Origin: Opitutia bacterium Tous-C8FEB
GTDB taxonomy: Bacteria; Verrucomicrobiota; Verrucomicrobiia; Opitutales; Opitutaceae
DNA length: 62,789 bases
Direction: 5' to 3'
NCBI GenBank assembly: GCA_002304435.1
Contig: NEUZ01000003.1
Coordinates: 1 to 62,789, forward strand
Shown here piece after piece: positions 1 through 62,789 of the stretch. The notes under the pieces were generated by a model. It had not been told where the DNA came from. It ran no database searches and saw only the letters and a list, made by a program, of their open reading frames with translations. Positions within the stretch are counted from its first letter, which is position 1. The number at the start of each line of letters is the position of its first letter. The position numbers and the translations under genes are program-made.

Positions 1-557
1 CCACCGACCGACCGACCCCGCTGAACCTCACCAACCACGCCTACTTCAACCTGAAGGGCGAGGGCGAGGGCGACATCCTTGACCACGAACTCACGCTGCG
101 TGCCGCCCGCTACACTCCCGTCAGCCCGGCGCTGATACCGACGGGCGAGCTCGCCCCTGTCGCGGGCACGCCTTTCGACTTCACCCGTCCCCGTCGCATC
201 GGGGAGCGGATCACCGCGGATCATCCCCAGATGGCCATCGGACGCGGCTATGACCATAATTTCGTTTTGGACCACCGGGGAGATGCGCCGGGCCTCGCTG
301 CCCTGGTCCACGAGCCGGCCTCGGGACGCGTGCTGGAGGTACTCACCACGGAGCCCGGCGTGCAACTGTTCACCGCCAACCACTTTGCCGGCCGGCTGGT
401 GGGCAAATCCGGGCGGGCCTATCCGCGGTACGGGGGCTTCTGCCTCGAGACCCAGCATTATCCGGACAGCCCCAACCAGCCGGCCTTTCCCTCGACCATC
501 CTGCGTCCCGGTCAGACCTTCCGCTCCACGACCCTGTTTCGATTTTCCACGCGCTGA
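1..557 (+). CDS. Aldose 1-epimerase (galactose mutarotase), C-terminal part
   Basis: The gene enters from the left edge, so its start is not visible; about 184 residues remain, read in the frame beginning at base 3. Aldose 1-epimerase interconverts alpha and beta anomers of galactose or glucose in the cytoplasm. The visible part opens with the motif [10 protein letters not shown], whose His is a substrate-binding/catalytic residue of the family. It also has the typical PVDFT-like segment (GTPFDFTRP), GYDHNFVLD, and the C-terminal stretch [17 protein letters not shown], where the Glu is the expected general base. The stop is followed by an AT-richer spacer and the Fur-like gene on the same strand. 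Upstream neighbours are outside the window, so its operon is unknown. Confidence 0.93.
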
Positions 558-684
558 CCGGTATGGGCGAGCCACCCCAGGCCGCATCGGGCAGCAACTA
601 CTCAGCAGACGCTAACAGTTTTTGTGAGGATGCTTACTGAATGAAGCCTTAAGTAGCTGGTAGTCAGGAGTCGTTTGCGATTGT

Positions 685-728
685 TTGGAATAGTTCCAAT
701 TCCAAGTTGCAACTTGGAACCATTCCAA
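685..728. promoter_or_regulatory. Palindromic operator array TTGGAA/TTCCAA upstream of the Fur-like gene
   Basis: TTGGAA-N3-TTCCAA occurs at 685-699 and again at 714-728. A perfect 20-bp palindrome, TTCCAAGTTGCAACTTGGAA, lies between them at 700-719, so five hexamer half-sites fall within 44 bp. The 7-3-7 geometry recalls operators of Fur-superfamily repressors such as Irr (TTTAGAA-N3-TTCTAAA), though the half-site differs. It lies 48-91 bp upstream of the start of a Fur-family gene and the suf operon, so autoregulation and suf control are the natural inference. The surrounding 558-775 spacer is AT-rich for this window and holds no gene. Confidence 0.6.
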
Positions 729-775
729 TTGGGTGCAGAGCTGACCGTCTTTTCAACACGCCCCACTTCCCTCCG

Positions 776-1201
776 ATGAGCCCTCACCTCGCGTCCGATT
801 CACTCACGCAGCGACTCGCGGACAGCGGCCTGCGTTCCACGCCGCAACGGGAAGTGGTATATTCGGTCCTGCTCCGCAAAAGGGACCACCCGACGGCCGA
901 AGAGGTCTTTGCTCGGGTCAAAACGGAGTTGCCCACCATTTCGCTCGCGACGGTCTACAACTGCCTCGAGACCCTGGTGCAATGCGAGCTCGTGCGGGCG
1001 GTGAACTTCGAGCGCAGCCCGACGCGCTATTGCCCAAACCTGCGCCCGCACGCGCATTTTCACGACGAGCAGACTGGCCGCACCTACGACATCGACCTTC
1101 CGCCGGCCGTGCTCGCCGAGGTGAACCAAGTACTTCCCGCGGGCTTCGACGCCTCCTCGGTCGAGATCACCTTTCGCGGTCAGGCCCGCGCCACGTCCTA
1201 A
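776..1201 (+). CDS. Fur-family transcriptional regulator
   Basis: 141-residue Fur/PerR-superfamily DNA-binding repressor. The N-terminal winged helix is clear: [15 protein letters not shown] at about residues 20-34, then [10 protein letters not shown] and the recognition helix [13 protein letters not shown]. The dimerisation half carries [10 protein letters not shown], the family's metal-binding histidine cluster. The two CxxC motifs of the structural zinc site are absent, which places it with the shorter PerR/Irr-like members rather than classical Fur. The start at 776 was preferred over 707 because the longer version has an unrelated extension that runs through the operator palindrome. It lies 20 bp upstream of sufC on the same strand and probably senses iron, Fe-S or oxidative status to control suf; that role is inferred. 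Confidence 0.88.
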
Positions 1202-1221
1202 ACCCTTCCTTTCCCGATCCA

Positions 1222-1983
1222 ATGTCCTCGCTCGTCATCCACGACCTCCACGTCTCCATCGGCGACAAACCCATCGTCAAGGGTCTGTCCCTCACCGTGA
1301 ACAGCGGTGAAGTGCACGCCATCATGGGGCCGAACGGCACCGGCAAGTCGACCCTCGCCAAGGTGATCGCCGGTCATCCGGACTACACCGTCACCGGCGG
1401 CGATGTGCTGCTTGATGGCCGCTCGGTGCTCGAGCAGGAGGCCGATGAGCGGGCCCGCGCCGGGCTTTTCCTGGCATTCCAGTACCCGAGCGAGATCCCC
1501 GGGGTCTCAATCGCGAACTTCCTGCGCGCCGCCGTCCAGGCCCGCCTGCCTGAGGGTGAGGAGATCGATGCCAGCGCCTACTACAAGCGACTCTACGCCA
1601 AGATGGACCTGCTGAAGATCGACCGGAAGTTCACCTCCCGCTCGGTCAACGAGGGCTTCTCCGGCGGCGAGAAGAAGCGCTGCGAGATCCTGCAGATGGC
1701 GATGCTCGAGCCAAAGATGGCCGTGATGGACGAGACCGACTCCGGCCTGGACATCGACGCCCTGCGGATTGTCTCGGAAGGGGTGAATGCCCTCCGCGGC
1801 CCGGGCCTCGGGGTGCTGATGATCACCCACTACCAGCGCCTCCTCAGCTACATCGTGCCGGACTTCGTGCACGTGATGTACGATGGCCGCATCGTGAAGA
1901 GCGGCGACAAGTCCCTGGCGCTTGAGCTCGAGACCCGGGGTTACGACTGGGTGAAACAAGAGCTCGCCGCCCTCCCCGCCTGA
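1222..1983 (+). CDS. sufC: Fe-S cluster assembly ATPase SufC
   Basis: 253-residue ABC-type ATPase of the SufBCD scaffold complex, which builds Fe-S clusters in the cytoplasm. Walker A is GPNGTGKST at residues 36-44, the ABC signature is [11 protein letters not shown], and Walker B is [12 protein letters not shown], followed by the His switch in [17 protein letters not shown] and [12 protein letters not shown] are SufC hallmarks. It has no transmembrane segment and the normal family length. The start at 1222 begins right at the conserved strand [11 protein letters not shown]; a longer reading from 982 only overlaps the regulator gene in another frame. It is first in the sufC-B-D-T operon. Confidence 0.97.
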
Positions 1984-1999
1984 AGCCCGGCAAAACCAA

Positions 2000-3439
<1,440 letters not shown>

Positions 3440-3453
3440 CCCGAGAACCCGCC

Positions 3454-4785
3454 ATGACCGCCACGACCGCCTCCCCCGCGCCGACGGTCGGCGCCTTCAC
3501 CCGCGCCGCCTTCGAGGCCCACCTCGCAACCCTGCCGCCGCTCCCCGACTGGTGGCTGGCCCGCAAGCGGGCCGCCTTCGAGCGCTTCGCCACCCTCCCG
3601 CTCCCGGTCCGCACGGACGAGGCGTGGCGCTTCAGCAACGTCGCCGGCCTCACGCTCGATGGTTTCGCGCCCCCGGCCCCCGCCCGCGCGGTGCCTTTCG
3701 CCAGCATCGGCATCAGCAAGGCGGCGCGGCTCATCTTCGCCAACGGCCGCCTCTTCTCCCGCGAGATCCTCGCGCCCGACCTCGGCCGCCGGGGCGTGGT
3801 GGTCGACACGCTGCAGAACGCCCTCCGCGAGCACGGTGACGTCGTGCGCGAGCACCTGCTCGCCCAGCCCGCCCGCCTCGGCTCGGGCAAGTTTTCCGCC
3901 CTGCACGAGGCGTTCCTCGTCGACGGCGCCTTCATCCACGTCCCCCGCGGGGTCGAGGTCGAGCTGCCGATCGGCATCTTCTCCTTCGCGCTCGGCGACC
4001 GCGCGGCCGTCTTTCCCCACACGCTCGTCGTCGCCGACGAGGGCGCGCGGGTCACGGTCATCGACTACTTCGGCTCCCAGGACGACTCGGAGCGGCAGTT
4101 GGCCGTCGGGGCCAACGACCTCTACGCCGGCCACGGCGCCCGGATCACCTACGTGGGCAAGCAGGACTGGAGCCACCAGGCCCTCGCGCTGCAGTCCAAC
4201 TCCACCGTGGTGCGTCGCGACGCCAGCGTGCAGTCGCTCAACCTGCACCTCGGCGCCCGCCAGGCCCGGCACGAGTCCCACTCCCAACTGCAGGCGCCCG
4301 GCGCCAACTCGGAGATGCTTTCGCTGACTGTCGCGCGGGACGACCAGGAGTTCGACCAGCGGACCCTGCAGATCCACCAGGCGCCCAACACCCGCTCGGA
4401 CCTCCTCTACAAGAACGCGCTGCTGCAGAAGGCCCGCACGATCTTCTCCGGACTCATCGTGGTCGACCCGGACGCCCAGAAGACCGACGCCTACCAGAGC
4501 AACCGCAACCTGATGCTGAGCGACGAAGCGGAGGCGAATTCCCTGCCCGGCCTCGAGATCCAGGCGAACGATGTCCGCTGCACCCACGGCGCGACCACTT
4601 CCCGCATCGACCCCGAACAGGAGTTCTACCTGCAGACCCGCGGCATTCCCAAGCGCGCCGCCGACGAGTTGCTGACCTTCGGTTTCTTCGAGGAGGTGCT
4701 CAACCGCCTCAGCCAGGACGATCTCCACGCGGCCCTCCGCGCGCTGATCCAGAACAACTTCTCGGGGGAGAAGGCCACCCGATGA
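3454..4785 (+). CDS. sufD: Fe-S cluster assembly protein SufD
   Basis: 443-residue SufB paralogue and partner in the SufBCD scaffold; it helps deliver iron and stabilise the complex. The N-terminal helical region contains RTDEAWRFSNV, a SufD signature. The beta-helix contains AFIHVPRGVEVELPIGIF and VVDPDAQKTDAYQSNRNL. The C-terminal block CTHGATTSRIDPEQEFYLQT contains the conserved SufD His. The stop overlaps the start of the next gene by 4 bp (ATGA), so translation is probably coupled. Confidence 0.96.
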   Translation: MTATTASPAPTVGAFTRAAFEAHLATLPPLPDWWLARKRAAFERFATLPLPVRTDEAWRFSNVAGLTLDGFAPPAPARAVPFASIGISKAARLIFANGRLFSREILAPDLGRRGVVVDTLQNALREHGDVVREHLLAQPARLGSGKFSALHEAFLVDGAFIHVPRGVEVELPIGIFSFALGDRAAVFPHTLVVADEGARVTVIDYFGSQDDSERQLAVGANDLYAGHGARITYVGKQDWSHQALALQSNSTVVRRDASVQSLNLHLGARQARHESHSQLQAPGANSEMLSLTVARDDQEFDQRTLQIHQAPNTRSDLLYKNALLQKARTIFSGLIVVDPDAQKTDAYQSNRNLMLSDEAEANSLPGLEIQANDVRCTHGATTSRIDPEQEFYLQTRGIPKRAADELLTFGFFEEVLNRLSQDDLHAALRALIQNNFSGEKATR

Positions 4786-5330
4786 ACCGCGAGCGCACGC
4801 TTTCCCGCGACGTCGTCGCGACGCAGATCCCCTCCGGGGACAAGCAGACCCTGCCGCAGCACGCGCGCGTCTTCCTCCACCAAACCCTCGGCGGAAGCTA
4901 CACGGTGCAGACCGATTTCGGCCTCTTCCGCATCGACGGGCGGGACGGGGACGCGTTGGGCGAGCAGGTCGCCGCCGCGGCGGTGTCCGCGGCCACCCTC
5001 GCGGACGGCGCGCCGGACCCGGAGGCCATCTGGGCGCAGCTGCGTCAGGTTTATGACCCGGAGATCCCGGTGAACATCGTCGACCTCGGCCTCGTCTACA
5101 CGATGGAGGTCGTGAAGGTTTCCGAGCCCGAGCCCGGCTACCGGGTGGACGTGGCGATGACCTTGACCGCCCCCGGCTGCGGGATGGGACCGGCGATTGC
5201 CGAGGACGCGAAGGGCAAAATCCTGCTCGTGCCCGGCGTGAGCGCGGCGGACGTGCGCATCACTTGGGAGCCGCCTTGGAATCAGCAGATGATCTCCGAG
5301 GAAGGGAAAATGAAGCTGGGGCTCATCTGA
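4782..5330 (+). CDS. sufT: SufT-type Fe-S assembly factor (MIP18/DUF59 family)
   Basis: 182-residue protein with an N-terminal region of about 85 residues specific to the SufT group, followed by a MIP18 (DUF59) domain: YDPEIPVNIVDLGLVYTMEV, then LTAPGCGMGP with the conserved Cys, and the end motif WEPPWNQQMISEEGKMKLG. SufT helps mature Fe-S proteins under high Fe-S demand. It is last in the suf cluster. No cysteine desulfurase (SufS) or SufE/SufU sulfur carrier follows, so sulfur supply must be encoded elsewhere. Function is from family knowledge and context. Confidence 0.9.
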   Translation: MNRERTLSRDVVATQIPSGDKQTLPQHARVFLHQTLGGSYTVQTDFGLFRIDGRDGDALGEQVAAAAVSAATLADGAPDPEAIWAQLRQVYDPEIPVNIVDLGLVYTMEVVKVSEPEPGYRVDVAMTLTAPGCGMGPAIAEDAKGKILLVPGVSAADVRITWEPPWNQQMISEEGKMKLGLI

Positions 5331-5424
5331 GCCCTCGTCTGGCGCCCGCGGCGTTACCTATCTGGGTTCCGGCGAGTCAGAGAAAATCCTTCCCACGCGT
5401 TGCCGAGAGCTGCACAACGACGTC

Positions 5425-5949
5425 GTGTCTGCCTCTCAGATCATCGGCTCAGCGGAGGTCCACGCCGCGATAGGTAGGCTGGCCGCCGCCATCACAGCGC
5501 GCCACCCCGACCCGCGAGGACTGGTGCTGCTGGGCATCGCCAACGGCGGGATCGAACTCGCCCGCCGTCTGGGCGAACGCCTGGGCCTGACCGCCGGCGT
5601 CGTCGACATCGCCTTTCACCGCGATGACTTTGGCTCCCATCCGATCCCGAAGGAGACCACTTCCAGCCGCATCCCGGGCGAGGTTCAGGGCGCGACCGTG
5701 ATCCTCGTCGACGATGTGCTCTTCACGGGGCGCACGGTGAAGGCCGCCCTCAACGAGATCTTCGACCACGGAAGACCAGAGGCGGTCGAACTGGCGGTCC
5801 TCGTCGACCGTGGGTGCCGCCGCCTTCCCTTTGCCGCGGACCACCGCGGGCTCCATCTGCCCGCCGCCGAGAACCAGCGCGTCTCCGTCCGCCTCGATCC
5901 CGCCGACCCGCGGCGGGACGAGATCCGCATCGCGCCGTCCAACCGCTGA
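5425..5949 (+). CDS. pyrR: PyrR-like bifunctional pyrimidine regulator / uracil phosphoribosyltransferase
   Basis: 174-residue type I phosphoribosyltransferase. The PRPP-binding loop is VILVDDVLFTGRT at about residues 92-104, the exact PyrR/PRTase pattern, and AVLVDRGCRRLPFAADH is the PyrR-specific flanking block. It starts with GTG at 5425. It heads the pyrR-pyrB-pyrC order, 16 bp before pyrB. In Firmicutes PyrR binds pyr mRNA attenuators, but I see no terminator/antiterminator pair in 5331-5424. Here it may act elsewhere or serve mainly as a UMP-salvage enzyme. Confidence 0.9.
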   Translation: MSASQIIGSAEVHAAIGRLAAAITARHPDPRGLVLLGIANGGIELARRLGERLGLTAGVVDIAFHRDDFGSHPIPKETTSSRIPGEVQGATVILVDDVLFTGRTVKAALNEIFDHGRPEAVELAVLVDRGCRRLPFAADHRGLHLPAAENQRVSVRLDPADPRRDEIRIAPSNR

Positions 5950-5965
5950 CTCCCCGCGCCCTCCT

Positions 5966-6910
5966 ATGTCTTGGCAACGCCGTCACCTGCTCACCGTCGA
6001 GGAGCTCACCCTCACGGAATTGGAGCAGATTCACGCTACCGCCGCCGCCTTCAAACGCACCTTGAGCCGCAATATGCGCAAGGTGCCGGCCCTGCGCGGC
6101 AAGACCATCATCAACCTCTTCCTCGAGCCCAGCACGCGCACGCGGATGGCGTTCGAGATGGCCGCCAAGCGCCTCAGCGCCGACGTGATCTCGCTCGACG
6201 GTGCCAGCAGCAGCGCCACCAAGGGCGAGACGCTCCGGGACACCGCCGAGAATATCCAAGCCCTACAGGCGGACATGATCGTGATCCGCCACGCGGCCGC
6301 CGGATCGCCCCTCTACCTTTCGCGTTTCCTGGACATCCCCGTGATCAACGCCGGCGACGGGGCCCACGAACACCCGACCCAGGGGCTACTCGACACCTTC
6401 ACGATGAAGGAACACCTAGGCTCGCTGAAGGGCCGCAAGGTGGTGATTCTGGGCGACATCCTCTTCAGCCGGGTCGCCCGTTCCAACATCCACGCACTCA
6501 CCAAGCTCGGCGCCGACGTCACCCTCGTCGGCCCCTCCACCCTCGTGCCGCCCTGGTTCACCCCGCTCGGCGTCAAGGTGAGCCACGATCTCCGGGGAGC
6601 ACTCGCGGACGCCGAGGTCGTGATGCTGCTGCGCATCCAGCACGAGCGGCAGGCGGCAGGACACTTTCCCTCCCTCGGGGAGTACACGGGGATGTTCGGG
6701 CTCAACAAGACCCGCGCGTCCTGGCTGAATCCGAAGGCGATCATCATGCACCCGGGCCCCATCAACCGCGGCGTCGAGATCGACAGCGAACTCGCCGATG
6801 GCGAGCGCAGCGTCATCCTCGAGCAGGTGACCAACGGTATCGCCGTGCGCATGGCCGTCCTCTACCTCTGCGCCGGCGGCCAGCCGGAACAGGTCAGCCC
6901 CGTCGCCTAG
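5966..6910 (+). CDS. pyrB: Aspartate carbamoyltransferase catalytic subunit
   Basis: 314-residue enzyme joining carbamoyl phosphate and aspartate, the first committed step of pyrimidine synthesis. The carbamoyl-phosphate motif is FLEPSTRTRMAFE; the second active-site block is HEHPTQGLLDTF; the aspartate-site loop is MLLRIQHER; and the C-terminal HPGPINRGVEI is diagnostic of PyrB. Length equals the family norm of about 310. The start at 5966 follows a CCTCCT pyrimidine tract; a longer reading overlaps pyrR and lacks family support. No pyrI regulatory subunit is adjacent. Confidence 0.97.
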   Translation: MSWQRRHLLTVEELTLTELEQIHATAAAFKRTLSRNMRKVPALRGKTIINLFLEPSTRTRMAFEMAAKRLSADVISLDGASSSATKGETLRDTAENIQALQADMIVIRHAAAGSPLYLSRFLDIPVINAGDGAHEHPTQGLLDTFTMKEHLGSLKGRKVVILGDILFSRVARSNIHALTKLGADVTLVGPSTLVPPWFTPLGVKVSHDLRGALADAEVVMLLRIQHERQAAGHFPSLGEYTGMFGLNKTRASWLNPKAIIMHPGPINRGVEIDSELADGERSVILEQVTNGIAVRMAVLYLCAGGQPEQVSPVA

Positions 6911-6918
6911 GAAACGTC

Positions 6919-8211
6919 ATGCCCGCCCTCTGGATCCAAAACGCCCGGGTGATCGATCCCGCGTCCCGCCGCGACGCCCCCGGGGACCTCTTTATTGACC
7001 AAGGCCGGATCGTCGCTCCGCTCTCCGCCGCCGCGCGGAAACGCGCCCGCCGGATCGACGCCCGCGGCCTCGTGGCCTGCCCCGGCCTCGTCGACGTGCA
7101 CGTGCACTTCCGGGAGCCTGGCCAGACCCACAAGGAGACCATCGCCACCGGCTCCCGCGCCGCGGCGGCCGGCGGCTTCACCTCCGTGGTGTGCATGCCG
7201 AACACCTCGCCGGTGGCCGACAACAGCGGGACCATCCAGCTGATGAAGGACGTCATCGCGCGGGACGCCGTCGTGCGCGTCCACCCCACCGGCTGCATCA
7301 CCGTGGGGATGAAGGGCCAGACCCTCGCACCCATCGGGTCCCTGAAGCGCGCCGGCGTGGTCGCAATCACCGACGACGGCGAATGCGTGCAGTCGAACGA
7401 CCTGATGCGCCGGGCCGTGGAGTACGCGCGGATGTTCTCCCTGCCGGTGATGGACCACTGCCAGGACTACTCGATGACCCAGGGCGCGGTGATGAACGAG
7501 GGCGTGGTCTCGACCCGCCTCGGTCTTCGCGGCTGGCCGCACGCGGCGGAGGACATCATCGTCGCCCGCAACATCATCCTCGCCGAGCAGACCGGCGCCC
7601 ACATCCACCTGCAGCACATCTCGTCGCGCTACTCGGTGGACCACATCCGCCGCGCCAAGGCCCGCGGCGTGCGCGTTACGGCCGAAGCCACGCCGCACCA
7701 CCTCGCCCTCACCGAGGACGCGGTCGGCGGCTACGACACCCACTTCAAGATGAACCCGCCGCTCCGCACCGAGGCGGACCGCCAGGCCCTCATCGCCGGC
7801 CTGCGCGATGGGACGCTCGACATCATCGCCACCGACCACGCGCCCCACACCGACTACGAGAAGGACAAGGAATTCGATTACGCCCCCAACGGCATCCTCG
7901 GCCTCGAGACGGCCCTGCCCGTCTGCTTGGACGTGCTCGTGCGTCAGGCGCGCTTCAAACTTAGCCGCGTGGTCGACCTGATGACCCGGCTCCCCGCTAG
8001 GATCGTGGATCTCCCGGCCGGTACGCTGGCCGAGGGAGCGGCCGCCGATGTCTGCCTTTTCGACCCCGAGGAGACGTGGCGCTACGACGCCAAAGCCGGC
8101 CAGAGCAAGTCCTCGAACTCGCCGTGGTCGGGCCGCGAACTCCGGGGCCGCGTTCGCAAGACGATCGTTGGCGGCAAGGTCGTGTACGCAGACGGGCGCA
8201 TCACCGTCTGA
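6919..8211 (+). CDS. pyrC: Dihydroorotase (multifunctional complex type)
   Basis: 430-residue amidohydrolase that cyclises carbamoyl-aspartate to dihydroorotate, the step after PyrB. The metal-binding motif DVHVHFREPGQTHKE is at about residues 57-71, a metal ligand region lies in HLQHISS, and the catalytic Asp is in IIATDHAPH. This is the class I, PyrB-associated type. It starts 8 bp after the pyrB stop. The reading frame stays open upstream through all of pyrB, but that is a shadow; the conserved strand begins at MPALWIQNARVIDP. Confidence 0.96.
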   Translation: MPALWIQNARVIDPASRRDAPGDLFIDQGRIVAPLSAAARKRARRIDARGLVACPGLVDVHVHFREPGQTHKETIATGSRAAAAGGFTSVVCMPNTSPVADNSGTIQLMKDVIARDAVVRVHPTGCITVGMKGQTLAPIGSLKRAGVVAITDDGECVQSNDLMRRAVEYARMFSLPVMDHCQDYSMTQGAVMNEGVVSTRLGLRGWPHAAEDIIVARNIILAEQTGAHIHLQHISSRYSVDHIRRAKARGVRVTAEATPHHLALTEDAVGGYDTHFKMNPPLRTEADRQALIAGLRDGTLDIIATDHAPHTDYEKDKEFDYAPNGILGLETALPVCLDVLVRQARFKLSRVVDLMTRLPARIVDLPAGTLAEGAAADVCLFDPEETWRYDAKAGQSKSSNSPWSGRELRGRVRKTIVGGKVVYADGRITV

Positions 8212-8238
8212 GGCGGACCCGCCCGCGAGCGACGCCCC

Positions 8239-9072
8239 GTGACACCCCCGCTTTCTGCCTTCGCGACGCTAGTGCTGGTGTTCGAGTTGGGGTGCGTCGC
8301 AGCCGGCCTAGTGGTGCTCTGGCGGCACGGGCTCGCCCCGGCCGCTCGCGCGGCGCCGCCCCAGCTACGCGCGTGGGACGCGCCGTGGCCTGAGTTTCTC
8401 ACCTTTGCGGCAAGCATCCTACTCAGCACCTTCTTCCTCGCCGCGCTCGCCGGCCTTCTCGCCCGCCAAGCGGGGTTGGCTGGGCACGCCGCCACGATCG
8501 CCAATGGCGCGGGGGCGCAGCTCGGGATGCTCCTCGGGGTTTTCTTCCACCACCGCGTCCTCGCGCCCTCCGCGGGAAACGCGCGCGCGCCCGCCGGGAT
8601 GCTCTTACGCTCCGGCGTGGCCGTCTTCCTCGCCGCCCTGCCGCCGTTGCTGCTGACGGCACACCTCTGGGAGTTAGCGCTGCGCGCGGTTGGCCTGCCC
8701 ACGGCGCGGCAGGACCTCATCCGCATCCTCACCGAGATCGAGTCACCCGTCCTGCTCGCCGCGATGGTAATCCTCGCCGTCCTAATCGCCCCGCTCACCG
8801 AGGAGCTGGTCTTCCGCGGGGGCGTTTTCCGCTACCTGCGGACCCGCTGGCCGCGCTGGGCGGCGCTCCTTCTGCCGGCCATTTTCTTCGCGGCGCTCCA
8901 CGTCAACTGGTCCACCCTTGAGGGCCTCTCCAGCGCGCTGCCGCTGCTCGTGCTGGCGGTGTTCTTCTCGCTCGCCTACGAGCGCACGGGACAACTTGGC
9001 ACGGCCGTGGTGGCGCACGCCTGCTTCAACCTCAACACCCTGCTCGTGCTCTTCACCGGGCTGGGCCCCTGA
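8239..9072 (+). CDS. CPBP family intramembrane glutamic endopeptidase
   Basis: 277-residue polytopic membrane protein with about seven hydrophobic segments. It carries the three CPBP/CAAX-protease signatures in order: EEXXXR as EELVFRGG, FXXXH as FAALHVNW, and HXXXN as HACFNLN. These supply the catalytic Glu and the His/Asn residues. Substrates of bacterial members are mostly unknown. It starts with GTG and sits between pyrC (27 bp upstream) and thiL (5 bp downstream), so it may be cotranscribed, though no functional link is evident. Confidence 0.88.
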   Translation: MTPPLSAFATLVLVFELGCVAAGLVVLWRHGLAPAARAAPPQLRAWDAPWPEFLTFAASILLSTFFLAALAGLLARQAGLAGHAATIANGAGAQLGMLLGVFFHHRVLAPSAGNARAPAGMLLRSGVAVFLAALPPLLLTAHLWELALRAVGLPTARQDLIRILTEIESPVLLAAMVILAVLIAPLTEELVFRGGVFRYLRTRWPRWAALLLPAIFFAALHVNWSTLEGLSSALPLLVLAVFFSLAYERTGQLGTAVVAHACFNLNTLLVLFTGLGP

Positions 9073-9077
9073 GCCAC

Positions 9078-10013
9078 GTGCACCCCTTCGCTCCCGGCCC
9101 GCGCGACCGCGTCGAAGCCATTGGTGAGGGCGGCCTAATCGCCGCCATCCGGCGCTGGCTGGGCAATGCCTGCCCACCCGCCCCCGCGGGTATCGGGGAT
9201 GATTGCGCCGTGCTGCCGCCGTCCCGGCATCAGCAGCTCATCACAGTGGACCCCGTAATCTTCGGCCGCCATTTCGACGCCGCGGTACCGCCGGCGGCGG
9301 TAGGCGCCAAGCTGCTCAAGCGCAACCTCAGCGATATCGCGGCGATGGGGGGCAGGCCTCGGGCCGCCGTCGTTTCCCTCTGCCTCGATCGCTCCACCCG
9401 GGTCCGCTGGCTGAGGGAGTTTCACCGCGGGCTCGCCATCACCGCCCGGCGCCACGGGGTCGCGCTAGTCGGAGGTGACGTCGCGGAGGCCCCGGGCGCC
9501 CTGATCGCGAGCCTCACCCTGCTGGGCGAGTCGACTGGCACCCGCGTGCTCACCCGGCAGGGCGCACGCCCCGGCGACTGGATCGCCGTCACCGGCCGGC
9601 TTGGCGGCAGCCTCGCCTCGGGGCACCACCACCGCTTCACGCCCCGGCTCGCCGAGGGCCGGTGGCTCGCCCGACGACCCGAGATCCGTGCGATGATGGA
9701 TGTGAGCGATGGGCTGGCGAAGGATCTGGCCGCGCTGACGCCCCGCGGCGCCCGGGCCGCGCTCGACCTCGGGACTGTTCCTCGGCGGCGCGGCTGCACC
9801 CTCGCGGCCGCGCTGGGCGACGGAGAGGACTACGAGCTTCTCTGCGCGATCGGCTCCCGGGCAGATCTTCCCGCCCTGCAAGGGGCGTGGCGGCGGCGTT
9901 TCCCCACCCTACCGCTGACCGTGATTGGAAAATTCGTCAGGAACCCGGGCAGCCGCACCGCGCCGGATTCATTGCCCGCTTCCGGCTATGAGCATCTTCG
10001 ACCAGCTCCGTGA
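9078..10013 (+). CDS. thiL: Thiamine-monophosphate kinase
   Basis: 311-residue cytoplasmic kinase of the PurM/ThiL superfamily, making thiamine diphosphate from thiamine monophosphate. The glycine-acid motif GIGDDCAVL near residue 34 binds Mg-ATP. AKLLKRNLSDIAAMGGRPRAAV is the ThiL-specific dimer/ATP block, and VALVGGDV and MMDVSDGLAKDL complete the active site. The start is GTG. The 3' end overlaps tsaE by 26 bp, implying coupled translation. Confidence 0.93.
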   Translation: MHPFAPGPRDRVEAIGEGGLIAAIRRWLGNACPPAPAGIGDDCAVLPPSRHQQLITVDPVIFGRHFDAAVPPAAVGAKLLKRNLSDIAAMGGRPRAAVVSLCLDRSTRVRWLREFHRGLAITARRHGVALVGGDVAEAPGALIASLTLLGESTGTRVLTRQGARPGDWIAVTGRLGGSLASGHHHRFTPRLAEGRWLARRPEIRAMMDVSDGLAKDLAALTPRGARAALDLGTVPRRRGCTLAAALGDGEDYELLCAIGSRADLPALQGAWRRRFPTLPLTVIGKFVRNPGSRTAPDSLPASGYEHLRPAP

Positions 10014-10452
10014 GGGGATCACCACCCGCGACCCGGCCGCCACGCGCGCCCTGGCGGCGGAGTTCGCGCGGGCGCTGCCCTCGGGAACGGTGCTGGCGCT
10101 GCACGGGGACCTCGGGGTCGGCAAGACGACCTTCGTGCAGGGTCTGGCCCGTGGGCTCGGCATCACCGTGCCAGTGACGAGCCCTACCTTCAACCTCTTC
10201 ACCCTCCATCGGGGAACGGTCAACCTCGTGCACCTCGACGCCTACCGGCTCGGTTCCGCGCGGGAATTCGAGGAGCTCCTACTCGACGAGTTTCTCTCCC
10301 CGCCGTGGATTCTGGCGGTGGAATGGCCCGAGCGAATCGCGGAAGCGATCCCCCCAAACTCCCTGCATCTGGAGCTACGGATCCAGCCGGATCAGAGCCA
10401 CCACCTGCTGCTCCGCCGCGCGGACGCGGCGAAGCAGGCCACTCAGGCCTGA
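9988..10452 (+). CDS. tsaE: tRNA threonylcarbamoyladenosine biosynthesis ATPase TsaE
   Basis: 154-residue P-loop ATPase that supports the TsaB-TsaD complex in making t6A37 on ANN-decoding tRNAs. Walker A is GDLGVGKTT. TSPTFNLF follows, then LVHLDAYRLGSAREFEELLLDEF with the family's conserved HLDAYR, and AVEWPERI. Length is typical (about 150). The start lies inside the end of thiL. It converges with the minus-strand gene at 10443, the two stops overlapping by about 10 bp. Confidence 0.94.
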   Translation: MSIFDQLREGITTRDPAATRALAAEFARALPSGTVLALHGDLGVGKTTFVQGLARGLGITVPVTSPTFNLFTLHRGTVNLVHLDAYRLGSAREFEELLLDEFLSPPWILAVEWPERIAEAIPPNSLHLELRIQPDQSHHLLLRRADAAKQATQA

Positions 10453-12290
10453 GCAGTGGGAGGCGTTTCCTCGGACGGAGGAGCTGACTCCGCCGGCGCG
10501 GCTTCCGTCACCTCCGGGGCGCCGCCCTCGACCAGTGCGGGCGCAGCCTCGCCCTCCTCGGGCACCGCCGCGACGGGCGCGACCTCTGGGAAGTTCTCGG
10601 GATCGTGATCCTCCGCCTCGATCTCCTTCTTACGCGCCTCGACCATCGGCGGCGGGGCGAAGAGCCGGCCGTCGATGAACTCGGTCACATAGCCCTCGCG
10701 CACCAGCCACAGTAAATCGCCCTGCAGGCGAGCCACGCGGGCGCGGTCCTCCGCGGACGGAACGGCGGGCGCCGCCTCGACACCCTCGACGGGGATGGGC
10801 GCGGCGACGGGCGCGAGGCCAAGGAACTTTCCGGGCAGCTCCCCAGCCCGCACCATCGGGTTGGCCTCGATGAAGGCGATCAGGGCGCCGATGCTGTCGG
10901 CGAAGGTCTGGCCCGGAACCCGGAACCGGCGCTTCACCGCGCAGACATAGGAAATGCCTTTCGAGCCCTTCTTGAAGATCGTGAAGTGCTCGCGGCGGAG
11001 GCGGCCCCGCAGCGCGTTCGCGGTGTCGAGGGGGAAACGGCGCTGCCGTTCGAGGGCCCCTTCAACGGCACGACGAATCTCCCCGGGAGGCAGGGTCTCG
11101 ATGAGTTGACCCTTGAAGCGCACCGACTCCGAGGTCCGCACCACCTTGTCCCGGGCCTGCGTCAGCAGGTGCAAACGGGCATCTTCGAGTGTATCGAAGG
11201 CGGGCCCAGCAGGCACTTCGGCCGCGAGCACCGGAGCCTCCGGCGCGGGGGACTCCGCGGACGCCGGCGCGGTCTCGGGCGCCGCCTCAGGGGCCGGGGT
11301 GGCAGGAGCGGGAGCCGGAGCGGCGACCTTCCACGTGTAACGTACCGTGCGCCGCATCTGGTCGAGCCACTGCTTGACGATCTCCGGATCGCGGACCGTC
11401 TCAATGCGGCTCTTGAAGGCCTCGAAGGGCATCCGGGAGCCGACCTTGGCCGCGTAGTGCTGCTGCAAGATCTGGCCGTAGCGGTGGTAATTCGGGGGCC
11501 CAAGGAGCTCACCCGTCAGCCCGCAGCGATTGATGACCAAGAAATTTCCTTTGGGGGGATCCACCTCGACCTCCGCCTTGGTGAAGAAGGAGTCCAGATG
11601 CCGGGCCAGCACGTGGGCAACAGCCGCCTCGTCGGACTCGAACGGTAACCCATCTGGGACCGAGACGTGCACCACGGGACGGGGGGCCGCGGCCGCCTCC
11701 GCTCCAGCGGCGGGGCGATCGGCCCCCGTCCGGGGGGCGAGCACCACGATGAAACGGTCGTTTTTGGCGACCACCGTGCGGGCAATCTCGAACAGTTCCA
11801 CCGTGCGACAGGACTTCCGAATCGTCTGCGCCAAGGTCGCGAAACTGGAGTCCTCAGGATAGAAGGTCGCCGTGAAGTAGGGGCTCTCGTAGGGCCCGCG
11901 CTCCGGCATCGGACGTCCGCCAAAGCCGCCTCCGAAGCCACCAGCGCCACGGGGACCACGGTCCGCGAACTCACGCCGCGGCCCACGGGAATCCCTGAAA
12001 CCCGGTCCGGGCGAACGCCGGTCCTCGGGGCCGCCGCCGCTCGCCGGCCGGCCGCCCTCGCGCGGGCCATTATCAGCCGAGGGACCCGGACGGCGGAACC
12101 CACGCCGGTCACGCCGATCAGGGGCACCCGCATCACGACGATCGTCGGCACCCCCACGACCACCGCCCCGCTCCGCGGAGCTAGGCTTCTCCTGCGACCA
12201 CTGGGTGCCGAAGCTGAAGCCCTGCAATTGGCTCAGGTCCAGCTTATTGAAATCGGCGGGCGGTTGGTCCTTTGAATCGGGTGCGTCCAT
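10443..12290 (-). CDS. RG-rich low-complexity protein of unknown function
   Basis: 615 residues. I do not recognise a catalytic family. Residues about 40-135 are a disordered tract rich in Arg, Gly, Asp and Pro with several RGG/RRG-like repeats, such as GGGRGGADDRR and RGPRGAGGFGGGFGG. Two more ordered regions follow, one with ATFYPEDSSFATLAQTIRKSCRTVELFEIAR and one with LRREHFTIFKKGSKGISYVCAVKRRF. They are separated by an Ala/Pro/Glu linker, and the tail is acidic and Pro-rich. There is no signal peptide or membrane segment, so it is probably cytoplasmic. The RGG tract suggests RNA binding (inference). The start at 12290 was preferred over 12320 because composition changes there. Confidence 0.75.
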   Translation of the reverse strand: MDAPDSKDQPPADFNKLDLSQLQGFSFGTQWSQEKPSSAERGGGRGGADDRRDAGAPDRRDRRGFRRPGPSADNGPREGGRPASGGGPEDRRSPGPGFRDSRGPRREFADRGPRGAGGFGGGFGGRPMPERGPYESPYFTATFYPEDSSFATLAQTIRKSCRTVELFEIARTVVAKNDRFIVVLAPRTGADRPAAGAEAAAAPRPVVHVSVPDGLPFESDEAAVAHVLARHLDSFFTKAEVEVDPPKGNFLVINRCGLTGELLGPPNYHRYGQILQQHYAAKVGSRMPFEAFKSRIETVRDPEIVKQWLDQMRRTVRYTWKVAAPAPAPATPAPEAAPETAPASAESPAPEAPVLAAEVPAGPAFDTLEDARLHLLTQARDKVVRTSESVRFKGQLIETLPPGEIRRAVEGALERQRRFPLDTANALRGRLRREHFTIFKKGSKGISYVCAVKRRFRVPGQTFADSIGALIAFIEANPMVRAGELPGKFLGLAPVAAPIPVEGVEAAPAVPSAEDRARVARLQGDLLWLVREGYVTEFIDGRLFAPPPMVEARKKEIEAEDHDPENFPEVAPVAAVPEEGEAAPALVEGGAPEVTEAAPAESAPPSEETPPTAQA

Positions 12291-12443
12291 AACGGGAAAA
12301 GCGGGCGGGCGCCCGCGCATTGGCAGTGAAGCGGCGCTGACTGCGCAGCGCGCTCAGCCTCCACGCAGGGAGCCAGCCGTGGCAAGACGTTTCCGGACCG
12401 CGCGGCTGGAGCCGCAACTGACTCGGAGGCGCCGGTCGCCGGT

Positions 12444-14318
12444 TCAACGCAGGAGGTAGACCTCGGCCAAGGCCTCGCCGACGGATCCGTCTAGGCCGGA
12501 AACCTGAAGGGTGTAGGGCCCCGGTTCCAAGAGCAGCAGCAGGGCCGCGTCCGCACTGCGCTCCGGCCACGAGAAAGCCCCCGCGGACTCTGCCGCCACC
12601 CGCAGGTCATAGGCGACACCGCCATCCGACCAGCCCCGATTAAGGCGCAGCAGACGGTCACCCCGATAGATGGCGATCTGCGGACGTTCAAGGGGCTGGG
12701 CTACACCGAAGGCGGCGAGAGCGGGCCCAGCCGCCCGTACCAGCACCCGCGCCGGGGCGTCGCCGCCCAGCACAAAGCCTGGAATCAGCACCCGATCATC
12801 CTGCCCGACCGGGCCCCGGAGGGAAAGGTTGACCAGACGGTTGCCCGGATCGCCGCCCAGGGCGTCGTAAGCCTCGAAAAGCGCCACCCCACCCCGGCCT
12901 CCGACGTCCCGCAGGTGCGCGGTATACAGTCCGGCCCCCAGTCCGAGCACGAGCGCTGCATCCTGGCTATCGGCCGGAAAAGGGAACGCTCCAACCGCGT
13001 CCGCCGTGTCGACCACGGAGGGCCCCGGTCCGGCCTGCCCCCAGTCATCGTTTGTGCGCAGTGGCGTCGCCCCCGAGTAAACCGTGAGGAACGGATCGGG
13101 GAGGAAGCTCGCGACCCCGAACGGCGCGAGCGCGGGTCCGGCCCCGCGGACGAGGTAGGCGCGCGGCGCCCGACCTTCGACCACGAAGCCCGCGATCAGC
13201 ACGTTGCCGTCGGGAACCTCGGCGCGGCTCGCAAGGTTGAGTAATCGTGCCCCTCCGTCCCGCACGTGGGCAGCCCGCCCGGTCCGGCCTGAATCCCGCC
13301 GGAAGGCGGGCCACGCCGAGAACGTCGAAAGGGGTGAGCCGTTGCCCCGCAGCTTGTACAGCCGGCCGTCCAGCGAGCCGAAATACAGCGCGCCGTCCGG
13401 CGCGACCAGAACCGAGGACTCGATGTAGTCCCCCGGTGCCGCCCGGGTGTCGAAACGCCAGAGCAGGCCGCCGTCGGCTGGTTTCAGCGCGCGGACCACG
13501 CCGTCGTCGGCCGCTAAAATGATGGCGCCATCCCCGCGCACCGCGGCAGTGGAGGCACTGCTCGAATTCAGGTCTACCCGCCACCGCAGGCGCCCGTCCT
13601 CCGGGGCGAGGGAATAGAAGCGGGTGTCATCGGAGGCGAAGTAGACCGAACCGTCGGCCCCCAGCACGGGCGAGGAGAAGATCGCGCCGTTGGTGAAGTA
13701 GTCCCAGCGCTTCGCGCCATCCGGCGCCACGGCGTACATCCGCTGGTCCGTCGAGCCGATGTAGACGGTCCCGTCGGCCCCGATCGCGGGGGAGCCGTCG
13801 ATGCGCCCGCCCGTGCGGAAGCGCCACCGCTCGCGACCCTCCCGGGTGACCGCGTAAAGGGACCCGTCCCGGCACCCGACGTATACCGTGCCATCCACCG
13901 CCACCGCCGGAGAGGACTCGATCCAGTCGCCCACCGGAAAGGTCCAGCGCTCGCGCCCGTCGGGACCGACGGCGTGGAGGCGAAAGCTGCCGGAGCCGAA
14001 GTAGAGGGTGCCGTCGGCGCCGATCGCGGGCGAACTCGAAATGAAGCTGCCCGCGTTGTAGGACCAGCGGATCGCGCCGTTGGCCGGTTGCAGCGCGTAG
14101 AGTCGGCCGTCGTGGGAACCCACGTAGATCGTCCCGTCCGGTCCCACCGCCGGGGTGGAATCGACCCAGTCCGCACGCGTCACGGACCACAACACCCGGC
14201 CCGCCGGGGTGACGGCGACGATCCTTCCGGCCGTGGCCGTGGAGACCCCGAGGTAGATGGCGCCGCCGTCGGCGCTCAGGGCTGGTGACGAGGAGGTGTA
14301 GCCCTGCAGTGAGACCAT
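12444..14318 (-). CDS. Exported beta-propeller (PQQ-like repeat) protein with two C-terminal surface modules
   Basis: At least 624 residues. The first about 340 are seven or eight repeats of the form SSPAIGADGTLYFGS...DGRLYAL, typical of PQQ-like/WD-type propellers. Two copies of a C-terminal module follow, each with LIAGFVV/LIPGFVL, LVRGAGPALAPFGV/LVRAAGPALAAFGV, and an end like DAALLLLLEPGPYTLQVSG. One copy of the same module ends the phytase-like protein at 45688-47529. The first ATG is at 14318, but a signal-peptide-like sequence (LLAAGVAALVLLLAQPVRAQ) is encoded in frame just upstream without ATG, GTG or TTG, so the true start is probably unusual and further 5'. It follows the kinase gene in the same direction. 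Confidence 0.8.
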   Translation of the reverse strand: MVSLQGYTSSSPALSADGGAIYLGVSTATAGRIVAVTPAGRVLWSVTRADWVDSTPAVGPDGTIYVGSHDGRLYALQPANGAIRWSYNAGSFISSSPAIGADGTLYFGSGSFRLHAVGPDGRERWTFPVGDWIESSPAVAVDGTVYVGCRDGSLYAVTREGRERWRFRTGGRIDGSPAIGADGTVYIGSTDQRMYAVAPDGAKRWDYFTNGAIFSSPVLGADGSVYFASDDTRFYSLAPEDGRLRWRVDLNSSSASTAAVRGDGAIILAADDGVVRALKPADGGLLWRFDTRAAPGDYIESSVLVAPDGALYFGSLDGRLYKLRGNGSPLSTFSAWPAFRRDSGRTGRAAHVRDGGARLLNLASRAEVPDGNVLIAGFVVEGRAPRAYLVRGAGPALAPFGVASFLPDPFLTVYSGATPLRTNDDWGQAGPGPSVVDTADAVGAFPFPADSQDAALVLGLGAGLYTAHLRDVGGRGGVALFEAYDALGGDPGNRLVNLSLRGPVGQDDRVLIPGFVLGGDAPARVLVRAAGPALAAFGVAQPLERPQIAIYRGDRLLRLNRGWSDGGVAYDLRVAAESAGAFSWPERSADAALLLLLEPGPYTLQVSGLDGSVGEALAEVYLLR

Positions 14319-14474
14319 CCACTCGAGGGTACCCTCCTGCGCGCGAACGGGCTGGGCCAGCAGCAGGACCAGCGCAGCAACGCCGGCGGCCAGCAGTCGC
14401 GCCGCCGCAGGGAGCCGGTTTAATGCCTCCCGGGAGATGTGGTCTGAAAGCGCCGGATGCAGGGCCCGCTCGAA

Positions 14475-15863
14475 TCACGCCTCCCCCGCCAAGACAAGGC
14501 GGAAGCACGTCCCCGCGTCATCGCTGCGCTCCAATTCGAGGCTGCCCCCGGCCTGGAGCGCCAGTTGGTGGCTTAAGGCGAGACCGAGCCCGCTGCCCCC
14601 CGGCTTGCCGCTCGCGCAAGGCTGGAAGAGCCGGACGCGCACGGGCTCCGGGAGCCCCGCTCCCCCGTCACAGACCCGAAATGCCACCGCCCCCCGCGCC
14701 CCCACGTAGGTCTCCAGGCGCACCCACCCGCCCACGGGCTGCGCCTCGATCGCGTTCTGGAGCAAGTTCCGCAGCACCAGCACGGCCAGATTCGCGCGAC
14801 GGCCCGCCAGCTCGACCCCGCCCGCACCGCTCGCCTCCAGCGATACGCCGCGCGCGCTAGCCTCCGCGCGAACCTTCGCCAGCGCGAGCGCCGGAACCTC
14901 CTCGACCGGCAGGAAAAACGCCCCGGCGGACTGCTCGTCCCGCAGCACCGCTACGACGTCGTTCACCATCGTACGCAGACGACGAGTCAGAGCCGATGCC
15001 TCCGCCAATTCCCGCCCGTCCTCGTCGCGCCCCGCCTCCGCTTGGCCCGCGACGAACAACTCGAGGCCGGCCAGCGGGTTCTTCAACTCGTGGATCAGAT
15101 GGGCCGTCACGCTGCCGAGCGCCGAGGTCTTTGCCGCGAGAATCAGCTCGCGGTTCGCCCGCTCGAGATCCGCCGAGCGGGCGCGCAGCTGGGCATTCAT
15201 CACCGTCAGGCGCCGAAAGGCCCACGCGAGCCCCAACCCGATAACGAGCGAACCCGCGCCCCAGCCGGCAAGCGCCTGCACCCAGAGTCGGCGGTCGTGC
15301 CCCTCGAGCTCCCGGCGGGCCGCGCCGCTCTCCAGCCAGAACTGGGCCGCGCCCGCGACCGCCGGGGCGCCGGTGCGGCGCAAGGGCACCCACGCCTCCA
15401 GCACTTGGCCAGAGTCCTCCGGCGGAACCAGCAGTACGTCACCGGACGGGACCGGGCTGAGCCGGGCAAACGACTCCCCGGCGACCACCCGGCGCCAATC
15501 CTCGGGCGAGGGAGGCGGGAGTTCCCCGACAATGCCGTCGGCTGCGTTCAAGTTACCTCGTCCGTCAAAAACCCGCACGGCGACCACGCCCCGATACCTG
15601 GCTGCCTGTAACACCGTAACCAGAAGGGCTCCGGGCACCTCCGCCAGTGGCAGGGCGCCATACTCGGCCGCTCGGGTGTCCAGTTGCAGGGCCGCCACCG
15701 CCGCCAAGGCATCGGCCTCCCGCCGCAGGATCTGCTCGCGCAGGCCGACCCGCATCTGGCCGGCCACCAGCGCCACCACCGCCCCGAAGATCAGGATCGT
15801 CAGCAGGGCCCCGCCCAGCATCGGGGCGGGCCAGCGGCGCAACGGAACAGCGGGGGCGGGCAT
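14475..15863 (-). CDS. Membrane sensor histidine kinase (NtrB-like)
   Basis: 462 residues. One transmembrane helix lies near residues 16-36 and a second near 200-220, framing a periplasmic sensor region of about 160 residues with no family I can name. The cytoplasmic part has the H-box HLIHELKNPLAGLE, N-box LLQNAIEA, G1 CDGGAGLPEP and G2 GGSGLGLALS. There is no receiver or PAS domain. The same-strand sigma-54 response regulator at 17619-19046, two genes upstream, is the obvious partner. It starts 10 bp after the stop of the putative barrel gene. Confidence 0.9.
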   Translation of the reverse strand: MPAPAVPLRRWPAPMLGGALLTILIFGAVVALVAGQMRVGLREQILRREADALAAVAALQLDTRAAEYGALPLAEVPGALLVTVLQAARYRGVVAVRVFDGRGNLNAADGIVGELPPPSPEDWRRVVAGESFARLSPVPSGDVLLVPPEDSGQVLEAWVPLRRTGAPAVAGAAQFWLESGAARRELEGHDRRLWVQALAGWGAGSLVIGLGLAWAFRRLTVMNAQLRARSADLERANRELILAAKTSALGSVTAHLIHELKNPLAGLELFVAGQAEAGRDEDGRELAEASALTRRLRTMVNDVVAVLRDEQSAGAFFLPVEEVPALALAKVRAEASARGVSLEASGAGGVELAGRRANLAVLVLRNLLQNAIEAQPVGGWVRLETYVGARGAVAFRVCDGGAGLPEPVRVRLFQPCASGKPGGSGLGLALSHQLALQAGGSLELERSDDAGTCFRLVLAGEA

Positions 15864-15873
15864 CGGGGAGGAC

Positions 15874-17001
15874 TTACCTCTCCCAGCCGCGGCGCAGGGC
15901 TAGCAAGCCTTCGTTGACCCGGTAGGCCCCCAGCGGGTCGTTGGAACGTACCCGTTCCTGCGAAACGACGGCGATCAGCGCCCAGTCCCCCGTCAGGTGG
16001 CGCTCGGCCCGGAGAGAGCCTGAGAGTTCCGTTCGCCACCGCGCAGGCGGATCAATGCCTAGGCCCACCGTCTGCACGCCAAAGTGCAACTCCCGCAGCC
16101 CCGCCTCAGCCCGGATCTTCCACCGGTCATCGGACCATTCCAGCTGCTGCTCCCCTCGCCACTCGCGGTGACCAAAATAACCCGAGCCGTTATCGCCCAG
16201 CCGCCGGCCGCCCATCCGGCCGGTGGTCCGCCAGCGTTCCCCCGGACCCCAGCGGAAGGAAACGCTCAACTCTCCTTCCGTCTCGGCGAACCGGAGCCGC
16301 GTCCCGAGGAGGGGCCGACCCGCCGCGGAATACTGGATCCGGCGCGCGTAGGCCCGCTCGCGTTGCCAGAGCGAAACCTTGGCCTCCCACGAGGGCGCTG
16401 GGCGCCAGCCGATGCGGAACAGTCCCCGGATGACCTCCGCATCGTTGACTCCATCTTCGTGGCGCACCCGGTCGCCGGCCACCTGCGTCTCGAGGTGCCA
16501 TCGATCCGCAAAGTCCCAGCGAACTTGCGGTCCAGCTAGGAGCCCCGTCAGCCGCGTCTCGGCGATGAGCCGCTCAACCTCGGTGTCCGAGACGTCCAAG
16601 ACCCGGTCGTCGTAGTACGCGCTCACCGGCAGGGACCATTTCCAACCGCGCGCGGGGCGCCACGCCGGCTCGCCCTGCAGCCAGGCCGAGGCTTCGTAGT
16701 GCACGGTGCGGCCAGACCAGAAACGGCGGCCCTCGGTCTGGAGGAAAAAGGCGGATTCTAGGCCCCGACCAGGCATCCGGAGGAGCAAAACTTCGGCCGC
16801 GGCGTGCAGAAAACCGCTGCGTTCCTCGGCCGTGGAACTGAGCAGCAGATTGTCGCGGTATCCGACCCCCGTCTCGAGCGAGGCGGACCAGCTCCACCCC
16901 AGCAAAGGTGGCAGTTCGGGCGGGCGCGATGCCGCCCGACCGACCGCGAGCGCGCAAACGAAGGCGGCCAGCCAAAAGGGGACAGGAGTCGCGGACGACA
17001 T
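15874..17001 (-). CDS. Putative outer-membrane beta-barrel protein
   Basis: 375 residues with an N-terminal signal sequence (FWLAAFVCALAVGRAAS). The rest alternates aromatic/hydrophobic and charged residues in strand-sized units rich in Trp and Arg (GWKWSLPVSAYYDD, ELSVSFRWGPGERWRTTGRMGGRRL), as in outer-membrane barrels. I do not recognise a named family, and it lacks the usual C-terminal Phe. The start at 17001 was chosen because residues upstream of it are not signal-like. It lies between the small coiled-coil gene and the kinase on the same strand and may be part of the envelope system they regulate. Confidence 0.65.
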   Translation of the reverse strand: MSSATPVPFWLAAFVCALAVGRAASRPPELPPLLGWSWSASLETGVGYRDNLLLSSTAEERSGFLHAAAEVLLLRMPGRGLESAFFLQTEGRRFWSGRTVHYEASAWLQGEPAWRPARGWKWSLPVSAYYDDRVLDVSDTEVERLIAETRLTGLLAGPQVRWDFADRWHLETQVAGDRVRHEDGVNDAEVIRGLFRIGWRPAPSWEAKVSLWQRERAYARRIQYSAAGRPLLGTRLRFAETEGELSVSFRWGPGERWRTTGRMGGRRLGDNGSGYFGHREWRGEQQLEWSDDRWKIRAEAGLRELHFGVQTVGLGIDPPARWRTELSGSLRAERHLTGDWALIAVVSQERVRSNDPLGAYRVNEGLLALRRGWER

Positions 17002-17084
17002 CGAAAATGGACGCTGGGACGAGAGGGTGAAGGCGGCGGGTTCCGCTTCAAGCTTAGGACTGACGCGGCGCCTCCCGGATAACA

Positions 17085-17116
17085 AAAGGGCGGCTGCCCG
17101 GAGGCAACCGCCCTTT
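17085..17116 (-). terminator. Rho-independent terminator, minus strand
   Basis: AAAGGGCGG pairs with CCGCCCTTT, and an inner TGCC/GGCA extends the stem around a 4-nt loop. Read on the minus strand the stem is followed by TTTTGTT. It sits downstream of the coiled-coil gene at 17148-17510 and before the barrel gene, so it may separate or attenuate the two transcripts. Confidence 0.7.
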
Positions 17117-17147
17117 GACTGATATTACGCTAGTATTACGCCAAAAT

Positions 17148-17510
17148 TTACCGCTTGCCGGTCACAGCCTGCCGCTGCCGGCGCTGTTCCTCGCGGATTT
17201 GCTTATGGAGGGCGCTTTGAGCGGCCTCGAACTCGCGCTTCTGCTCCTGCATCCGCTCGAGGATCGCCTTGCGCTGCTCTTCCCCCGCTTCGCGCAACTC
17301 GCGGGCCAAAGATTCGTGCGCGGAAATCATCCGGTCGCGCTGGGACCTCACCTGCTCCAGCAGGAGCTGCATCTCGGGGACCCCGGAGCCGCCCTTGGCC
17401 GCCGCAGCCTCCGCGCCCCGCATCGACTGATCCATCCCCAACAGGGCACACAGCGCCAAGGCGCCGCAGCGGAGGGAGAGGAGACGGAAAGCGATCACGG
17501 CTCGCCCCAT
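17148..17510 (-). CDS. Small coiled-coil protein, probably exported
   Basis: Up to 120 residues. The N-terminus is hydrophobic and signal-like (FRLLSLRCGALALCALLG). From about residue 45 it is one long charged helix rich in Glu, Gln and Arg with heptad character (LLLEQVRSQRDRM, QRKAILERMQEQKREFEAAQ). No family is recognised. An exact sigma-54 promoter match at 17511-17527 abuts the ATG, and transcription from it would begin near 17500, inside this reading. The true start could therefore be the GTG at 17498 or a later codon. A hairpin terminator follows the gene. Confidence 0.65.
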   Translation of the reverse strand: MGRAVIAFRLLSLRCGALALCALLGMDQSMRGAEAAAAKGGSGVPEMQLLLEQVRSQRDRMISAHESLARELREAGEEQRKAILERMQEQKREFEAAQSALHKQIREEQRRQRQAVTGKR

Positions 17511-17527
17511 TGCAACTCTCGTGCCAA
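17511..17527 (-). promoter_or_regulatory. Sigma-54 (-24/-12) promoter, exact consensus
   Basis: The minus strand reads TTGGCACGAGAGTTGCA. This matches the sigma-54 consensus TGGCACG-N4-TTGCW at every defined base, with correct GG-to-GC spacing. It lies in the 108-bp gap immediately downstream of a gene for a sigma-54-dependent response regulator and just before the coiled-coil gene, which it should drive. The predicted start of transcription is about 17500. Confidence 0.75.
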
Positions 17528-17618
17528 CCCGGACTGAATGTATTACTACCGGTCTGACAGTGTCTTGAACAACCCTTGTGGAAACCTACCGCGTACTGGA
17601 TTGGTCATCAGGGCCCAT

Positions 17619-19046
17619 TCAGCCCCCCTCCAGCGGGGAATTTTCCCCAGCCCCCCGTTCTTCTGCAGCAGTCTTTAGCCGATAACGTACCACGTCCCGG
17701 GAAACGCCGAGTAAGCGGGCGGCTCCGGAAACATTGCCGCCCGCCTGTCGCAGCGCCCGCTGGACGATCTCGTCGATTGCCCGTTCAAGGGAGAATCCGG
17801 TTTCCGGAAAGACAAAATCCTGGGTGAAGCAACGCGCCTCGAGGACACCCGGGCCGTCTCCCTGCCCCGGCCCGGCACCGAGGTGCGGGAAACTCAGCCC
17901 CGCATCACCCCCGAACACCACCGCCCGCTCGATCTCGTGTGCGAGCTCCCGCACGTTGCCCGGCCAATGATGAGCCATCAGCCGCCGGCGCCCTTCCGCG
18001 GGGATCCCGCCCGGCTTGACGCCATATCGACGGGCCACGCGGCGCAGCAATTCCTCTGCGAGAATGACGATGTCCTCGCCGCGTTCGCGCAGCGGGGGCA
18101 GGCGTACCCGGAAGAGATCAAGTCGCTGGCGCAGGTCCTCACGGAAACGGCCGCTCGCGACGAGGGCGCCCAGATCGGCGTTGGTGGCGGCGATGATGCG
18201 CGCGTCCACCGGCACGGGGCGGGAGGCTCCCACCCGGCGGAGGGCCCGATCCTCAAGGGCGGTGAGCAGCTTAGCCTGCAGCGGGAGCGCGAGGCTGGGC
18301 AACTCGTCGAGGAAGAGGCTGCCGCCGTCCGCGGCCTCCATCAGGCCAATGCGTGCCGCCTTGGCGTCCGTGAAGGCACCTCGCTCGTGACCGAACAACT
18401 CCGCCTCCGCGAGTGCCTCCGGCAGCGCGGAACAGTTGAGCTCGACCAACGGAGCCTCGGCGCGGGGGCCGTGCCGGTGAATCCAGCGCGCAACCGCCGT
18501 CTTGCCCGTGCCGGTCTCACCCTCGATCAGCACCGGAGGCAGGTGTTCCCCGAGGCGGCGGTCCGCCGCCGTGATCCTCAGGAGCTGCTCGTGCAGGCCG
18601 GCGAGGCTCGCGCCGAAGACCAGCTCGGTCTCTTGCCCGCGCCGGAACTCCTCTACTCGGCGGCTCTGCCGGCTCCGGCGCGCCGCGGCGAAACGCAATG
18701 GGACCTCGGCCGGGTCGAAAGGCTTGACCAGATAATCGGCCGCCCCCGCTTGAAGCGCCTCCACGGCGCCGGCCACCCCGCCCTCCGCCGTCATCACGAC
18801 CACGGACGTCGTTGGCGGGAAGGCCTTCTCCCGCAGCAGGTCGATGCCCCGGCCGTCCGGCAGATTCACGTCGATCAGGGCAGCCTCGAACGCAAGGGTG
18901 CTCAGCGCTTGCCGGGCGGCCGCCACCGAGGTCACGGCCGTCACCTCCGCCTGCTCGCGCTCGAAGAAGGCGGTCAGGCGCCGCCGCAGCAGGGCGTCAT
19001 CCTCGAGCAGGAGCAGGTTGAGGCCGGCGAGGGGTGACTTGGACAT
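17619..19046 (-). CDS. Sigma-54-dependent response regulator (NtrC family)
   Basis: 475 residues in three domains. The receiver (about 8-125) contains LLLEDDALL, the phospho-acceptor Asp in LIDVNLPDG, and Lys in YLVKPFDP. The AAA+ domain (about 145-370) has Walker A GETGTGKTA, FGHERGAFTDAK, Walker B GGSLFLDELPS, and the arginine finger region FREDLRQRL. The C-terminal Fis-type helix-turn-helix is VSGAARLLGVSRDVVRYRLK. The sigma-54 contact loop reads GAFTDA rather than GAFTGA. The start at 19046 begins the receiver fold; the longer reading to 19247 adds an unrelated Arg/Ser-rich stretch. Its likely partner kinase is at 14475-15863, and its likely target is the -24/-12 promoter right after it. 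Confidence 0.94.
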   Translation of the reverse strand: MSKSPLAGLNLLLLEDDALLRRRLTAFFEREQAEVTAVTSVAAARQALSTLAFEAALIDVNLPDGRGIDLLREKAFPPTTSVVVMTAEGGVAGAVEALQAGAADYLVKPFDPAEVPLRFAAARRSRQSRRVEEFRRGQETELVFGASLAGLHEQLLRITAADRRLGEHLPPVLIEGETGTGKTAVARWIHRHGPRAEAPLVELNCSALPEALAEAELFGHERGAFTDAKAARIGLMEAADGGSLFLDELPSLALPLQAKLLTALEDRALRRVGASRPVPVDARIIAATNADLGALVASGRFREDLRQRLDLFRVRLPPLRERGEDIVILAEELLRRVARRYGVKPGGIPAEGRRRLMAHHWPGNVRELAHEIERAVVFGGDAGLSFPHLGAGPGQGDGPGVLEARCFTQDFVFPETGFSLERAIDEIVQRALRQAGGNVSGAARLLGVSRDVVRYRLKTAAEERGAGENSPLEGG

Positions 19047-19095
19047 AACCGCAGCTTGCGTAGGGCGGAGCGCGGCACCAACCCCAAAGCGCGCC

Positions 19096-19728
19096 TCAGC
19101 GCGGCGGCGCGGGCGCGGCCACCCGCTCGATGAGCGGGGCGAGCCCACTGAGCCGGATGCTGAGGTGGGGCGTAGAATCGAAGAGCGCGAGGAACTTGCT
19201 GCGCCGCAGGGTGAGCAGCGAGCGGGCGGCCGCCTGCTGGGTCTCATCGAGCCCGTAGTCCCGGGTCAGCATCTCCAGCCGCGGAGTCACCGTGACCTTG
19301 AAGTAGACCCAGGTGAGCGAGCGCTCCTGTTCCCGCTGGATCTCCTCGTTGGAGAGCGGCTCGCGTTTCGCCGCGCGCTTGACGTCGCGCTCGGCGTAGC
19401 GGCGCTGGGATGCGAGGTACTTCTCGCGCTGGGCAGGAGGCAGCAACGAGGCGAACTCGCGGTCGAACTCGGCGTCAATCTCCTGCATCCGGGCACTGTA
19501 GGCCTCGATCTGCGGCCGCAGTTTGTGGATCTCCGCGACAAGGCGCGCGCGGTCTAGCTGGCGCTCCCCACGGCGCTCCCCGGAGGAGGGGGCCGGACGC
19601 GCGAACTCCTGCGCGAGCGCGACGGGCGCCGGTGGGACCGCCGGACCGGGTTCGGTGACCCAGCGGGCGACGTAGCCGGCGATGAAGACGGCCACCGTGA
19701 TGAGGGCGACGAACAGGCGCTGGTTCAT
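19096..19728 (-). CDS. Membrane-anchored periplasmic protein, possible Spy/CpxP-like sensor
   Basis: 210 residues. An N-terminal helix (RLFVALITVAVFIAGYVARWV) probably anchors a helical periplasmic domain rich in Arg, Glu and Gln. The domain contains ASLLPPAQREKYLASQRRYAERD and LDETQQAAARSLLTLR. The paired helices with LDETQ resemble the LTxxQ pattern of periplasmic stress sensors, but similarity is weak. The start (19728) overlaps the end of the preceding gene (19725) by 4 bp. That ties it to the ECF sigma and membrane-protein pair and suggests a role in envelope sensing. Confidence 0.7.
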   Translation of the reverse strand: MNQRLFVALITVAVFIAGYVARWVTEPGPAVPPAPVALAQEFARPAPSSGERRGERQLDRARLVAEIHKLRPQIEAYSARMQEIDAEFDREFASLLPPAQREKYLASQRRYAERDVKRAAKREPLSNEEIQREQERSLTWVYFKVTVTPRLEMLTRDYGLDETQQAAARSLLTLRRSKFLALFDSTPHLSIRLSGLAPLIERVAAPAPPR

Positions 19729-20102
19729 CGCGCTCCCGCGTCTAGGTCCTGCGCCGCCGCCACGATCTGGCTCCACTCGGCCAGGTTACGGGCGTCCGCC
19801 GCGGCCAGCTCGTGATGGTGGAAAAGAATGACCGCCGCGAGGCAGGCGGCGGCGGTGAGCGCGCTAAGCGCCAGCTGGCTACCATACGAGGGCATCTCGA
19901 GGCGATTCCGGGCGGCGGCCAGCACCCGGTCGGCGAAGCCCGGCCGCAGGCAATCCGCCGCGGCGTCGCGCAGCCGGTGCCAGGCCCGCGGGGGGCAGCC
20001 GTGGGCCGAACGCAGCACGCGCTCCGCGAAGCTCACGTCTAGCCGTTCGGCGGCGTGGGCGCGAAGGCGGGACCAGGCATCTTGCTCAGGGTTCGTATTC
20101 AC
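19725..20102 (-). CDS. Small single-pass membrane protein, probable anti-sigma factor
   Basis: 125 residues. The cytoplasmic N-terminal half has Trp/Arg-rich helices (AERLDVSFAERVLRSA, GFADRVLAAARNRLE). One transmembrane helix (LALSALTAAACLAAVILFHH) lies near residues 80-100, with a short outer tail. The GTG start at 20102 overlaps the stop of the ECF sigma gene (GTGA), as is usual for sigma/anti-sigma pairs. I see no zinc-binding HxxxCxxC motif. The anti-sigma role rests on context and topology. Confidence 0.65.
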   Translation of the reverse strand: MNTNPEQDAWSRLRAHAAERLDVSFAERVLRSAHGCPPRAWHRLRDAAADCLRPGFADRVLAAARNRLEMPSYGSQLALSALTAAACLAAVILFHHHELAAADARNLAEWSQIVAAAQDLDAGAR

Positions 20103-20635
20103 GGCTGGTAGTGCTCTCTGAGTTGCTCGCGCGCACGGTGAAGGCGCGCCTTCACGGCAGCAACACTCGTGCCGAGAATTTCGGAAATCTCTGCGTGGCT
20201 GCGGCCCTCCTGCACGAGGGCAAGCAGAGCCCGGTCTTGGGGGCGGAGCTGGGCGAGGGCGTGCCGGAGCGCGTCGAGTTCCTCGGAGTCCACCGCCCCG
20301 GGGGGTTCCGGGATGTTCTCGTGCTCCTCCGCGAACGGCAGGAAGATCCGCCGGAGGCGCTGCCGCCGCAGCTGGTCGATGCACGTGTTGCGCGCCAAGC
20401 GGAAAAGCCACGATTCGAACTGGGCCGGCGCCTGCAAGCGGTCCACCGCGCGGATCATCTTGATGAAGATCTGCTGGCAGAGGTCCTCGACGACGTCGCT
20501 CCGGTTGGTCATCGCGAAGACAAAGCCGGCCACGCGGTGCTGGTACGCCAAGATGAGCTCACGCTGCGCGACCTCGTCGCCCCGCTGGGCCCGACGCACC
20601 AACTCGACCAGTGCCGCGGATGAGGATGGATCCAT
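20099..20635 (-). CDS. ECF-type RNA polymerase sigma factor
   Basis: 178-residue sigma-70 family extracytoplasmic-function factor. Region 2 contains LVRRAQRGDEVAQRELILAY, DVVEDLCQQIFIKMIRAVDRL and FESWLFRLARNTCIDQLRRQR. Region 4 contains LAQLRPQDRALLALV, the turn HAEISEILGTSVAAVKARLHRAREQL, and a short tail. The start at 20635 fits region 2; the much longer reading to 21325 runs antisense through the lipoprotein gene and is rejected. It heads a run of overlapping genes and is divergent from the lipoprotein at 20750. Confidence 0.93.
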   Translation of the reverse strand: MDPSSSAALVELVRRAQRGDEVAQRELILAYQHRVAGFVFAMTNRSDVVEDLCQQIFIKMIRAVDRLQAPAQFESWLFRLARNTCIDQLRRQRLRRIFLPFAEEHENIPEPPGAVDSEELDALRHALAQLRPQDRALLALVQEGRSHAEISEILGTSVAAVKARLHRAREQLREHYQP

Positions 20636-20749
20636 GCGTGCTGCATACCTGCCCGCAGCCAGACGCCGGAATCGCCGGAAAGATGCGCGCAGGCAAGGCG
20701 CAACCTTGCCATCCCCCGGTTCCTTCGCCTCCGTAACCCCGCGTTCCCT

Positions 20750-21460
20750 ATGCCGCACCGAATTCTGTCCCGCCCCCTGCTCCTTGGTTGCGCTACCCTC
20801 CTGCTCGCCGCCTGCGGCTCCGGCCCCGCCCCCCGGGACCTGATGCTGGAGGAGGCCGCCCGCGGCGGGGCCGCGGAGCGCCCGGTGGCAATGCGGGGTG
20901 AAACCGCCTTTCTGGACGGCAAACTCGCCGCCGTCGCTACGGTGAGCCGGGGCTTTGATCGCGGCGTGCGCACCGCGCGGGGCCGGCCCGGGGCCCCCGA
21001 AGGCGCGTTCGACGAACCGGGCCGCCGCCGCCGGGATGATGCCGGTGCCTTCAGCGAAGTCTACTACCTCGGCGGAGCCGGTGACTCGGAGGAAGATCAG
21101 AAGGAGGCGATGCAGGATTACATCCGCCAAGCCCGCGCCCGCCGGGCGGCCGGCAGCCCAATGCCCCCTGTGACCCTGAAGGTCGCCTTTGAGAACCGGG
21201 GCGAAACCCCGTTGGAAATCGAGGTTACGGATGTGAATTCTGATCTCGGGAACTTCGCGGTCCGCCCGCCCAAACTGACCATCGCGCCGGGGGCGAGCGG
21301 CGTCCTCGAGCCTATGATCTCGCAACTGGGTGTCACCAGTGACGAGATTCCGCTGGTGCTGGCATTGCGCAGCGGCGGCCGGAAGGAGAGGCAGATCCTA
21401 GTGGTGAAGAACGTACTCGCCCGATCGCTCCGCCAGGATTTCGAGCAGATGAAGCGCTGA
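20750..21460 (+). CDS. Putative lipoprotein of unknown function
   Basis: 236 residues. The signal peptide ends in the lipobox LLAAC, so the mature protein should be lipid-anchored at Cys about 22. An Arg/Gly/Ala-rich middle follows. The C-terminal domain (VTLKVAFENRGETPLEIEVTDVNSDLGNFAV, LTIAPGASGVLEPM) looks like an immunoglobulin-type fold. No function is recognised. It is divergent from the ECF sigma gene across 114 bp, the first gene of the plus strand there, and its start follows TTCCCT. It converges with the kinase gene one base later. Confidence 0.75.
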   Translation: MPHRILSRPLLLGCATLLLAACGSGPAPRDLMLEEAARGGAAERPVAMRGETAFLDGKLAAVATVSRGFDRGVRTARGRPGAPEGAFDEPGRRRRDDAGAFSEVYYLGGAGDSEEDQKEAMQDYIRQARARRAAGSPMPPVTLKVAFENRGETPLEIEVTDVNSDLGNFAVRPPKLTIAPGASGVLEPMISQLGVTSDEIPLVLALRSGGRKERQILVVKNVLARSLRQDFEQMKR

Positions 21461-22645
21461 TCAGGCGCCCAGCATCCGGACCCTCCGGTCCTTCCGCGGG
21501 AACTGCAGGGTTACGCTGGTGCCCCGACCCTCTTGGCTCTCGATCGCGATCTGGCCACCGTGATCGCGCATAATGCGCTGCGCGATCATCAGGCCTAACC
21601 CGTTGCCGCCCGGCTTGGTGGTATGGTAGGGCTCGAACAGGCGCACCAGATCCTCCGGCTTGATCCCGCTGCCGCAGTCCGCAAAGACGAGCAGGACGTG
21701 GTCGTCGTCAGTCCGCGCGCGGATGCGCAAGCGCCCGCCCGGCTGCATCGCCTCGACCGCGTTCTTGGTCACGTTGAAGATCACCTGCTTAATCTGGTTC
21801 CGATCTGCGAGGACGAGGGGCAGGCCGGTCGCCTCGACCTCCACCGCGATGCCCCGGTCTGCCAGCTCCCGGTGCTGGAAACGCAGCACCTCGGCCAAGA
21901 TCTCCGCGAGGTCGGTCTCCGCGAGGTCTGGCGGGCGCGGGCGGATCGCCTCGAGAAAATTGCTGATGATGCCGTCTAGCCGGCCCACCTCGGAGCGACA
22001 GACGGCCACGGACTCCGCGAGCGCCTCGCGATCCTTCCCCCGGGCGTCATCCAGTTTGCGAATCCGACGCTCCAGCAGCTGCAGGTGGATCGTCAGGGAA
22101 TTCAGTGGGTTGCCTAGCTCGTGCGCGACCCCCGCCGCGAGGAGGAGGATCGAGGAGGTGCGCTCGTTCTCGATCCGTTCCTCGGTGGTCGCCCGCTCCT
22201 TGGTGACGTCCGTGAGGATGACCGCGAACCGGCGCGCCGCGCGGGCCCCGGCCCCGCGGAACGGCACCATATAAAGGCGGACCACCCGCGGCTCGGGATA
22301 GGTCAGCTCAAACTCTCGCGCCGCGACCGGCGCGGCAGACTCGTCACCGCCCGGCTCGAACGCGGCCCCGAGGGAACTGCGCAGCCCGGGAACCACTCGC
22401 CACAGCGTCTGGCCAGCAACTTCCTGACCGCCCAACCCGATCAGGCGCTCTGCCGCAGCGTTGGCATACTCGATCGCCCCATCGTCACGGATGACGAGGA
22501 TCCCCTCCTGCAGCGTGTTGAAGATCTCCTCGAAGACCGCGCGCTCGCGTGCGAGGCGCTGCACCAGATTGGCGAGGTTGATCGAATCGAGCGTGTCGAG
22601 CCGACCCAGGACGCGGTCGAGCGAGGAGTTTTTCTTAACAGCCAT
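21461..22645 (-). CDS. PAS-domain sensor histidine kinase (NtrB-like), orphan
   Basis: 394 residues with no transmembrane helix, so a soluble kinase. A PAS domain spans about residues 38-150 ([30 protein letters not shown]), then a linker, then H-box [16 protein letters not shown]-box [10 protein letters not shown]1 FADCGSGI, F-box LFEPYHTTK and G2 [10 protein letters not shown]. The HELGNPL motif puts it in the NtrB/HPK4 group, usually paired with NtrC-type regulators. No receiver gene is adjacent; the sigma-54 regulator at 17619 is the closest candidate. It follows rnhB by 18 bp. Confidence 0.92.
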
Positions 22646-22663
22646 GGTGCGTGGCGAGGCGGC

Positions 22664-23428
22664 TCAGGACTCCGGTTCGAGGAAACTCATCTGTGCAGGA
22701 TCGGAGCGCTCCGCGAGGAGCTTGCGCAAGAAGGCCTCCCGATGCTCCGGACACCGGCCCAGCCGTAGGACCGCCTCACGGTGATGCTCGGTGCCATAGC
22801 CCTTATGCTGGGCGAACCCGTAACCGGGATGGCGGCCGTCCAGCTCCACCATCAAACGATCCCGGGTGACCTTTGCGGCCACGGAGGCCATCGCAATACA
22901 GAGGGAGCGAGCGTCCCCACGCACGAAGGCGACGTGGGGATAGGGGAAGCCGCGCAGCCGCAGGCCGTCGATGAGGATCCGAGCCGAGACCGGCGGCGCG
23001 AACGAGCGCCGCTCCTCGAAACTGGAGAACAGGTCGGGCTCATCCCGATCCGCCGCGAAGGCCTCGGGGGGCTGCCAGGCCTCGAGCGCCCGGCGCATCG
23101 CCAGCTTAGTGGCTCCGAGGATGTTGTGCTGGGCGATCTCCTCCACCGACGCCACGCCCAGCCGGAGCACGATCGCGCCTTCGGCCGCCAGGGCGGAAAA
23201 ATCCGTCCAGAGCTCCTCGCGCTCGGCGGCCGTGAGCAGCTTGGAGTCGTTGACCCGCCCGCCCCGGCCGATGGCCCAACGGCCCTCGAGGAAAACCCGC
23301 GTGACGCCGACCGCGGCCGCCACCACCGGGCCCGCGAACGCGCCGCGGCCCACCTCGTCCACGCCGATAAGGTGCGCCACGTCTTGGATCTGCTTCAGGT
23401 CGAAGCCGCGGAGTTGGCGGCGCTTCAT
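22664..23428 (-). CDS. rnhB: Ribonuclease HII
   Basis: 254-residue nuclease that removes ribonucleotides from DNA-RNA hybrids. The catalytic motif GVDEVGRGAFAGPVVAAAV lies near residue 25 and supplies the Asp-Glu pair. NDSKLLTAAER, ILIDGLRLRGF, SVAAKVTRDRLM and YGFAQHKGYGTEHH complete the type II signature. A slightly long loop occurs around residues 130-165. The start at 23428 (MKRRQLRG) excludes a poorly supported 12-residue extension. Confidence 0.96.
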   Translation of the reverse strand: MKRRQLRGFDLKQIQDVAHLIGVDEVGRGAFAGPVVAAAVGVTRVFLEGRWAIGRGGRVNDSKLLTAAEREELWTDFSALAAEGAIVLRLGVASVEEIAQHNILGATKLAMRRALEAWQPPEAFAADRDEPDLFSSFEERRSFAPPVSARILIDGLRLRGFPYPHVAFVRGDARSLCIAMASVAAKVTRDRLMVELDGRHPGYGFAQHKGYGTEHHREAVLRLGRCPEHREAFLRKLLAERSDPAQMSFLEPES

Positions 23429-23518
23429 CCCGGCATCTGAACCGGCGCTCCCCCTCGCTGGCAAGCCGTGAGCCCCGCCGGGCTCGCCTTCGCCCCGGAG
23501 GCCTGCCAGCGTTCGCCT

Positions 23519-24031
23519 ATGGACACGTTACAGACGTGGGAGCTGCTGAGCTACCTCGTGACGGTGATCGGCCTACCTTTGGCCATCGCCGTCTTCGTGT
23601 TTGAGCGACGCCGGGAGCGGCAGAACGACCAAGAAGAGATTTTCCAGCGCCTCTCCGACGAGTACCGCGAGTTCCTCAAGCTAGTGCTCGAGAATTCCGA
23701 CCTGCACCTTCTGCAGCGCGAGGTCTCGTCCCTCGAGCTCACCCAGGAGCAGAAGGAAAGGCGTTTCGTGATCTTTGGGATTCTAGTCTCCCTGTTTGAA
23801 CGCGCTTACCTGCTCGTCTACGAGGAGCGGATGGACAAGCAGACCGCGCGCCTCTGGCAGTCTTGGGAAGATTATATGCGGGAGTGGCTGCGCCGGGCGG
23901 AGTTCCGCGAGGCCCTGCCCCAGCTGCTCCCCGGGGAAGATCCCGATTTTATGGCTCACATCCAGCGACTGGCGCAGGTGGAACGCGCCGCCGGCCGATT
24001 CCCGGAGGGTCCGGCCGCCGGTCGGAATTGA
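23519..24031 (+). CDS. Single-pass membrane protein of unknown function
   Basis: 170 residues. One transmembrane helix (LLSYLVTVIGLPLAIAVFVF, about 9-28) is followed by a basic stop-transfer ERRRERQ. A helical cytoplasmic domain follows, with QRLSDEYREFLKLVLENSDLHLL, an amphipathic ERRFVIFGILVSLFERAYLLVYEERM and WEDYMREWLRRAEFREALPQLL. Similar small DUF proteins occur widely without known function. The start at 23519 was preferred over 23468, which lacks membrane character. It is divergent from rnhB and converges on the rpsA terminator. Confidence 0.75.
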   Translation: MDTLQTWELLSYLVTVIGLPLAIAVFVFERRRERQNDQEEIFQRLSDEYREFLKLVLENSDLHLLQREVSSLELTQEQKERRFVIFGILVSLFERAYLLVYEERMDKQTARLWQSWEDYMREWLRRAEFREALPQLLPGEDPDFMAHIQRLAQVERAAGRFPEGPAAGRN

Positions 24032-24035
24032 GGAC

Positions 24036-24066
24036 AAAAAAAGGCCGCCCGCGAGCGCGGGCGGCC
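24036..24066 (-). terminator. Rho-independent terminator of rpsA
   Basis: A perfect 10-bp GC stem, GGCCGCCCGC / GCGGGCGGCC, has a GAGC loop. On the minus strand seven T residues follow, a textbook terminator 25 bp after the rpsA stop. Confidence 0.92.
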
Positions 24067-24090
24067 GGGAGACTAAAGGCCAGAGGCCCG

Positions 24091-25761
<1,671 letters not shown>

Positions 25762-25998
25762 AGGCAATGACGCCGGCCAGCCGCTTGCTCCAGGGGCGGC
25801 CATCCGACGGGTTCGGATCCGCCGCGAGGCGGACCCGGATGGGTTGATGGTTGCACTGACATTGGGGGCTGGCGGGAGCCCGCGGCGTGACGCCAACCCA
25901 ACCGACTGACTGCCGCGAACAAACAAACTCGCGCGTGGCCCCGCCCGGGGCAAGCGCAATTCCGCCCCGCCGGCGCCCGGCCGCCGCCGACGCGTCCC

Positions 25999-27552
25999 TT
26001 ACTTTTTGCGGACTTTACGCTGGCCGTATCCCTCCGCGCCGAACTTCCGCTCCAGCACGAAAGCGCGGGTCGCGTCGAAGACGCCGAGTTCGCCGGTGAT
26101 CCGGGGGTCCCCCGTCCGGCGCTGGTACTCCTCCAACTGGGCGCGCAGCCGCGCCTTCACCGCGGCGAGGGCCGGTACCGCAGCAAGATTGCGCAGCTGC
26201 CACGGATCCTCCTGCACATCATAGAGTTCCTCCCGAGGGCGCGGCGCGAGATAAAGCTCGGTGAAGGCGCGGACGGCCGGATGATCGGGATGCCGCGCGA
26301 TTAGCCCGAGCTCGTCGACCGTGGCCGCGGAAGCGGTGTACTCGGCGTCCGCCCGCCGCTCCCGCGGGTCGGGGCGGTACCGGGGGGTGGCGGAGTAGTT
26401 CACGATGTACTGGTAGCGCTCGTCGCGGATCGTCCGAGCCGCGAGGCTCAGTTCCGGCTCCTCGCCGTGCCACTCCAAGCCGGCCGCGGTCCAGCCGCGC
26501 GCGGGATCCACGCGCCCGGAGCGTCCGGAGACCAGCACGGGCACCAACGAGCGACCGGTCATCTCCGCGGGCACGGCTACCCCCGCCGCCTCGAGCATCG
26601 TGGGCGCGAGGTCGATGAAGTTGACAAAGTCGTCGATCACCCGGCCGCCAGCCATCCCGCGCGGCCAGGCGATCGCCAGCGGGACGTGGATGCCCCAATC
26701 GTGCACGTTGGTCTTGGCCCGCGCCATCCCGGTGCCGTTGTCGGCGGTCACAATCACCAGAGTGTTATCGAGCTCGCCGCGCCGTTCCAGCACCGCGAGA
26801 ACCCGCCCGAGGTCGTCGTCCGCCTGACGCAGCTCCTGCATCATATCGGCACGGGCGCGCCGGAGTCCCGGCGTGTCAGGGAGGAAGCCAGGAACGGGCA
26901 ACTGCTCCGGGGTGATGCCCGTTTCGGCGGCCAGTCGGCGGTGATTGTCCTCCGCCCAGGGAGAGTGCGGTTCGGTGACTCCGACCCAGAACCAGAAGGG
27001 CTCACCCGTCGGGCGCGCCTCGAGGAACGACTCTAGGTTGCCGGCGTAATCCGTGATGCTGATACCCGGCCCGGGCGCGGGGCGACGGCGCGCGTTGAAC
27101 GCCTTGCCCGCGGGATTGCCGGTGCGGTCCGACGGGGCGCCGAGAATCCCGGGGCCCCATCCCTTACCGGTGAAACCCGTGTGGTACCCGGCGGCAGCGA
27201 GCAGTTCCGGCAGACAGCGGAACTTGGCCGGCACCCACGCCTGGATGAAGGCGCCCTGCTCCAATTCCCAGAAGTTGCGGCCCGTGAGGAGCGCCGCCCG
27301 GGCCGGGGCGCAGGAGGGCGCGGAAGCATAACCACGGTTAAAGAGCGCACCCGCCCGGGCGACTCGGTCGAAGTGCGGTGTAGGCACGCGGTTCCAGCCG
27401 TAGATGCCCCGTTCCAACCAGCTCTCGTCGTCCGAGATGAAGACTAGGAGATTGGGCCGTGAGCCCGGTGCCGCGGGAGCGGGCGCGCCTGCGACCTCGA
27501 CGGTCAGCAAGACGAGAAGGAACCGCAAATTGGGGTAAAGCAGGCGGGACAT
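25999..27552 (-). CDS. Exported sulfatase (alkaline phosphatase superfamily)
   Basis: 517 residues with a signal peptide (FLLVLLTVEVAGAPAPAA). The N-terminal metal motif is NLLVFISDDESW. The formylglycine signature is SCAPARAALLTGR; its CxPxR Cys is the residue converted to formylglycine. The second metal site is VIVTADNGTGMA, and KTNVHDWGIHVPLAIAWP and LYDVQEDPWQLRNLA complete a type I sulfatase. The likely substrate is a sulfate ester, for example on a polysaccharide. It starts 52 bp after phoR on the same strand, so it may be transcribed with the Pho operon. Related enzymes of this superfamily cut phosphonate or phosphodiester bonds, a possibility not decided by the sequence. Confidence 0.9.
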   Translation of the reverse strand: MSRLLYPNLRFLLVLLTVEVAGAPAPAAPGSRPNLLVFISDDESWLERGIYGWNRVPTPHFDRVARAGALFNRGYASAPSCAPARAALLTGRNFWELEQGAFIQAWVPAKFRCLPELLAAAGYHTGFTGKGWGPGILGAPSDRTGNPAGKAFNARRRPAPGPGISITDYAGNLESFLEARPTGEPFWFWVGVTEPHSPWAEDNHRRLAAETGITPEQLPVPGFLPDTPGLRRARADMMQELRQADDDLGRVLAVLERRGELDNTLVIVTADNGTGMARAKTNVHDWGIHVPLAIAWPRGMAGGRVIDDFVNFIDLAPTMLEAAGVAVPAEMTGRSLVPVLVSGRSGRVDPARGWTAAGLEWHGEEPELSLAARTIRDERYQYIVNYSATPRYRPDPRERRADAEYTASAATVDELGLIARHPDHPAVRAFTELYLAPRPREELYDVQEDPWQLRNLAAVPALAAVKARLRAQLEEYQRRTGDPRITGELGVFDATRAFVLERKFGAEGYGQRKVRKK

Positions 27553-27604
27553 TCCCCGGGAGCGTGAAGTCTCGCGCGGCCCCACGCAACACCGGCGGGC
27601 GGCC

Positions 27605-28789
27605 TCACTCGCGCGCCGCCGGTAGTCGAATGAAGAATTCCGTGCCGCGCCCCGGGGTGCTCTCTACGCGCACGTCGCCCCCGTGGGCCTGAACCACGTT
27701 CTTCACGATCGCAAGGCCGAGACCCGTGCCGCCCTGCTCGCGGGCGCGGGCCTTGTCCGCGCGGTAGAATCTCTCGAAGACCCGCTCAAGGGCTTCGCCG
27801 GCGATGCCCGGGCCGTCGTCGCGCACCGAAATCTCGACTTGGCCCGCGCCGAGTTCCCGGCCACGGACCTCGACCGTGCCACCCTCGCGGCCGTACTTGA
27901 TCGCGTTGTCGATCAGGTTAGCCAGGGCCTGTCTCAGGCGGTGGGCGTCGGCCTGCGCGGTGAGGGCATCGGGCACGGACTGCACGAGCGTGACGCCGCG
28001 CCCCCGCGCGAGGATGGCGGCATCGTCGATCGCCTCCTGCGCCGCCGCCGCCAGGGGCACGGGCCGCAGGTCCAAGTCGATGCGTCCGGAATCAAGCCGC
28101 GCGAGCAGCAGGAGGTCGTCAAGCAGCAGCGTCAGACGGTTGGCGTGCTTCTCGATGATCTCGAGAAAGCGGGCGGTGACCTGCGGATCCTGCCGCCCGC
28201 CGTCGATGAGCGTCTCCGTGGCGCTCTTGATCAGCGAAAGTGGCGTGCGCAGCTCGTGGCTGACGTTGGCGACGAACTCCTGGCGCACGCCCTCCAGACG
28301 ACGCAGGCGGGTGAGGTCGTGGAAGACCAGAATCGCCCCCTCCCCCTCCCCTTCGGGCGTGCGCAGCGCCAGCGCGTTGACCTGCAGCCACCGGGTCTCC
28401 GTCACGCCGTCGATGCGGAGCTCGTGGTTCAGGACCTCCGGCTCGCTGGCCAACCGCGCGACGATCGCGGCGACCTCGTGGTGACGGGTGGCCTCGAGCA
28501 CGGTGCGGCCGGCGGCGCCGGCCTCGAACTGGAACATCGCCGCCGCGGCACGGTTGGCCAGGCGGAGCCGGCCGTCCTGGCCGACGACCAGAATGCCCTC
28601 GACCATCCGGTCAAAGAGGGCCTCGGTCCGGGTCGCCTGCGCGTGGAACTCCGCCTCGCGTTGCCGGCGCTGTTCCTCCAGCTGCCGCGCGTGGGCCTCC
28701 GCGGCGCGGACCGCGCGGGTCCGGAGGTGCCACGCGGCCGCGGCGGTGCCGAGCCAGCCGAGCGCGAGCAGGACCGCGACAAGGCTCAT
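27605..28789 (-). CDS. phoR: Phosphate regulon sensor histidine kinase PhoR
   Basis: 394-residue membrane kinase that phosphorylates PhoB when phosphate is scarce. One N-terminal transmembrane helix (VAVLLALGWLGTAAAAW) is followed by a charged linker, a PAS domain (LFDRMVEGILVVGQDGRLRLANRAAAAMF), the H-box FVANVSHELRTPLSLIK, N-box NLIDNAIKYG, G1 VRDDGPGI, F-box ERFYRADKAR and G2 GGTGLGLAIVKNV. The short membrane region with no large periplasmic domain is typical of PhoR, which senses through PstSCAB-PhoU. The start overlaps the phoB stop by 4 bp (ATGA). Confidence 0.95.
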   Translation of the reverse strand: MSLVAVLLALGWLGTAAAAWHLRTRAVRAAEAHARQLEEQRRQREAEFHAQATRTEALFDRMVEGILVVGQDGRLRLANRAAAAMFQFEAGAAGRTVLEATRHHEVAAIVARLASEPEVLNHELRIDGVTETRWLQVNALALRTPEGEGEGAILVFHDLTRLRRLEGVRQEFVANVSHELRTPLSLIKSATETLIDGGRQDPQVTARFLEIIEKHANRLTLLLDDLLLLARLDSGRIDLDLRPVPLAAAAQEAIDDAAILARGRGVTLVQSVPDALTAQADAHRLRQALANLIDNAIKYGREGGTVEVRGRELGAGQVEISVRDDGPGIAGEALERVFERFYRADKARAREQGGTGLGLAIVKNVVQAHGGDVRVESTPGRGTEFFIRLPAARE

Positions 28790-29490
28790 TCCGTGCCGCG
28801 GAACCGGTAGCCGACCCCGCGGATGGTCTCCAGCAGCTCGGCTTCCGAGCCCAGTTTCTCCCGCAGCCGCCGCATATGGGTGTCCACGGTGCGGCTATCG
28901 ATCGGGTTCTCGTAGCCCCAGACGTCCTGCAGCAGTCGCTCTCGACTTTGGACGCGCCCTCGGCGTTGGGCGAGCACCTCGAGCAGCCGGAACTCCGTGG
29001 CCGTCAGCTCGACCAAGCGGCCGGAGAGTCGCACCTCGTGGCGCGGCACATCGATCTCGAGCCGGCCGAACCGCATCCGCTCGGCCTCCGTCGCACCCGC
29101 GCGGGAACGTTCAAGCAGGCGCCGGACGCGCAGCATCAGCTCCCGGGGACTGAACGGCTTGGTGACGTAGTCGTCCGCCCCCAGCTCAAGGCCGATCACG
29201 CGGTCCATCTCGGCCGCGCGAGCGGTGAGCATAATGACCGGGATGGTGGCGGTGCGCGGGTCGCGGCGCAGCAGCTTGCAGACCTCGAGGCCATCGACCT
29301 CGGGCAGCATCAGGTCGAGAAGGATGACGGCGGGCTGCTCCTCGCGGGCGAGGGTCAGGGCCCGGGCGCCGTCGCGCGCGAGCAGCGGCAGGTAGCCGGC
29401 CTCCTTGAGCTTGAAGCCGAGGACCTCGAGGGCGTCCGGCTCGTCGTCGACGACCAGAATCTTAGGTTTAGTCGCGTTTGCGGTCGGCAT
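28786..29490 (-). CDS. phoB: Phosphate regulon response regulator PhoB
   Basis: 234-residue OmpR-family activator. The receiver domain has ILVVDDEPDALEVL, the phospho-acceptor in VILLDLMLPEVDGL, and DDYVTKPFSPREL. The winged-helix DNA-binding domain has LTATEFRLLEVLAQRRGRVQSRERLLQDVWGYE and RTVDTHMRRLREKLG. It should bind the 11-bp-phased boxes listed across 34-62 kb. The start at 29490 (MPTANATKPKILVVDD) was chosen; it overlaps the end of phoU by 23 bp. Confidence 0.96.
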   Translation of the reverse strand: MPTANATKPKILVVDDEPDALEVLGFKLKEAGYLPLLARDGARALTLAREEQPAVILLDLMLPEVDGLEVCKLLRRDPRTATIPVIMLTARAAEMDRVIGLELGADDYVTKPFSPRELMLRVRRLLERSRAGATEAERMRFGRLEIDVPRHEVRLSGRLVELTATEFRLLEVLAQRRGRVQSRERLLQDVWGYENPIDSRTVDTHMRRLREKLGSEAELLETIRGVGYRFRGTE

Positions 29491-30127
29491 GGCGGATATC
29501 CTTTGCCTCATAGAGGTAGACGACCTCCTCGGCGATGTTGGTGGCGTGATCGGCAATGCGCTCGATCGCCTTGGAGATGACCATTAGCTTCAGGCAGCGG
29601 GTGATAGTTTGGGGACGCTCAACCATAAAGCTGGAGAGCTCGCGGTGCAGCTGACGGTTGAGCTCGTCGACCTCGCGGTCGCGCGGGATCACGCGTCGCG
29701 CGCTGGCCGCGTCGCGCTGGACGAAGGCGGTGATCGCGCCGCGGAGCATCTCGAGGGACATCGTCGCCATCCGGGGGAGATCCACGTACGGCTTGAGCTG
29801 CGGCTCGGTGTTCAACTCGATCGCCCGCCGCGCGATCGTCACCGCCTCATCCCCGACGCGCTCAAGGTTTTGGGAGATTTTCATCCCTTCGGTGATCAGC
29901 CGCAGTTCGGTGGCGAGCGGGGCCTTGGCGAGGAGGTGAATCGCGGTGTCATCGATCTCGATCTCGAACTGATCGAGGATGTTGTCGTCGTCGATCACCG
30001 CCTGCGCGAGGGCGTCGTCCCGCTCGACGAGGGAGCGCATGGCACGGGAAACGGCGGACTCGGCGTGACTGGCCATCGCGAGCAGGCTGTCCTTCAGCCG
30101 CGAGAGTTCCTCAGCGTAGTGGGTCAT
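29468..30127 (-). CDS. phoU: Phosphate signalling protein PhoU
   Basis: 219-residue all-helical cytoplasmic protein made of two PhoU repeats. The first is around LLAMASHAESAVSRAMRSL and ENIxRIGD-like NLERVGDEAVTIARRAIEL; the second is around RCLKLMVISKAIERIADHATNIAEEVVYLYEAKDIRH. The ERVGDEA and ERIADHA motifs bind metals. PhoU links PstB to PhoR, silencing the regulon when phosphate is ample. It starts 19 bp after pstB. Confidence 0.96.
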   Translation of the reverse strand: MTHYAEELSRLKDSLLAMASHAESAVSRAMRSLVERDDALAQAVIDDDNILDQFEIEIDDTAIHLLAKAPLATELRLITEGMKISQNLERVGDEAVTIARRAIELNTEPQLKPYVDLPRMATMSLEMLRGAITAFVQRDAASARRVIPRDREVDELNRQLHRELSSFMVERPQTITRCLKLMVISKAIERIADHATNIAEEVVYLYEAKDIRHADRKRD

Positions 30128-30146
30128 GGGGACGGGGATGGCGGGC

Positions 30147-30947
30147 TCAGCCGAAGCGACCGGAGACGTAGGCCTCGGTCTGAGAGTTCGCCGGGTTGGT
30201 GAAGATGTCGCGGGTGGGGGCGTGTTCGATAAGGCGCCCGAGGTAAAAGAACGCAGTCTGGTCAGAGCAGCGGGCGGCCTGCTGCATGTTGTGGGTAACG
30301 ATTACGATGGAGTAGCGAGCCCGGAGCTCCTGAATCAGCTCCTCGATCTTGGCGGTAGCCACCGGGTCCAAGGCGGAGCACGGCTCGTCCATCAGGATGA
30401 TCTCGGGCTCGACGGCGATGGTGCGCGCGATGCAGAGGCGCTGCTGCTGTCCGCCCGAGAGGCCTAGCGCGCTCTGGTGGAGCCGGTCCTTGACCTCGTC
30501 CCACAGGGCGGCTCCGCGCAGCGACTGCTCTACCACCGCGTCGAGCCGGGCGCGGTCCCGCACGCCTTGGAGCCGGAGCCCGTAGGCGATATTCTCGTAG
30601 ATCGACTTGGGGAACGGGTTCGACTTCTGGAAGACCATCCCGACGTGTTTACGTAGCTCGATGACGTCCACTTCCGGAGCGTGGATGTCGATCCCGTGGA
30701 TGCGGATGGAGCCCCGCACGACGCGGGCCCCCTCGATCAGGTCGTTCATCCGGTTCAGGCAGCGTAGCAGCGTCGACTTACCGCAGCCGGAAGGCCCGAT
30801 GAGGGCGGTGACCTGACGGGCGGGGATCGCAAGATTGACCGCGTGCAGGGCTTGGACGGGCCCGTAGCAGAAATCGAGGTCGCGGATCTCGACGATCGGG
30901 GACGAAGAGGCGGCGGTTTTGGGCATCGGGCGCAGGGTCGGCGTCAC
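30147..30947 (-). CDS. pstB: Phosphate ABC transporter ATPase PstB
   Basis: 266-residue cytoplasmic ATPase powering high-affinity phosphate import. It has [16 protein letters not shown], Walker [11 protein letters not shown]-loop [21 protein letters not shown], signature [15 protein letters not shown], Walker [13 protein letters not shown] and [18 protein letters not shown], all PstB hallmarks. The GTG at 30947 overlaps the pstA stop (GTGA); an ATG at 30926 is an equally possible start. Confidence 0.97.
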
Positions 30948-31984
30948 CAGCGCAGGCGGGAGCGCAGGCGGTTACGGAGGAGGATGGAAGCGGCCGCGAC
31001 GAGGGCAACCAGCAGCAGGAAGACGAACGCCGTCCCGTACTGCACGCGCTCGGTGTACTCGTTCTGCGGGATCTTGGAGCTCACCACGTAGATGTGGTAC
31101 GGGAGCGCCATCACCCCCTGGAACAGGAAATCGACCGCGCGCTCCACCTCCCAGGGCAGCCGGTCGCGCACGACGTAGGCCGCGGTGAACATGATCGGCG
31201 CGGTCTCGCCGGCCACCCGGGCGATGCCGAGGATGGAGGAGGTCAGGATGCCGGGCAGCGCGTAAGGCAGCACGGCGGTACGGATCGTCTGCCAGCGGGT
31301 CGCGCCGAGGGCGAGCGCGGCGGCCCGCAGTCCCTGCGGGACGGCCTTGAGGGCCTCCTCGCTAGCGGTGATCACGACCGGGAGCACCATGAACGCGAGG
31401 GTGAACCAGCCAGCCAGCAGCGACACGTTCCACCCGAAGAAGATGACGAACATCCCGAAGCCGAAGAGGCCGAAGACGATCGAGGGCACGCCGGCGAGAT
31501 TCAGGATCGCCAGCCGCACGAAGCGAATGAACCGGCCGTCCCGCGCGTACTCGCTCAGGTAGACGGCGGAGCTCACGCCGACCGCCAGCGCGAGGGTCAT
31601 CGCCCCGGCCACCAGCAGGAGGGTTCCCGCGATGCAGGGCCAGATGCCGCCCGCCGAGTACACGAAGCTCTCGGCCCGCACGTCCGCGGCGCCCGGCTCG
31701 CGCTCCCGGAAGGCGCGGAACTCACGGTCGCCCATCTCCCGCCGCCGTCCCTCCCATTCGAACACGTGCAGGGATTCCGGCGCCGAGAAGAGGAAGGTGG
31801 TGTTGATGAAAGGGGCCTCGGCCTGGAAGACGGTCCGGCTGCCCTTGATGAGGATGTCGGCGAAGACGCCCCCGCCCGCGAGCAGCACCGCGTAGGTAGC
31901 GGCGCGGAAAATCGCGATTACGAGGCCCTCCCGCAGGCGACGCTGACGAGACCGGGGCGCGAAGGGAGTAGGATGGGCGTTCAT
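30944..31984 (-). CDS. pstA: Phosphate ABC transporter permease PstA
   Basis: 346-residue inner-membrane permease. A first transmembrane helix ([22 protein letters not shown]) is followed by a loop of about 75 residues, then the binding-protein-dependent permease domain with [36 protein letters not shown] and the EAA loop [25 protein letters not shown]. It pairs with PstC to form the channel. It starts 4 bp after the pstC stop. Confidence 0.95.
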
Positions 31985-31988
31985 TGGC

Positions 31989-33590
31989 TCAGGCGGGGGC
32001 CAGCCGGTAGCGCCGCAGAATGCGCTGGGCGAGAAAGTTGATGCCCAGAGAAAGTAGGAAGAGCACGAGGCCGACCATGAAGAGGGCGCGGTAATGGATG
32101 CTGCCGCGGACTACCTCGCCCATCTCTTGGGCGATGATGCCGGTCATCGTGTGCACCGGCTCGACCATCACGCCGAGGCCCTGAGTAAAGTCCGGGATCG
32201 CGATGCGGTTGCCCGCGCAGAGTAGCACGACCATTGTCTCGCCGATCACCCGTCCCAGCCCGAGCAGCACCGCGGAGATGATGCCGGACAGCGCAGCCGG
32301 GAAGACGATCCGGAGAGTGGTCTGGAGCCGGGACGCGCCTAGGGCAAGGGAGGCCTCGGGCAGGGCGCGCGGCACATTGTTCAGCGCGTCCTCCGCGAGC
32401 GTGAAAATCGTCGGGACGGCGATCAACGCGAGCAGACAGCCCGCCGTCAGCACGTTCAGCCGTTCGCTGAAGGGGAATCCGGGAACCCAGTCCAGCCACG
32501 GCACGTGGGACACCTGTCGCAGGAACTCCCCGAGCACCGCGATGCCGAAAAAACCAAGCACCACCGAGGGGAAGGCCGAGATGAACTCGATCGCCGGTTT
32601 GACCACCCGCTGCTCCCGCGTGGAGGCGAACTGGTTCACGTAGATAGCCGCGCCCACGCCCAGTGGCACCGCCAGGATGAGAGCGACCCCAGCGACCAGC
32701 AGGGATCCGGTGAGCAGAGGCAGCAGGCCATACCAATCCTGCCAGAAGCTGGCCGTCAGCCACTGGCGGCCGAAAAGGAAGGCGCGCAACGCTTCCCCTA
32801 GTGAAACGGGACGAGACTGATCCCAAGTCTCGAGCCGGCGCTCGATCGCTGGAAGTTCCGAGACATAGGCGCGCACCTCCGCGCCGAAGCGCTCCAACGA
32901 CTCCCGGAGCTCGGGCACCGGCGGGGCGGGCGCGGCGACTAGCAGAGAAGTCAATTCAGCAGCCAAGGCGCGATTGACCTCCCGGTGCCGGTCGCGTGCC
33001 GCCAGCAACGGCTTGACCGCAGCGGCGAAGTCAATGGGCATCACCTCGACCCGCTCGGCCTCTGCGGTCCGGCCCTCCGCGCTCAGCTGGCGGCGCTCTT
33101 CCTTGCGGTCCTCATTTACCACAAACTTCGTCTTAATCGCGGTGGCCACGTCGCCGAGCTCGCTCCCGAGAGCGCGCAGCGGGTCGATCGCCACGCCAAA
33201 GCGGTCGGCATAGGCGTCGAAACCAACCAGCGCGCGCTCGGCCGCCTCGGCGTCCGCGCCGCCGCGACTCAGGCGATCGAAAGCCTGGAGTCGCAGTTCC
33301 GACAAACGGCGGGTGAGGGCCGTGTGCCCCTCCTCCTGCGCTCGGAGGTGGTCGACGAATTCCAGTCCGGCCAGCCGGTAAACCTCCAGGTTACGGCGGT
33401 TCTGGCCGAAGAAGCCCGCGCCCTCGCGCACCAGGAAGTATGAGATCAGCGCGAGGACGATCACCGCCACCACGGCGTTGCCCCCGAAGAACGCGCGAAT
33501 CGCGTCGTCGGGCGTCAGGCCGAGGAAGCGCAGCCGGCGGCGGGCCAGCAAATGAGGGCGGGAGTCTGGCGCAGGCATGGGCCAGGTCAC
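31989..33590 (-). CDS. pstC: Phosphate ABC transporter permease PstC, long form
   Basis: 533 residues from the GTG at 33590, or 529 from the ATG at 33578. The first transmembrane helix ([16 protein letters not shown]) is followed by a hydrophilic, largely helical insert of about 240 residues before the standard permease core ([77 protein letters not shown]). Classical PstC is about 300-320 residues, so this is the extended class. The insert may sit in the periplasm near PstS. The GTG start overlaps the pstS stop as GTGA, the same junction type as pstA-pstB. Confidence 0.93.
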
Positions 33591-34396
33591 CGCACCGGGA
33601 CGAAGCCGAGCCGGTCGGCGATTGCCTGCCCCCTGGTGCCAAGGGTGAACTCGACAAACCGTGCGGCCTCGCCCGCCGGCTCCCCGTTGCAATAGAAAAA
33701 GGTCGGGCGGGCGTAGGCATACTTCTTGTCTAGGATGTTCTCGCGCGTGGGCGCCACGCCGTTGATGGGCAACACCTTGATCCCGGCCGCCTTGAGGTAA
33801 GCGAGGCCGACGTAGCCGATGCCATTCGGGTTCCGGGCCACTTCCGCCACGATCTGCTCATTGCCGGCGAGCTTCTGGGAGGAGCGGGCGTAGTCGCGCT
33901 TGCGCATCGCGAGGTCCTTCCAGTCTGAATATGTCCCTGAGGACGTGTTGCGGGTGTAGACGGAGATTTTCCCCGGACGGCCGCCCGCGGCGGACCAATC
34001 CGTGACGTCCCCCGTGAAGATCTGCTCGACCTGCCGCGGGTTGAGGCGGGCGATGGGGTTGCGCGCATTGACGATCACGGCGAGGCCGTCGAACGCCACC
34101 ACGATCCCGTTGAGGCGCACCCCCCGAGCGGCGGCGGCGGAGATCTCGGTGGCCTTCGCCTCCCGGGAACTCATCCCGAGTTGGGCCGTGCCCTCGATGA
34201 TGGCCGAGATCCCGGTGGTGGAGCCCTCGGCCGCGATCTCAAATGCGACCCCCGGCCGAGTCGCCTTGTACTCCTCGGCCAAAGTCGGCACGAGCTTCGC
34301 ACCCAGGGTGTCGGATCCCTTGATGACCAGTTTTTCCCCGCGCAGGGCGGGCGCGGCCAACAGGATCAAGGCGAAGAGGAGACGGGACACCTTCAT
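33587..34396 (-). CDS. pstS: Phosphate-binding protein PstS
   Basis: 269-residue periplasmic phosphate-binding protein. The signal peptide is LLFALILLAAPALRG. KLVIKGSDTLGAKLVPTLAEEY is followed by IAAEGSTTGISAIIEGTAQLGMSSREA, whose backbone and hydroxyl groups bind phosphate. VYTRNTSSGTYSDW supplies the second half-site, and NGIGYVGLAYLKAAGIKVL completes the fold. First gene of the pst-pho operon; two 11-bp-phased box arrays lie upstream in the 433-bp gap shared with the divergent receptor. Confidence 0.95.
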   Translation of the reverse strand: MKVSRLLFALILLAAPALRGEKLVIKGSDTLGAKLVPTLAEEYKATRPGVAFEIAAEGSTTGISAIIEGTAQLGMSSREAKATEISAAAARGVRLNGIVVAFDGLAVIVNARNPIARLNPRQVEQIFTGDVTDWSAAGGRPGKISVYTRNTSSGTYSDWKDLAMRKRDYARSSQKLAGNEQIVAEVARNPNGIGYVGLAYLKAAGIKVLPINGVAPTRENILDKKYAYARPTFFYCNGEPAGEAARFVEFTLGTRGQAIADRLGFVPVR

Positions 34397-34596
34397 TAGA
34401 ATGATCGAGTTGCAACTGAACCTGTGGCTAGCGCCGGCCCCGCGCTGCTCGCTCCTAAAATGACGTCAAGCCCCCGCGGCCTGGGTAGACCTCGGAGCAC
34501 CTCTCTGGCAGCGCCCCGATCCGCGCCGACGGCTGCCGCTGGGGCAGCCGCAAGGGAAATCGGGATAAGGATCATCGTCGGAATATGCAGGCTCAT
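34397..34596 (-). other. pstS leader region with a possible 66-codon ORF and a hairpin
   Basis: This belongs to the 433-bp gap between pstS and the first receptor gene. An ORF (ATG at 34596) opens with a hydrophobic stretch, MILIPISLAAAPAAAV, and ends with its TAA overlapping the pstS ATG (TAATG). A perfect 8-bp stem, CGGCTGCC/GGCAGCCG, lies at 34530-34550. The ORF has no visible ribosome-binding site, and its composition is unremarkable after the hydrophobic start. It may be a leader peptide or chance. Confidence 0.3.
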
Positions 34597-34597
34597 T

Positions 34598-34624
34598 GTT
34601 ACAAATCCGCGTCGAATTCGTTAC
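34598..34624. promoter_or_regulatory. Pho-box-like repeat, pstS side of the divergent gap
   Basis: GTTAC at 34598, GCGTC at 34609 and GTTAC at 34620 on the plus strand are exactly 11 bp apart. This matches the TGTCAY direct-repeat periodicity of PhoB sites. It lies about 200 bp upstream of both pstS and the receptor gene at 34830. Confidence 0.65.
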
Positions 34625-34698
34625 GACTGGACGAAGATCCGGCCCTCGCAAGGACCAGCACGCCTTGCGGATCAAGTGAGAGGTCCTCCGCGCCCGGC

Positions 34699-34734
34699 GT
34701 AACCCGCCTGTGACGTACGTGACATTCCCGTTAC
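34699..34734. promoter_or_regulatory. Double Pho-box-like array upstream of TonB receptor 1
   Basis: GTAAC at 34699, GTGAC at 34710, GTGAC at 34719 and GTTAC at 34730 give two pairs with 11-bp phasing, separated by 9 bp. It is 96-131 bp upstream of the receptor start at 34830 and could also serve pstS in the other direction. Confidence 0.7.
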
Positions 34735-34829
34735 GCTTCGGACACGTCTCCGCGTCGGTGCGCGGCGGCCATTGACCTCCTCAGTGGCGCCTCGCTCAAC
34801 CCTTCCGACACTCTCACCTCTCCATTTTT

Positions 34830-37616
34830 ATGCTTAACGCACCTACTCGCGTGAGCGGGCTCCTCGCCGCCGCGCTCCTTCCTCTTCTCGCCTTAAATCT
34901 CGCAGCCCAAGGCTCCGGCGGCGTCGCCGGCCGGATCACCGACGCGGGCAACCGGCTCGCGCTCGCGGGCGCCCGGGTGACCGTGTCCGAGACCGGCCTG
35001 ACGACCTTCGCTGACGCCACGGGTGATTACAGCCTGCCGGCCGTACCCGCGGGCAACCGCACCCTGATCTTCAGCTACGTCGGCTACGCGGAATTGACCC
35101 GCAACGTGACCGTCAGCGCCGGCGCCACCGCCCGCGTTGACGTCGCCTTCGGAGCGGACGTGGTCGCGATGGACAAGTTCGTGATCACGGGTAGCGCGGT
35201 TGGCTCGGCCCGGGCGCTCAACCAGCAGCGCGCCGCCGACACCCTCACCAGCATAATCGCCTCGGACGAGATCGGCCGCTTCGCCGACCAGAACGTCGCC
35301 GAGACGATGCAGCGCATCCCCGGTCTCGCGCTCTATCGGGACCAAGGCGAAGGCCGCTTCATCGTGGTCCGCGGCATCCGTCCCGACCTCAACAGCGTGC
35401 GGCTCAACGGTGTGTCGCTGGCCACCCCCGAACGCGGCGACCGGGTCGTGGCCCTCGATGTCCTGCCGACGGATTCGCTGGCAACGGTGGAGGTCACCAA
35501 GGTCCCGACCCCGGATATGGACGCGGACGGGTTGGGCGGGAGCATCAACGTGCGCACCCGCAGTGCCTTCGATGCCGACGGCCGCCAACTGCAGGCGACG
35601 GCGCAGGGCCAGTACAATCACCTCGCCGAGCGCTTCAGCAGCAAGTTCAGCGCGACTTACGGGGACCGTTCCGCGGACGGCAAGTGGGGCTTCATCTTCT
35701 CGCCAACCTGGCAGGCGCGCCGCTTTGCCACCAACAACTTCGAGGAGGACGGTGGTTACGAACTGCGGGCGGTTCCGGGCGCACCCGCCGGCACCCGCGC
35801 GCCGTTCCTAGTCGGCATTGCGTTTCGCGAGTACGAGATCACCCGCACGCGCTACGGCGCCTCCTCCGCGCTGGAATTCCGGCCCGACGCCCAGACCAGC
35901 CTCTACGTCCGCGGCACCTTTTCCCAGTTCAACGACCACGAGATCCGCTATGTTTACACGCTCCCGTTCGCGGAGGGCACCGTGAGCAACTTGAGTGACA
36001 CCGGCGCGACGATCTCCGGCGTTCGGCGGGAGCGGCACGATATGCGTTACCGCCAAAAAGATCAGCAGATCCTCGCACTCGTGACAGGCTTCGAACGCAC
36101 CGCAGGCAACTGGCAGCTCGATGGCCGGCTGGGATGGTCCAAAGGCGAGGAGCAGCGGCCCGACGAAGTGACCGTCCGTTTCCGCAAACCGAACCGCAAC
36201 AGCACTTGGTCCTACTCGTTCGGCCCGGGGATGTATGCCCCCTCCTTCAGCGCCCCGACGGCGATCGTGTCCGACCCGTCCCAGTACAGCGAGATCAGCC
36301 GCTTCCGAGTGGTGAACTCCCCCGGCGACGAGTCCGAGCTCAACGTGGGCGTGAACGCACGCCGCAACCTGCGCCTCGCCGAAGCACCGGCTTACGTAAA
36401 GTTCGGCCTACAGCTGCGGGAGAAGGATAAGTCGGCGGCCAACGAGACCGTCGACCACGCCGTGCCCGCCTCTTTCACCTTCGCGGCAATGCGCGAGGGG
36501 CAGACCCCTGATGATTACCCGTTCTTCTCCTCGGGATACCGCGCCAGTACCCCCAAGGTGCTGCAGGCCTTCTATGGCAACCGCGCTGGCTTCACTCCTA
36601 CCCGCCTCCTGCTGGAGAGCGTGCAGGATGACTGGGAGTCGACCGAGGACATCACCGCCGCCTACCTGATGGGCGGCACGACCGTGGGTCGCCTGAACGT
36701 GCTGGCGGGCGCGCGCCTCGAGCGGACCCGCTACGAAAATCGCGGCAATGAGCTCACGGGCACGACCGTGCGCGCCGCACGCCGCGGTCGCAGCTACGAG
36801 AATCTCCTCCCCGGGCTGCATCTGCGCTACGACCTCGACCGCCAGACCGTCGTCCGCGCCTCTTGGAGCAACTCCCTCGCCCGACCCTCCTTCGACGACA
36901 GCGCCCTACGCCGGAGCGTGAACGACACCGCCCGCCGCGTCACCGAGGGCAACCCCCGCCTGCTCCCGCTGGAGTCGGTCAACTGGGACGCCTCCGTCGA
37001 GCGCTACCTACCTTCCCTCGGGCTCGTCTCGGCCGCCGTCTTCCGGAAGAACATCTCGAACTTCACCTACCAGCGGGAGCTGCCGGGCGGCGACCCCGCT
37101 ACCGGCTACACCCTCACGACTTTCGTCAATGGTCCCAAGGGGCACATCGAGGGCCTCGAGCTCGCCTGGCAGCAGCAATTCCGCAGCCTGCCCGCGCCCT
37201 TCAACGGACTTGGCTTCATGGCCAACTACACCCGCAGCAATAGCGAGGCGACCTACCCGACCCGGCCCGGCGAGCGCATCGAATTCATCGGCCAGTCCCG
37301 CGAGATCGGCAACGCCGCCCTGACCTTCGAGCGCGGCGGCCTGTTCCTGCGCCTCGCGCTAAACTTCCGCACGCCGCGGCTCCGCGAGGATGAACCCCTC
37401 GGCGGCGACGCCACCACGGACCGCTGGGTGGACGATCACCGCCAGCTCGACCTCTCCGCGAGCTACCGCCTGAACCGGAACTGGGAAATCTACGCCGAGG
37501 CGCTCAACCTCACGGACGAGCCGTTCCGCGTCTACTTCGGGAAGACCTCCTCCCGATTCGCGCAATTCGAGGAGTACGGTCTCTCCGCAAACTTCGGCGT
37601 CCGCTGGCGCCTGTGA
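34830..37616 (+). CDS. TonB-dependent receptor 1 (carboxypeptidase-regulatory-like domain)
   Basis: 928-residue outer-membrane receptor. A signal peptide (LLAAALLPLLALNLAAQ) is followed by a carboxypeptidase-regulatory-like domain at about 30-105 (GGVAGRITDAGNRLALAGARVTVSE, GDYSLPAVPAGNRTL). The plug begins near MDKFVITGSA and contains NVAETMQRIPG, and the 22-strand barrel ends in FGVRWRL. VEVTKVPTPDMDADGLGGSINVRTR is typical of the Xanthomonas/Caulobacter-type receptor family. The substrate is unknown. Divergence from pstS and the box array suggest uptake of a phosphorus compound (inference). A bidirectional terminator follows. Confidence 0.93.
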   Translation: MLNAPTRVSGLLAAALLPLLALNLAAQGSGGVAGRITDAGNRLALAGARVTVSETGLTTFADATGDYSLPAVPAGNRTLIFSYVGYAELTRNVTVSAGATARVDVAFGADVVAMDKFVITGSAVGSARALNQQRAADTLTSIIASDEIGRFADQNVAETMQRIPGLALYRDQGEGRFIVVRGIRPDLNSVRLNGVSLATPERGDRVVALDVLPTDSLATVEVTKVPTPDMDADGLGGSINVRTRSAFDADGRQLQATAQGQYNHLAERFSSKFSATYGDRSADGKWGFIFSPTWQARRFATNNFEEDGGYELRAVPGAPAGTRAPFLVGIAFREYEITRTRYGASSALEFRPDAQTSLYVRGTFSQFNDHEIRYVYTLPFAEGTVSNLSDTGATISGVRRERHDMRYRQKDQQILALVTGFERTAGNWQLDGRLGWSKGEEQRPDEVTVRFRKPNRNSTWSYSFGPGMYAPSFSAPTAIVSDPSQYSEISRFRVVNSPGDESELNVGVNARRNLRLAEAPAYVKFGLQLREKDKSAANETVDHAVPASFTFAAMREGQTPDDYPFFSSGYRASTPKVLQAFYGNRAGFTPTRLLLESVQDDWESTEDITAAYLMGGTTVGRLNVLAGARLERTRYENRGNELTGTTVRAARRGRSYENLLPGLHLRYDLDRQTVVRASWSNSLARPSFDDSALRRSVNDTARRVTEGNPRLLPLESVNWDASVERYLPSLGLVSAAVFRKNISNFTYQRELPGGDPATGYTLTTFVNGPKGHIEGLELAWQQQFRSLPAPFNGLGFMANYTRSNSEATYPTRPGERIEFIGQSREIGNAALTFERGGLFLRLALNFRTPRLREDEPLGGDATTDRWVDDHRQLDLSASYRLNRNWEIYAEALNLTDEPFRVYFGKTSSRFAQFEEYGLSANFGVRWRL

Positions 37617-37626
37617 GTCACGCTTG

Positions 37627-37660
37627 AAAAAAGGCCGGCCCCGCCAGGGCCGGCCTTTTT
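37627..37660. terminator. Bidirectional rho-independent terminator
   Basis: AAAAAGGCCGGCCC-cgcca-GGGCCGGCC-TTTTT is a 9-bp GC stem extended by A/T pairs with a T-run on either strand. It sits 10 bp after receptor 1. The GH3 gene converges from the other side, 60 bp away. Confidence 0.92.
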
Positions 37661-37720
37661 GCTGTCCCGCGGCGAACGAACGCCGCCGCGCCCTCCGCAG
37701 CCACTCGCCGGCCACCGGAC

Positions 37721-39301
37721 TCAGCGTCCCTCCAGCAGGGCGTCGGCGATTTCCCGGTCACTCCGGCAGCGCGGCATCTTGTTCTGCCCGCCCCACTTCC
37801 CCCGGCGCTGGAGCCAGCCCGCAAAGGTGCCGTCCGGCACCAGCCGAACTTCCGGACTCTCTAGGCCGCCTCCCTTCCGCTTCGCCTCGTAATCCTCATT
37901 CCGCCGCTGCAGCCCGGCGTCCAGTAAGGAAGTCAACTGGTCCGCCTGCAGACCCGGCCGGGGCGCAGCGAGCTCGAGGAGCCATTCGTGTCGGCCCCGG
38001 CGCCCCGCGCCCCCTTCTCCGGTAAAACGCGGTGCCACGTGGAAGTTCGCCACGTCTAGTCCCAGCACTCCGGCCGCCTCGGCGAGCGTCTCCGTGACCT
38101 CGTGCTCGATCACGTGCTCGCCAAACGCGCTCAACTGCAGGCGGGTGCGCCCGCGGTAGACCAGCCGCGGCGGGTCGACCGTGACGAAGCGGACGACGTC
38201 CCCGATCACGTAGCGGCAGAGGCCCGCCGGAGTGGACAAAAGAAGGACATAATCGACGCCAGGCGAGACCTCGGCCAGCGGCACGATGCGACCTGCGAGT
38301 TCGCCCAGCCGCGACTCGTCGTAATCCGCGAGGGGCAGGAATTCGTGGTAAATCCCCGCGTCCGCCAGCAGCCGGAGACCCGCCACGGGCTCGGTGTCCT
38401 GGGCCGCAATGAACCCTTCCGAGGCCGGGTAGACCTCGTGGAAGTGGACCCCCGGACCGGCGACCGCGGCGAGTTGGCGGGCGAACGGGCCCAGGGGTAC
38501 GCCGCCGTGGACAATGCACTCCAGGCGAGGCCACACCTCGCGCAGCACGGATCGTCCGGTCGCGGCCAGCACCTTCTCCGCCAAAATGAGGAGCCAACTC
38601 GGGATGCCCGCGACCAATGTGAGATCCCGCGCGCGCGTGCGCGCCACGATCGCGTCGAGCTTCGCCGGCCAGTCCGCGACGAGCGCGATCTCCCGCCCCG
38701 GCTCATACAGGTGGCGCTCCACCCAACCCGGGAGGTTGAGGGCCGTGATGCCGCTTAGGTCTCCGCACAGGATCGGGGGGCCGCCGGCCGCGGGCAGCGG
38801 CGTGAGGACAGTGGAGCCGCCCAGAAACAGGTGGCGGCCACGGAAGACATCCGCGTGGCCCACGCGCCCCGCGTGGAAGAGCAGCGAGAACAAGCCGGTA
38901 CGTCGGAAATGAACCAGCATCTCCGCGGTGACGGGCAGGTACTTTGTGCGGCCGGCGGTGGTGCCGGACGAGACCGCGAAGTAAGGGCACCGCCCGCGCC
39001 AGAGCACGTCAGCCTCCCCGGCCTTCATCCGCTCGATCCACGGCAGGAATTCTTCGTAACGCCGCGGCGGGAGGGCACGCCACGCGGCCGGGGTCATCCC
39101 GGGCCGCAGGCCGTACTCCCGGCCGAAGGCCGTGCCCGCCCAGCCGCGACACAGTCCACTCCAGGCCTCAACCTGCCCCACCCGCGCGGCATCGGGCGAG
39201 GCCAGACGAGCGCGCAAACGTTCCCCGGCGATGCCAGCTCCCGCGGCGAGCAGTCCCCGCCACCACGGCCGGCGGGGCAGTTCGGAGGCCGCGGCACTCA
39301 T
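37721..39301 (-). CDS. GH3-family acyl-adenylate/amide synthetase
   Basis: 526 residues of the GH3 branch of the ANL adenylating superfamily, whose plant members conjugate acyl acids to amino acids. The ATP motif YFAVSSGTTAGRTKYLPV lies near residues 108-125, motif II is YPASEGFIAAQDTE, and motif III is GLCRYVIGDVVRFV. No membrane segment was seen; length fits the family (about 500-600). The start at 39301 overlaps the hydrolase stop (ATGA). The longer reading to 39625 is antisense-like noise. With the hydrolase it forms a two-gene operon behind a triple Pho-box-like repeat, so it is probably induced in phosphate starvation. The bacterial substrate is unknown. Confidence 0.88.
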   Translation of the reverse strand: MSAAASELPRRPWWRGLLAAGAGIAGERLRARLASPDAARVGQVEAWSGLCRGWAGTAFGREYGLRPGMTPAAWRALPPRRYEEFLPWIERMKAGEADVLWRGRCPYFAVSSGTTAGRTKYLPVTAEMLVHFRRTGLFSLLFHAGRVGHADVFRGRHLFLGGSTVLTPLPAAGGPPILCGDLSGITALNLPGWVERHLYEPGREIALVADWPAKLDAIVARTRARDLTLVAGIPSWLLILAEKVLAATGRSVLREVWPRLECIVHGGVPLGPFARQLAAVAGPGVHFHEVYPASEGFIAAQDTEPVAGLRLLADAGIYHEFLPLADYDESRLGELAGRIVPLAEVSPGVDYVLLLSTPAGLCRYVIGDVVRFVTVDPPRLVYRGRTRLQLSAFGEHVIEHEVTETLAEAAGVLGLDVANFHVAPRFTGEGGAGRRGRHEWLLELAAPRPGLQADQLTSLLDAGLQRRNEDYEAKRKGGGLESPEVRLVPDGTFAGWLQRRGKWGGQNKMPRCRSDREIADALLEGR

Positions 39302-40395
39302 GCCGCGAGCGGCCACCGCTGCGCGCGCAACCGAGCGTAAAAGGCCTGCAGCGGCGGCAGGAACTCGAACACGTGGAAGACCAGCGAAGCGTGCTGCACT
39401 GGAGGCTGGCCGGGCGCGGCCCGAACCTCCCGCACGTTGCCGTCCGGAAAATAAGCGCGGTGCGCGTGGCGGAACGCGAACAGCGAGGGCGCCGCCGCGT
39501 CGAGCATCCCCTCCTCCCGCTCCGCGAACAGCACGAGGGCCGGGGCCGTGCTGAGCGGGAGCAGACCTGGCGTGAAATAGCCGGTCGGGGAACACATCTC
39601 CCTCATCGCCTGCACCCGAGCACAAGCGCCCTCGTCAGTGATGCCCCGAATCGTGCCTAAGACGCCCTCGTGCAGGCGATGCAGCTCGCGCGCGGTCATC
39701 AGCCGGCGGAGCGCGAGCTTGTTCTGGGCCCCCGCCTCGAACATCCGCGCGAACAGCACCCGCGCGCGCTCAACCGCCGCGGCGCCAGGGCTAGCCGCCT
39801 CCTGCAGGAACGGCTTCAGGGCCCGGCCGATCAGGGTTCCCGGCTTTCCGGTACCGGGAGGCACCACGTCCTCCACGCAGGCGACGGGACTCACCAGCAC
39901 CACGCCGCCCAACGGGAGCGTGACGCCTCGCGCCCGCGCCCGTCGCAACCATTCCAGCGCCAGACCCGCGCCGAAACTCACCGCGAACACGACGGGGCGC
40001 TGCCCGCGCCGCTTTAGGTCCTCGAGCAGGTCATCCAGTTGCGCGAGGAGCAGCGGGAGCGAGAACCCGTCGGCCGGATAGTGGATGGAATAGACGTCCC
40101 CGGAAGAGAGTAGGAAGCGCCGGAGCAGGAAGATCTGCTCCCCCGCGTCGGGGACGAAGCCGCCGAGCACGATGGTGGGGACGCTACCCCGACCCGCTTC
40201 CCGCCGGATCTCGGCCCGGGGCGCGGTGCCGCCACAAGACGCCGCGGACGGTTCCACCGCCGGCCGGAAGGGCAGCGCGCCCGCCCGCACCCGCCGGTCC
40301 TCCACGGTCCGCACTAGAGTGTGCAGCGAGCGCAGGGGGGCGGCGTGCAGCAGCGAATACCAAGTCTGGGGCGGGGCGAAGCGCGGCAGAGGCAT
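39298..40395 (-). CDS. Alpha/beta hydrolase
   Basis: 365 residues with an alpha/beta-hydrolase fold. GGFVPDAGEQIFLLRRFLLSSGDVYSIHYPA gives the first strands and oxyanion region, and the nucleophile elbow is FAVSFGAGLALEW (GxSxG-like, S-F-G). A late Asp is in the region LVLFAEREEGMLD, and a His follows in QPPVQHASLVFHVFEF. There is no signal peptide. Start 40395 was chosen over 40431 because MPLPRFAPPQTW opens the conserved part. It is translationally coupled to the GH3 gene and is the first gene after the box at 40458-40484. It could be an esterase or lipase acting on the same acyl pool. Confidence 0.82.
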   Translation of the reverse strand: MPLPRFAPPQTWYSLLHAAPLRSLHTLVRTVEDRRVRAGALPFRPAVEPSAASCGGTAPRAEIRREAGRGSVPTIVLGGFVPDAGEQIFLLRRFLLSSGDVYSIHYPADGFSLPLLLAQLDDLLEDLKRRGQRPVVFAVSFGAGLALEWLRRARARGVTLPLGGVVLVSPVACVEDVVPPGTGKPGTLIGRALKPFLQEAASPGAAAVERARVLFARMFEAGAQNKLALRRLMTARELHRLHEGVLGTIRGITDEGACARVQAMREMCSPTGYFTPGLLPLSTAPALVLFAEREEGMLDAAAPSLFAFRHAHRAYFPDGNVREVRAAPGQPPVQHASLVFHVFEFLPPLQAFYARLRAQRWPLAA

Positions 40396-40457
40396 TGCCG
40401 CCACGGACGGGCAACCCAGACGCCCCCTCAACCCGAAACCGGCCCGGCCATCCGGAA

Positions 40458-40484
40458 GTCACCGTTTCGCCACCGTTCCGTCAC
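40458..40484. promoter_or_regulatory. Triple Pho-box-like repeat of the hydrolase-GH3 operon
   Basis: GTCAC at 40458, GCCAC at 40469 and GTCAC at 40480 (plus strand) are spaced exactly 11 bp, with flanks also repeating (CCGTTTC / CCGTTCC). It lies 63-89 bp upstream of the hydrolase start, in the 105-bp gap after the phytase gene. One of the clearest boxes in the window. Confidence 0.78.
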
Positions 40485-40500
40485 GCCGGTGGCGAGCGGG

Positions 40501-41586
40501 TTACGGGACTTCCCGGCCCAGTGCCGCCCGCAAGTCATCCCAGGCGTAGTAGTGAAACGTGCGATTGTCGGACATCGCGACAAACAGGCCGCCGGGAAAC
40601 CCCGGTAGCGGCGCTTGGGAGATCTCACAGCCATCGGTCTCACGGGTCGAAAGCCGCACGCTGCCCCATTGGCGATGGTCGTGCAGGCGCCCCGGGGGCC
40701 CCTCGGGCGCAAAGACCCGAAAGGTCCACGCCTGCTGGTTCGAGACAATGATCGCGCCCTCGGTCCCGTCCCCCGACCGGATCGCGATCCCCTCGTGGTC
40801 CCCGGCAAAGCCCGTCGCTCCGAGCAGCGCTAGCTCTGCGTTCCCCTCCGGCGCATCCGGATCCGCGGCGTACTTGCGCACCCCGACGCCCTCGTCGCTG
40901 TAGTAGACCCAACCCCGCTCGGTATCGACCGCGATGGCCTCAATCTCCTTGCGCCCGCTGTAGGCGCCGAACGCCCGTACTCGGGTGGCGCGCACCCGAC
41001 CCGGCGCCGCCTCCTCCAGGCGATACTGCAGGAGGTAGCCGTCGGCCGGGCCGTCCTTGCCGCCGACGAAGACGAACGTCGTGCCGTCGCGCGCTCGGCG
41101 GTACCCGGCCACGCCCATCGGGGACCGCGACGGATCTCCCTCCATCACGGGTAACCCGCCGCCGTCGAGTGGCGCGAGGTCCGGCAGGCGGAAGACCCTC
41201 AGCCGGCCGGCCTCGCGCTCCGTGACCAAGGCCACGTCGACCGCGCCTCCGCCCAGGCGGACGCCCCGAAGGACATCGACATTGTTGGGCCGCGCGAGCG
41301 GGGCCACGCGGGCCACGATCCGGCCGGCGAGGTCGAAGGCGTAAAGCCCGCCGGCCGAATCTTTGTCGGTGCCGAGCACCAGACTGCGCGCGGGATCCTC
41401 CGGGTTGATCCAGATGGCCGGATCGTCAGCGTCGTGCGGCACGGGCGCCGAGACCACCCTCGGGGCCAGCGGCAGGTTGGTGGCCAGCGGGTCGGGCGCA
41501 GGCGAGCGGGTGCAACCCACGGCCAATGCGAGCACGAGCAGTCCCGGGAGGATGCGGAGAGGGAGGGTCACGCCCCACGCATTCAC
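40501..41586 (-). CDS. Beta-propeller phytase, lipoprotein
   Basis: 361 residues from GTG at 41586 (356 from GTG at 41571). The lipoprotein signal ends in LAVGC. The mature protein is a beta-propeller phytase: DADDPAIWINPEDPARSLVLGTDK (Ca and substrate binding), RPNNVDVLRGV, MGVAGYRR, EIEAIAVDTERGWVYYSDEGVGVRKY, GDHEGIAI. Such enzymes release phosphate from phytate at neutral pH with calcium. The longer reading to 41913 adds an Arg/Ala-rich antisense stretch and is rejected. An 11-bp-phased box lies 31 bp upstream of the start. The protein probably faces the periplasm or outer surface. Confidence 0.9.
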   Translation of the reverse strand: MNAWGVTLPLRILPGLLVLALAVGCTRSPAPDPLATNLPLAPRVVSAPVPHDADDPAIWINPEDPARSLVLGTDKDSAGGLYAFDLAGRIVARVAPLARPNNVDVLRGVRLGGGAVDVALVTEREAGRLRVFRLPDLAPLDGGGLPVMEGDPSRSPMGVAGYRRARDGTTFVFVGGKDGPADGYLLQYRLEEAAPGRVRATRVRAFGAYSGRKEIEAIAVDTERGWVYYSDEGVGVRKYAADPDAPEGNAELALLGATGFAGDHEGIAIRSGDGTEGAIIVSNQQAWTFRVFAPEGPPGRLHDHRQWGSVRLSTRETDGCEISQAPLPGFPGGLFVAMSDNRTFHYYAWDDLRAALGREVP

Positions 41587-41616
41587 GGTTTCCGACGCCG
41601 CGCAAGCGCCGGGGCC

Positions 41617-41632
41617 GTCACGTAATCTTAAC
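41617..41632. promoter_or_regulatory. Pho-box-like repeat upstream of the phytase gene
   Basis: Plus strand GTCAC at 41617 and TTAAC at 41628, 11 bp apart. It sits between the divergent phytase gene (minus) and a small plus-strand ORF at 41687, close enough to serve either. Confidence 0.6.
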
Positions 41633-41686
41633 GTGTGCCCGCACCCCGATTCTTGCCGTGACCGGACGCGCCGGCAGGGTCGCCGC

Positions 41687-41974
41687 GTGCCCTCCCGTCT
41701 CCCCTCGCCTCTTCCCGGCGCCTTGCGGGCCGAGGCCCGGACCCTATTCACCCTCGCGGAAGCCGCCGCCGAGAACGGCCTCTTCGCCACCACCCGGCTG
41801 GCGGCACGCTGGCGGGCTCTCGCCCGGCGCTGCGCGGACCGGGCCCCGCTCGAGGAGGCCGCACCCGAACTCCACGCGTTGCTGGAAACCGCGCTGGCCC
41901 GGCGCGGGGTCAATTCCGGTTGGATCGGCGAACGGTGGCACGCGCTCGAGGCCCGTCTTCGCGCCCGGCCCTAG
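41687..41974 (+). CDS. Small hypothetical protein
   Basis: 95 residues from GTG at 41687; no family recognised. It is Ala/Leu/Arg-rich and predicted helical (AEARTLFTLAEAAAENGLFATTRLAARWRALARR), ending in SGWIGERWHALEARL, with no signal or membrane segment. It begins 55 bp downstream of the box shared with the phytase gene. Codon composition is consistent with coding, but length is short and the opposite strand is also open, so it could be spurious. Confidence 0.45.
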   Translation: MPSRLPSPLPGALRAEARTLFTLAEAAAENGLFATTRLAARWRALARRCADRAPLEEAAPELHALLETALARRGVNSGWIGERWHALEARLRARP

Positions 41975-41978
41975 GCGG

Positions 41979-41999
41979 GCGACCACCGCGTGCGGTCGC
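41979..41999. other. Hairpin between convergent genes
   Basis: GCGACC at 41979-41984 pairs with GGTCGC at 41994-41999, 4 bp after the small plus-strand ORF and 17 bp after the aminotransferase stop. There is no T-run, so it is only a possible terminator. Confidence 0.35.
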
Positions 42000-42015
42000 A
42001 GGGCCCGCGCGGAGG

Positions 42016-43248
42016 TCAATCGTGCAGGCAACGGCGCAGGGCCGCCACAAAACGATCCAGGTCCGCGACGGAATTGTGAAGGTTGGGTGTCACCCTTAGC
42101 CCGGAGAATTCGGGGTGCACGATCGCCCGGACCAAAATGCCTTCTCCGCGGCGCAGTTCCTCGGCGACCGGCCGCGGGTCGCGCCCGGGCAGCGACAGGG
42201 TGGCGATCGCTCCTGCGCCGTTGTCTTCAACGCGCGTCAACCGCCGAACGCGGGGGTCGTCGGCGACCGCGGCGAGCCAATGGTCGCGGAGGAAGCGGAG
42301 TCGGGCCAGCTTGGCGGATGGCCCCACCCGCCGCCACCAATCCAAGGCCGGCAGGATCCCAAGGAAGGGCGCGGCCGCGATCGTTCCGAGGCTCTCGAAC
42401 TTGCGAATGTCGTCGCGCCTACGGGCCGCGCTGGGAAACAAGGGCCAGACACCCGCCACCCGATCCCGGCGCAGCCGGAGGAAGCCGGTCCCGAACGGGG
42501 CGCCCAGCCACTTGTGCAGCGAAGTCCCGTAGGCATCTGCGCCGAGATCGGCCGGCGAAGAATCCAAGTGGGCGAAACCGTGAGCACCATCGACGACCAC
42601 GGCGACCCCGCGGGCTTGCAAGGCCGCCGTGAGCGCCGCGACCGGAAGCACTTGGCCGGTGAGATTTACCACCTCGCAAACCAAGGCCAGGCGGGTCTGC
42701 GGGCGCACGGCCCCCAGCCAGCGGGCCACCACTTCCCCATCCGGAGGCAAGGGTACCGGAAGCCGGATCCGGTCGATCCCGATGCCGTCCCGTTCGACCC
42801 GCTGATCGAGCCCCTCCTGTAAGCGCCAGTAATCCTGCGTGGAGGTCAGCACCCGTTCGCCGCGGGCCAGCGGCCAACCTAGCAGCACGTTCTGGAGCGC
42901 CTCCGTCGTGTTGCGCACCAACGCCACCTCCTCAGCCGGGAAACCGGCGGCGGCGGCCAAAGCGGACCGCACCTCCTCCAGCCGCGGTAACTGCTCGCGG
43001 AGTAGGTGCACCGGCGGCAGGCGACGGGCGGCGTCCCAGGTCCGGAGAAAGGCCTCGTCCACCGCGCGCGTCGGGGCCTGCACGCCGCCGCTCTCGAGGT
43101 TCAACTGCCCCGGGGTAGGATCCCACGCGGCCGACACATCGGCCCAGGCCGCCTCGTCGTCCGGGCGCCGCCCCACGCCCCGGACGACCGGGGAGAGGGC
43201 GAGCCCGCCCAGTCCGCCGGCCAGAAATGCGCGCCGGGGCAGAGGCAC
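42016..43248 (-). CDS. Tat-exported class V aminotransferase-fold PLP enzyme
   Basis: 410 residues. The N-terminus PRRAFLAGGLGGLALSP is a twin-arginine signal (RRAFL followed by a hydrophobic stretch), so it should be exported folded with its cofactor. The fold-type I PLP domain is clear: LVRNTTEALQNVLLGW, VVVDGAHGFAHLD (Asp/His near PLP) and the Schiff-base Lys in GTSLHKWLGAPFGTGFL. It resembles the isopenicillin-N epimerase/cysteine-desulfurase-like group; the reaction is unknown. It starts 5 bp after TonB receptor 2 and is last in the operon with the phytase-like esterase. Confidence 0.88.
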   Translation of the reverse strand: MPLPRRAFLAGGLGGLALSPVVRGVGRRPDDEAAWADVSAAWDPTPGQLNLESGGVQAPTRAVDEAFLRTWDAARRLPPVHLLREQLPRLEEVRSALAAAAGFPAEEVALVRNTTEALQNVLLGWPLARGERVLTSTQDYWRLQEGLDQRVERDGIGIDRIRLPVPLPPDGEVVARWLGAVRPQTRLALVCEVVNLTGQVLPVAALTAALQARGVAVVVDGAHGFAHLDSSPADLGADAYGTSLHKWLGAPFGTGFLRLRRDRVAGVWPLFPSAARRRDDIRKFESLGTIAAAPFLGILPALDWWRRVGPSAKLARLRFLRDHWLAAVADDPRVRRLTRVEDNGAGAIATLSLPGRDPRPVAEELRRGEGILVRAIVHPEFSGLRVTPNLHNSVADLDRFVAALRRCLHD

Positions 43249-43253
43249 CAGCT

Positions 43254-45677
43254 TCAGAAGCCTTGGTTGAGCCGCACGTACCAGCGCCCGCCGTCCGCGT
43301 CGTAGGGCGAGTTACGGGAATAGAGCAGGCCGTTCGCGGCGTTGAACAACGCCTTGTCCGGGTAACGGTCGAGGACGTTCTCCGCACCGAGGACCACGCT
43401 GGCGCGGCGCGGCAGCTTTAGGGTCACGGAGAGGTCGAGGAGCGTCTGAGCGCCGAACTCCTGCACGATCGTCGAGTTGGACTGGGCATCGATCCACGGG
43501 CCGAAGTGGCGGACCCGAAACTGGCCCGACCAGCGGGCGTGCTCCAGCGCCACAACCAAGTTGCCGCCGCGGCCCGGAATGCGCCGCTCGAGGTTGAGGC
43601 GCCCGTCACGTGAGATGATCCGCGGGTCGAAACGCACGGCCGTGGTCTGGTTGCGGTTGAAAGCAGCCGTGGCCGTCAACCGGAGGGTGGGATCGATCCG
43701 CCACCCGCGGGAAACGGTGACGTCGAGGCCCTCTGTCCGCGTGTCGAAGGCATTGGTGAGGAAGTTCACTAGGTTCAGGTTCGCCGCGTCGGTGACGCCG
43801 GTGGCGACCAGCTGGGCGCGCTGGGCGGCGGTCAGGGTGAAGCCTTGGGAGATGTTCAGGCGGTCGCGAACGTCGATGCGGTAAACGTCCGCGGTGACCG
43901 TCAGGCCGGCGAGCGACCACACCAGCCCCGCGGAACCCTGCCGGGACTTTTCGGGGGTGAGCGGCTTGGCGCCGAGGAACTGAGCTACGGGGTTGGTGAC
44001 CCCAATCTGCCCGGAAGTGAAGAGCGTGGAGGTTCCGGGAAGCAGGCCCTGGCTGGTTCGCGTGTAGTTGGAGAGCCCCGGCGTCGGCGCGTGGAAGCCC
44101 GTGCTCACGGTGCCGCGGACAGCGACGCCGGCCACCGGCTCCACGCGCGCCGCAAGCTTGCCATCGAGAGTGGATCCGAAATCGGCGAAGCGTTCCACGC
44201 GGGCGGCTGCGGCCAGCGAGAGTCCGCGCACCGGCTTCAATTCTAGATCCGCGTAGGCGGCGTGGCTGGACCGCGCGGCGTCGACGACCTGACTCGGGCT
44301 CCAGCCGGGGAACCCGTTGGCGCCGACTGGAAGATCCGCGAGCGGACCAACATCCCAGGAGAAACGATCGCCGGGCCGGATCCGGAACTCCTCGCGGCGG
44401 ACCTCCGCGCCCACCGCAAGAGTGGTCGGAGCGGCGAGCTCCCACGCCCGAGGCTGGTAGACCACATCGACATTGAGGTTCTGCTCGCGCTGGCGCAGCC
44501 CACCGGCGTCGAACTCGCGGGGCGAGAGGGCGCCGAACGAGGCGTTGATGGTGTTGCGCAGGAAGTAGTCGAGACGGTTGCGGCCGACGCCCGCCGCGAC
44601 ATCCCAGCGCCACTCGCCGCCCACGGTGCCCCGCACGCCGGCTACGGCCGACCAGTCAAGATCTCGGGTGCCGAAGTAGGGCGTGAACCCGCCCGGGAAG
44701 GACTCGAGCAGAGAATAAGTGGGCTGGAGGGAGGACGGAGCGTTCTGGAAGGCGGAACGGCGGAACGCGGCGTTGGTGTCCGGATTGCGCCAATTGAAGT
44801 CGTCCAGGCCATCGCTGAAGCCCAGCAGTAGGTGCCCGTAGGCCGTCACCCCAGGCGCGACATCATTGCGGGCGTTCACCGCGAGCCGCTGGGCGCGGCG
44901 GTCGGGCTGGCCCCAACGCTGCACCGGATCCGGCACCAACCGGGCCCGCTCCGGGTGCGCCCGGACGTAGGCGAGCGCGTCCGCGCGCTGCACCGAGCGT
45001 GAGGTGCGCTCCGCGTTCGTCGCCTCGTAGCCGAAGGAGACCACCCCGCCGCGGCCGACGGGAAAACCGTAATGCAAACCGGCCTGCCGGTTGAGCCCGT
45101 CACCCCCGAAGTACTGCGCGACCTGACCGTAGCCCTCGAAGCCTAGGCTGTCCTTGAGCACCAGGTTGATCACCCCGGCAATGGCGTCCGAGCCGTACTG
45201 GGCGGAGGCGCCATCCCGCAGCACCTCGACCCGTTGCAGCAGAAACGAGGGGATCTGCCCCAGATCCGCCGCCTGATAGCCGGAGGGACTGATGAACGCT
45301 GAGCGGTGCCGCCGACGACCGTTCACGAGCACCAGCGTCTGGTCCGGGGACAGGCCCCGCAGCCGCGCGGGGCGCACGAAGGCGAGCCCCTCCCCGATCG
45401 TGAGCCGCTGCACGTTGAACGAGGGCACCGCCTGGGTGAGCGCGTCAGTCAACTCCGAGGACGCGGAGCTCCGGATCACCGCGGCCGGGACCACGTCGAT
45501 CGGCGCCAGCGACTCCGTGGCCGAGCGGCCGATCTGCCGCGTGCCGGTGACCACGACCGAGGCGAGCCGCTCGGGCTCGGCGGGAGGCACCGCCGCGGAA
45601 AGCAGGGGCGCGACGAGGAGCGAGACGAGGAGCCGGGAGGAACGCACGGGAAAGGGAACGGGGAGGGAGCGGGACAT
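43254..45677 (-). CDS. TonB-dependent receptor 2
   Basis: 807-residue outer-membrane receptor. The signal peptide is LLVSLLVAPLLSAAV. The plug has LASVVVTGTRQIGRS, RLRGLSPDQTLVLVNGRRRHRS, RVEVLRDGASAQYGSDAIAGVINLVLK, and the barrel ends in YVRLNQGF. There is no carboxypeptidase-like domain. It starts 10 bp after the phytase-like esterase stop and is followed at once by the Tat-exported PLP enzyme, so it probably imports the product or substrate of those enzymes. The start at 45677 was chosen; the extension to 45764 is not signal-like. Confidence 0.94.
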   Translation of the reverse strand: MSRSLPVPFPVRSSRLLVSLLVAPLLSAAVPPAEPERLASVVVTGTRQIGRSATESLAPIDVVPAAVIRSSASSELTDALTQAVPSFNVQRLTIGEGLAFVRPARLRGLSPDQTLVLVNGRRRHRSAFISPSGYQAADLGQIPSFLLQRVEVLRDGASAQYGSDAIAGVINLVLKDSLGFEGYGQVAQYFGGDGLNRQAGLHYGFPVGRGGVVSFGYEATNAERTSRSVQRADALAYVRAHPERARLVPDPVQRWGQPDRRAQRLAVNARNDVAPGVTAYGHLLLGFSDGLDDFNWRNPDTNAAFRRSAFQNAPSSLQPTYSLLESFPGGFTPYFGTRDLDWSAVAGVRGTVGGEWRWDVAAGVGRNRLDYFLRNTINASFGALSPREFDAGGLRQREQNLNVDVVYQPRAWELAAPTTLAVGAEVRREEFRIRPGDRFSWDVGPLADLPVGANGFPGWSPSQVVDAARSSHAAYADLELKPVRGLSLAAAARVERFADFGSTLDGKLAARVEPVAGVAVRGTVSTGFHAPTPGLSNYTRTSQGLLPGTSTLFTSGQIGVTNPVAQFLGAKPLTPEKSRQGSAGLVWSLAGLTVTADVYRIDVRDRLNISQGFTLTAAQRAQLVATGVTDAANLNLVNFLTNAFDTRTEGLDVTVSRGWRIDPTLRLTATAAFNRNQTTAVRFDPRIISRDGRLNLERRIPGRGGNLVVALEHARWSGQFRVRHFGPWIDAQSNSTIVQEFGAQTLLDLSVTLKLPRRASVVLGAENVLDRYPDKALFNAANGLLYSRNSPYDADGGRWYVRLNQGF

Positions 45678-45687
45678 CTTCGGATGA

Positions 45688-47529
45688 TCAGGGCAGTTCG
45701 TAGACCTCAACGAGCACGAGCCCGCCCGCGCCGGTCGCGGCGGAGGCCGTGACCGTGTAGGCACCGGGATCGAGTTGCGCGATCACCGCCGCGTCGCGGC
45801 TCCCCTCAGTGAGGGGGAAGGCGCCCGCGCGCGTGGCCGCGACCCGCAGGGCCGGGGCATCCGCCTCCGTCCAGTTGTCATTCAGCGCGACGCGCCGGCC
45901 GGCCGCGTCGTGCACCGCAAGCTGCGGGTCGGCGAGCGCTCCGGCCACGCCGTAGGCGGCGAGCGAGGGGCCCACGGCGCGGATCAGCACCGGCCGCGGC
46001 CGCGCGCCGGTAACGACGAAGCCGTGGATGTGGGCGGCTTCGCCCACGCCGGCCGTGCCCCGACTGGAAGAGTTCGCCAGCCGCGTGGGCAGGGAAAGCC
46101 GGTAAACGAGCACCATATTGTCGTTGTCGAAGCGCTCCGCGTAGGCGCCACCATCCTGGAAGCCGGCCGTCGTGATGAAGTCGTTGTCGTTGCCGACAAA
46201 CAGGAACCAGTCGTCCGGAGCGGCCGGATCGAGGGCGGGCACCAGGGCGAGGGCCTCCCATTTCTCGGAAAGCGTGTTCGCGTTGTCGACCGGGCCATTG
46301 TTCAGGCCGAAGCGCGCAAGTTGCCCCGCCTCGTTGAGATCAACGAGGACCGTCGAGCTCGCCGGCACGATCCCCGCCACGAGATTCCCGCCGGGCGCCA
46401 CCGGCGTGCCGGCAGTCTCGTAGGGGGTCCCGACGAGGTTCGTCGCCCCACGCAGGTCGTAGACCAAAATCGAGCGGTAGGCAGAAACGGGGTTAGCCAG
46501 CCCGCGCCCATTACCGTCCCGCGCGAGGACGAGGATCTGGTGATTGTTCAGCGCGAAGATCTCGCTTTGCGCGGCGACCCGGGTCGCGGTGCCGACGAGG
46601 AAGGTGGGCAGGGCCAGCACGTGATGGCCGGTCAGCCGGGGTTCCGCTCCGGTCACGTCATAGGACAACAGCCGGGTGTGGCGGCGGGGACCCGATCCAC
46701 CGGTGCCGCCGTCCTGACGGGTAGCGGACTGGAGGAGCGTGAACAGCGTCTTGCCGTCCGGGGAAAGCGCGAGGCCCTCCAACCCTTGGTTGTTTTGGCG
46801 GCCAGTGACCGGGTCGGCGGGCGAAGGAACCGGCTGACCCGTCCCGGGATTGTTGGAGGCGAAGGAGTCCGCGCCGCCCCGCTTGGGGATCAGCGCCTCC
46901 GGCGGGCGCAGCGCGGAGAGGAGACGACCCTCGGCACTGAAGCGGAAGACGTAGGGGCCATACTCGTCGCTGACCCAGAGCGAACCGTCCGAGTTGACCA
47001 CGATGCCCTCGGCGTCGAGGGAGAGACGGCCGTTGAAGGCCTGGGGCAGCGCGGGGAAACCAGGCCGGCTGCCGGTGCCGGCGCTCACGGGATCGAGGGA
47101 AGTGAAGGGCCGGCCATCGGCCTCGGTGTAGCGGACCGAGTCCACCAGCTCGAGGAGCACCTGGTCCTGGCTGCTGGCGCCGGCCGGGGCGGGGCGGAAG
47201 GTGACCGCGAGACGGTTGAACCGAGGGATGTAGTTCGTGGTGCCCGCGCCGTTGTACCCTCGGTCGGGCTGGCCGAAGAGGATCCCGCGGTAGGATCCGT
47301 CGCGCTCGCGCCGCCACGTGCCCGGCTGGAACGCGAAGGCGGAAAAGGAGCCGAAGGTCTCCCCGAAGCGGTCCCGCTGGGCCGCCGGGATGCGGCCCAC
47401 GCCGACGAGGCCGTGATTGACGAACGTCTGACCGCCGAGGAAGGCGACCCGGGCGGGTTCGGCGGCCGCGGCCAGAGCCAGCGGGACAGTGAGGCTGATC
47501 AGAGACAGGAGCGGGGGAAGGATACGCAT
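45688..47529 (-). CDS. Phytase-like esterase with C-terminal surface module
   Basis: 613 residues. The signal peptide is LLSLISLTVPLALAAAA. The large N-terminal domain is the esterase-like-activity-of-phytase type (GILFGQPDRGYN, DAEGIVVNSDGSLWVSDEYGPYVFRFSAEGRLL, NNQGLEGLALSPDGKTLFTLLQSA, FLFVGNDNDFITTAGFQDGG). The last 125 residues repeat the module found twice at the end of the beta-propeller protein at 12444-14318 (HIHGFVVTGARPRPVLIRAVGPSLAAYGVA, then DAAVIAQLDPGAYTVTAS). It is first in the operon with TonB receptor 2 and the PLP enzyme, with two 11-bp-phased arrays upstream. It probably frees phosphate from organic esters. Confidence 0.87.
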   Translation of the reverse strand: MRILPPLLSLISLTVPLALAAAAEPARVAFLGGQTFVNHGLVGVGRIPAAQRDRFGETFGSFSAFAFQPGTWRRERDGSYRGILFGQPDRGYNGAGTTNYIPRFNRLAVTFRPAPAGASSQDQVLLELVDSVRYTEADGRPFTSLDPVSAGTGSRPGFPALPQAFNGRLSLDAEGIVVNSDGSLWVSDEYGPYVFRFSAEGRLLSALRPPEALIPKRGGADSFASNNPGTGQPVPSPADPVTGRQNNQGLEGLALSPDGKTLFTLLQSATRQDGGTGGSGPRRHTRLLSYDVTGAEPRLTGHHVLALPTFLVGTATRVAAQSEIFALNNHQILVLARDGNGRGLANPVSAYRSILVYDLRGATNLVGTPYETAGTPVAPGGNLVAGIVPASSTVLVDLNEAGQLARFGLNNGPVDNANTLSEKWEALALVPALDPAAPDDWFLFVGNDNDFITTAGFQDGGAYAERFDNDNMVLVYRLSLPTRLANSSSRGTAGVGEAAHIHGFVVTGARPRPVLIRAVGPSLAAYGVAGALADPQLAVHDAAGRRVALNDNWTEADAPALRVAATRAGAFPLTEGSRDAAVIAQLDPGAYTVTASAATGAGGLVLVEVYELP

Positions 47530-47553
47530 CGGAAGCCAGCGTGCCGGGTGCAG

Positions 47554-47580
47554 GTCACAAACCGGCGGCGGTGGAGTTAC
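47554..47580. promoter_or_regulatory. Pho-box-like repeat near the phytase-like esterase
   Basis: GTCAC at 47554 and GTTAC at 47576 on the plus strand are 22 bp (two turns) apart; the middle repeat position is degenerate (GCGGC at 47565). It begins 25 bp upstream of the esterase start. Confidence 0.55.
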
Positions 47581-47606
47581 AATCTCCCCATTTTTCCCCC
47601 GGATAT

Positions 47607-47622
47607 TTCACCGGCTTGTCAC
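47607..47622. promoter_or_regulatory. Pho-box-like repeat between the esterase and TPR genes
   Basis: TTCAC at 47607 and GTCAC at 47618, 11 bp apart; read on the plus strand (TTTCAC-N5-TGTCAC) it is close to the E. coli Pho box. It lies 70 bp upstream of the TPR gene and 78 bp from the divergent esterase. Confidence 0.7.
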
Positions 47623-47691
47623 GCCCGCGGATTGCCCCGACGCGCCGGCCTCCGCTCGCTCGCTACACCGCGCCCTCAAGCGCACTTCCCT

Positions 47692-48573
47692 ATGACCTCC
47701 GCACACGGCATCCGCCGCTGGGCGCTGCTGGCTTTTGGCGCCGCGCTGGCCGGCACCACGGCGCGCGCCACCACTGACCTCGCCCGTGGGCTCGATTGCT
47801 ACCAGGCCGGTCGTTACGCCGAGGCCCGGCGCCTGCTCCGCGCCGCCGAGATCAGCCGGCCTGCGGATCCCGACCTTGAGTTTCACCTCGGACGCCTCGC
47901 GCTCTGGTTCGACGATGCCGGTGAGGCCCTGACCCGGCTGGAGCGCGCGGTCGCCGCCGATCCCGGCGACGCCCGGCTGCACAACGCGCTGGGCGACGCC
48001 TACGGGCTCGCGGCGACCACCGCCCCGCTGTGGCGCAAACCGGGCCTCGCCCGCCGCTGCCTCGCCGCCTACGAGCGCGCGGCCCGCCTGGAGCCCCGGC
48101 AGCCTGCGTACCAGTGGAGCCTCCTCGGCTTCCACGCGGTCGCCCCCCGCCTCGCTGGCGGCGACCGGGACGAGGCCCGCCGACAAGCGGCCGCGCTGGC
48201 AGAACTGGACGAGGCCGAAGGCCGGATTGCGCGCGCAACCCTCGCGCTGCTGGCGGAACGCCCCGAGGCGGCTTTCGCGGAATTCGAGCCCTTCCTGAAG
48301 GTCAACCCGGACGATCCCCTCGCGCTCTACCAGTTCGGCCGTTGCGCCGACCTCGGGCGGACGCGCCAGCGGGAGGGCATCGCGGCGCTCGAACGTTGCC
48401 TTGAGCTCCCGCTGCCGTCGGACGCCGACGCGTCGACGGTCGCGCTGATCCATCACCGTCTCGGCAATCTCTGGGCTCAGGTCGGAGAACCGGCCCGGGC
48501 CGCCGCCGCCCACGCGGCCGCGACCCGGGCCCAGCCCGACTTCAACCTCGCTAAGCTGCAACTGCGCCGGTGA
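47692..48573 (+). CDS. Exported tetratricopeptide-repeat protein
   Basis: 293 residues with a signal peptide (WALLAFGAALAGTTARA) and five or so TPR-like helix pairs: LARGLDCYQAGRYAEARRLLRAAE, FHLGRLALWFDDAGEALTRLERAVAADPGD, ARRCLAAYERAARLEPRQPAYQ, FAEFEPFLKVNPDDPLALYQFGRCA, HHRLGNLWAQVGEPARAAAAHAAATRAQP. It probably acts as a periplasmic protein-binding scaffold. A Pho-box-like repeat upstream suggests it belongs to the phosphate island, although TPR proteins near TonB receptors are otherwise uncharacterised. The frame is open far upstream antisense to the esterase; that part is a shadow. Confidence 0.85.
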   Translation: MTSAHGIRRWALLAFGAALAGTTARATTDLARGLDCYQAGRYAEARRLLRAAEISRPADPDLEFHLGRLALWFDDAGEALTRLERAVAADPGDARLHNALGDAYGLAATTAPLWRKPGLARRCLAAYERAARLEPRQPAYQWSLLGFHAVAPRLAGGDRDEARRQAAALAELDEAEGRIARATLALLAERPEAAFAEFEPFLKVNPDDPLALYQFGRCADLGRTRQREGIAALERCLELPLPSDADASTVALIHHRLGNLWAQVGEPARAAAAHAAATRAQPDFNLAKLQLRR

Positions 48574-48582
48574 ACCCCGCGC

Positions 48583-51500
48583 TCAGAAGCGCCGCGCGAA
48601 CTCCAGCGTCCAGGTGCGGCCCGGCAGCAGCGCCTGGTTGACAGAAGCATCGTAGCTGAAGCCCTCGGACGTCGCGAGGGGCGGCTCCACGTCGGTCAGG
48701 TTGACCACGCCCACCCGGATCTGCACGCCCCGGAGCGCGGCGGGCGCACCCGCGCCGAGCCGGCGGCTGACCAGAACGTTGAAGCTTAGTGTCGGCTCGA
48801 TGACGCGGCGATACACCGTCCGGTCGGCGCTGGTAAACGGCTCCAGGTAACTAGGGCGGCCAAGAGAATCATAGACTGCGGCCGTAGTGGTGGCGCCGGC
48901 ATCGTGGGTCCGGCCGACGTAATAGGCTCCGAAGGAGCCCGCCCAATCTCCGCGACGCCACGCGACGTTGGTCGTGCCACGCCAGCGGGCGGCGCCGCCG
49001 CCGTAAAGCCCGTTGTTAACCGTCGGGGGCAGATTGGCCGGGGCGAGGGTCGACTCGGACTTCGCAAGGTAGGCCCAATCCGAATTGAGGGTGACCTGCC
49101 CGAAGGGCAGCCGCGGGATCACGTAGTTAACCCCGAGATCCCAGCCCTCGTGCGCGCTCGAGGAAAGGTTCAGGAATGGGCGATTGAGGGAGAAGATCCG
49201 TCCCGCGGCCGCCTGCGGGTTACCGGGGTTGGCCGCATTGTAGGCGGCGAAGGCGGCCCGGTCCTCGGGCGTGAGCGCGAAGCGGACGACGTCGGGGTCG
49301 CCCTTGTAGGCGGGGGTGCCGCTACCGAGGTCGATCGCCGCGGCGGGAACGCCCGCCGCCAGCTGCGCCCGGGTGTAGGCGCGGATCAGGCCTGTGTCGC
49401 TGTCACGAATCTGCGCGGCGCTTCGCTGGCCAAGCAGGTTCGTGCGCCGGATGCTCCAGTGGTCGGCGGTGACGCTCAGTCCCGGGAACGCGGGTACATC
49501 GAGAACGATTCCCCAGGTGCGGCCCTCGGACTCCTGCGCCCGCAGCCGTGGGTTGCCGCCGAAGTACGTGCGCTGAACGTAGGGTCCCTCGTTGAGGAGC
49601 GGGTTGCGGTACGTGTCGACGTCGCCGGCACCCGCCGAGATGGTCCAGCGCGGGCTGGTGAACAGGGCCGCTAGGCTGGGCGCCATAAAGCCCTCGTTGT
49701 AGGAGGCGCGGAGCATCACCGCCGGGAGCGGACGCCAGTTGAGCCCCACCTTCGGCTTGGTCGTACGGCCGAAGTCGCTGTAGCGTTCGTGCCGCGCGGA
49801 GGCGGTGAGCTCGAGCGATTGGACGAGGGGCAGGGGCCGCGCGCGATCGACCAGCGGGACCACGACCTCGCCATAGAAGCTACTGATCCGGCGGTCGCCG
49901 CGCACGTCGGGCCGCGGGGGGTGGAGCAGGAAGTCGTTGTTGGTGGGATCTAGGCCCGAGCCCTCGGGATTCTCGCCGCTGAACGGCGGGCGCAGGTCCT
50001 TCAGGTCTTCGGCGCGGAACTCGGCCCCGAAGGCGGCCATCACGTCCGCGCCCCGGAGGCGGAACAGGCGGCCGGTCGCGCGCAGGTCACCGCTGGTGAT
50101 CGAGCTCCAGGCCTCGCGCACGTAGACCGCGGAGAACGAGTCCACCACGGAGGCGGGATTGACGTAGGGCCGGTCGGCGACCACGGCGTTGCCCTGAACA
50201 CGGAAGGTGTACCCAAAGGGGTTGTAGGCCGAGGCGTCGGTGCGCTGCAGCGCGGCCTGCAGACGGCTCTCCCGCACATCGGGGTTCGCCTCGTCGACCC
50301 CGGCGACCTCGTTGAAGAAGCCCGAGCCCTCCCAGGTCCAGCCGCCTCCCAGCCGCCCGCGCAGGCCGGCGGCGACGCGCACAACGTCCGCGCGGGTGTT
50401 TACGGTCTCGGCGGCGAGGCCGGCGAGGGTCATCGCGGTGAAACTGACCGTGCGCGGCGCGCCCGTGAGACGGGGAGAGCCATCGGCGTTCGCCGCGCCC
50501 GTCGGATGGTAGAAGCGCGACCCGTAGGGGTTGTAGGGATTGTCGATCGCCATCACCGCCAGCTGGTCCGAGGTCGGGGCGTTGAGCGCGAGCGGCTGCC
50601 GGCGCATCGTCGAGCGCGACTTGTAGTACGAGAAGTCAGCGAAGGCCGTGATCCCGGGCACGACGTCGAGCTCGGCCGAGACGAAGGTGTTGCCGCGCCG
50701 GACCCGGGGAGCGGCCATTCCGAACTGATTAAGATCAAGGAAGAACTCGGAATCGGTCGCCCGGCTCGGCGCCGCCGTCGTGAGCACCGGGGTACCATTG
50801 ACCGGCCGGAAGTAGTTTGCCGCGGTGGCGGTGCCCACCCGAAAGGTCGGCCAGTAGCCACGGGCGGAGCGGGCATCAAAGGGTCCGCCGGGCAAGTTGA
50901 ACGGGCGCTCGGCGCGCGCGGAACTGTTCGCCGTGCGGCTGAAGTCCCGCTCGTTGAGGAATATCGCGTCGCGGTACAAGCTCTCGACAGTGGCGAACAG
51001 GCGCCCTCGCCCACCGGCGAACGGCGTCCCAAACGTCAGCGTGGCCTGCACGCTTTCCCCGCCTCCTGCCTCGGGCAGGCCGAAGCGTAGGGTCGTCTCC
51101 GCGCCCTGATAGTCGCGGCGCAGGACATAGTTGATGACCCCGCCAACGGCATCGGAGCCATAGATCGCGGAGGCGCCGTCGCGCAGCACCTCGATGCGCT
51201 CGACCCCGCGGGTCGGGAGCTGGTTGACGTTCACCGCCTGCGAGAGCCCCGCGGTCATCGGGTTGATCGCCATCCGGCGCCCGTTCACCAGAATCAGCGT
51301 CGCCGTGGCGCCAAGGTTGCGCAGGTTCAGGTTGGCATTGTCTCCGCGCGCCCCGGATGAACCCAGCCGGGTCTCGTTCTCCGGCAGGTTCACCACCGAG
51401 GGGAGAGACGTGAGCAGATCAACCGGCAGCAGCGCGCCACGCACCTCCATCGCCGCCTGATCGATCACGCTCACGGGGACGGAGCGCTCGGAATCCACCC

Positions 51501-51660
51501 GCTGGATGTTGGAGCCGGTGACGAGGACGCGCTGGAGCTGGATCGGATCGGCCTCGCCGCGGGCCGGGGCGGGCGCAGCCGCGGAGAGCGTGGCGGCGGA
51601 GAGGAGTAGGCAAGCGACCGCGGTCAGCGGGCGCGGGAGGAGGGAGGGAAGCGAGGGCAT
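48583..51660 (-). CDS. TonB-dependent receptor 3
   Basis: 1025-residue outer-membrane receptor, the longest of the five. The signal peptide is LTAVACLLLSAATLSAA. The plug has LQRVLVTGSNIQRVDSERSVPVSVI, LNLRNLGATATLILVNGRRM and RIEVLRDGASAIYGSDAVGGVINYVL; the C-terminus is WTLEFARRF, a normal barrel end. There is no carboxypeptidase-like domain. Four half-site positions at 51713-51750 lie 53-90 bp upstream, among the best boxes in the window. It converges with the TPR gene, 9 bp apart. Confidence 0.94.
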   Translation of the reverse strand: MPSLPSLLPRPLTAVACLLLSAATLSAAAPAPARGEADPIQLQRVLVTGSNIQRVDSERSVPVSVIDQAAMEVRGALLPVDLLTSLPSVVNLPENETRLGSSGARGDNANLNLRNLGATATLILVNGRRMAINPMTAGLSQAVNVNQLPTRGVERIEVLRDGASAIYGSDAVGGVINYVLRRDYQGAETTLRFGLPEAGGGESVQATLTFGTPFAGGRGRLFATVESLYRDAIFLNERDFSRTANSSARAERPFNLPGGPFDARSARGYWPTFRVGTATAANYFRPVNGTPVLTTAAPSRATDSEFFLDLNQFGMAAPRVRRGNTFVSAELDVVPGITAFADFSYYKSRSTMRRQPLALNAPTSDQLAVMAIDNPYNPYGSRFYHPTGAANADGSPRLTGAPRTVSFTAMTLAGLAAETVNTRADVVRVAAGLRGRLGGGWTWEGSGFFNEVAGVDEANPDVRESRLQAALQRTDASAYNPFGYTFRVQGNAVVADRPYVNPASVVDSFSAVYVREAWSSITSGDLRATGRLFRLRGADVMAAFGAEFRAEDLKDLRPPFSGENPEGSGLDPTNNDFLLHPPRPDVRGDRRISSFYGEVVVPLVDRARPLPLVQSLELTASARHERYSDFGRTTKPKVGLNWRPLPAVMLRASYNEGFMAPSLAALFTSPRWTISAGAGDVDTYRNPLLNEGPYVQRTYFGGNPRLRAQESEGRTWGIVLDVPAFPGLSVTADHWSIRRTNLLGQRSAAQIRDSDTGLIRAYTRAQLAAGVPAAAIDLGSGTPAYKGDPDVVRFALTPEDRAAFAAYNAANPGNPQAAAGRIFSLNRPFLNLSSSAHEGWDLGVNYVIPRLPFGQVTLNSDWAYLAKSESTLAPANLPPTVNNGLYGGGAARWRGTTNVAWRRGDWAGSFGAYYVGRTHDAGATTTAAVYDSLGRPSYLEPFTSADRTVYRRVIEPTLSFNVLVSRRLGAGAPAALRGVQIRVGVVNLTDVEPPLATSEGFSYDASVNQALLPGRTWTLEFARRF

Positions 51661-51712
51661 CGAGACGCCTTCATCGCGCGTGGCCCGGCACCCGCAAACC
51701 CCAACCGGCGCC

Positions 51713-51750
51713 GTGACCTACTCTTAAACGGAGCGTGACGCGTCTGTAAC
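51713..51750. promoter_or_regulatory. Pho-box-like array upstream of TonB receptor 3
   Basis: GTGAC at 51713, a weak TTAAA at 51724, GTGAC at 51735 and GTAAC at 51746 (plus strand) keep an 11-bp phase over four turns. On the minus strand, towards receptor 3, they read GTTAC-GTCAC-TTTAA-GTCAC, in E. coli Pho-box orientation. Confidence 0.72.
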
Positions 51751-51766
51751 GGGCACCGGTCCAGGA

Positions 51767-51794
51767 CCGGCCGCCCCACCCCTGGGGCGGCCGG
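51767..51794. other. Strong inverted repeat in the divergent receptor 3/receptor 4 gap
   Basis: CCGGCCGCCCC pairs perfectly with GGGGCGGCCGG around a 6-base loop. There is no T-run on either side, and it lies between divergent genes, so it may be an insulating terminator or a protein site rather than the end of a gene. Confidence 0.6.
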
Positions 51795-51901
51795 CATTAT
51801 GACACCTGACCCTGGAACAAACCACTGACGGGCGGGAGCTCAGCGAGTCCGTTCCCACGGGCAAAGCGATTCCGGCGCCGCCGCCTGAAATTCACGCCCG
51901 C

Positions 51902-51942
51902 GTGACCGCACCGCCACACGAAAGGGCCAGGTGTGGCGGTCA
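51902..51942 (+). other. Hairpin upstream of TonB receptor 4
   Basis: CCGCCACAC (51911-51919) pairs with GTGTGGCGG (51931-51939), and TGACCG/GGTCA bases can extend it; TTCAC at 51891 and GTGAA at 51944 may add an outer stem. It ends about 100 bp before the receptor start. The rest of the 384-bp gap shows GTAAC at 51976 and 51992 but without 11-bp phase. Confidence 0.45.
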
Positions 51943-52044
51943 GGTGAATTCCGCGGGCCTCGCGTCGGATGCACCGTAACTTTGCGAGACAGTAACCGGG
52001 TCGACGCGGGATCGCCATCCAGCCCGGGCATTCTCCCGCGGCCT

Positions 52045-54939
52045 ATGCAAAACCATCCCTCCCCCCGCGGTTCCCGCCGCGGCCTCGCCCGCGCGCTGGG
52101 AATCTTCGCCGCGCTGCTGCTGCCCGCCCTCGCCTCCGCCCAGGACAACGCCGCCGTCGCCGGCCGCGTCGCCGACGCCCGCACCGGCTACTCCCTCCAG
52201 GGGGCCGTGATCCGCGTGGAAGGCACCTCCGCCGTGGCCTACAGCGACGCCAACGGACGCTTCCGCCTCGCCGGGCTGCCCGCCGGCAACCGCGCGCTCG
52301 AGGTCGAGTACGTCGGCCTCGATCCGCTCCGCCGCAACGTCGCCCTCACCGGCGGGACCACGGTGGAGGTCGAGCTGCGCCTCGAAAGCCGCACCCTGCA
52401 GATGGAGGCCTTCACCGTCGCGGAATCGGTGCGCGGCCAGGCCCTCGCCATCAACCAGCAGAAGACTGCCAGCGGGCTGGTGAACATTGTCTCCGAAGAG
52501 ACCTTCAGCACCAACCTCGGGGGCAACCTCGGCTTCACGCTGCAGCAGCTGCCCGGCCTCAGCGTCAACGAGGGCGAGGACGGCGAGCCCTCCGGCGTCA
52601 ACATCCGCGGCCTCGAGGCGAAGTACAATTCCGTCCAAGTCGACGGCAACCGGATGCCCTCCTCGGCGAATTCCCGCGCCTTCTCCGTGGGCCAGCTGAA
52701 CGCCGACGCGGTCGCCAATATCGAGGTCATCAAGGCGGCCACGCCCGACCGCGACGGTGACGCCCTCGGTGGCATCATCAACGTGATCTCCCGTTCCGCC
52801 TTCCAGCGCGAGGGGCGCGCGGTCGAGCTTAACCTGGGCGGCCTTTACTACGACAAGCGAGACAAGTGGAACGGCAACGTCTCCGTAAACTACCTCGACC
52901 TCCTCAGTGTAGGCGGCGGGCAGAAGAACCTCGGGGTCGGCGTGAACCTCGCTTGGTCCGAGACTTCCCGGGATTACGACAACTTGGACAAGGACTACGC
53001 GGTGCTGCAGCCCCAGTTCGAGCCAGCTCTTCGCCTAACCGCTCCGCTCTACTTCCATACCAACGCGGCACCCCAGACGAACTACCGGACCACCTCGGCG
53101 CTCAGCGCCAACCTGTCGCTCGACTACCGCGTGGGTCCCGCCACCACGGTCTACTTCCGTCCCTTTTACCGCCATCAGGAGACGGATTCGGAAAAGCCCC
53201 GCGCCCGCTACTACATCAACGCGAACCACAACTTTAATTCCGCAACCGGCACCAAGAGCATCGCCGAGGCCACCTACAACACGGGGCGCAGCCTGCCGAC
53301 GGTGCTGACGGAACTGCGGTACCAGAATGACCTGAGTTTCGCGGAGAACGACGTCTACGGCGCTTCGCTCGGCGGCCAGCACCAGGTTGGGGCCACCACG
53401 ATCAGCCTGGACCTGTTCCGCTCCAACAACGACTCCAACCGGGACAAGTCCCTCGCCTACGTGATCCGCAACCAGGGCTACCAGTTCGGCTACGACCAAA
53501 CCGTCCGCTGGAAGCCCGTGTACACCATCCTCAACGGCAAGGATCCCTACGACGTCACCTCCATCAATCGCGGTGACCTCACCTACTCCCCGCGCGACGC
53601 CGCGGAGAAGGCCTCCAGCCTGCGCCTCGACGTGGAGCGGAAGTTCACCTCGGACGGCCTCGCCGGCGCGTTCAAGTTCGGCGGTAAGTTCCGCTCGAAC
53701 GTCAAGGAGCAGGACCAGGCGTCGATTGTCTACCAGACCGGAAGCAACGCCGCCGGCTTCCCCTACGCTTCGATCCTGCGCCGCACGGAGGAGAAGGCCT
53801 TCGGCGCCCTCCCGATCTACCAGTACCCGGACTTGGCCAAGCTCGACGCCCTCCGGCGCTCCAGCCCGCAGCTCTTTGCGCTGCAGGTGAACAGCGCCCT
53901 CCAGAACGACGTGGTCAACGACTACCGCGCGCAGGAAGACGTCTCCGCCGCCTACGCGATGGGGACGGTACGCTTTGGCCGGACCACGCTCATCACCGGG
54001 GTCCGGATGGAGCACAACACCTTCGAGTCCCTCACCTACCGCCACAATAGCAACGCGCCCGGATCGCCTACGGCCGTCTCAGCGCAGCGGGACTACACGA
54101 TGTGGCTCCCTGGGCTCCACCTGCGCCACGAACTCGCGAAGAATCTGATTCTGCGCGAGAGCTACAACCGTAGCTACAGCCGACCGGACGTGAATTCCCT
54201 AGTGCAGGGACTGAACCTCGACACCAACACCGGTAACATCTCCGGCGGGAACCCGAACCTCGCGCCCTCGACCGCGCACAACCTCGACGTCCAACTGGAG
54301 TACTACACTCCCAAGGGCGGCCTCTATTCGGCCGGCGTCTTCTACAAGAAAATGAAGGGCTTCTATTACCGCTCCTCCCTGCGCTTTACCAACACGGATG
54401 CAGCCGGATACCCGATCCCGGATCCGAACGGCGCGCGCGTTTACACCACCACGGACAACGCGCTCGGCGCGGTGAACTACGGCCTTGAACTCATCGCTCG
54501 CCAGCGCCTGCTCTTCCTCCCTGCCCCGCTGAACGGCCTCGGCGTCTCGCTATCGGCTACTCTGACGAAGAGCGACGGCAAATACCCGGGCCGATTGAAC
54601 GAAAAGCTCCCGACCTACGGCTTTAGCGATCGCATCTACAATGCGGCGCTGGAGTACTCCGGAGGCGGTTTCCGGGCCCGCTTGTCCTACACCTACCGCT
54701 CTGACTTTCTCGAGGGTCTCGACGGCAACAACCTCTTCGATGACTACTTCGGCGCGTACGAATCCCTTAACTGGGAGTCCAGCTACCAGTTGAACCGCCG
54801 CACGCGGCTGTTCCTAAACGTGAACAACCTCACGGACGAACCCCAGATCTCCTACCAAGGCCTCGGCCGGCCGGACAACCCGGAGGACTACACCACCTAC
54901 TCTTGGCGGGCGACGACCGGGATCTCGTTCCGCTTCTGA
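52045..54939 (+). CDS. TonB-dependent receptor 4 (carboxypeptidase-regulatory-like domain)
   Basis: 964-residue outer-membrane receptor. The signal peptide is LGIFAALLLPALASAQ, followed by a carboxypeptidase-regulatory-like domain (VAGRVADARTGYSLQGAVIRVEG, GRFRLAGLPAGNRALEVEYVGL). The plug begins at MEAFTVAESVRG and continues through LGFTLQQLPGLSVNEGEDGEPSGVNIRGLEAKYN and PDRDGDALGGIINVISR. The barrel ends TTGISFRF. It is close in type to receptors 1 and 5. The start at 52045 gives a normal signal peptide; 51931 would run through the hairpin. A strong terminator follows, so it is monocistronic. Confidence 0.94.
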   Translation: MQNHPSPRGSRRGLARALGIFAALLLPALASAQDNAAVAGRVADARTGYSLQGAVIRVEGTSAVAYSDANGRFRLAGLPAGNRALEVEYVGLDPLRRNVALTGGTTVEVELRLESRTLQMEAFTVAESVRGQALAINQQKTASGLVNIVSEETFSTNLGGNLGFTLQQLPGLSVNEGEDGEPSGVNIRGLEAKYNSVQVDGNRMPSSANSRAFSVGQLNADAVANIEVIKAATPDRDGDALGGIINVISRSAFQREGRAVELNLGGLYYDKRDKWNGNVSVNYLDLLSVGGGQKNLGVGVNLAWSETSRDYDNLDKDYAVLQPQFEPALRLTAPLYFHTNAAPQTNYRTTSALSANLSLDYRVGPATTVYFRPFYRHQETDSEKPRARYYINANHNFNSATGTKSIAEATYNTGRSLPTVLTELRYQNDLSFAENDVYGASLGGQHQVGATTISLDLFRSNNDSNRDKSLAYVIRNQGYQFGYDQTVRWKPVYTILNGKDPYDVTSINRGDLTYSPRDAAEKASSLRLDVERKFTSDGLAGAFKFGGKFRSNVKEQDQASIVYQTGSNAAGFPYASILRRTEEKAFGALPIYQYPDLAKLDALRRSSPQLFALQVNSALQNDVVNDYRAQEDVSAAYAMGTVRFGRTTLITGVRMEHNTFESLTYRHNSNAPGSPTAVSAQRDYTMWLPGLHLRHELAKNLILRESYNRSYSRPDVNSLVQGLNLDTNTGNISGGNPNLAPSTAHNLDVQLEYYTPKGGLYSAGVFYKKMKGFYYRSSLRFTNTDAAGYPIPDPNGARVYTTTDNALGAVNYGLELIARQRLLFLPAPLNGLGVSLSATLTKSDGKYPGRLNEKLPTYGFSDRIYNAALEYSGGGFRARLSYTYRSDFLEGLDGNNLFDDYFGAYESLNWESSYQLNRRTRLFLNVNNLTDEPQISYQGLGRPDNPEDYTTYSWRATTGISFRF

Positions 54940-54978
54940 GCGGACCGACGGGACTGCCCCTCCCGCTCCACTCCACCT

Positions 54979-55013
54979 GAAGCCGCCGGTCTCCGGCGGC
55001 TTCTTTCTTTTCC
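54979..55013 (+). terminator. Rho-independent terminator of receptor 4
   Basis: GAAGCCGCCGG / CCGGCGGCTTC, an 11-bp stem with a TCT loop, followed by TTTCTTTTCC, 40 bp after the stop. Confidence 0.9.
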
Positions 55014-55036
55014 GTGGCCGATCCCCGCCGGGGTAA

Positions 55037-55052
55037 TTCACCGCGACGTAAC
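55037..55052. promoter_or_regulatory. Pho-box-like repeat upstream of receptor 5 operon
   Basis: TTCAC at 55037 and GTAAC at 55048, 11 bp apart, 45-60 bp upstream of the receptor 5 start and its two phosphatase genes. Confidence 0.6.
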
Positions 55053-55096
55053 GCTGGCGCCATCGTCCGTCCTCATTGCTGTGGCAACATCCTCGG

Positions 55097-57877
55097 ATGT
55101 CCTCCTCGTTCGCCACGCTCACCGTCTTGCTCCTGCTTGGCCTGTACGCTTCGACGCGCCTGCCCGCCCAAACCGGCTCGCTCGGGGCGATCCGCGGCAC
55201 CGTGGTGAACGAAGCCACGGGCAACTTCGTGGAGGGCGCCGTAGTCATACTCTCCGGTACCAGCCGCCCGGAGGTCACGGACAGCCGCGGGAGCTTCTAC
55301 TTCGGCGGGGTACCCGCGGGCGCGTGGCGGCTTACCGCGCGTTCCGCCGGCAACTCGCCCGGGGAAGCCACCGTGGCGGTGACGACGGGTGGGACCACGG
55401 CCGTGACCCTCCGGCTGGGTTCGGAGGTGGTGGCGATGGAGCGGCTGATGGTGACGGCGCAGGCCGAGGGCCAGGCGCAGGCCCTCAATGTGCAGCGCAA
55501 CGCCGAGAACATCCGGAAGGTCGTCTCGCAGGACGCACTCGCCAATTCGCGGCTCGGCGAGGTCGGGGAAGTCCTGATGGCCCTGCCGGGGCTTTATCTG
55601 GAAATCAGCACCCACCAGCCCAGCCGGCCGGTGATCCGCGGCCTAGGACCGGAGTTCAACTCCATCACCTTTGACGGGGTGCGGATCGGCAACACGAACA
55701 ACGACCGGGCGGACGGGGTGAGCGGTTACCCCGCCGAGAGCCTCGCGCGCGTGGAGCTGATGAAATCAGTGACCCCGGACATGGAGGGCGACGCGATCGG
55801 CGGCAGCATCAACCTCGTCTCCCGCCGCGCCTTCGACCTGAGCGAGCGCCTGCTGAAGCTCAATCTCGGCGGCGCCTACAACCGCCAGCAGCGGAACTGG
55901 GATCAGCAGTTCAACCTAGAGTACTCCGACCGCTTCGGGCCCGGGGGACGCCTCGGGATCTACTCCTCCCTGAACCACTACCGTTCCGACCGCGGCTACC
56001 ACACCTCCAGCATCAGCTACCAGGTCGACGCGGCCGACAACTTCAACATCTCCACGTACACGCTGCAGGATCGGATCGAGGACGATTCCTGGAAGCTCAA
56101 GTACACCGGGAGCGTGGACTACAAGCTGGGTGAGACCAGCACCCTCTGGTTCCGGGGGTTGTACAGCAACGACACCCGTTACCTTGAGGATTACCGCACG
56201 ATTTACCGGCCCGGCACCCGGACCGCGATCACCCCGGATTCCGCCAGCTCTCGCAATGGCCGGGTCGACACCGACCGCCAGTACCGCGAGCCCGTCAGCA
56301 CCAGCGGCCAACTCGCGGCCGGGCTGGAGAGCCGGCAGGGGCGCTGGACCCTCGACGCCCGGGTCACCTATGGCCGCGCGACCAATCACTACGAGGAGAC
56401 CTTCACGCCGGTCTTCTCCTTCAACGGCACCGATCTTTCCTACGACCGCCGCGTACGCGAGTTCCCCGTCTTCCGCGTCGACAACGGGATCCGCCTCGCG
56501 GACGCCTCCCGGCTCGCCCACCGCTCGATCGCCCGCACGCAGCATCCCTCGCGGGACCAAGAGTTCACCTTCGACACCAACGTCCGCCGTGCCCTCGACG
56601 GCCTGCCCTTCGCCGCCTACCTCAAGACCGGGGCGCGGGTGAAGCTCCGGAGCTGGGTCTTCGGCGGGGACACCGAGCTGGGCAACTGGACCTACACCGG
56701 CCCGCGGACCCCGGCGGAATTATCCGAGACCTACGTGAACGACCGATTCTTCCGGCAGAGCGGCGGGCCGACGGGGATGGCCGCCGTCTACCCGAAAATG
56801 AGTTCTTTCCTCGAGGCGTTCTGGACTCGCCGGGGCGATTTCCGGCGAGATGAAAACGCGTCCGCCATCCTGATCGAGTCCAACCGGCGGGCGACCACCG
56901 AGGAGATCACCGCCGGCTACCTGATGGGCGGGGCCACCCTCGGCCGCCTGAGCGTCGTCACCGGCGCCCGCCTCGAGGACACCCGCTTCGGCGGCAAGGC
57001 GCGCCAGCTGGACACCCCGCGCGGGATCCTAACCTCCAGTCGGGTAACGCAAAACTCGGCGAGCTACACCAACCTGCTGCCCGGCTTGCACTTGAATTAC
57101 GGAGCTACGCCCGCCCTAGTGCTGCGGCTCTCCGTCCACCGGAGTGTCGCCCGGCCCAGCCCCACCGCCCTCCTGCCCTCGCGGCGGGTGGACGATGAGG
57201 CGCGGACGATCAGCGAGGGCAACCCGGACCTGCGCGTGACGGAGGCGGAAAATCTCGATCTGAGCGCCGAATACTACCTGAGGCCGCTCGGCGTGATCTC
57301 CGCGAGCGTGTTCCGAAAGCGGATCCGCGGCTTCTACTTCAGCACCGCCTCCACGGTAACCGGGGGCGAATACGATGGCTACCGCCTGACCCGCACCGAG
57401 ATGGGCCAAGGCGGCACCGTGGAGGGCCTAGAGCTGGATTGGCAGCAGCGCCTGACCTTCCTCCCCGGCGCCCTAAGCGGACTGGCCGTCGGCGCCAACG
57501 GCACGTGGATCGACTCCGTGGGGCGTTATCCCAACCGACCGGGCGCTAACCTCACCTTTCGCGGCACCGCCCGACGCACCGGCAACTTCAACCTCTCCTA
57601 TGTTCGCCAGGGCCTTGACCTGCGCGTCTTTCACAACTTCCGCGGCGATTATCTGAGCGGCGTCGGCGCCCGTCCGGCGCTTGACGTGTACGAGCAGGAC
57701 CGCGCGACGCTGGACTTCTCCGCCAAGTATCGGTTTAGCCGCCGGCTCTCCGCGTACTTCAACGCGAAGAATCTCACCGACGCGCCCAAAATCGCCTTCC
57801 AGGGGAATCCCTCCAACCCGACTGGCGTGCGCTACTACGATCTCTCGTTCAACTTCGGCGTCACCCGCGAATTCTGA
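55097..57877 (+). CDS. TonB-dependent receptor 5 (carboxypeptidase-regulatory-like domain)
   Basis: 926-residue outer-membrane receptor. The signal peptide is LTVLLLLGLYASTRLPAQ. A carboxypeptidase-regulatory-like domain (AIRGTVVNEATGNFVEGAVVILSG, GSFYFGGVPAGAWRLTA) is followed by the plug MERLMVTAQAEG, then EVLMALPGLYLEIS, IRGLGPEFNSITFDGVRIG and TPDMEGDAIGGSINLVSR. The barrel ends FGVTREF. Start 55097 follows CCTCGG. It leads an apparent operon with two secreted phosphoesterases, so a phosphate ester or the organic product is its likely cargo. Confidence 0.94.
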   Translation: MSSSFATLTVLLLLGLYASTRLPAQTGSLGAIRGTVVNEATGNFVEGAVVILSGTSRPEVTDSRGSFYFGGVPAGAWRLTARSAGNSPGEATVAVTTGGTTAVTLRLGSEVVAMERLMVTAQAEGQAQALNVQRNAENIRKVVSQDALANSRLGEVGEVLMALPGLYLEISTHQPSRPVIRGLGPEFNSITFDGVRIGNTNNDRADGVSGYPAESLARVELMKSVTPDMEGDAIGGSINLVSRRAFDLSERLLKLNLGGAYNRQQRNWDQQFNLEYSDRFGPGGRLGIYSSLNHYRSDRGYHTSSISYQVDAADNFNISTYTLQDRIEDDSWKLKYTGSVDYKLGETSTLWFRGLYSNDTRYLEDYRTIYRPGTRTAITPDSASSRNGRVDTDRQYREPVSTSGQLAAGLESRQGRWTLDARVTYGRATNHYEETFTPVFSFNGTDLSYDRRVREFPVFRVDNGIRLADASRLAHRSIARTQHPSRDQEFTFDTNVRRALDGLPFAAYLKTGARVKLRSWVFGGDTELGNWTYTGPRTPAELSETYVNDRFFRQSGGPTGMAAVYPKMSSFLEAFWTRRGDFRRDENASAILIESNRRATTEEITAGYLMGGATLGRLSVVTGARLEDTRFGGKARQLDTPRGILTSSRVTQNSASYTNLLPGLHLNYGATPALVLRLSVHRSVARPSPTALLPSRRVDDEARTISEGNPDLRVTEAENLDLSAEYYLRPLGVISASVFRKRIRGFYFSTASTVTGGEYDGYRLTRTEMGQGGTVEGLELDWQQRLTFLPGALSGLAVGANGTWIDSVGRYPNRPGANLTFRGTARRTGNFNLSYVRQGLDLRVFHNFRGDYLSGVGARPALDVYEQDRATLDFSAKYRFSRRLSAYFNAKNLTDAPKIAFQGNPSNPTGVRYYDLSFNFGVTREF

Positions 57878-57911
57878 ACCGGCGCCGCGCTCCCGATTCC
57901 CTTCCCTCAAT

Positions 57912-58973
57912 ATGCCCCGTCCACGTCTCCCGCTCCTCCTTGCCTGTCTCTGCACCCTGGGTTTCTCCGGCCGCACCGTGGCCCTCGAGCCCCCTCCGCC
58001 CGGGAGCTTCACCGTCGTGGTGATTCCGGACACGCAGGGCTACCGGGGACGCGGCGCCAAGGCCACGCCCGAAAGCACCGATCCGGTGACGAATCCGGTC
58101 TTCCGGAACCATACCCACTGGATCCGCGAGAACCTTAGCGCGCAGAACATCGTCTTCGTCTCGCACGTGGGGGATATCGTGGACGTGAACCACGAGGACC
58201 AATGGCAGGTGGCCCGCGACTGCCTCGACGTGATCCACGGCCTAGTCCCTTATAGTCTCACGGTCGGCAATCACGATATGACCGCGCAGGGGGACGCCTC
58301 CCTGTTCCAACGCCACTTCCCGCGCGCCCGCTTCTCGTCCTTCCCCTGGTACGCCGGCAGCTACACCCACGGGCGTCCCGACCAGCGGGTCTCCGCCGAC
58401 AACGTCAACAGCCACCAGTTGTTCTCCGCCGGCGGAATCGATTTCGTACACCTCAGCCTCGAGTGCAATTCGCCCGATGAGGTGTTGGCGTGGGCGGGCG
58501 AGGTGCTCACCCGGCATCGGGACCGCCACGCTCTGATCACGACGCATATGGATCTCGGGCCGATCGAGAAGCCGGCCACCAACGAGGGTTACTTCGCGGA
58601 TCCGAAGGGACGGATGCGCTGGACGAAGATCCACGGCCCCCGCGGAAACTCTCCCGCCCAGATCTGGAACAAGCTCTACTCCAGACACGACAACGTGCGG
58701 CTGATCTTCTCCGGGGACCAAAGCCGCACCGTGTCCTCGCGCCTGACCAACCCGGGCCAAGGGGGCCGCCCCGTGCACGCGCTGATGTCCGACTACACGT
58801 CCTCCGGGCCCCTGCGGCTCTACCGCTTCCTGCCGGCGCGGGAGGAGATCCAGGTCATCACCTACGACACCACTCGTCGCGAGATCGTAACCTCCACCCG
58901 CTTGCTTCCCGACCCCGCCTTTCACCAATTCTCAATTCCCTTCCCCGTCCGCTCTTCCTCCGCCCCGCGATGA
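57912..58973 (+). CDS. Secreted calcineurin-type phosphoesterase lacking the GHxH motif
   Basis: 353 residues with a signal peptide (LLLACLCTLGFSGRTVA). Metallophosphoesterase motifs are VIPDTQGY (D-x-Q variant of DxH), HVGDIVD, VGNHD and TTHMDLG. The final GHxH is replaced by IFSGDQSRT, which removes the usual metal-binding His there. The C-terminal ALMSDYTSSGPLRLYRFLPAREEIQVITYD fits a secreted metallophosphatase family. It starts 34 bp after receptor 5 and overlaps the purple acid phosphatase gene by 4 bp (ATGA). Probably a periplasmic phosphatase, though metal loading may differ. Confidence 0.87.
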   Translation: MPRPRLPLLLACLCTLGFSGRTVALEPPPPGSFTVVVIPDTQGYRGRGAKATPESTDPVTNPVFRNHTHWIRENLSAQNIVFVSHVGDIVDVNHEDQWQVARDCLDVIHGLVPYSLTVGNHDMTAQGDASLFQRHFPRARFSSFPWYAGSYTHGRPDQRVSADNVNSHQLFSAGGIDFVHLSLECNSPDEVLAWAGEVLTRHRDRHALITTHMDLGPIEKPATNEGYFADPKGRMRWTKIHGPRGNSPAQIWNKLYSRHDNVRLIFSGDQSRTVSSRLTNPGQGGRPVHALMSDYTSSGPLRLYRFLPAREEIQVITYDTTRREIVTSTRLLPDPAFHQFSIPFPVRSSSAPR

Positions 58974-60325
58974 AAATCCTCCCCGCCCTCGCCTTCTGCT
59001 CGATCGTCGCCGGCCACGTCGCCAGCGCGCAGCCCGCCCCCGCCGTCTTCCCGGAGAAGGAGGCGCACGCGCCCCGGCCGCTCCCGGATCGCATCGTGCT
59101 GACCTGGCGCGGCGACCCGGCCTCCTCGATGGCAGTCACGTGGCGGACCGACCTTTCCGTGACCCGCGCAACCGCCGAGGTGACCCGGGCTCTCGACTCC
59201 GGCAAAGAGTTGAAGGGAATCCCCGTGCCGGTGCGGTCCGAGCGCTACGAGTCCAGCCTCGGTCCCGCCCTCGCCCACTCGGCCGAGTTCACCGGACTAG
59301 CGCCGAGCACCCTTTACACCTACCGCGTGGGCGACGGCGTGAACTGGAGCGAGTGGTTCCACTTCCGCACCGCAGCCGCGGGTCCCGCGCGCTTCACGTT
59401 CATCTATTTCGGTGACGCCCAAAACGACGTCCGCACCCATTGGTCGCGGGTCTTCCGCGAGGCGTTTCAGGAGGCGCCGCGGGCAGCCTTCACCCTCCAC
59501 GCGGGCGACCTGATCGACAAGGCCCACAACGATGCCCAGTGGGGCGAATGGCTGGGGGCCCCGGGCTGGGTCAACGCCACCATCCCGGTTGTCCCCACGC
59601 CGGGCAACCACGAGTACGCGAAGCTCGACGAGAAGGACGCGTCGGCCCCCCGCATCCTCAGCCGCAACTGGCGGCCGCAGTTCACCCTGCCGGAAAACGG
59701 TCCCCGCGAACTGCCCACCCTGACCGAGACCGTGTACTACCTCGATTACCAAGGCGCGCGCATCGTCTCGCTGAACTCCAACGACCTTCCGGCCGAACAG
59801 GTGCCGTGGCTGCGCGAGGTGCTGCGCAACAACCCGCAGCGCTGGACCATCCTCACCTTCCACCACCCGATCTTCTCGCCCGCCCGGAACCGCGATAACG
59901 CGAAGCTGCGGGAGCTCTGGAAGCCCGTCTTCGACGAGTTCAAGGTCGACCTCGTGCTCACGGGCCACGATCACACCTATGCACGCAGCGGGGACGTGGC
60001 GCCGGGACGCACCGGAGCCGAGGTCAATCTGCCCAAGGGCTACCGCCAGGCCTACGATCCCGCGATCGGCACGGTCTATGTCGTCTCGGTCAGCGGCCCC
60101 AAGATGTACGACCTGTCGCCCGGCGACGCCTGGGCGGTGCGGTTCGCCGAGGACACCCAGCTGTTCCAGCTGATCACGGTCGACGGAGACGCGCTTCGCT
60201 ACGAGGCGCGCACCGCCACCAACCGCCTCTACGACGCGTTTACCCTGCGGAAGCGGGCGGGCCAGCCGAACTTGCTGGAGGAAACCCTGCCGCGGGAACG
60301 ACGCCGCGCCGCCCGGCAACCCTGA
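58970..60325 (+). CDS. Purple-acid-phosphatase-like metallophosphatase
   Basis: 451 residues. The signal peptide (ALAFCSIVAGHVASAQ) is followed by the fibronectin-like PAP N-domain (RIVLTWRGDPASSMAVTWRTD, HSAEFTGLAPSTLYTYRVGDG). The catalytic domain has all metal motifs: FIYFGDAQND, HAGDLIDKA, TPGNHEYAKL, ILTFHHPIFS and VLTGHDHTYARS. Such enzymes remove phosphate from organic esters outside the cytoplasm. It is the last gene of the receptor 5 operon and converges with ppk1, whose stop lies 12 bp away. Confidence 0.93.
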   Translation: MKILPALAFCSIVAGHVASAQPAPAVFPEKEAHAPRPLPDRIVLTWRGDPASSMAVTWRTDLSVTRATAEVTRALDSGKELKGIPVPVRSERYESSLGPALAHSAEFTGLAPSTLYTYRVGDGVNWSEWFHFRTAAAGPARFTFIYFGDAQNDVRTHWSRVFREAFQEAPRAAFTLHAGDLIDKAHNDAQWGEWLGAPGWVNATIPVVPTPGNHEYAKLDEKDASAPRILSRNWRPQFTLPENGPRELPTLTETVYYLDYQGARIVSLNSNDLPAEQVPWLREVLRNNPQRWTILTFHHPIFSPARNRDNAKLRELWKPVFDEFKVDLVLTGHDHTYARSGDVAPGRTGAEVNLPKGYRQAYDPAIGTVYVVSVSGPKMYDLSPGDAWAVRFAEDTQLFQLITVDGDALRYEARTATNRLYDAFTLRKRAGQPNLLEETLPRERRRAARQP

Positions 60326-60337
60326 TTGCGCCCTCGG

Positions 60338-62479
60338 TCAGGGCACCCCGGCCACCGTTCGCGCCTGCGCCTGCGCCATAAACTGGCGCTGGGCCTGGAA
60401 CAGCTCCGCGCCCTCCGCGGAGGCCACGGGGACGTAGGAGCCATCCGGCTGAAGAGCCGCCGCATCCGCCGTGTCGCGGAGCTCGGCGGCGAGAATCTCG
60501 TCCAAAATGCGCTGTCGCAGGGCGGGATCCTCCACGGGAAACACCGCCTCGACGCGTCGGAAGAAGTTGCGCGGCATCCAGTCGGCACTCCCGGCGTACA
60601 CCACCGGCGAGCCCCCCTGCCCGAAGACGAAAATCCGGGCGTGCTCGAGAAAACGCCCAACCAGATTGCGGACCCGGATATTTTCGCTGAGCCCCTTGAC
60701 CCCCGGCACAAGGCAGCAGGTGGAACGGACGATAAGGTCGATCTGCACGCCAGCTTGGGAGGCCGCGTACAGGGCCTCGATCGCGTGCGGGTCCACCAGT
60801 TTGTTCATTTTGGCGATAATGCGCCCCGGGCGGCCGGCCCGAGCGTGCGCCATCTCCGCCGCGATCAGCTCGATAATCCGCGCGTGCAGATTGAACGGTG
60901 CCACCAGCAGGTGGTGGAACTCCGGCGCCCGACCGAGGCCCGTGAGCGAGTTAAAGAGCTGCGCCACCTCAGCGGTGAGGTTTTCCCGCGCCGTGAGCAG
61001 ACTGAGGTCCGTGTAGAGGCGCGCCGTGCGCGGGTTGTAGTTGCCCGTGCCCAAATGCACGTAGCGCCGGAGCTGCCCGCCCTCGCGGCGGACCACGAGG
61101 CAGCACTTGCAGTGCGTCTTGTGCCCCACCACGCCGTAGACAACGTGGACCCCCGCCTCCTCCAGCTCGCGGGCCCACTTGATATTGTTGGCCTCGTCGA
61201 ACCGCGCCATCAGCTCCACCAGCGCGGTCACCTGCTTCCCCGCGAGGGAGGCCTCGATCAGCGCCTCAATGATCGGGGAATCGCCGCTGGTCCGGTAGAG
61301 CGTCTGCTTGATCGCGAGTACTTCCGGGTCGCGCGCCGCCTCCTGCACGAAGGCCACCACCGGCGCGAAACTGTCGTACGGGTGGTGCAGCAGAAGGTCG
61401 CGCTCGCGGACGGCATCGAAGACCGGGCGCCCGCCGGCCAGCGCCGCGCAGTCTGCGGCGGCGAAGGGCGGGTACTTCAGGTCCGGCCGATCAACGAGGT
61501 CGTGGAGTGCCATCAGCCGCAGAAAATTCAAGGGGGCCGGCTGGTCGTAGACGGCGTCTTCCGGCAGGCCGAGGTGGCGCACGAGCTCGGCGAGCGCCCA
61601 AGCGTCCACGCCCTGCTCGACCTCGAGACGCACCGCGGCGCCGCGGCGCAGGTTGCGCAGCTCGTCCTCGATCTTTTTGAGCAGATTTTCCGCCTCCTCC
61701 TCGTCGATGTAGAGGTCACTGTTGCGGGTGACGCGGAACGCGTGGGCCCCGAGCACCTGGTAGCCGGGGAAGAGCTCTCCCACGCAGAGTTTGAGGATCT
61801 CGCTCAGAAACAGAAAGCGCTCGGGACCGGGCTCCCCGGGACAAAGGCGGAGGATCCGCGGCAGGCTGCGCGGAACCGGCACGATGCTGAGCACCGGCTC
61901 CGCGGCGGCATCCTCCTCCTGTCGCAGCAGTACCAGCAGGCTCAGGGTCTTGTTGCCCAGCAGCGGGAAGGGATGCGCCTGATCGACCGCGAGCGGCGTG
62001 AGCACCGGTTGCACCTGTTCCCGAAAATGACGGTGGACCCAAGCGAGCTCCGCCGCGTCGAGTTGGTGGGTGGATCGGAACAAGAGCCGCTCCGCCGCAA
62101 GCGACGGGACCAGCTCCTCCTGCCAGCAGCGGTGCTGCGCCGCCACCATCGCGCCAACCGCGACCCGGACCCGCCGGAGCTGCTCGCGCGGCGTTAGCCC
62201 GTCGAGGCTCAGCGGCGCGGTCTCCGAGTCCGCCTGCTGCCGCAGCCCCGCCACCCGGATTTCGAAGAACTCATCCAGGTTGGAGCTGGCGATCGCGAGA
62301 AACTTGACCCGCTCCAGCAGCGGGTTGGCGGGGTGGCGCGCTTGGTCCAGCACCCGCTGGTTGAACGCCAGCCAGCTCTGTTCGCGATTGCCGAAGCGGG
62401 CGGGATCGCCGGCCGGGACGGCAGGCTCGGCGCGGACCGGGTGACGGAGGCGGGGGGCGGACTTGCGGGCGGGACTCAC
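60338..62479 (-). CDS. ppk1: Polyphosphate kinase 1
   Basis: 713-residue enzyme that reversibly polymerises the ATP gamma-phosphate into polyphosphate. Domain order N, H, C1, C2 is visible: FGNREQSWLAFNQRVLDQA, FLAIASSNLDEFFEIRVAGL, HPFPLLGNKTLSLLV, then IKQTLYRTSGDSPII. The phospho-acceptor His is in VGHKTHCKCCLVVRR, followed by YVHLGTGNYNP and EHARIFVFG (second PLD-type His), then AGSADWMPRN. It starts with GTG at 62479. A GTNAC pair with 11-bp phase lies 51 bp upstream. The gene should be induced with the phosphate genes to store the phosphate gained. Confidence 0.96.
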   Translation of the reverse strand: MSPARKSAPRLRHPVRAEPAVPAGDPARFGNREQSWLAFNQRVLDQARHPANPLLERVKFLAIASSNLDEFFEIRVAGLRQQADSETAPLSLDGLTPREQLRRVRVAVGAMVAAQHRCWQEELVPSLAAERLLFRSTHQLDAAELAWVHRHFREQVQPVLTPLAVDQAHPFPLLGNKTLSLLVLLRQEEDAAAEPVLSIVPVPRSLPRILRLCPGEPGPERFLFLSEILKLCVGELFPGYQVLGAHAFRVTRNSDLYIDEEEAENLLKKIEDELRNLRRGAAVRLEVEQGVDAWALAELVRHLGLPEDAVYDQPAPLNFLRLMALHDLVDRPDLKYPPFAAADCAALAGGRPVFDAVRERDLLLHHPYDSFAPVVAFVQEAARDPEVLAIKQTLYRTSGDSPIIEALIEASLAGKQVTALVELMARFDEANNIKWARELEEAGVHVVYGVVGHKTHCKCCLVVRREGGQLRRYVHLGTGNYNPRTARLYTDLSLLTARENLTAEVAQLFNSLTGLGRAPEFHHLLVAPFNLHARIIELIAAEMAHARAGRPGRIIAKMNKLVDPHAIEALYAASQAGVQIDLIVRSTCCLVPGVKGLSENIRVRNLVGRFLEHARIFVFGQGGSPVVYAGSADWMPRNFFRRVEAVFPVEDPALRQRILDEILAAELRDTADAAALQPDGSYVPVASAEGAELFQAQRQFMAQAQARTVAGVP

Positions 62480-62529
62480 GGCAAAGGGTTAACTGGGGGC
62501 GGCGACGAGGAACGAGGCCGAAACCCGCC

Positions 62530-62545
62530 GTAACGCAATTGTCAC
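62530..62545. promoter_or_regulatory. Pho-box-like repeat upstream of ppk1
   Basis: GTAAC at 62530 and GTCAC at 62541, 11 bp apart (minus strand GTGAC-N6-GTTAC). It lies 51-66 bp upstream of the ppk1 GTG and 18 bp from the end of the next gene. Confidence 0.68.
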
Positions 62546-62563
62546 TCGCGCCTCGCCGCGAGG

Positions 62564-62789
62564 TCAGGCCTCGGCGAGTTCCGCCCCCGGCTCGATGCTA
62601 TCACGATCCGGCAGGGGGAAACGCCGCACAAAAGAGGCAAAATCCAGCAGCTCAAAACGGCCGTCCCAATGCTCGACGATCGCGGTGAGCGACTCCACCC
62701 AGTCGCCGGAATTAAGGTAATGGATGTCGCCGATGCGTTTGTCCGCCGCGGTGTGGATGTGGCCGCACATCACGCCCTGGCAGCCCTTT
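62564..62789 (-). CDS. PlcP/LpxH-like metallophosphoesterase, C-terminal part
   Basis: The gene runs off the right edge; 74 residues remain, in frame to the last base. It shows the C-terminal calcineurin motif GVMCGHIHTAADKR (GHxH) and then HYLNSGDWVESLTAIVEHWDG, the block shared by the UDP-diacylglucosamine-hydrolase-like family. That family includes PlcP, the phospholipase C that strips head groups for lipid remodelling in phosphate-starved bacteria. Next to ppk1 in a phosphate island the PlcP role is attractive but unproven, since the catalytic N-terminus and any partner glycosyltransferase are outside the window. Confidence 0.75.
   Translation of the reverse strand, partial: KGCQGVMCGHIHTAADKRIGDIHYLNSGDWVESLTAIVEHWDGRFELLDFASFVRRFPLPDRDSIEPGAELAEA

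Follow-up and report, generated by a model that had tools for sequence, protein, structure and literature searches.

A predicted family-specific Pho box in the promoter gaps of a phosphate-scavenging gene island from an uncultured member of the Opitutaceae

RESULTS

Gene content of the phosphate island

The window, by which we mean the whole stretch of 62,789 nt analysed, comes from an uncultured bacterium and holds an island of about 28 kb in which a block of phosphate-scavenging genes adjoins the phosphate-sensor genes (Table 1). The relatives of its PstS are mostly from the Opitutaceae (Verrucomicrobiota). The hydrolase-like gene gave no match to any Pfam or NCBIfam family, and this hydrolase was the neighbour of GH3 in 26 of the 30 GH3 loci examined. 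Receptors 1 and 4 are members of the TIGR01782 (Xanthomonas/Caulobacter) family. One relative, G081, keeps the gene order of the island. Neither an Rfam nor a tRNA scan gave a match in the window, and Porin_O_P, looked for in the whole genome, was not found.

The response-regulator gene of the pst operon is phoB, in the window as well as in many relatives. Its product has a receiver domain (PF00072) followed by an OmpR-type winged helix (PF00486) and is encoded beside phoR, phoU and the pst genes. Its best NCBIfam match was the PhoB model TIGR02154, at 246.3 bits with a cut-off of 296.2, and the PhoR model TIGR02966 was matched at 282 bits with a cut-off of 334. A sequence search using the DNA-binding domain gave E. 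coli PhoB structures among its matches.

Table 1. Genes and candidate Pho boxes of the island, with positions in the 62,789-nt window
Feature	Position	Strand	Basis or remarks
pstS-pstC-pstA-pstB-phoU-phoB-phoR operon (sensor, transporter, regulator)	27605..34396	-	Pfam; names from families and order
Candidate Pho box block B, facing pstS	34585..34640	-	GTAAC / GACGC / GTAAC, 11-bp steps
Candidate Pho box block A, near receptor 1	34699..34734	.	GTAAC-11-GTGAC-9-GTGAC-11-GTTAC; exact pairs
TonB-dependent receptor 1	34830..37616	+	TIGR01782, 578 bits vs cut-off 310
Hydrolase-like gene and GH3 acyl-adenylating enzyme	37721..40395	-	GH3 by family; hydrolase serine-elbow motif by eye
Candidate Pho box of hydrolase-GH3	40458..40506	+	GTCAC/GCCAC/GTCAC at 11-bp steps and a further GTTAC; points away from operon
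Beta-propeller phytase	40501..41586	-	PF02333, 5e-26
Candidate Pho box of phytase	41615..41636	+	GTCAC-N6-TTAAC; points away from phytase; score 17.1 (G081, 17.2)
Phytase-like esterase, receptor 2, class V aminotransferase	42016..47529	-	One operon by spacing
Candidate Pho boxes in the gap shared by the phytase-like and TPR genes	47553..47625	.	
TPR-repeat protein	47656..48573	+	Family match
TonB-dependent receptor 3	48583..51660	-	Family match
Candidate Pho box between receptors 3 and 4	51735..51750	+	Exact pair; score 11.3 (matching place in G081, 18.1)
TonB-dependent receptor 4	51931..54939	+	Family match
Weak site before receptor 5	55037..55055	+	TTCAC-N6-GTAAC; score 4.8-4.9, below threshold
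Receptor 5, calcineurin-like phosphoesterase, purple-acid-phosphatase-like protein	55076..60325	+	Family matches
Polyphosphate kinase ppk1	60338..62479	-	Family match
Candidate Pho box of ppk1	62530..62545	+	Exact pair; score 14.1; points away from ppk1
PlcP/LpxH-like metallophosphoesterase, 3' end	62564..62789	-	Cut by contig end

Tandem half-sites with an 11-nt period

The sites are tandem, direct, GTMAC-like half-sites with a period of 11 nt, as seen both in spacing peaks and in matrix columns. The exact pattern GTNAC-N6-GTNAC occurs at 11 places in the 2.17-Mb genome, four of them in the 28-kb block and all four of these in gaps; a backwards control pattern occurs at 15 places genome-wide. 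Exact GTNAC pairs 10 or 12 bp apart were absent from the window. Across 80 pst loci, 95 GTNAC pairs had a spacing of 11 bp and 90 one of 22 bp; every other spacing in the range of 6 to 35 had 1 to 24 pairs, and the reversed-letter control in these loci gave 5 pairs at 11 bp and 3 at 22 bp (1 to 25 overall). As for exact pairs on other contigs, that at C13:10016 lies inside a GC-rich inverted repeat, those on C20 and C50 are covered by open frames, and those on C45 and C82 are in gaps.

The sequence-only reading had listed nine places with 11-bp-phased, GTNAC-type sites. Their enrichment over chance in the promoter gaps of the island stands, while the nine named genes reduce to six gaps (pstS/receptor 1, hydrolase, phytase, phytase-like/TPR, receptor 3/receptor 4 and ppk1) and a weak seventh (receptor 5). 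Strict pairs are confined to three gaps (34699 and 34719; 51735; 62530) and the remaining sites rely on degenerate half-sites (GCCAC, TTAAC, TTCAC, GACGC). The claim, in the same reading, of an occurrence in both orientations is empty, since GTNAC equals its own reverse complement; finding it on both strands is thus uninformative, and orientation has to be read from the middle base together with the spacer.

No exact TGTCA pair, as typical of E. coli, was found in the window. The E. coli consensus was a poor guide, with 17 places found when allowing up to four mismatches, 12 of them called inside genes and four in boxed island gaps (34708, 40445, 47605 and 62528).

Matrices trained on relatives and the distribution of their matches

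Expectation maximization on 74 non-redundant stretches of 400 bp from upstream of pstS gave a motif that looks like the terminal part of a coding gene, and it was rejected; in relatives, a porin-like gene precedes pstS. Training was moved to the gap before the porin-like gene and to the pstS/pstC gap of relatives, and the first matrix was built from these pst regions with the window excluded. The pstS/pstC gap sites (28 non-redundant) show a box followed by an apparent terminator hairpin with CTTGACc and may be a different element, wherefore a second, stricter matrix of 33 bp was trained without them, on 32 non-redundant porin-pstS promoters of relatives. Gaps had to span at least 30 bp in the window and at least 50 bp in the background, which consisted of 15 out of 20 stretches of the same genome (290 kb); the other five, picked for holding an exact pair, were kept apart.

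With the first matrix at a score of at least 9, matches were found in 6/9 island promoter gaps, 0/9 in the left half of the window and 0/96 background gaps (Fisher p = 5e-8), and in 0/1 island gap without a gene start. The seven top window matches of the 33-bp matrix were all in island gaps (five gaps), its best in-gene score being 2.3, and above zero it gave none in the left half of the window and seven (maximum 2.6) in the 290 kb of background. In 77 loci with the training regions masked, a score of at least 13 was reached by 63 matches in 131 kb of gaps versus 8 in 1,039 kb of coding sequence, a count in which overlapping matches are unmerged and some are pst-promoter sites beyond the mask. 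In the window and the 290 kb, matches of the matrix were not equally common within genes or in unrelated promoters. Five in-gene matches of at least 9 were given by the first matrix in the window, at 58876 (17.9), 42075 (14.4), 30300, 29827 and 35754, and three in predicted genes of G081 (22535, 23817 and 30227).

With regard to individual sites, block B was the top window match of both matrices (24.1 with the first, 39.3 with the 33-bp matrix) and is kept in three relatives (L013, L014 and L015), in which the 11-9-11 layout of block A is also identical. The hydrolase-GH3 box scored 11.1 and 10.2 with the first matrix and 9.1 with the 33-bp matrix, and its half-sites are also present in G081 and L013; conservation in relatives was footprint-like in this gap and in that between pstS and receptor 1. 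The site at 47553 scored 9.0 and 15.1 with the first and the 33-bp matrix, respectively, and the equivalent gap of G081 15.6. At receptor 5, G081 retains the half-sites but not the spacer between them, and the flank is conserved as well. The ppk1 site was missed by the stricter 33-bp matrix, and the window pstC has no box upstream, in a gap of 35 bp.

Boxes at orthologous loci and elsewhere in the genome

The orthologue loci analysed were the 30 best among all matches to a gene; ppk1 had matches in 101 genomes. A box scoring at least 11 was found upstream of ppk1 in 23/29 loci (a set that contains the window and two very close relatives), downstream in 0/30 and inside in 0/30; at a score of at least 9, these controls gave 3/30 and 1/30, respectively. 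The glycolipid-type glycosyltransferase (GT4) gave 23/30 upstream, 0/30 downstream and 0/30 inside, again at 11 or more. Directly upstream of phytase, such a box was found in 4/30 loci, one being a mis-set row from a short contig, and downstream in 2/30, both being the hydrolase boxes of the window and G081; GH3 had 0/29 directly upstream. Most phytase and GH3 genes stand behind a receptor or hydrolase gene, and the hydrolase was boxed upstream in 10/25 loci (11/26 before L178 was dropped). Upstream stretches of three rows (L148, L163 and L190) were mis-set due to short contigs. Ten box-bearing genes without a match in the window include two PhoU_div, three porin and three GT4 genes, and box-bearing neighbours in relatives also include a sulfate-permease-family gene and an RND transporter.

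That the regulon is kept in one block rather than scattered, as first suggested, was not borne out, in view of off-island boxes and of dispersed genes in relatives. Off the island, this genome has one box ahead of a Na/Pi cotransporter gene on C89 and another on C44, in the gap that separates a TonB-dependent receptor from a divergent small gene accompanied by an ABC1-kinase gene. In the closed family genomes with ppk1, phytase and GH3 all found, these genes are about 118 kb or more apart in 4/4.

A further contig of this genome, C35, starts inside a PlcP/LpxH-like gene, behind a diacylglycerol kinase gene and two boxed glycosyltransferase genes. Judging from the order in G081, C35 is probably the next contig, on which the island would continue with a boxed PlcP-like/glycolipid operon. 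This operon has the make-up of PlcP-type remodelling operons, i.e. a metallophosphoesterase and a glycolipid-type glycosyltransferase behind a predicted Pho box. Its glycolipid function is a prediction from domain matches, with MGDG_synth above the Pfam cut-off and the NCBIfam models below theirs; among NCBIfam models the phosphoesterase had no PlcP match, and the LpxH-type NF003743 gave 43 bits with a cut-off of 134.

Orientation of the boxes and position of the promoters

In the pst promoter of E. coli, the PhoB box ends about 10 bp before the -10 element, in place of a -35. The same arrangement was found for the porin-pstS promoters of relatives, in which TAnnnT keeps a fixed register, with its A in column 27 and its T in column 31 (1.75 and 1.80 bits), and for pstS of the window, where block B is followed by 10 bp and then a -10-like CATATT, located by eye; the result covers these promoters.

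The boxes of ppk1 and hydrolase-GH3 mostly point away from the gene and those of the glycolipid operon towards it, with ppk1 boxes away-facing in 19/23 and GT4 boxes gene-facing in 23/23. One could propose that these are real Pho boxes of which only the forward ones activate, the away-facing boxes (ppk1, hydrolase-GH3, phytase) being repressing or remnants of promoters once common with a divergent glycolipid operon. This is possible, albeit rather unlikely in our judgement: the gene upstream of away-facing ppk1 boxes is divergent in 8/19, a GT4 match is divergent from ppk1 and no more than about 300 bp away in G040, G074 and G096, as is the GT4 gene in L079, and in G021 the hydrolase and GT4 genes have one box in common (L177, L248); in the other 11/19, however, the upstream neighbour is co-directional and the box still away-facing, which a mere remnant does not readily explain.

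Beyond the ppk1 boxes (14 non-redundant sequences), the downstream columns, which run into the gene start, averaged 0.24 bits (maximum 0.83) versus 0.16 (0.66) upstream, and a promoter pattern written after looking was found in 6/19 downstream versus 0/19 upstream, which is only suggestive of a separate promoter after these boxes. A still more tentative proposal is that PhoB of the Opitutaceae serves two kinds of promoter, namely gene-facing tandems (pst, Na/Pi, glycolipid), replacing the -35 at pst, and away-facing ones (ppk1, hydrolase-GH3), where the ppk1 tandem may sit at a fixed 13-14 bp (by eye) upstream of a separate complete promoter, with orientation setting the sign or timing of the response. 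If true, polyphosphate making and GH3 chemistry would be switched differently from scavenging and lipid swapping.

DISCUSSION

The sites with their period, their bias towards gaps, their conservation in part of these, the genes that they precede and the position of the pst -10 element, all shown by computation, make us rather confident that the block represents a phosphate-starvation regulon with pstSCAB-phoU-phoB-phoR at its centre, with the predicted PhoB acting on tandem 11-bp half-sites. As the box lies in promoter gaps and marks phosphate genes in relatives, it very probably acts as the family's own version of a phosphate-starvation switch. Two proposals of the sequence-only reading, a lineage-specific Pho box and a Pho regulon beside pst-phoU-phoB-phoR, gained support from the matrix matches in the island, ppk1 and GT4 gaps, the gap-biased box distribution, the orthologue loci and the fixed -10 at pst. 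In E. coli, according to the part of the source used here, most PhoB-bound sites are inside genes and without effect (PMC10294691), so that a site by itself is no proof of regulation.

It is quite improbable that the boxes instead belong to another OmpR/PhoB-family regulator of envelope and receptor genes, with the phosphate link coming from neighbourhood only. Tandem 10-11 bp repeats are bound by many OmpR-family regulators, the regulator of the window stays under the PhoB cut-off, box-bearing neighbours in relatives extend to a sulfate-permease-family gene and an RND transporter, and the C44 box in its better orientation faces the small gene and the ABC1-kinase gene; still, the motif learned at pst recurs at ppk1, Na/Pi cotransporter, PhoU_div, porin and glycolipid-type genes, and PhoB was the best family match of the pst operon's own response regulator. 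Chance, i.e. a short palindrome occurring singly 175 times in the window and nine sites picked by eye in favourable gaps, can be dismissed considering the background counts, the 11- and 22-bp spacing peaks and the conservation.

For a PhoB-controlled regulon, we envisage that PhoR would phosphorylate PhoB at low phosphate, and that PhoB would bind head-to-tail to tandem half-sites with a family consensus of about GTCAC-N6-GCCAC-N6-GTAACAAT. The PhoB of the window as binder, the phosphate response of the genes and the direction of that response are predicted from sequence. Binding would take place ahead of the genes for pst, outer-membrane receptors, phytase and phosphatases, ppk1 and hydrolase-GH3, as well as ahead of an operon on the probable next contig that would remodel phospholipid to glycolipid. 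At promoters of the pst type the final half-site ends about 10 bp before the -10, with the box taking the place of the -35 as is known for PhoB.

Pho boxes are defined as tandem direct half-sites with an 11-bp period, forming operators of several repeats with a consensus that varies between species, in the sections of PMC4415409 used here. The boxes found here are like that of E. coli in tandem arrangement, period and, at pst, the distance of about 10 bp to the -10, and differ in having GTMAC/GCCAC-like half-sites rather than CTGTCAT, with three half-sites at porin-pstS promoters. The PhoP box of Streptomyces coelicolor (GTTCACC) and further species-specific Pho boxes likewise have 11-nt repeats and a species-variable consensus in that description (PMC4415409). 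Their half-site is unlike the one found here. In marine plcP lipid-remodelling clusters, a Pho box precedes genes for a metallophosphoesterase and glycosyltransferases, and a PlcP homologue was reported in a verrucomicrobium, according to the portion of PMC4796936 consulted. The operon here resembles those clusters, as far as described there, with its phosphoesterase and glycosyltransferases behind a predicted box, and differs in its order of GT4, MGDG-synthase-like glycosyltransferase, diacylglycerol kinase and phosphoesterase and in lying beside a phytase-ppk1 island.

No account of a Verrucomicrobiota Pho box was found among the open-access literature matches listed. PhoB-linked TonB-dependent receptors occur in Caulobacter, and receptors 1 and 4 belong to the TIGR01782 (Xanthomonas/Caulobacter) family; the island differs in its box and in grouping five receptors with phytase, ppk1 and pst in a single block. 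Verrucomicrobiota are common in soils and lakes, and a box tested in silico lets phosphate-stress genes be predicted in many uncultured genomes. The box draws attention to receptors with a possible role in importing organic phosphate, to a glycolipid-type operon through which phospholipid may be spared, and to a GH3-hydrolase pair under the same predicted switch.

Gene content of the island

The window makes up the entire contig C23 (62,789 bases) of a genome of 2.17 Mb in 96 contigs that is 70% complete, and the relatives of its PstS are in majority Opitutaceae, Opitutae or Verrucomicrobia. The pst operon and the genes to its right are listed in the table, with the PhoB and PhoR proteins scoring under the curated NCBIfam cut-offs. 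The upstream neighbour of pstS is a divergent TonB-dependent receptor gene in the window and a porin gene in several relatives, and a search of the 70% complete genome for Porin_O_P found none. The partner of the GH3 enzyme is hydrolase-like and outside known families; GH3 matches occurred in 107 of 150 family genomes.

Coordinates of the genes and sites discussed (scores from the 21-bp matrix in brackets)
Feature	Position	Strand	Basis
pstS-pstC-pstA-pstB-phoU-phoB-phoR operon	window 27605-34396	minus	Pfam
TonB-dependent receptors, five	right of pst operon		
TonB-dependent receptor divergent from pstS	window 34830-37616		
GH3 enzyme and hydrolase-like partner	window 37721-40395, right of pst operon		
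Beta-propeller phytase; phytase-like esterase	right of pst operon		
Class V aminotransferase; TPR protein	right of pst operon		
Calcineurin-like phosphoesterases, two (one purple-acid-phosphatase-like); ppk1	right of pst operon		
Gap matches	window 34587-34619 (four), 34718, 40458, 40469, 41617, 47553, 51735, 62530		21-bp matrix, at least 9
In-gene matches	window 58876 (17.9), 42075, 30300, 29827, 35754		21-bp matrix, at least 9
Counterpart of the 58876 site	G081 22535 (14.3)		
Box near TonB-dependent receptor	C44:13488		
Sigma-70 factor gene	L112:10440-11528		
Sulfate-permease-family transporter	L025:6314-8425		
Glycosyltransferase and diacylglycerol kinase, two genes	C35:538-2615		
The same, one fused gene	G081, L204:7029-9107		
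Boxes of the lipid operon	C35:3761, 3796		

Distribution of the box in the window and its genome

The genome holds 11 occurrences of the exact pair GTNAC-N6-GTNAC; four lie inside the island, each of them in a gap. For independence from the sites picked in the sequence-only reading, a 21-bp matrix was trained on 146 regions around the pstS genes of relatives, with the window and its three nearest loci (L013-L015) excluded. Its top score in the window was at 34597 (24.1), between pstS and receptor 1. As background we used 289.8 kb of the same genome, including 22.9 kb of gaps, being 15 of 20 fetched stretches after exclusion of the five chosen for holding the exact pair; this gave nine matches of at least 9, all of them outside gaps. 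The stretches that were read amount to about 18% of the genome, with the remainder searched by pattern, protein or family, and genes and gaps beyond the named ones came from a simple codon-score caller.

Boxes had been claimed ahead of nearly every island operon. This held for six of nine island gaps, the other three being without a match of at least 9, and the single island gap without a gene start was also unmatched. Within the window and the background stretches, the idea that such a matrix might score equally often inside genes or in unrelated promoters was not borne out, with matches in 0/9 gaps of the left half of the window and 0/96 background gaps; five matches in the window did fall inside genes. 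A stricter 33-bp matrix, built from 32 non-redundant porin-pstS promoters, placed its seven top window matches all within five island gaps and did not detect the ppk1 site. The in-gene site at 58876, with its counterpart in G081 (a genome of the same genus), lies where a phosphoesterase gene ends, with about 95 bp left to the purple-acid-phosphatase-like gene, and could be an internal promoter or a coding constraint.

Reading of the motif as a Pho box

Across 80 pst loci, GTNAC pairs were spaced at 11 bp in 95 cases and at 22 bp in 90, with 1 to 24 at each remaining spacing from 6 to 35; a reversed-letter control gave 5 and 3, respectively, with a maximum of 25 at any spacing. Porin-pstS promoter regions of relatives, scanned on the pst strand, held 63 sites, or 52 when made non-redundant at a 75% cut, with the consensus tTTGTCACA.g..cGcCAC..gTTCGTAACAAT and then, about 10 bp further on, TAt..T. 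A box with a -10-like element some 10 bp downstream is the layout of PhoB promoters.

In the pstS/receptor 1 gap, the two box blocks and some adjoining bases were what was clearly conserved between the window and L013-L015, and in the hydrolase gap of the window, G081 and L013 the 11-bp-phased half-sites were kept while intervening bases had changed. Conservation is less informative for the gaps of receptors 3/4 and 4/5 and of ppk1, because their flanks are also conserved with G081. In 77 loci outside the masked training regions, matches of at least 13 numbered 63 in 131 kb of gaps, some of them pst-promoter sites beyond the mask, versus 8 in coding sequence totalling 1,039 kb. In E. coli, the majority of PhoB-bound sites are intragenic and without detectable effect, according to PMC10294691.

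We read the motif as a Pho box because of its 11- and 22-bp spacing, PhoB-like promoter layout, conservation, bias to gaps and the genes found behind it. For the island boxes, we infer that PhoB binds them, that their genes respond to phosphate and which way the response goes.

A box was also present in the pstS/pstC gap of 28 non-redundant relatives (L013-L092), about 735-1100 bases after the pstS start, in most of them followed by a conserved CTTGACc in an apparent hairpin and sometimes by a T run; by sequence this looks like an attenuator. The window's own pstS/pstC gap is 35 bp only.

Genes behind boxes and box orientation

Among the best 30 loci of each gene, boxes of at least 11 lay upstream of ppk1 in 23 of the 29 with upstream sequence, a count that takes in the window and two very near relatives, and upstream of GT4, a glycolipid-type glycosyltransferase, in 23 of 30. 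None of this score lay downstream or inside in either set (0/30 each); at a threshold of at least 9, the ppk1 controls gave 3/30 downstream and 1/30 inside. Hydrolase loci were boxed in 10 of 25. These orthologue counts span related species, and the events are not independent.

GTNAC had been described as occurring in both orientations, a statement that falls away as the half-site is a palindrome and its strand carries no direction; for this reason direction was read from the middle base and the spacer. By matrix, all 23 GT4 boxes point toward the gene, 19 of 23 ppk1 boxes point away from it, and so do 9 of the 10 hydrolase boxes of at least 11. For 11 of the 19 away-facing ppk1 boxes the upstream gene is co-directional with ppk1, so that a divergent gene is no explanation there. 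Shared divergent promoters were seen in G021, G040, G074, G096 and L079. Away-facing boxes may reflect repression, past sharing of divergent promoters or another way in which PhoB acts; that the ppk1 box is followed by a promoter of its own is a possible but weakly supported reading.

Probable extension of the island into a putative lipid operon

In G081 the block runs from receptor 1, cut by the contig end, to a metallophosphoesterase in the gene order of the window, and its boxes occupy the corresponding gaps apart from that of receptor 5, where the best match lies at a different position; three matches of at least 9 fell within predicted genes. The block continues with an operon that encodes a GT4 glycosyltransferase, a fused MGDG-synthase-like glycosyltransferase/diacylglycerol kinase and the metallophosphoesterase, the tail of which is the last gene of the window. 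In the window's genome, contig C35 carries the lipid-operon genes and probably follows the window, since it starts inside the metallophosphoesterase gene; its two boxes are oriented toward the operon. NCBIfam glycolipid models scored the operon proteins under their cut-offs. By analogy with the plcP clusters described in PMC4796936, the operon reads as a predicted phospholipid-to-glycolipid remodelling unit, with the metallophosphoesterase as putative PlcP. The hydrolase gene lies near GT4 in L246 and L248, and the GH3-hydrolase pair might have a role in lipid remodelling.

Reach of the probable regulon and compactness of the block

The proposal that the Pho regulon is confined to one block did not hold, since boxes were also found off the island. 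One lies 55-71 bp upstream of a Na/Pi cotransporter gene on contig C89, scoring 17.2 with the 21-bp and 1.0 with the 33-bp matrix (16.7 and 8.2 in G081). A stronger one, on contig C44, occupies a gap with a TonB-dependent receptor on one side and, divergent from it, a small gene and an ABC1-kinase gene on the other, its better orientation pointing to the latter side. At locus L112, the boxed gap separates the Na/Pi cotransporter gene from a divergent sigma-70 factor gene.

In relatives, a subset of ten was taken from the listed genes that stand behind matches of at least 13 outside the masked regions and lack a window match. Pfam assigned two of them to PhoU_div, three to GT4 glycosyltransferases and three to porins (Porin_5 or Porin_O_P), the last two being a sulfate-permease-family and an RND transporter. 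At L025 a sulfate-permease-family transporter stands behind a strong box near pst, and may carry phosphate or another oxyanion.

In other relatives, the genes next to pst include receptor 1, ppk1, phytase, receptors 4 and 5 or the metallophosphoesterase, in variable order. Four single-contig genomes (G004, G013, G064 and G113) had matches to each of ppk1, phytase and GH3, and there the three genes are separated by about 118 kb or more; the GH3 matches of G064 and G113 (37% and 44% identity) may be paralogues. Scatter is not complete, however: the phytase-GH3 distance is about 50 to 80 kb in G023, G040, G074 and G095, and the ppk1-GH3 distance 2.5 kb in G139 and about 11 kb in G034. The compact island is thus a feature of the near relatives of the window, and other genomes have partial clusters.
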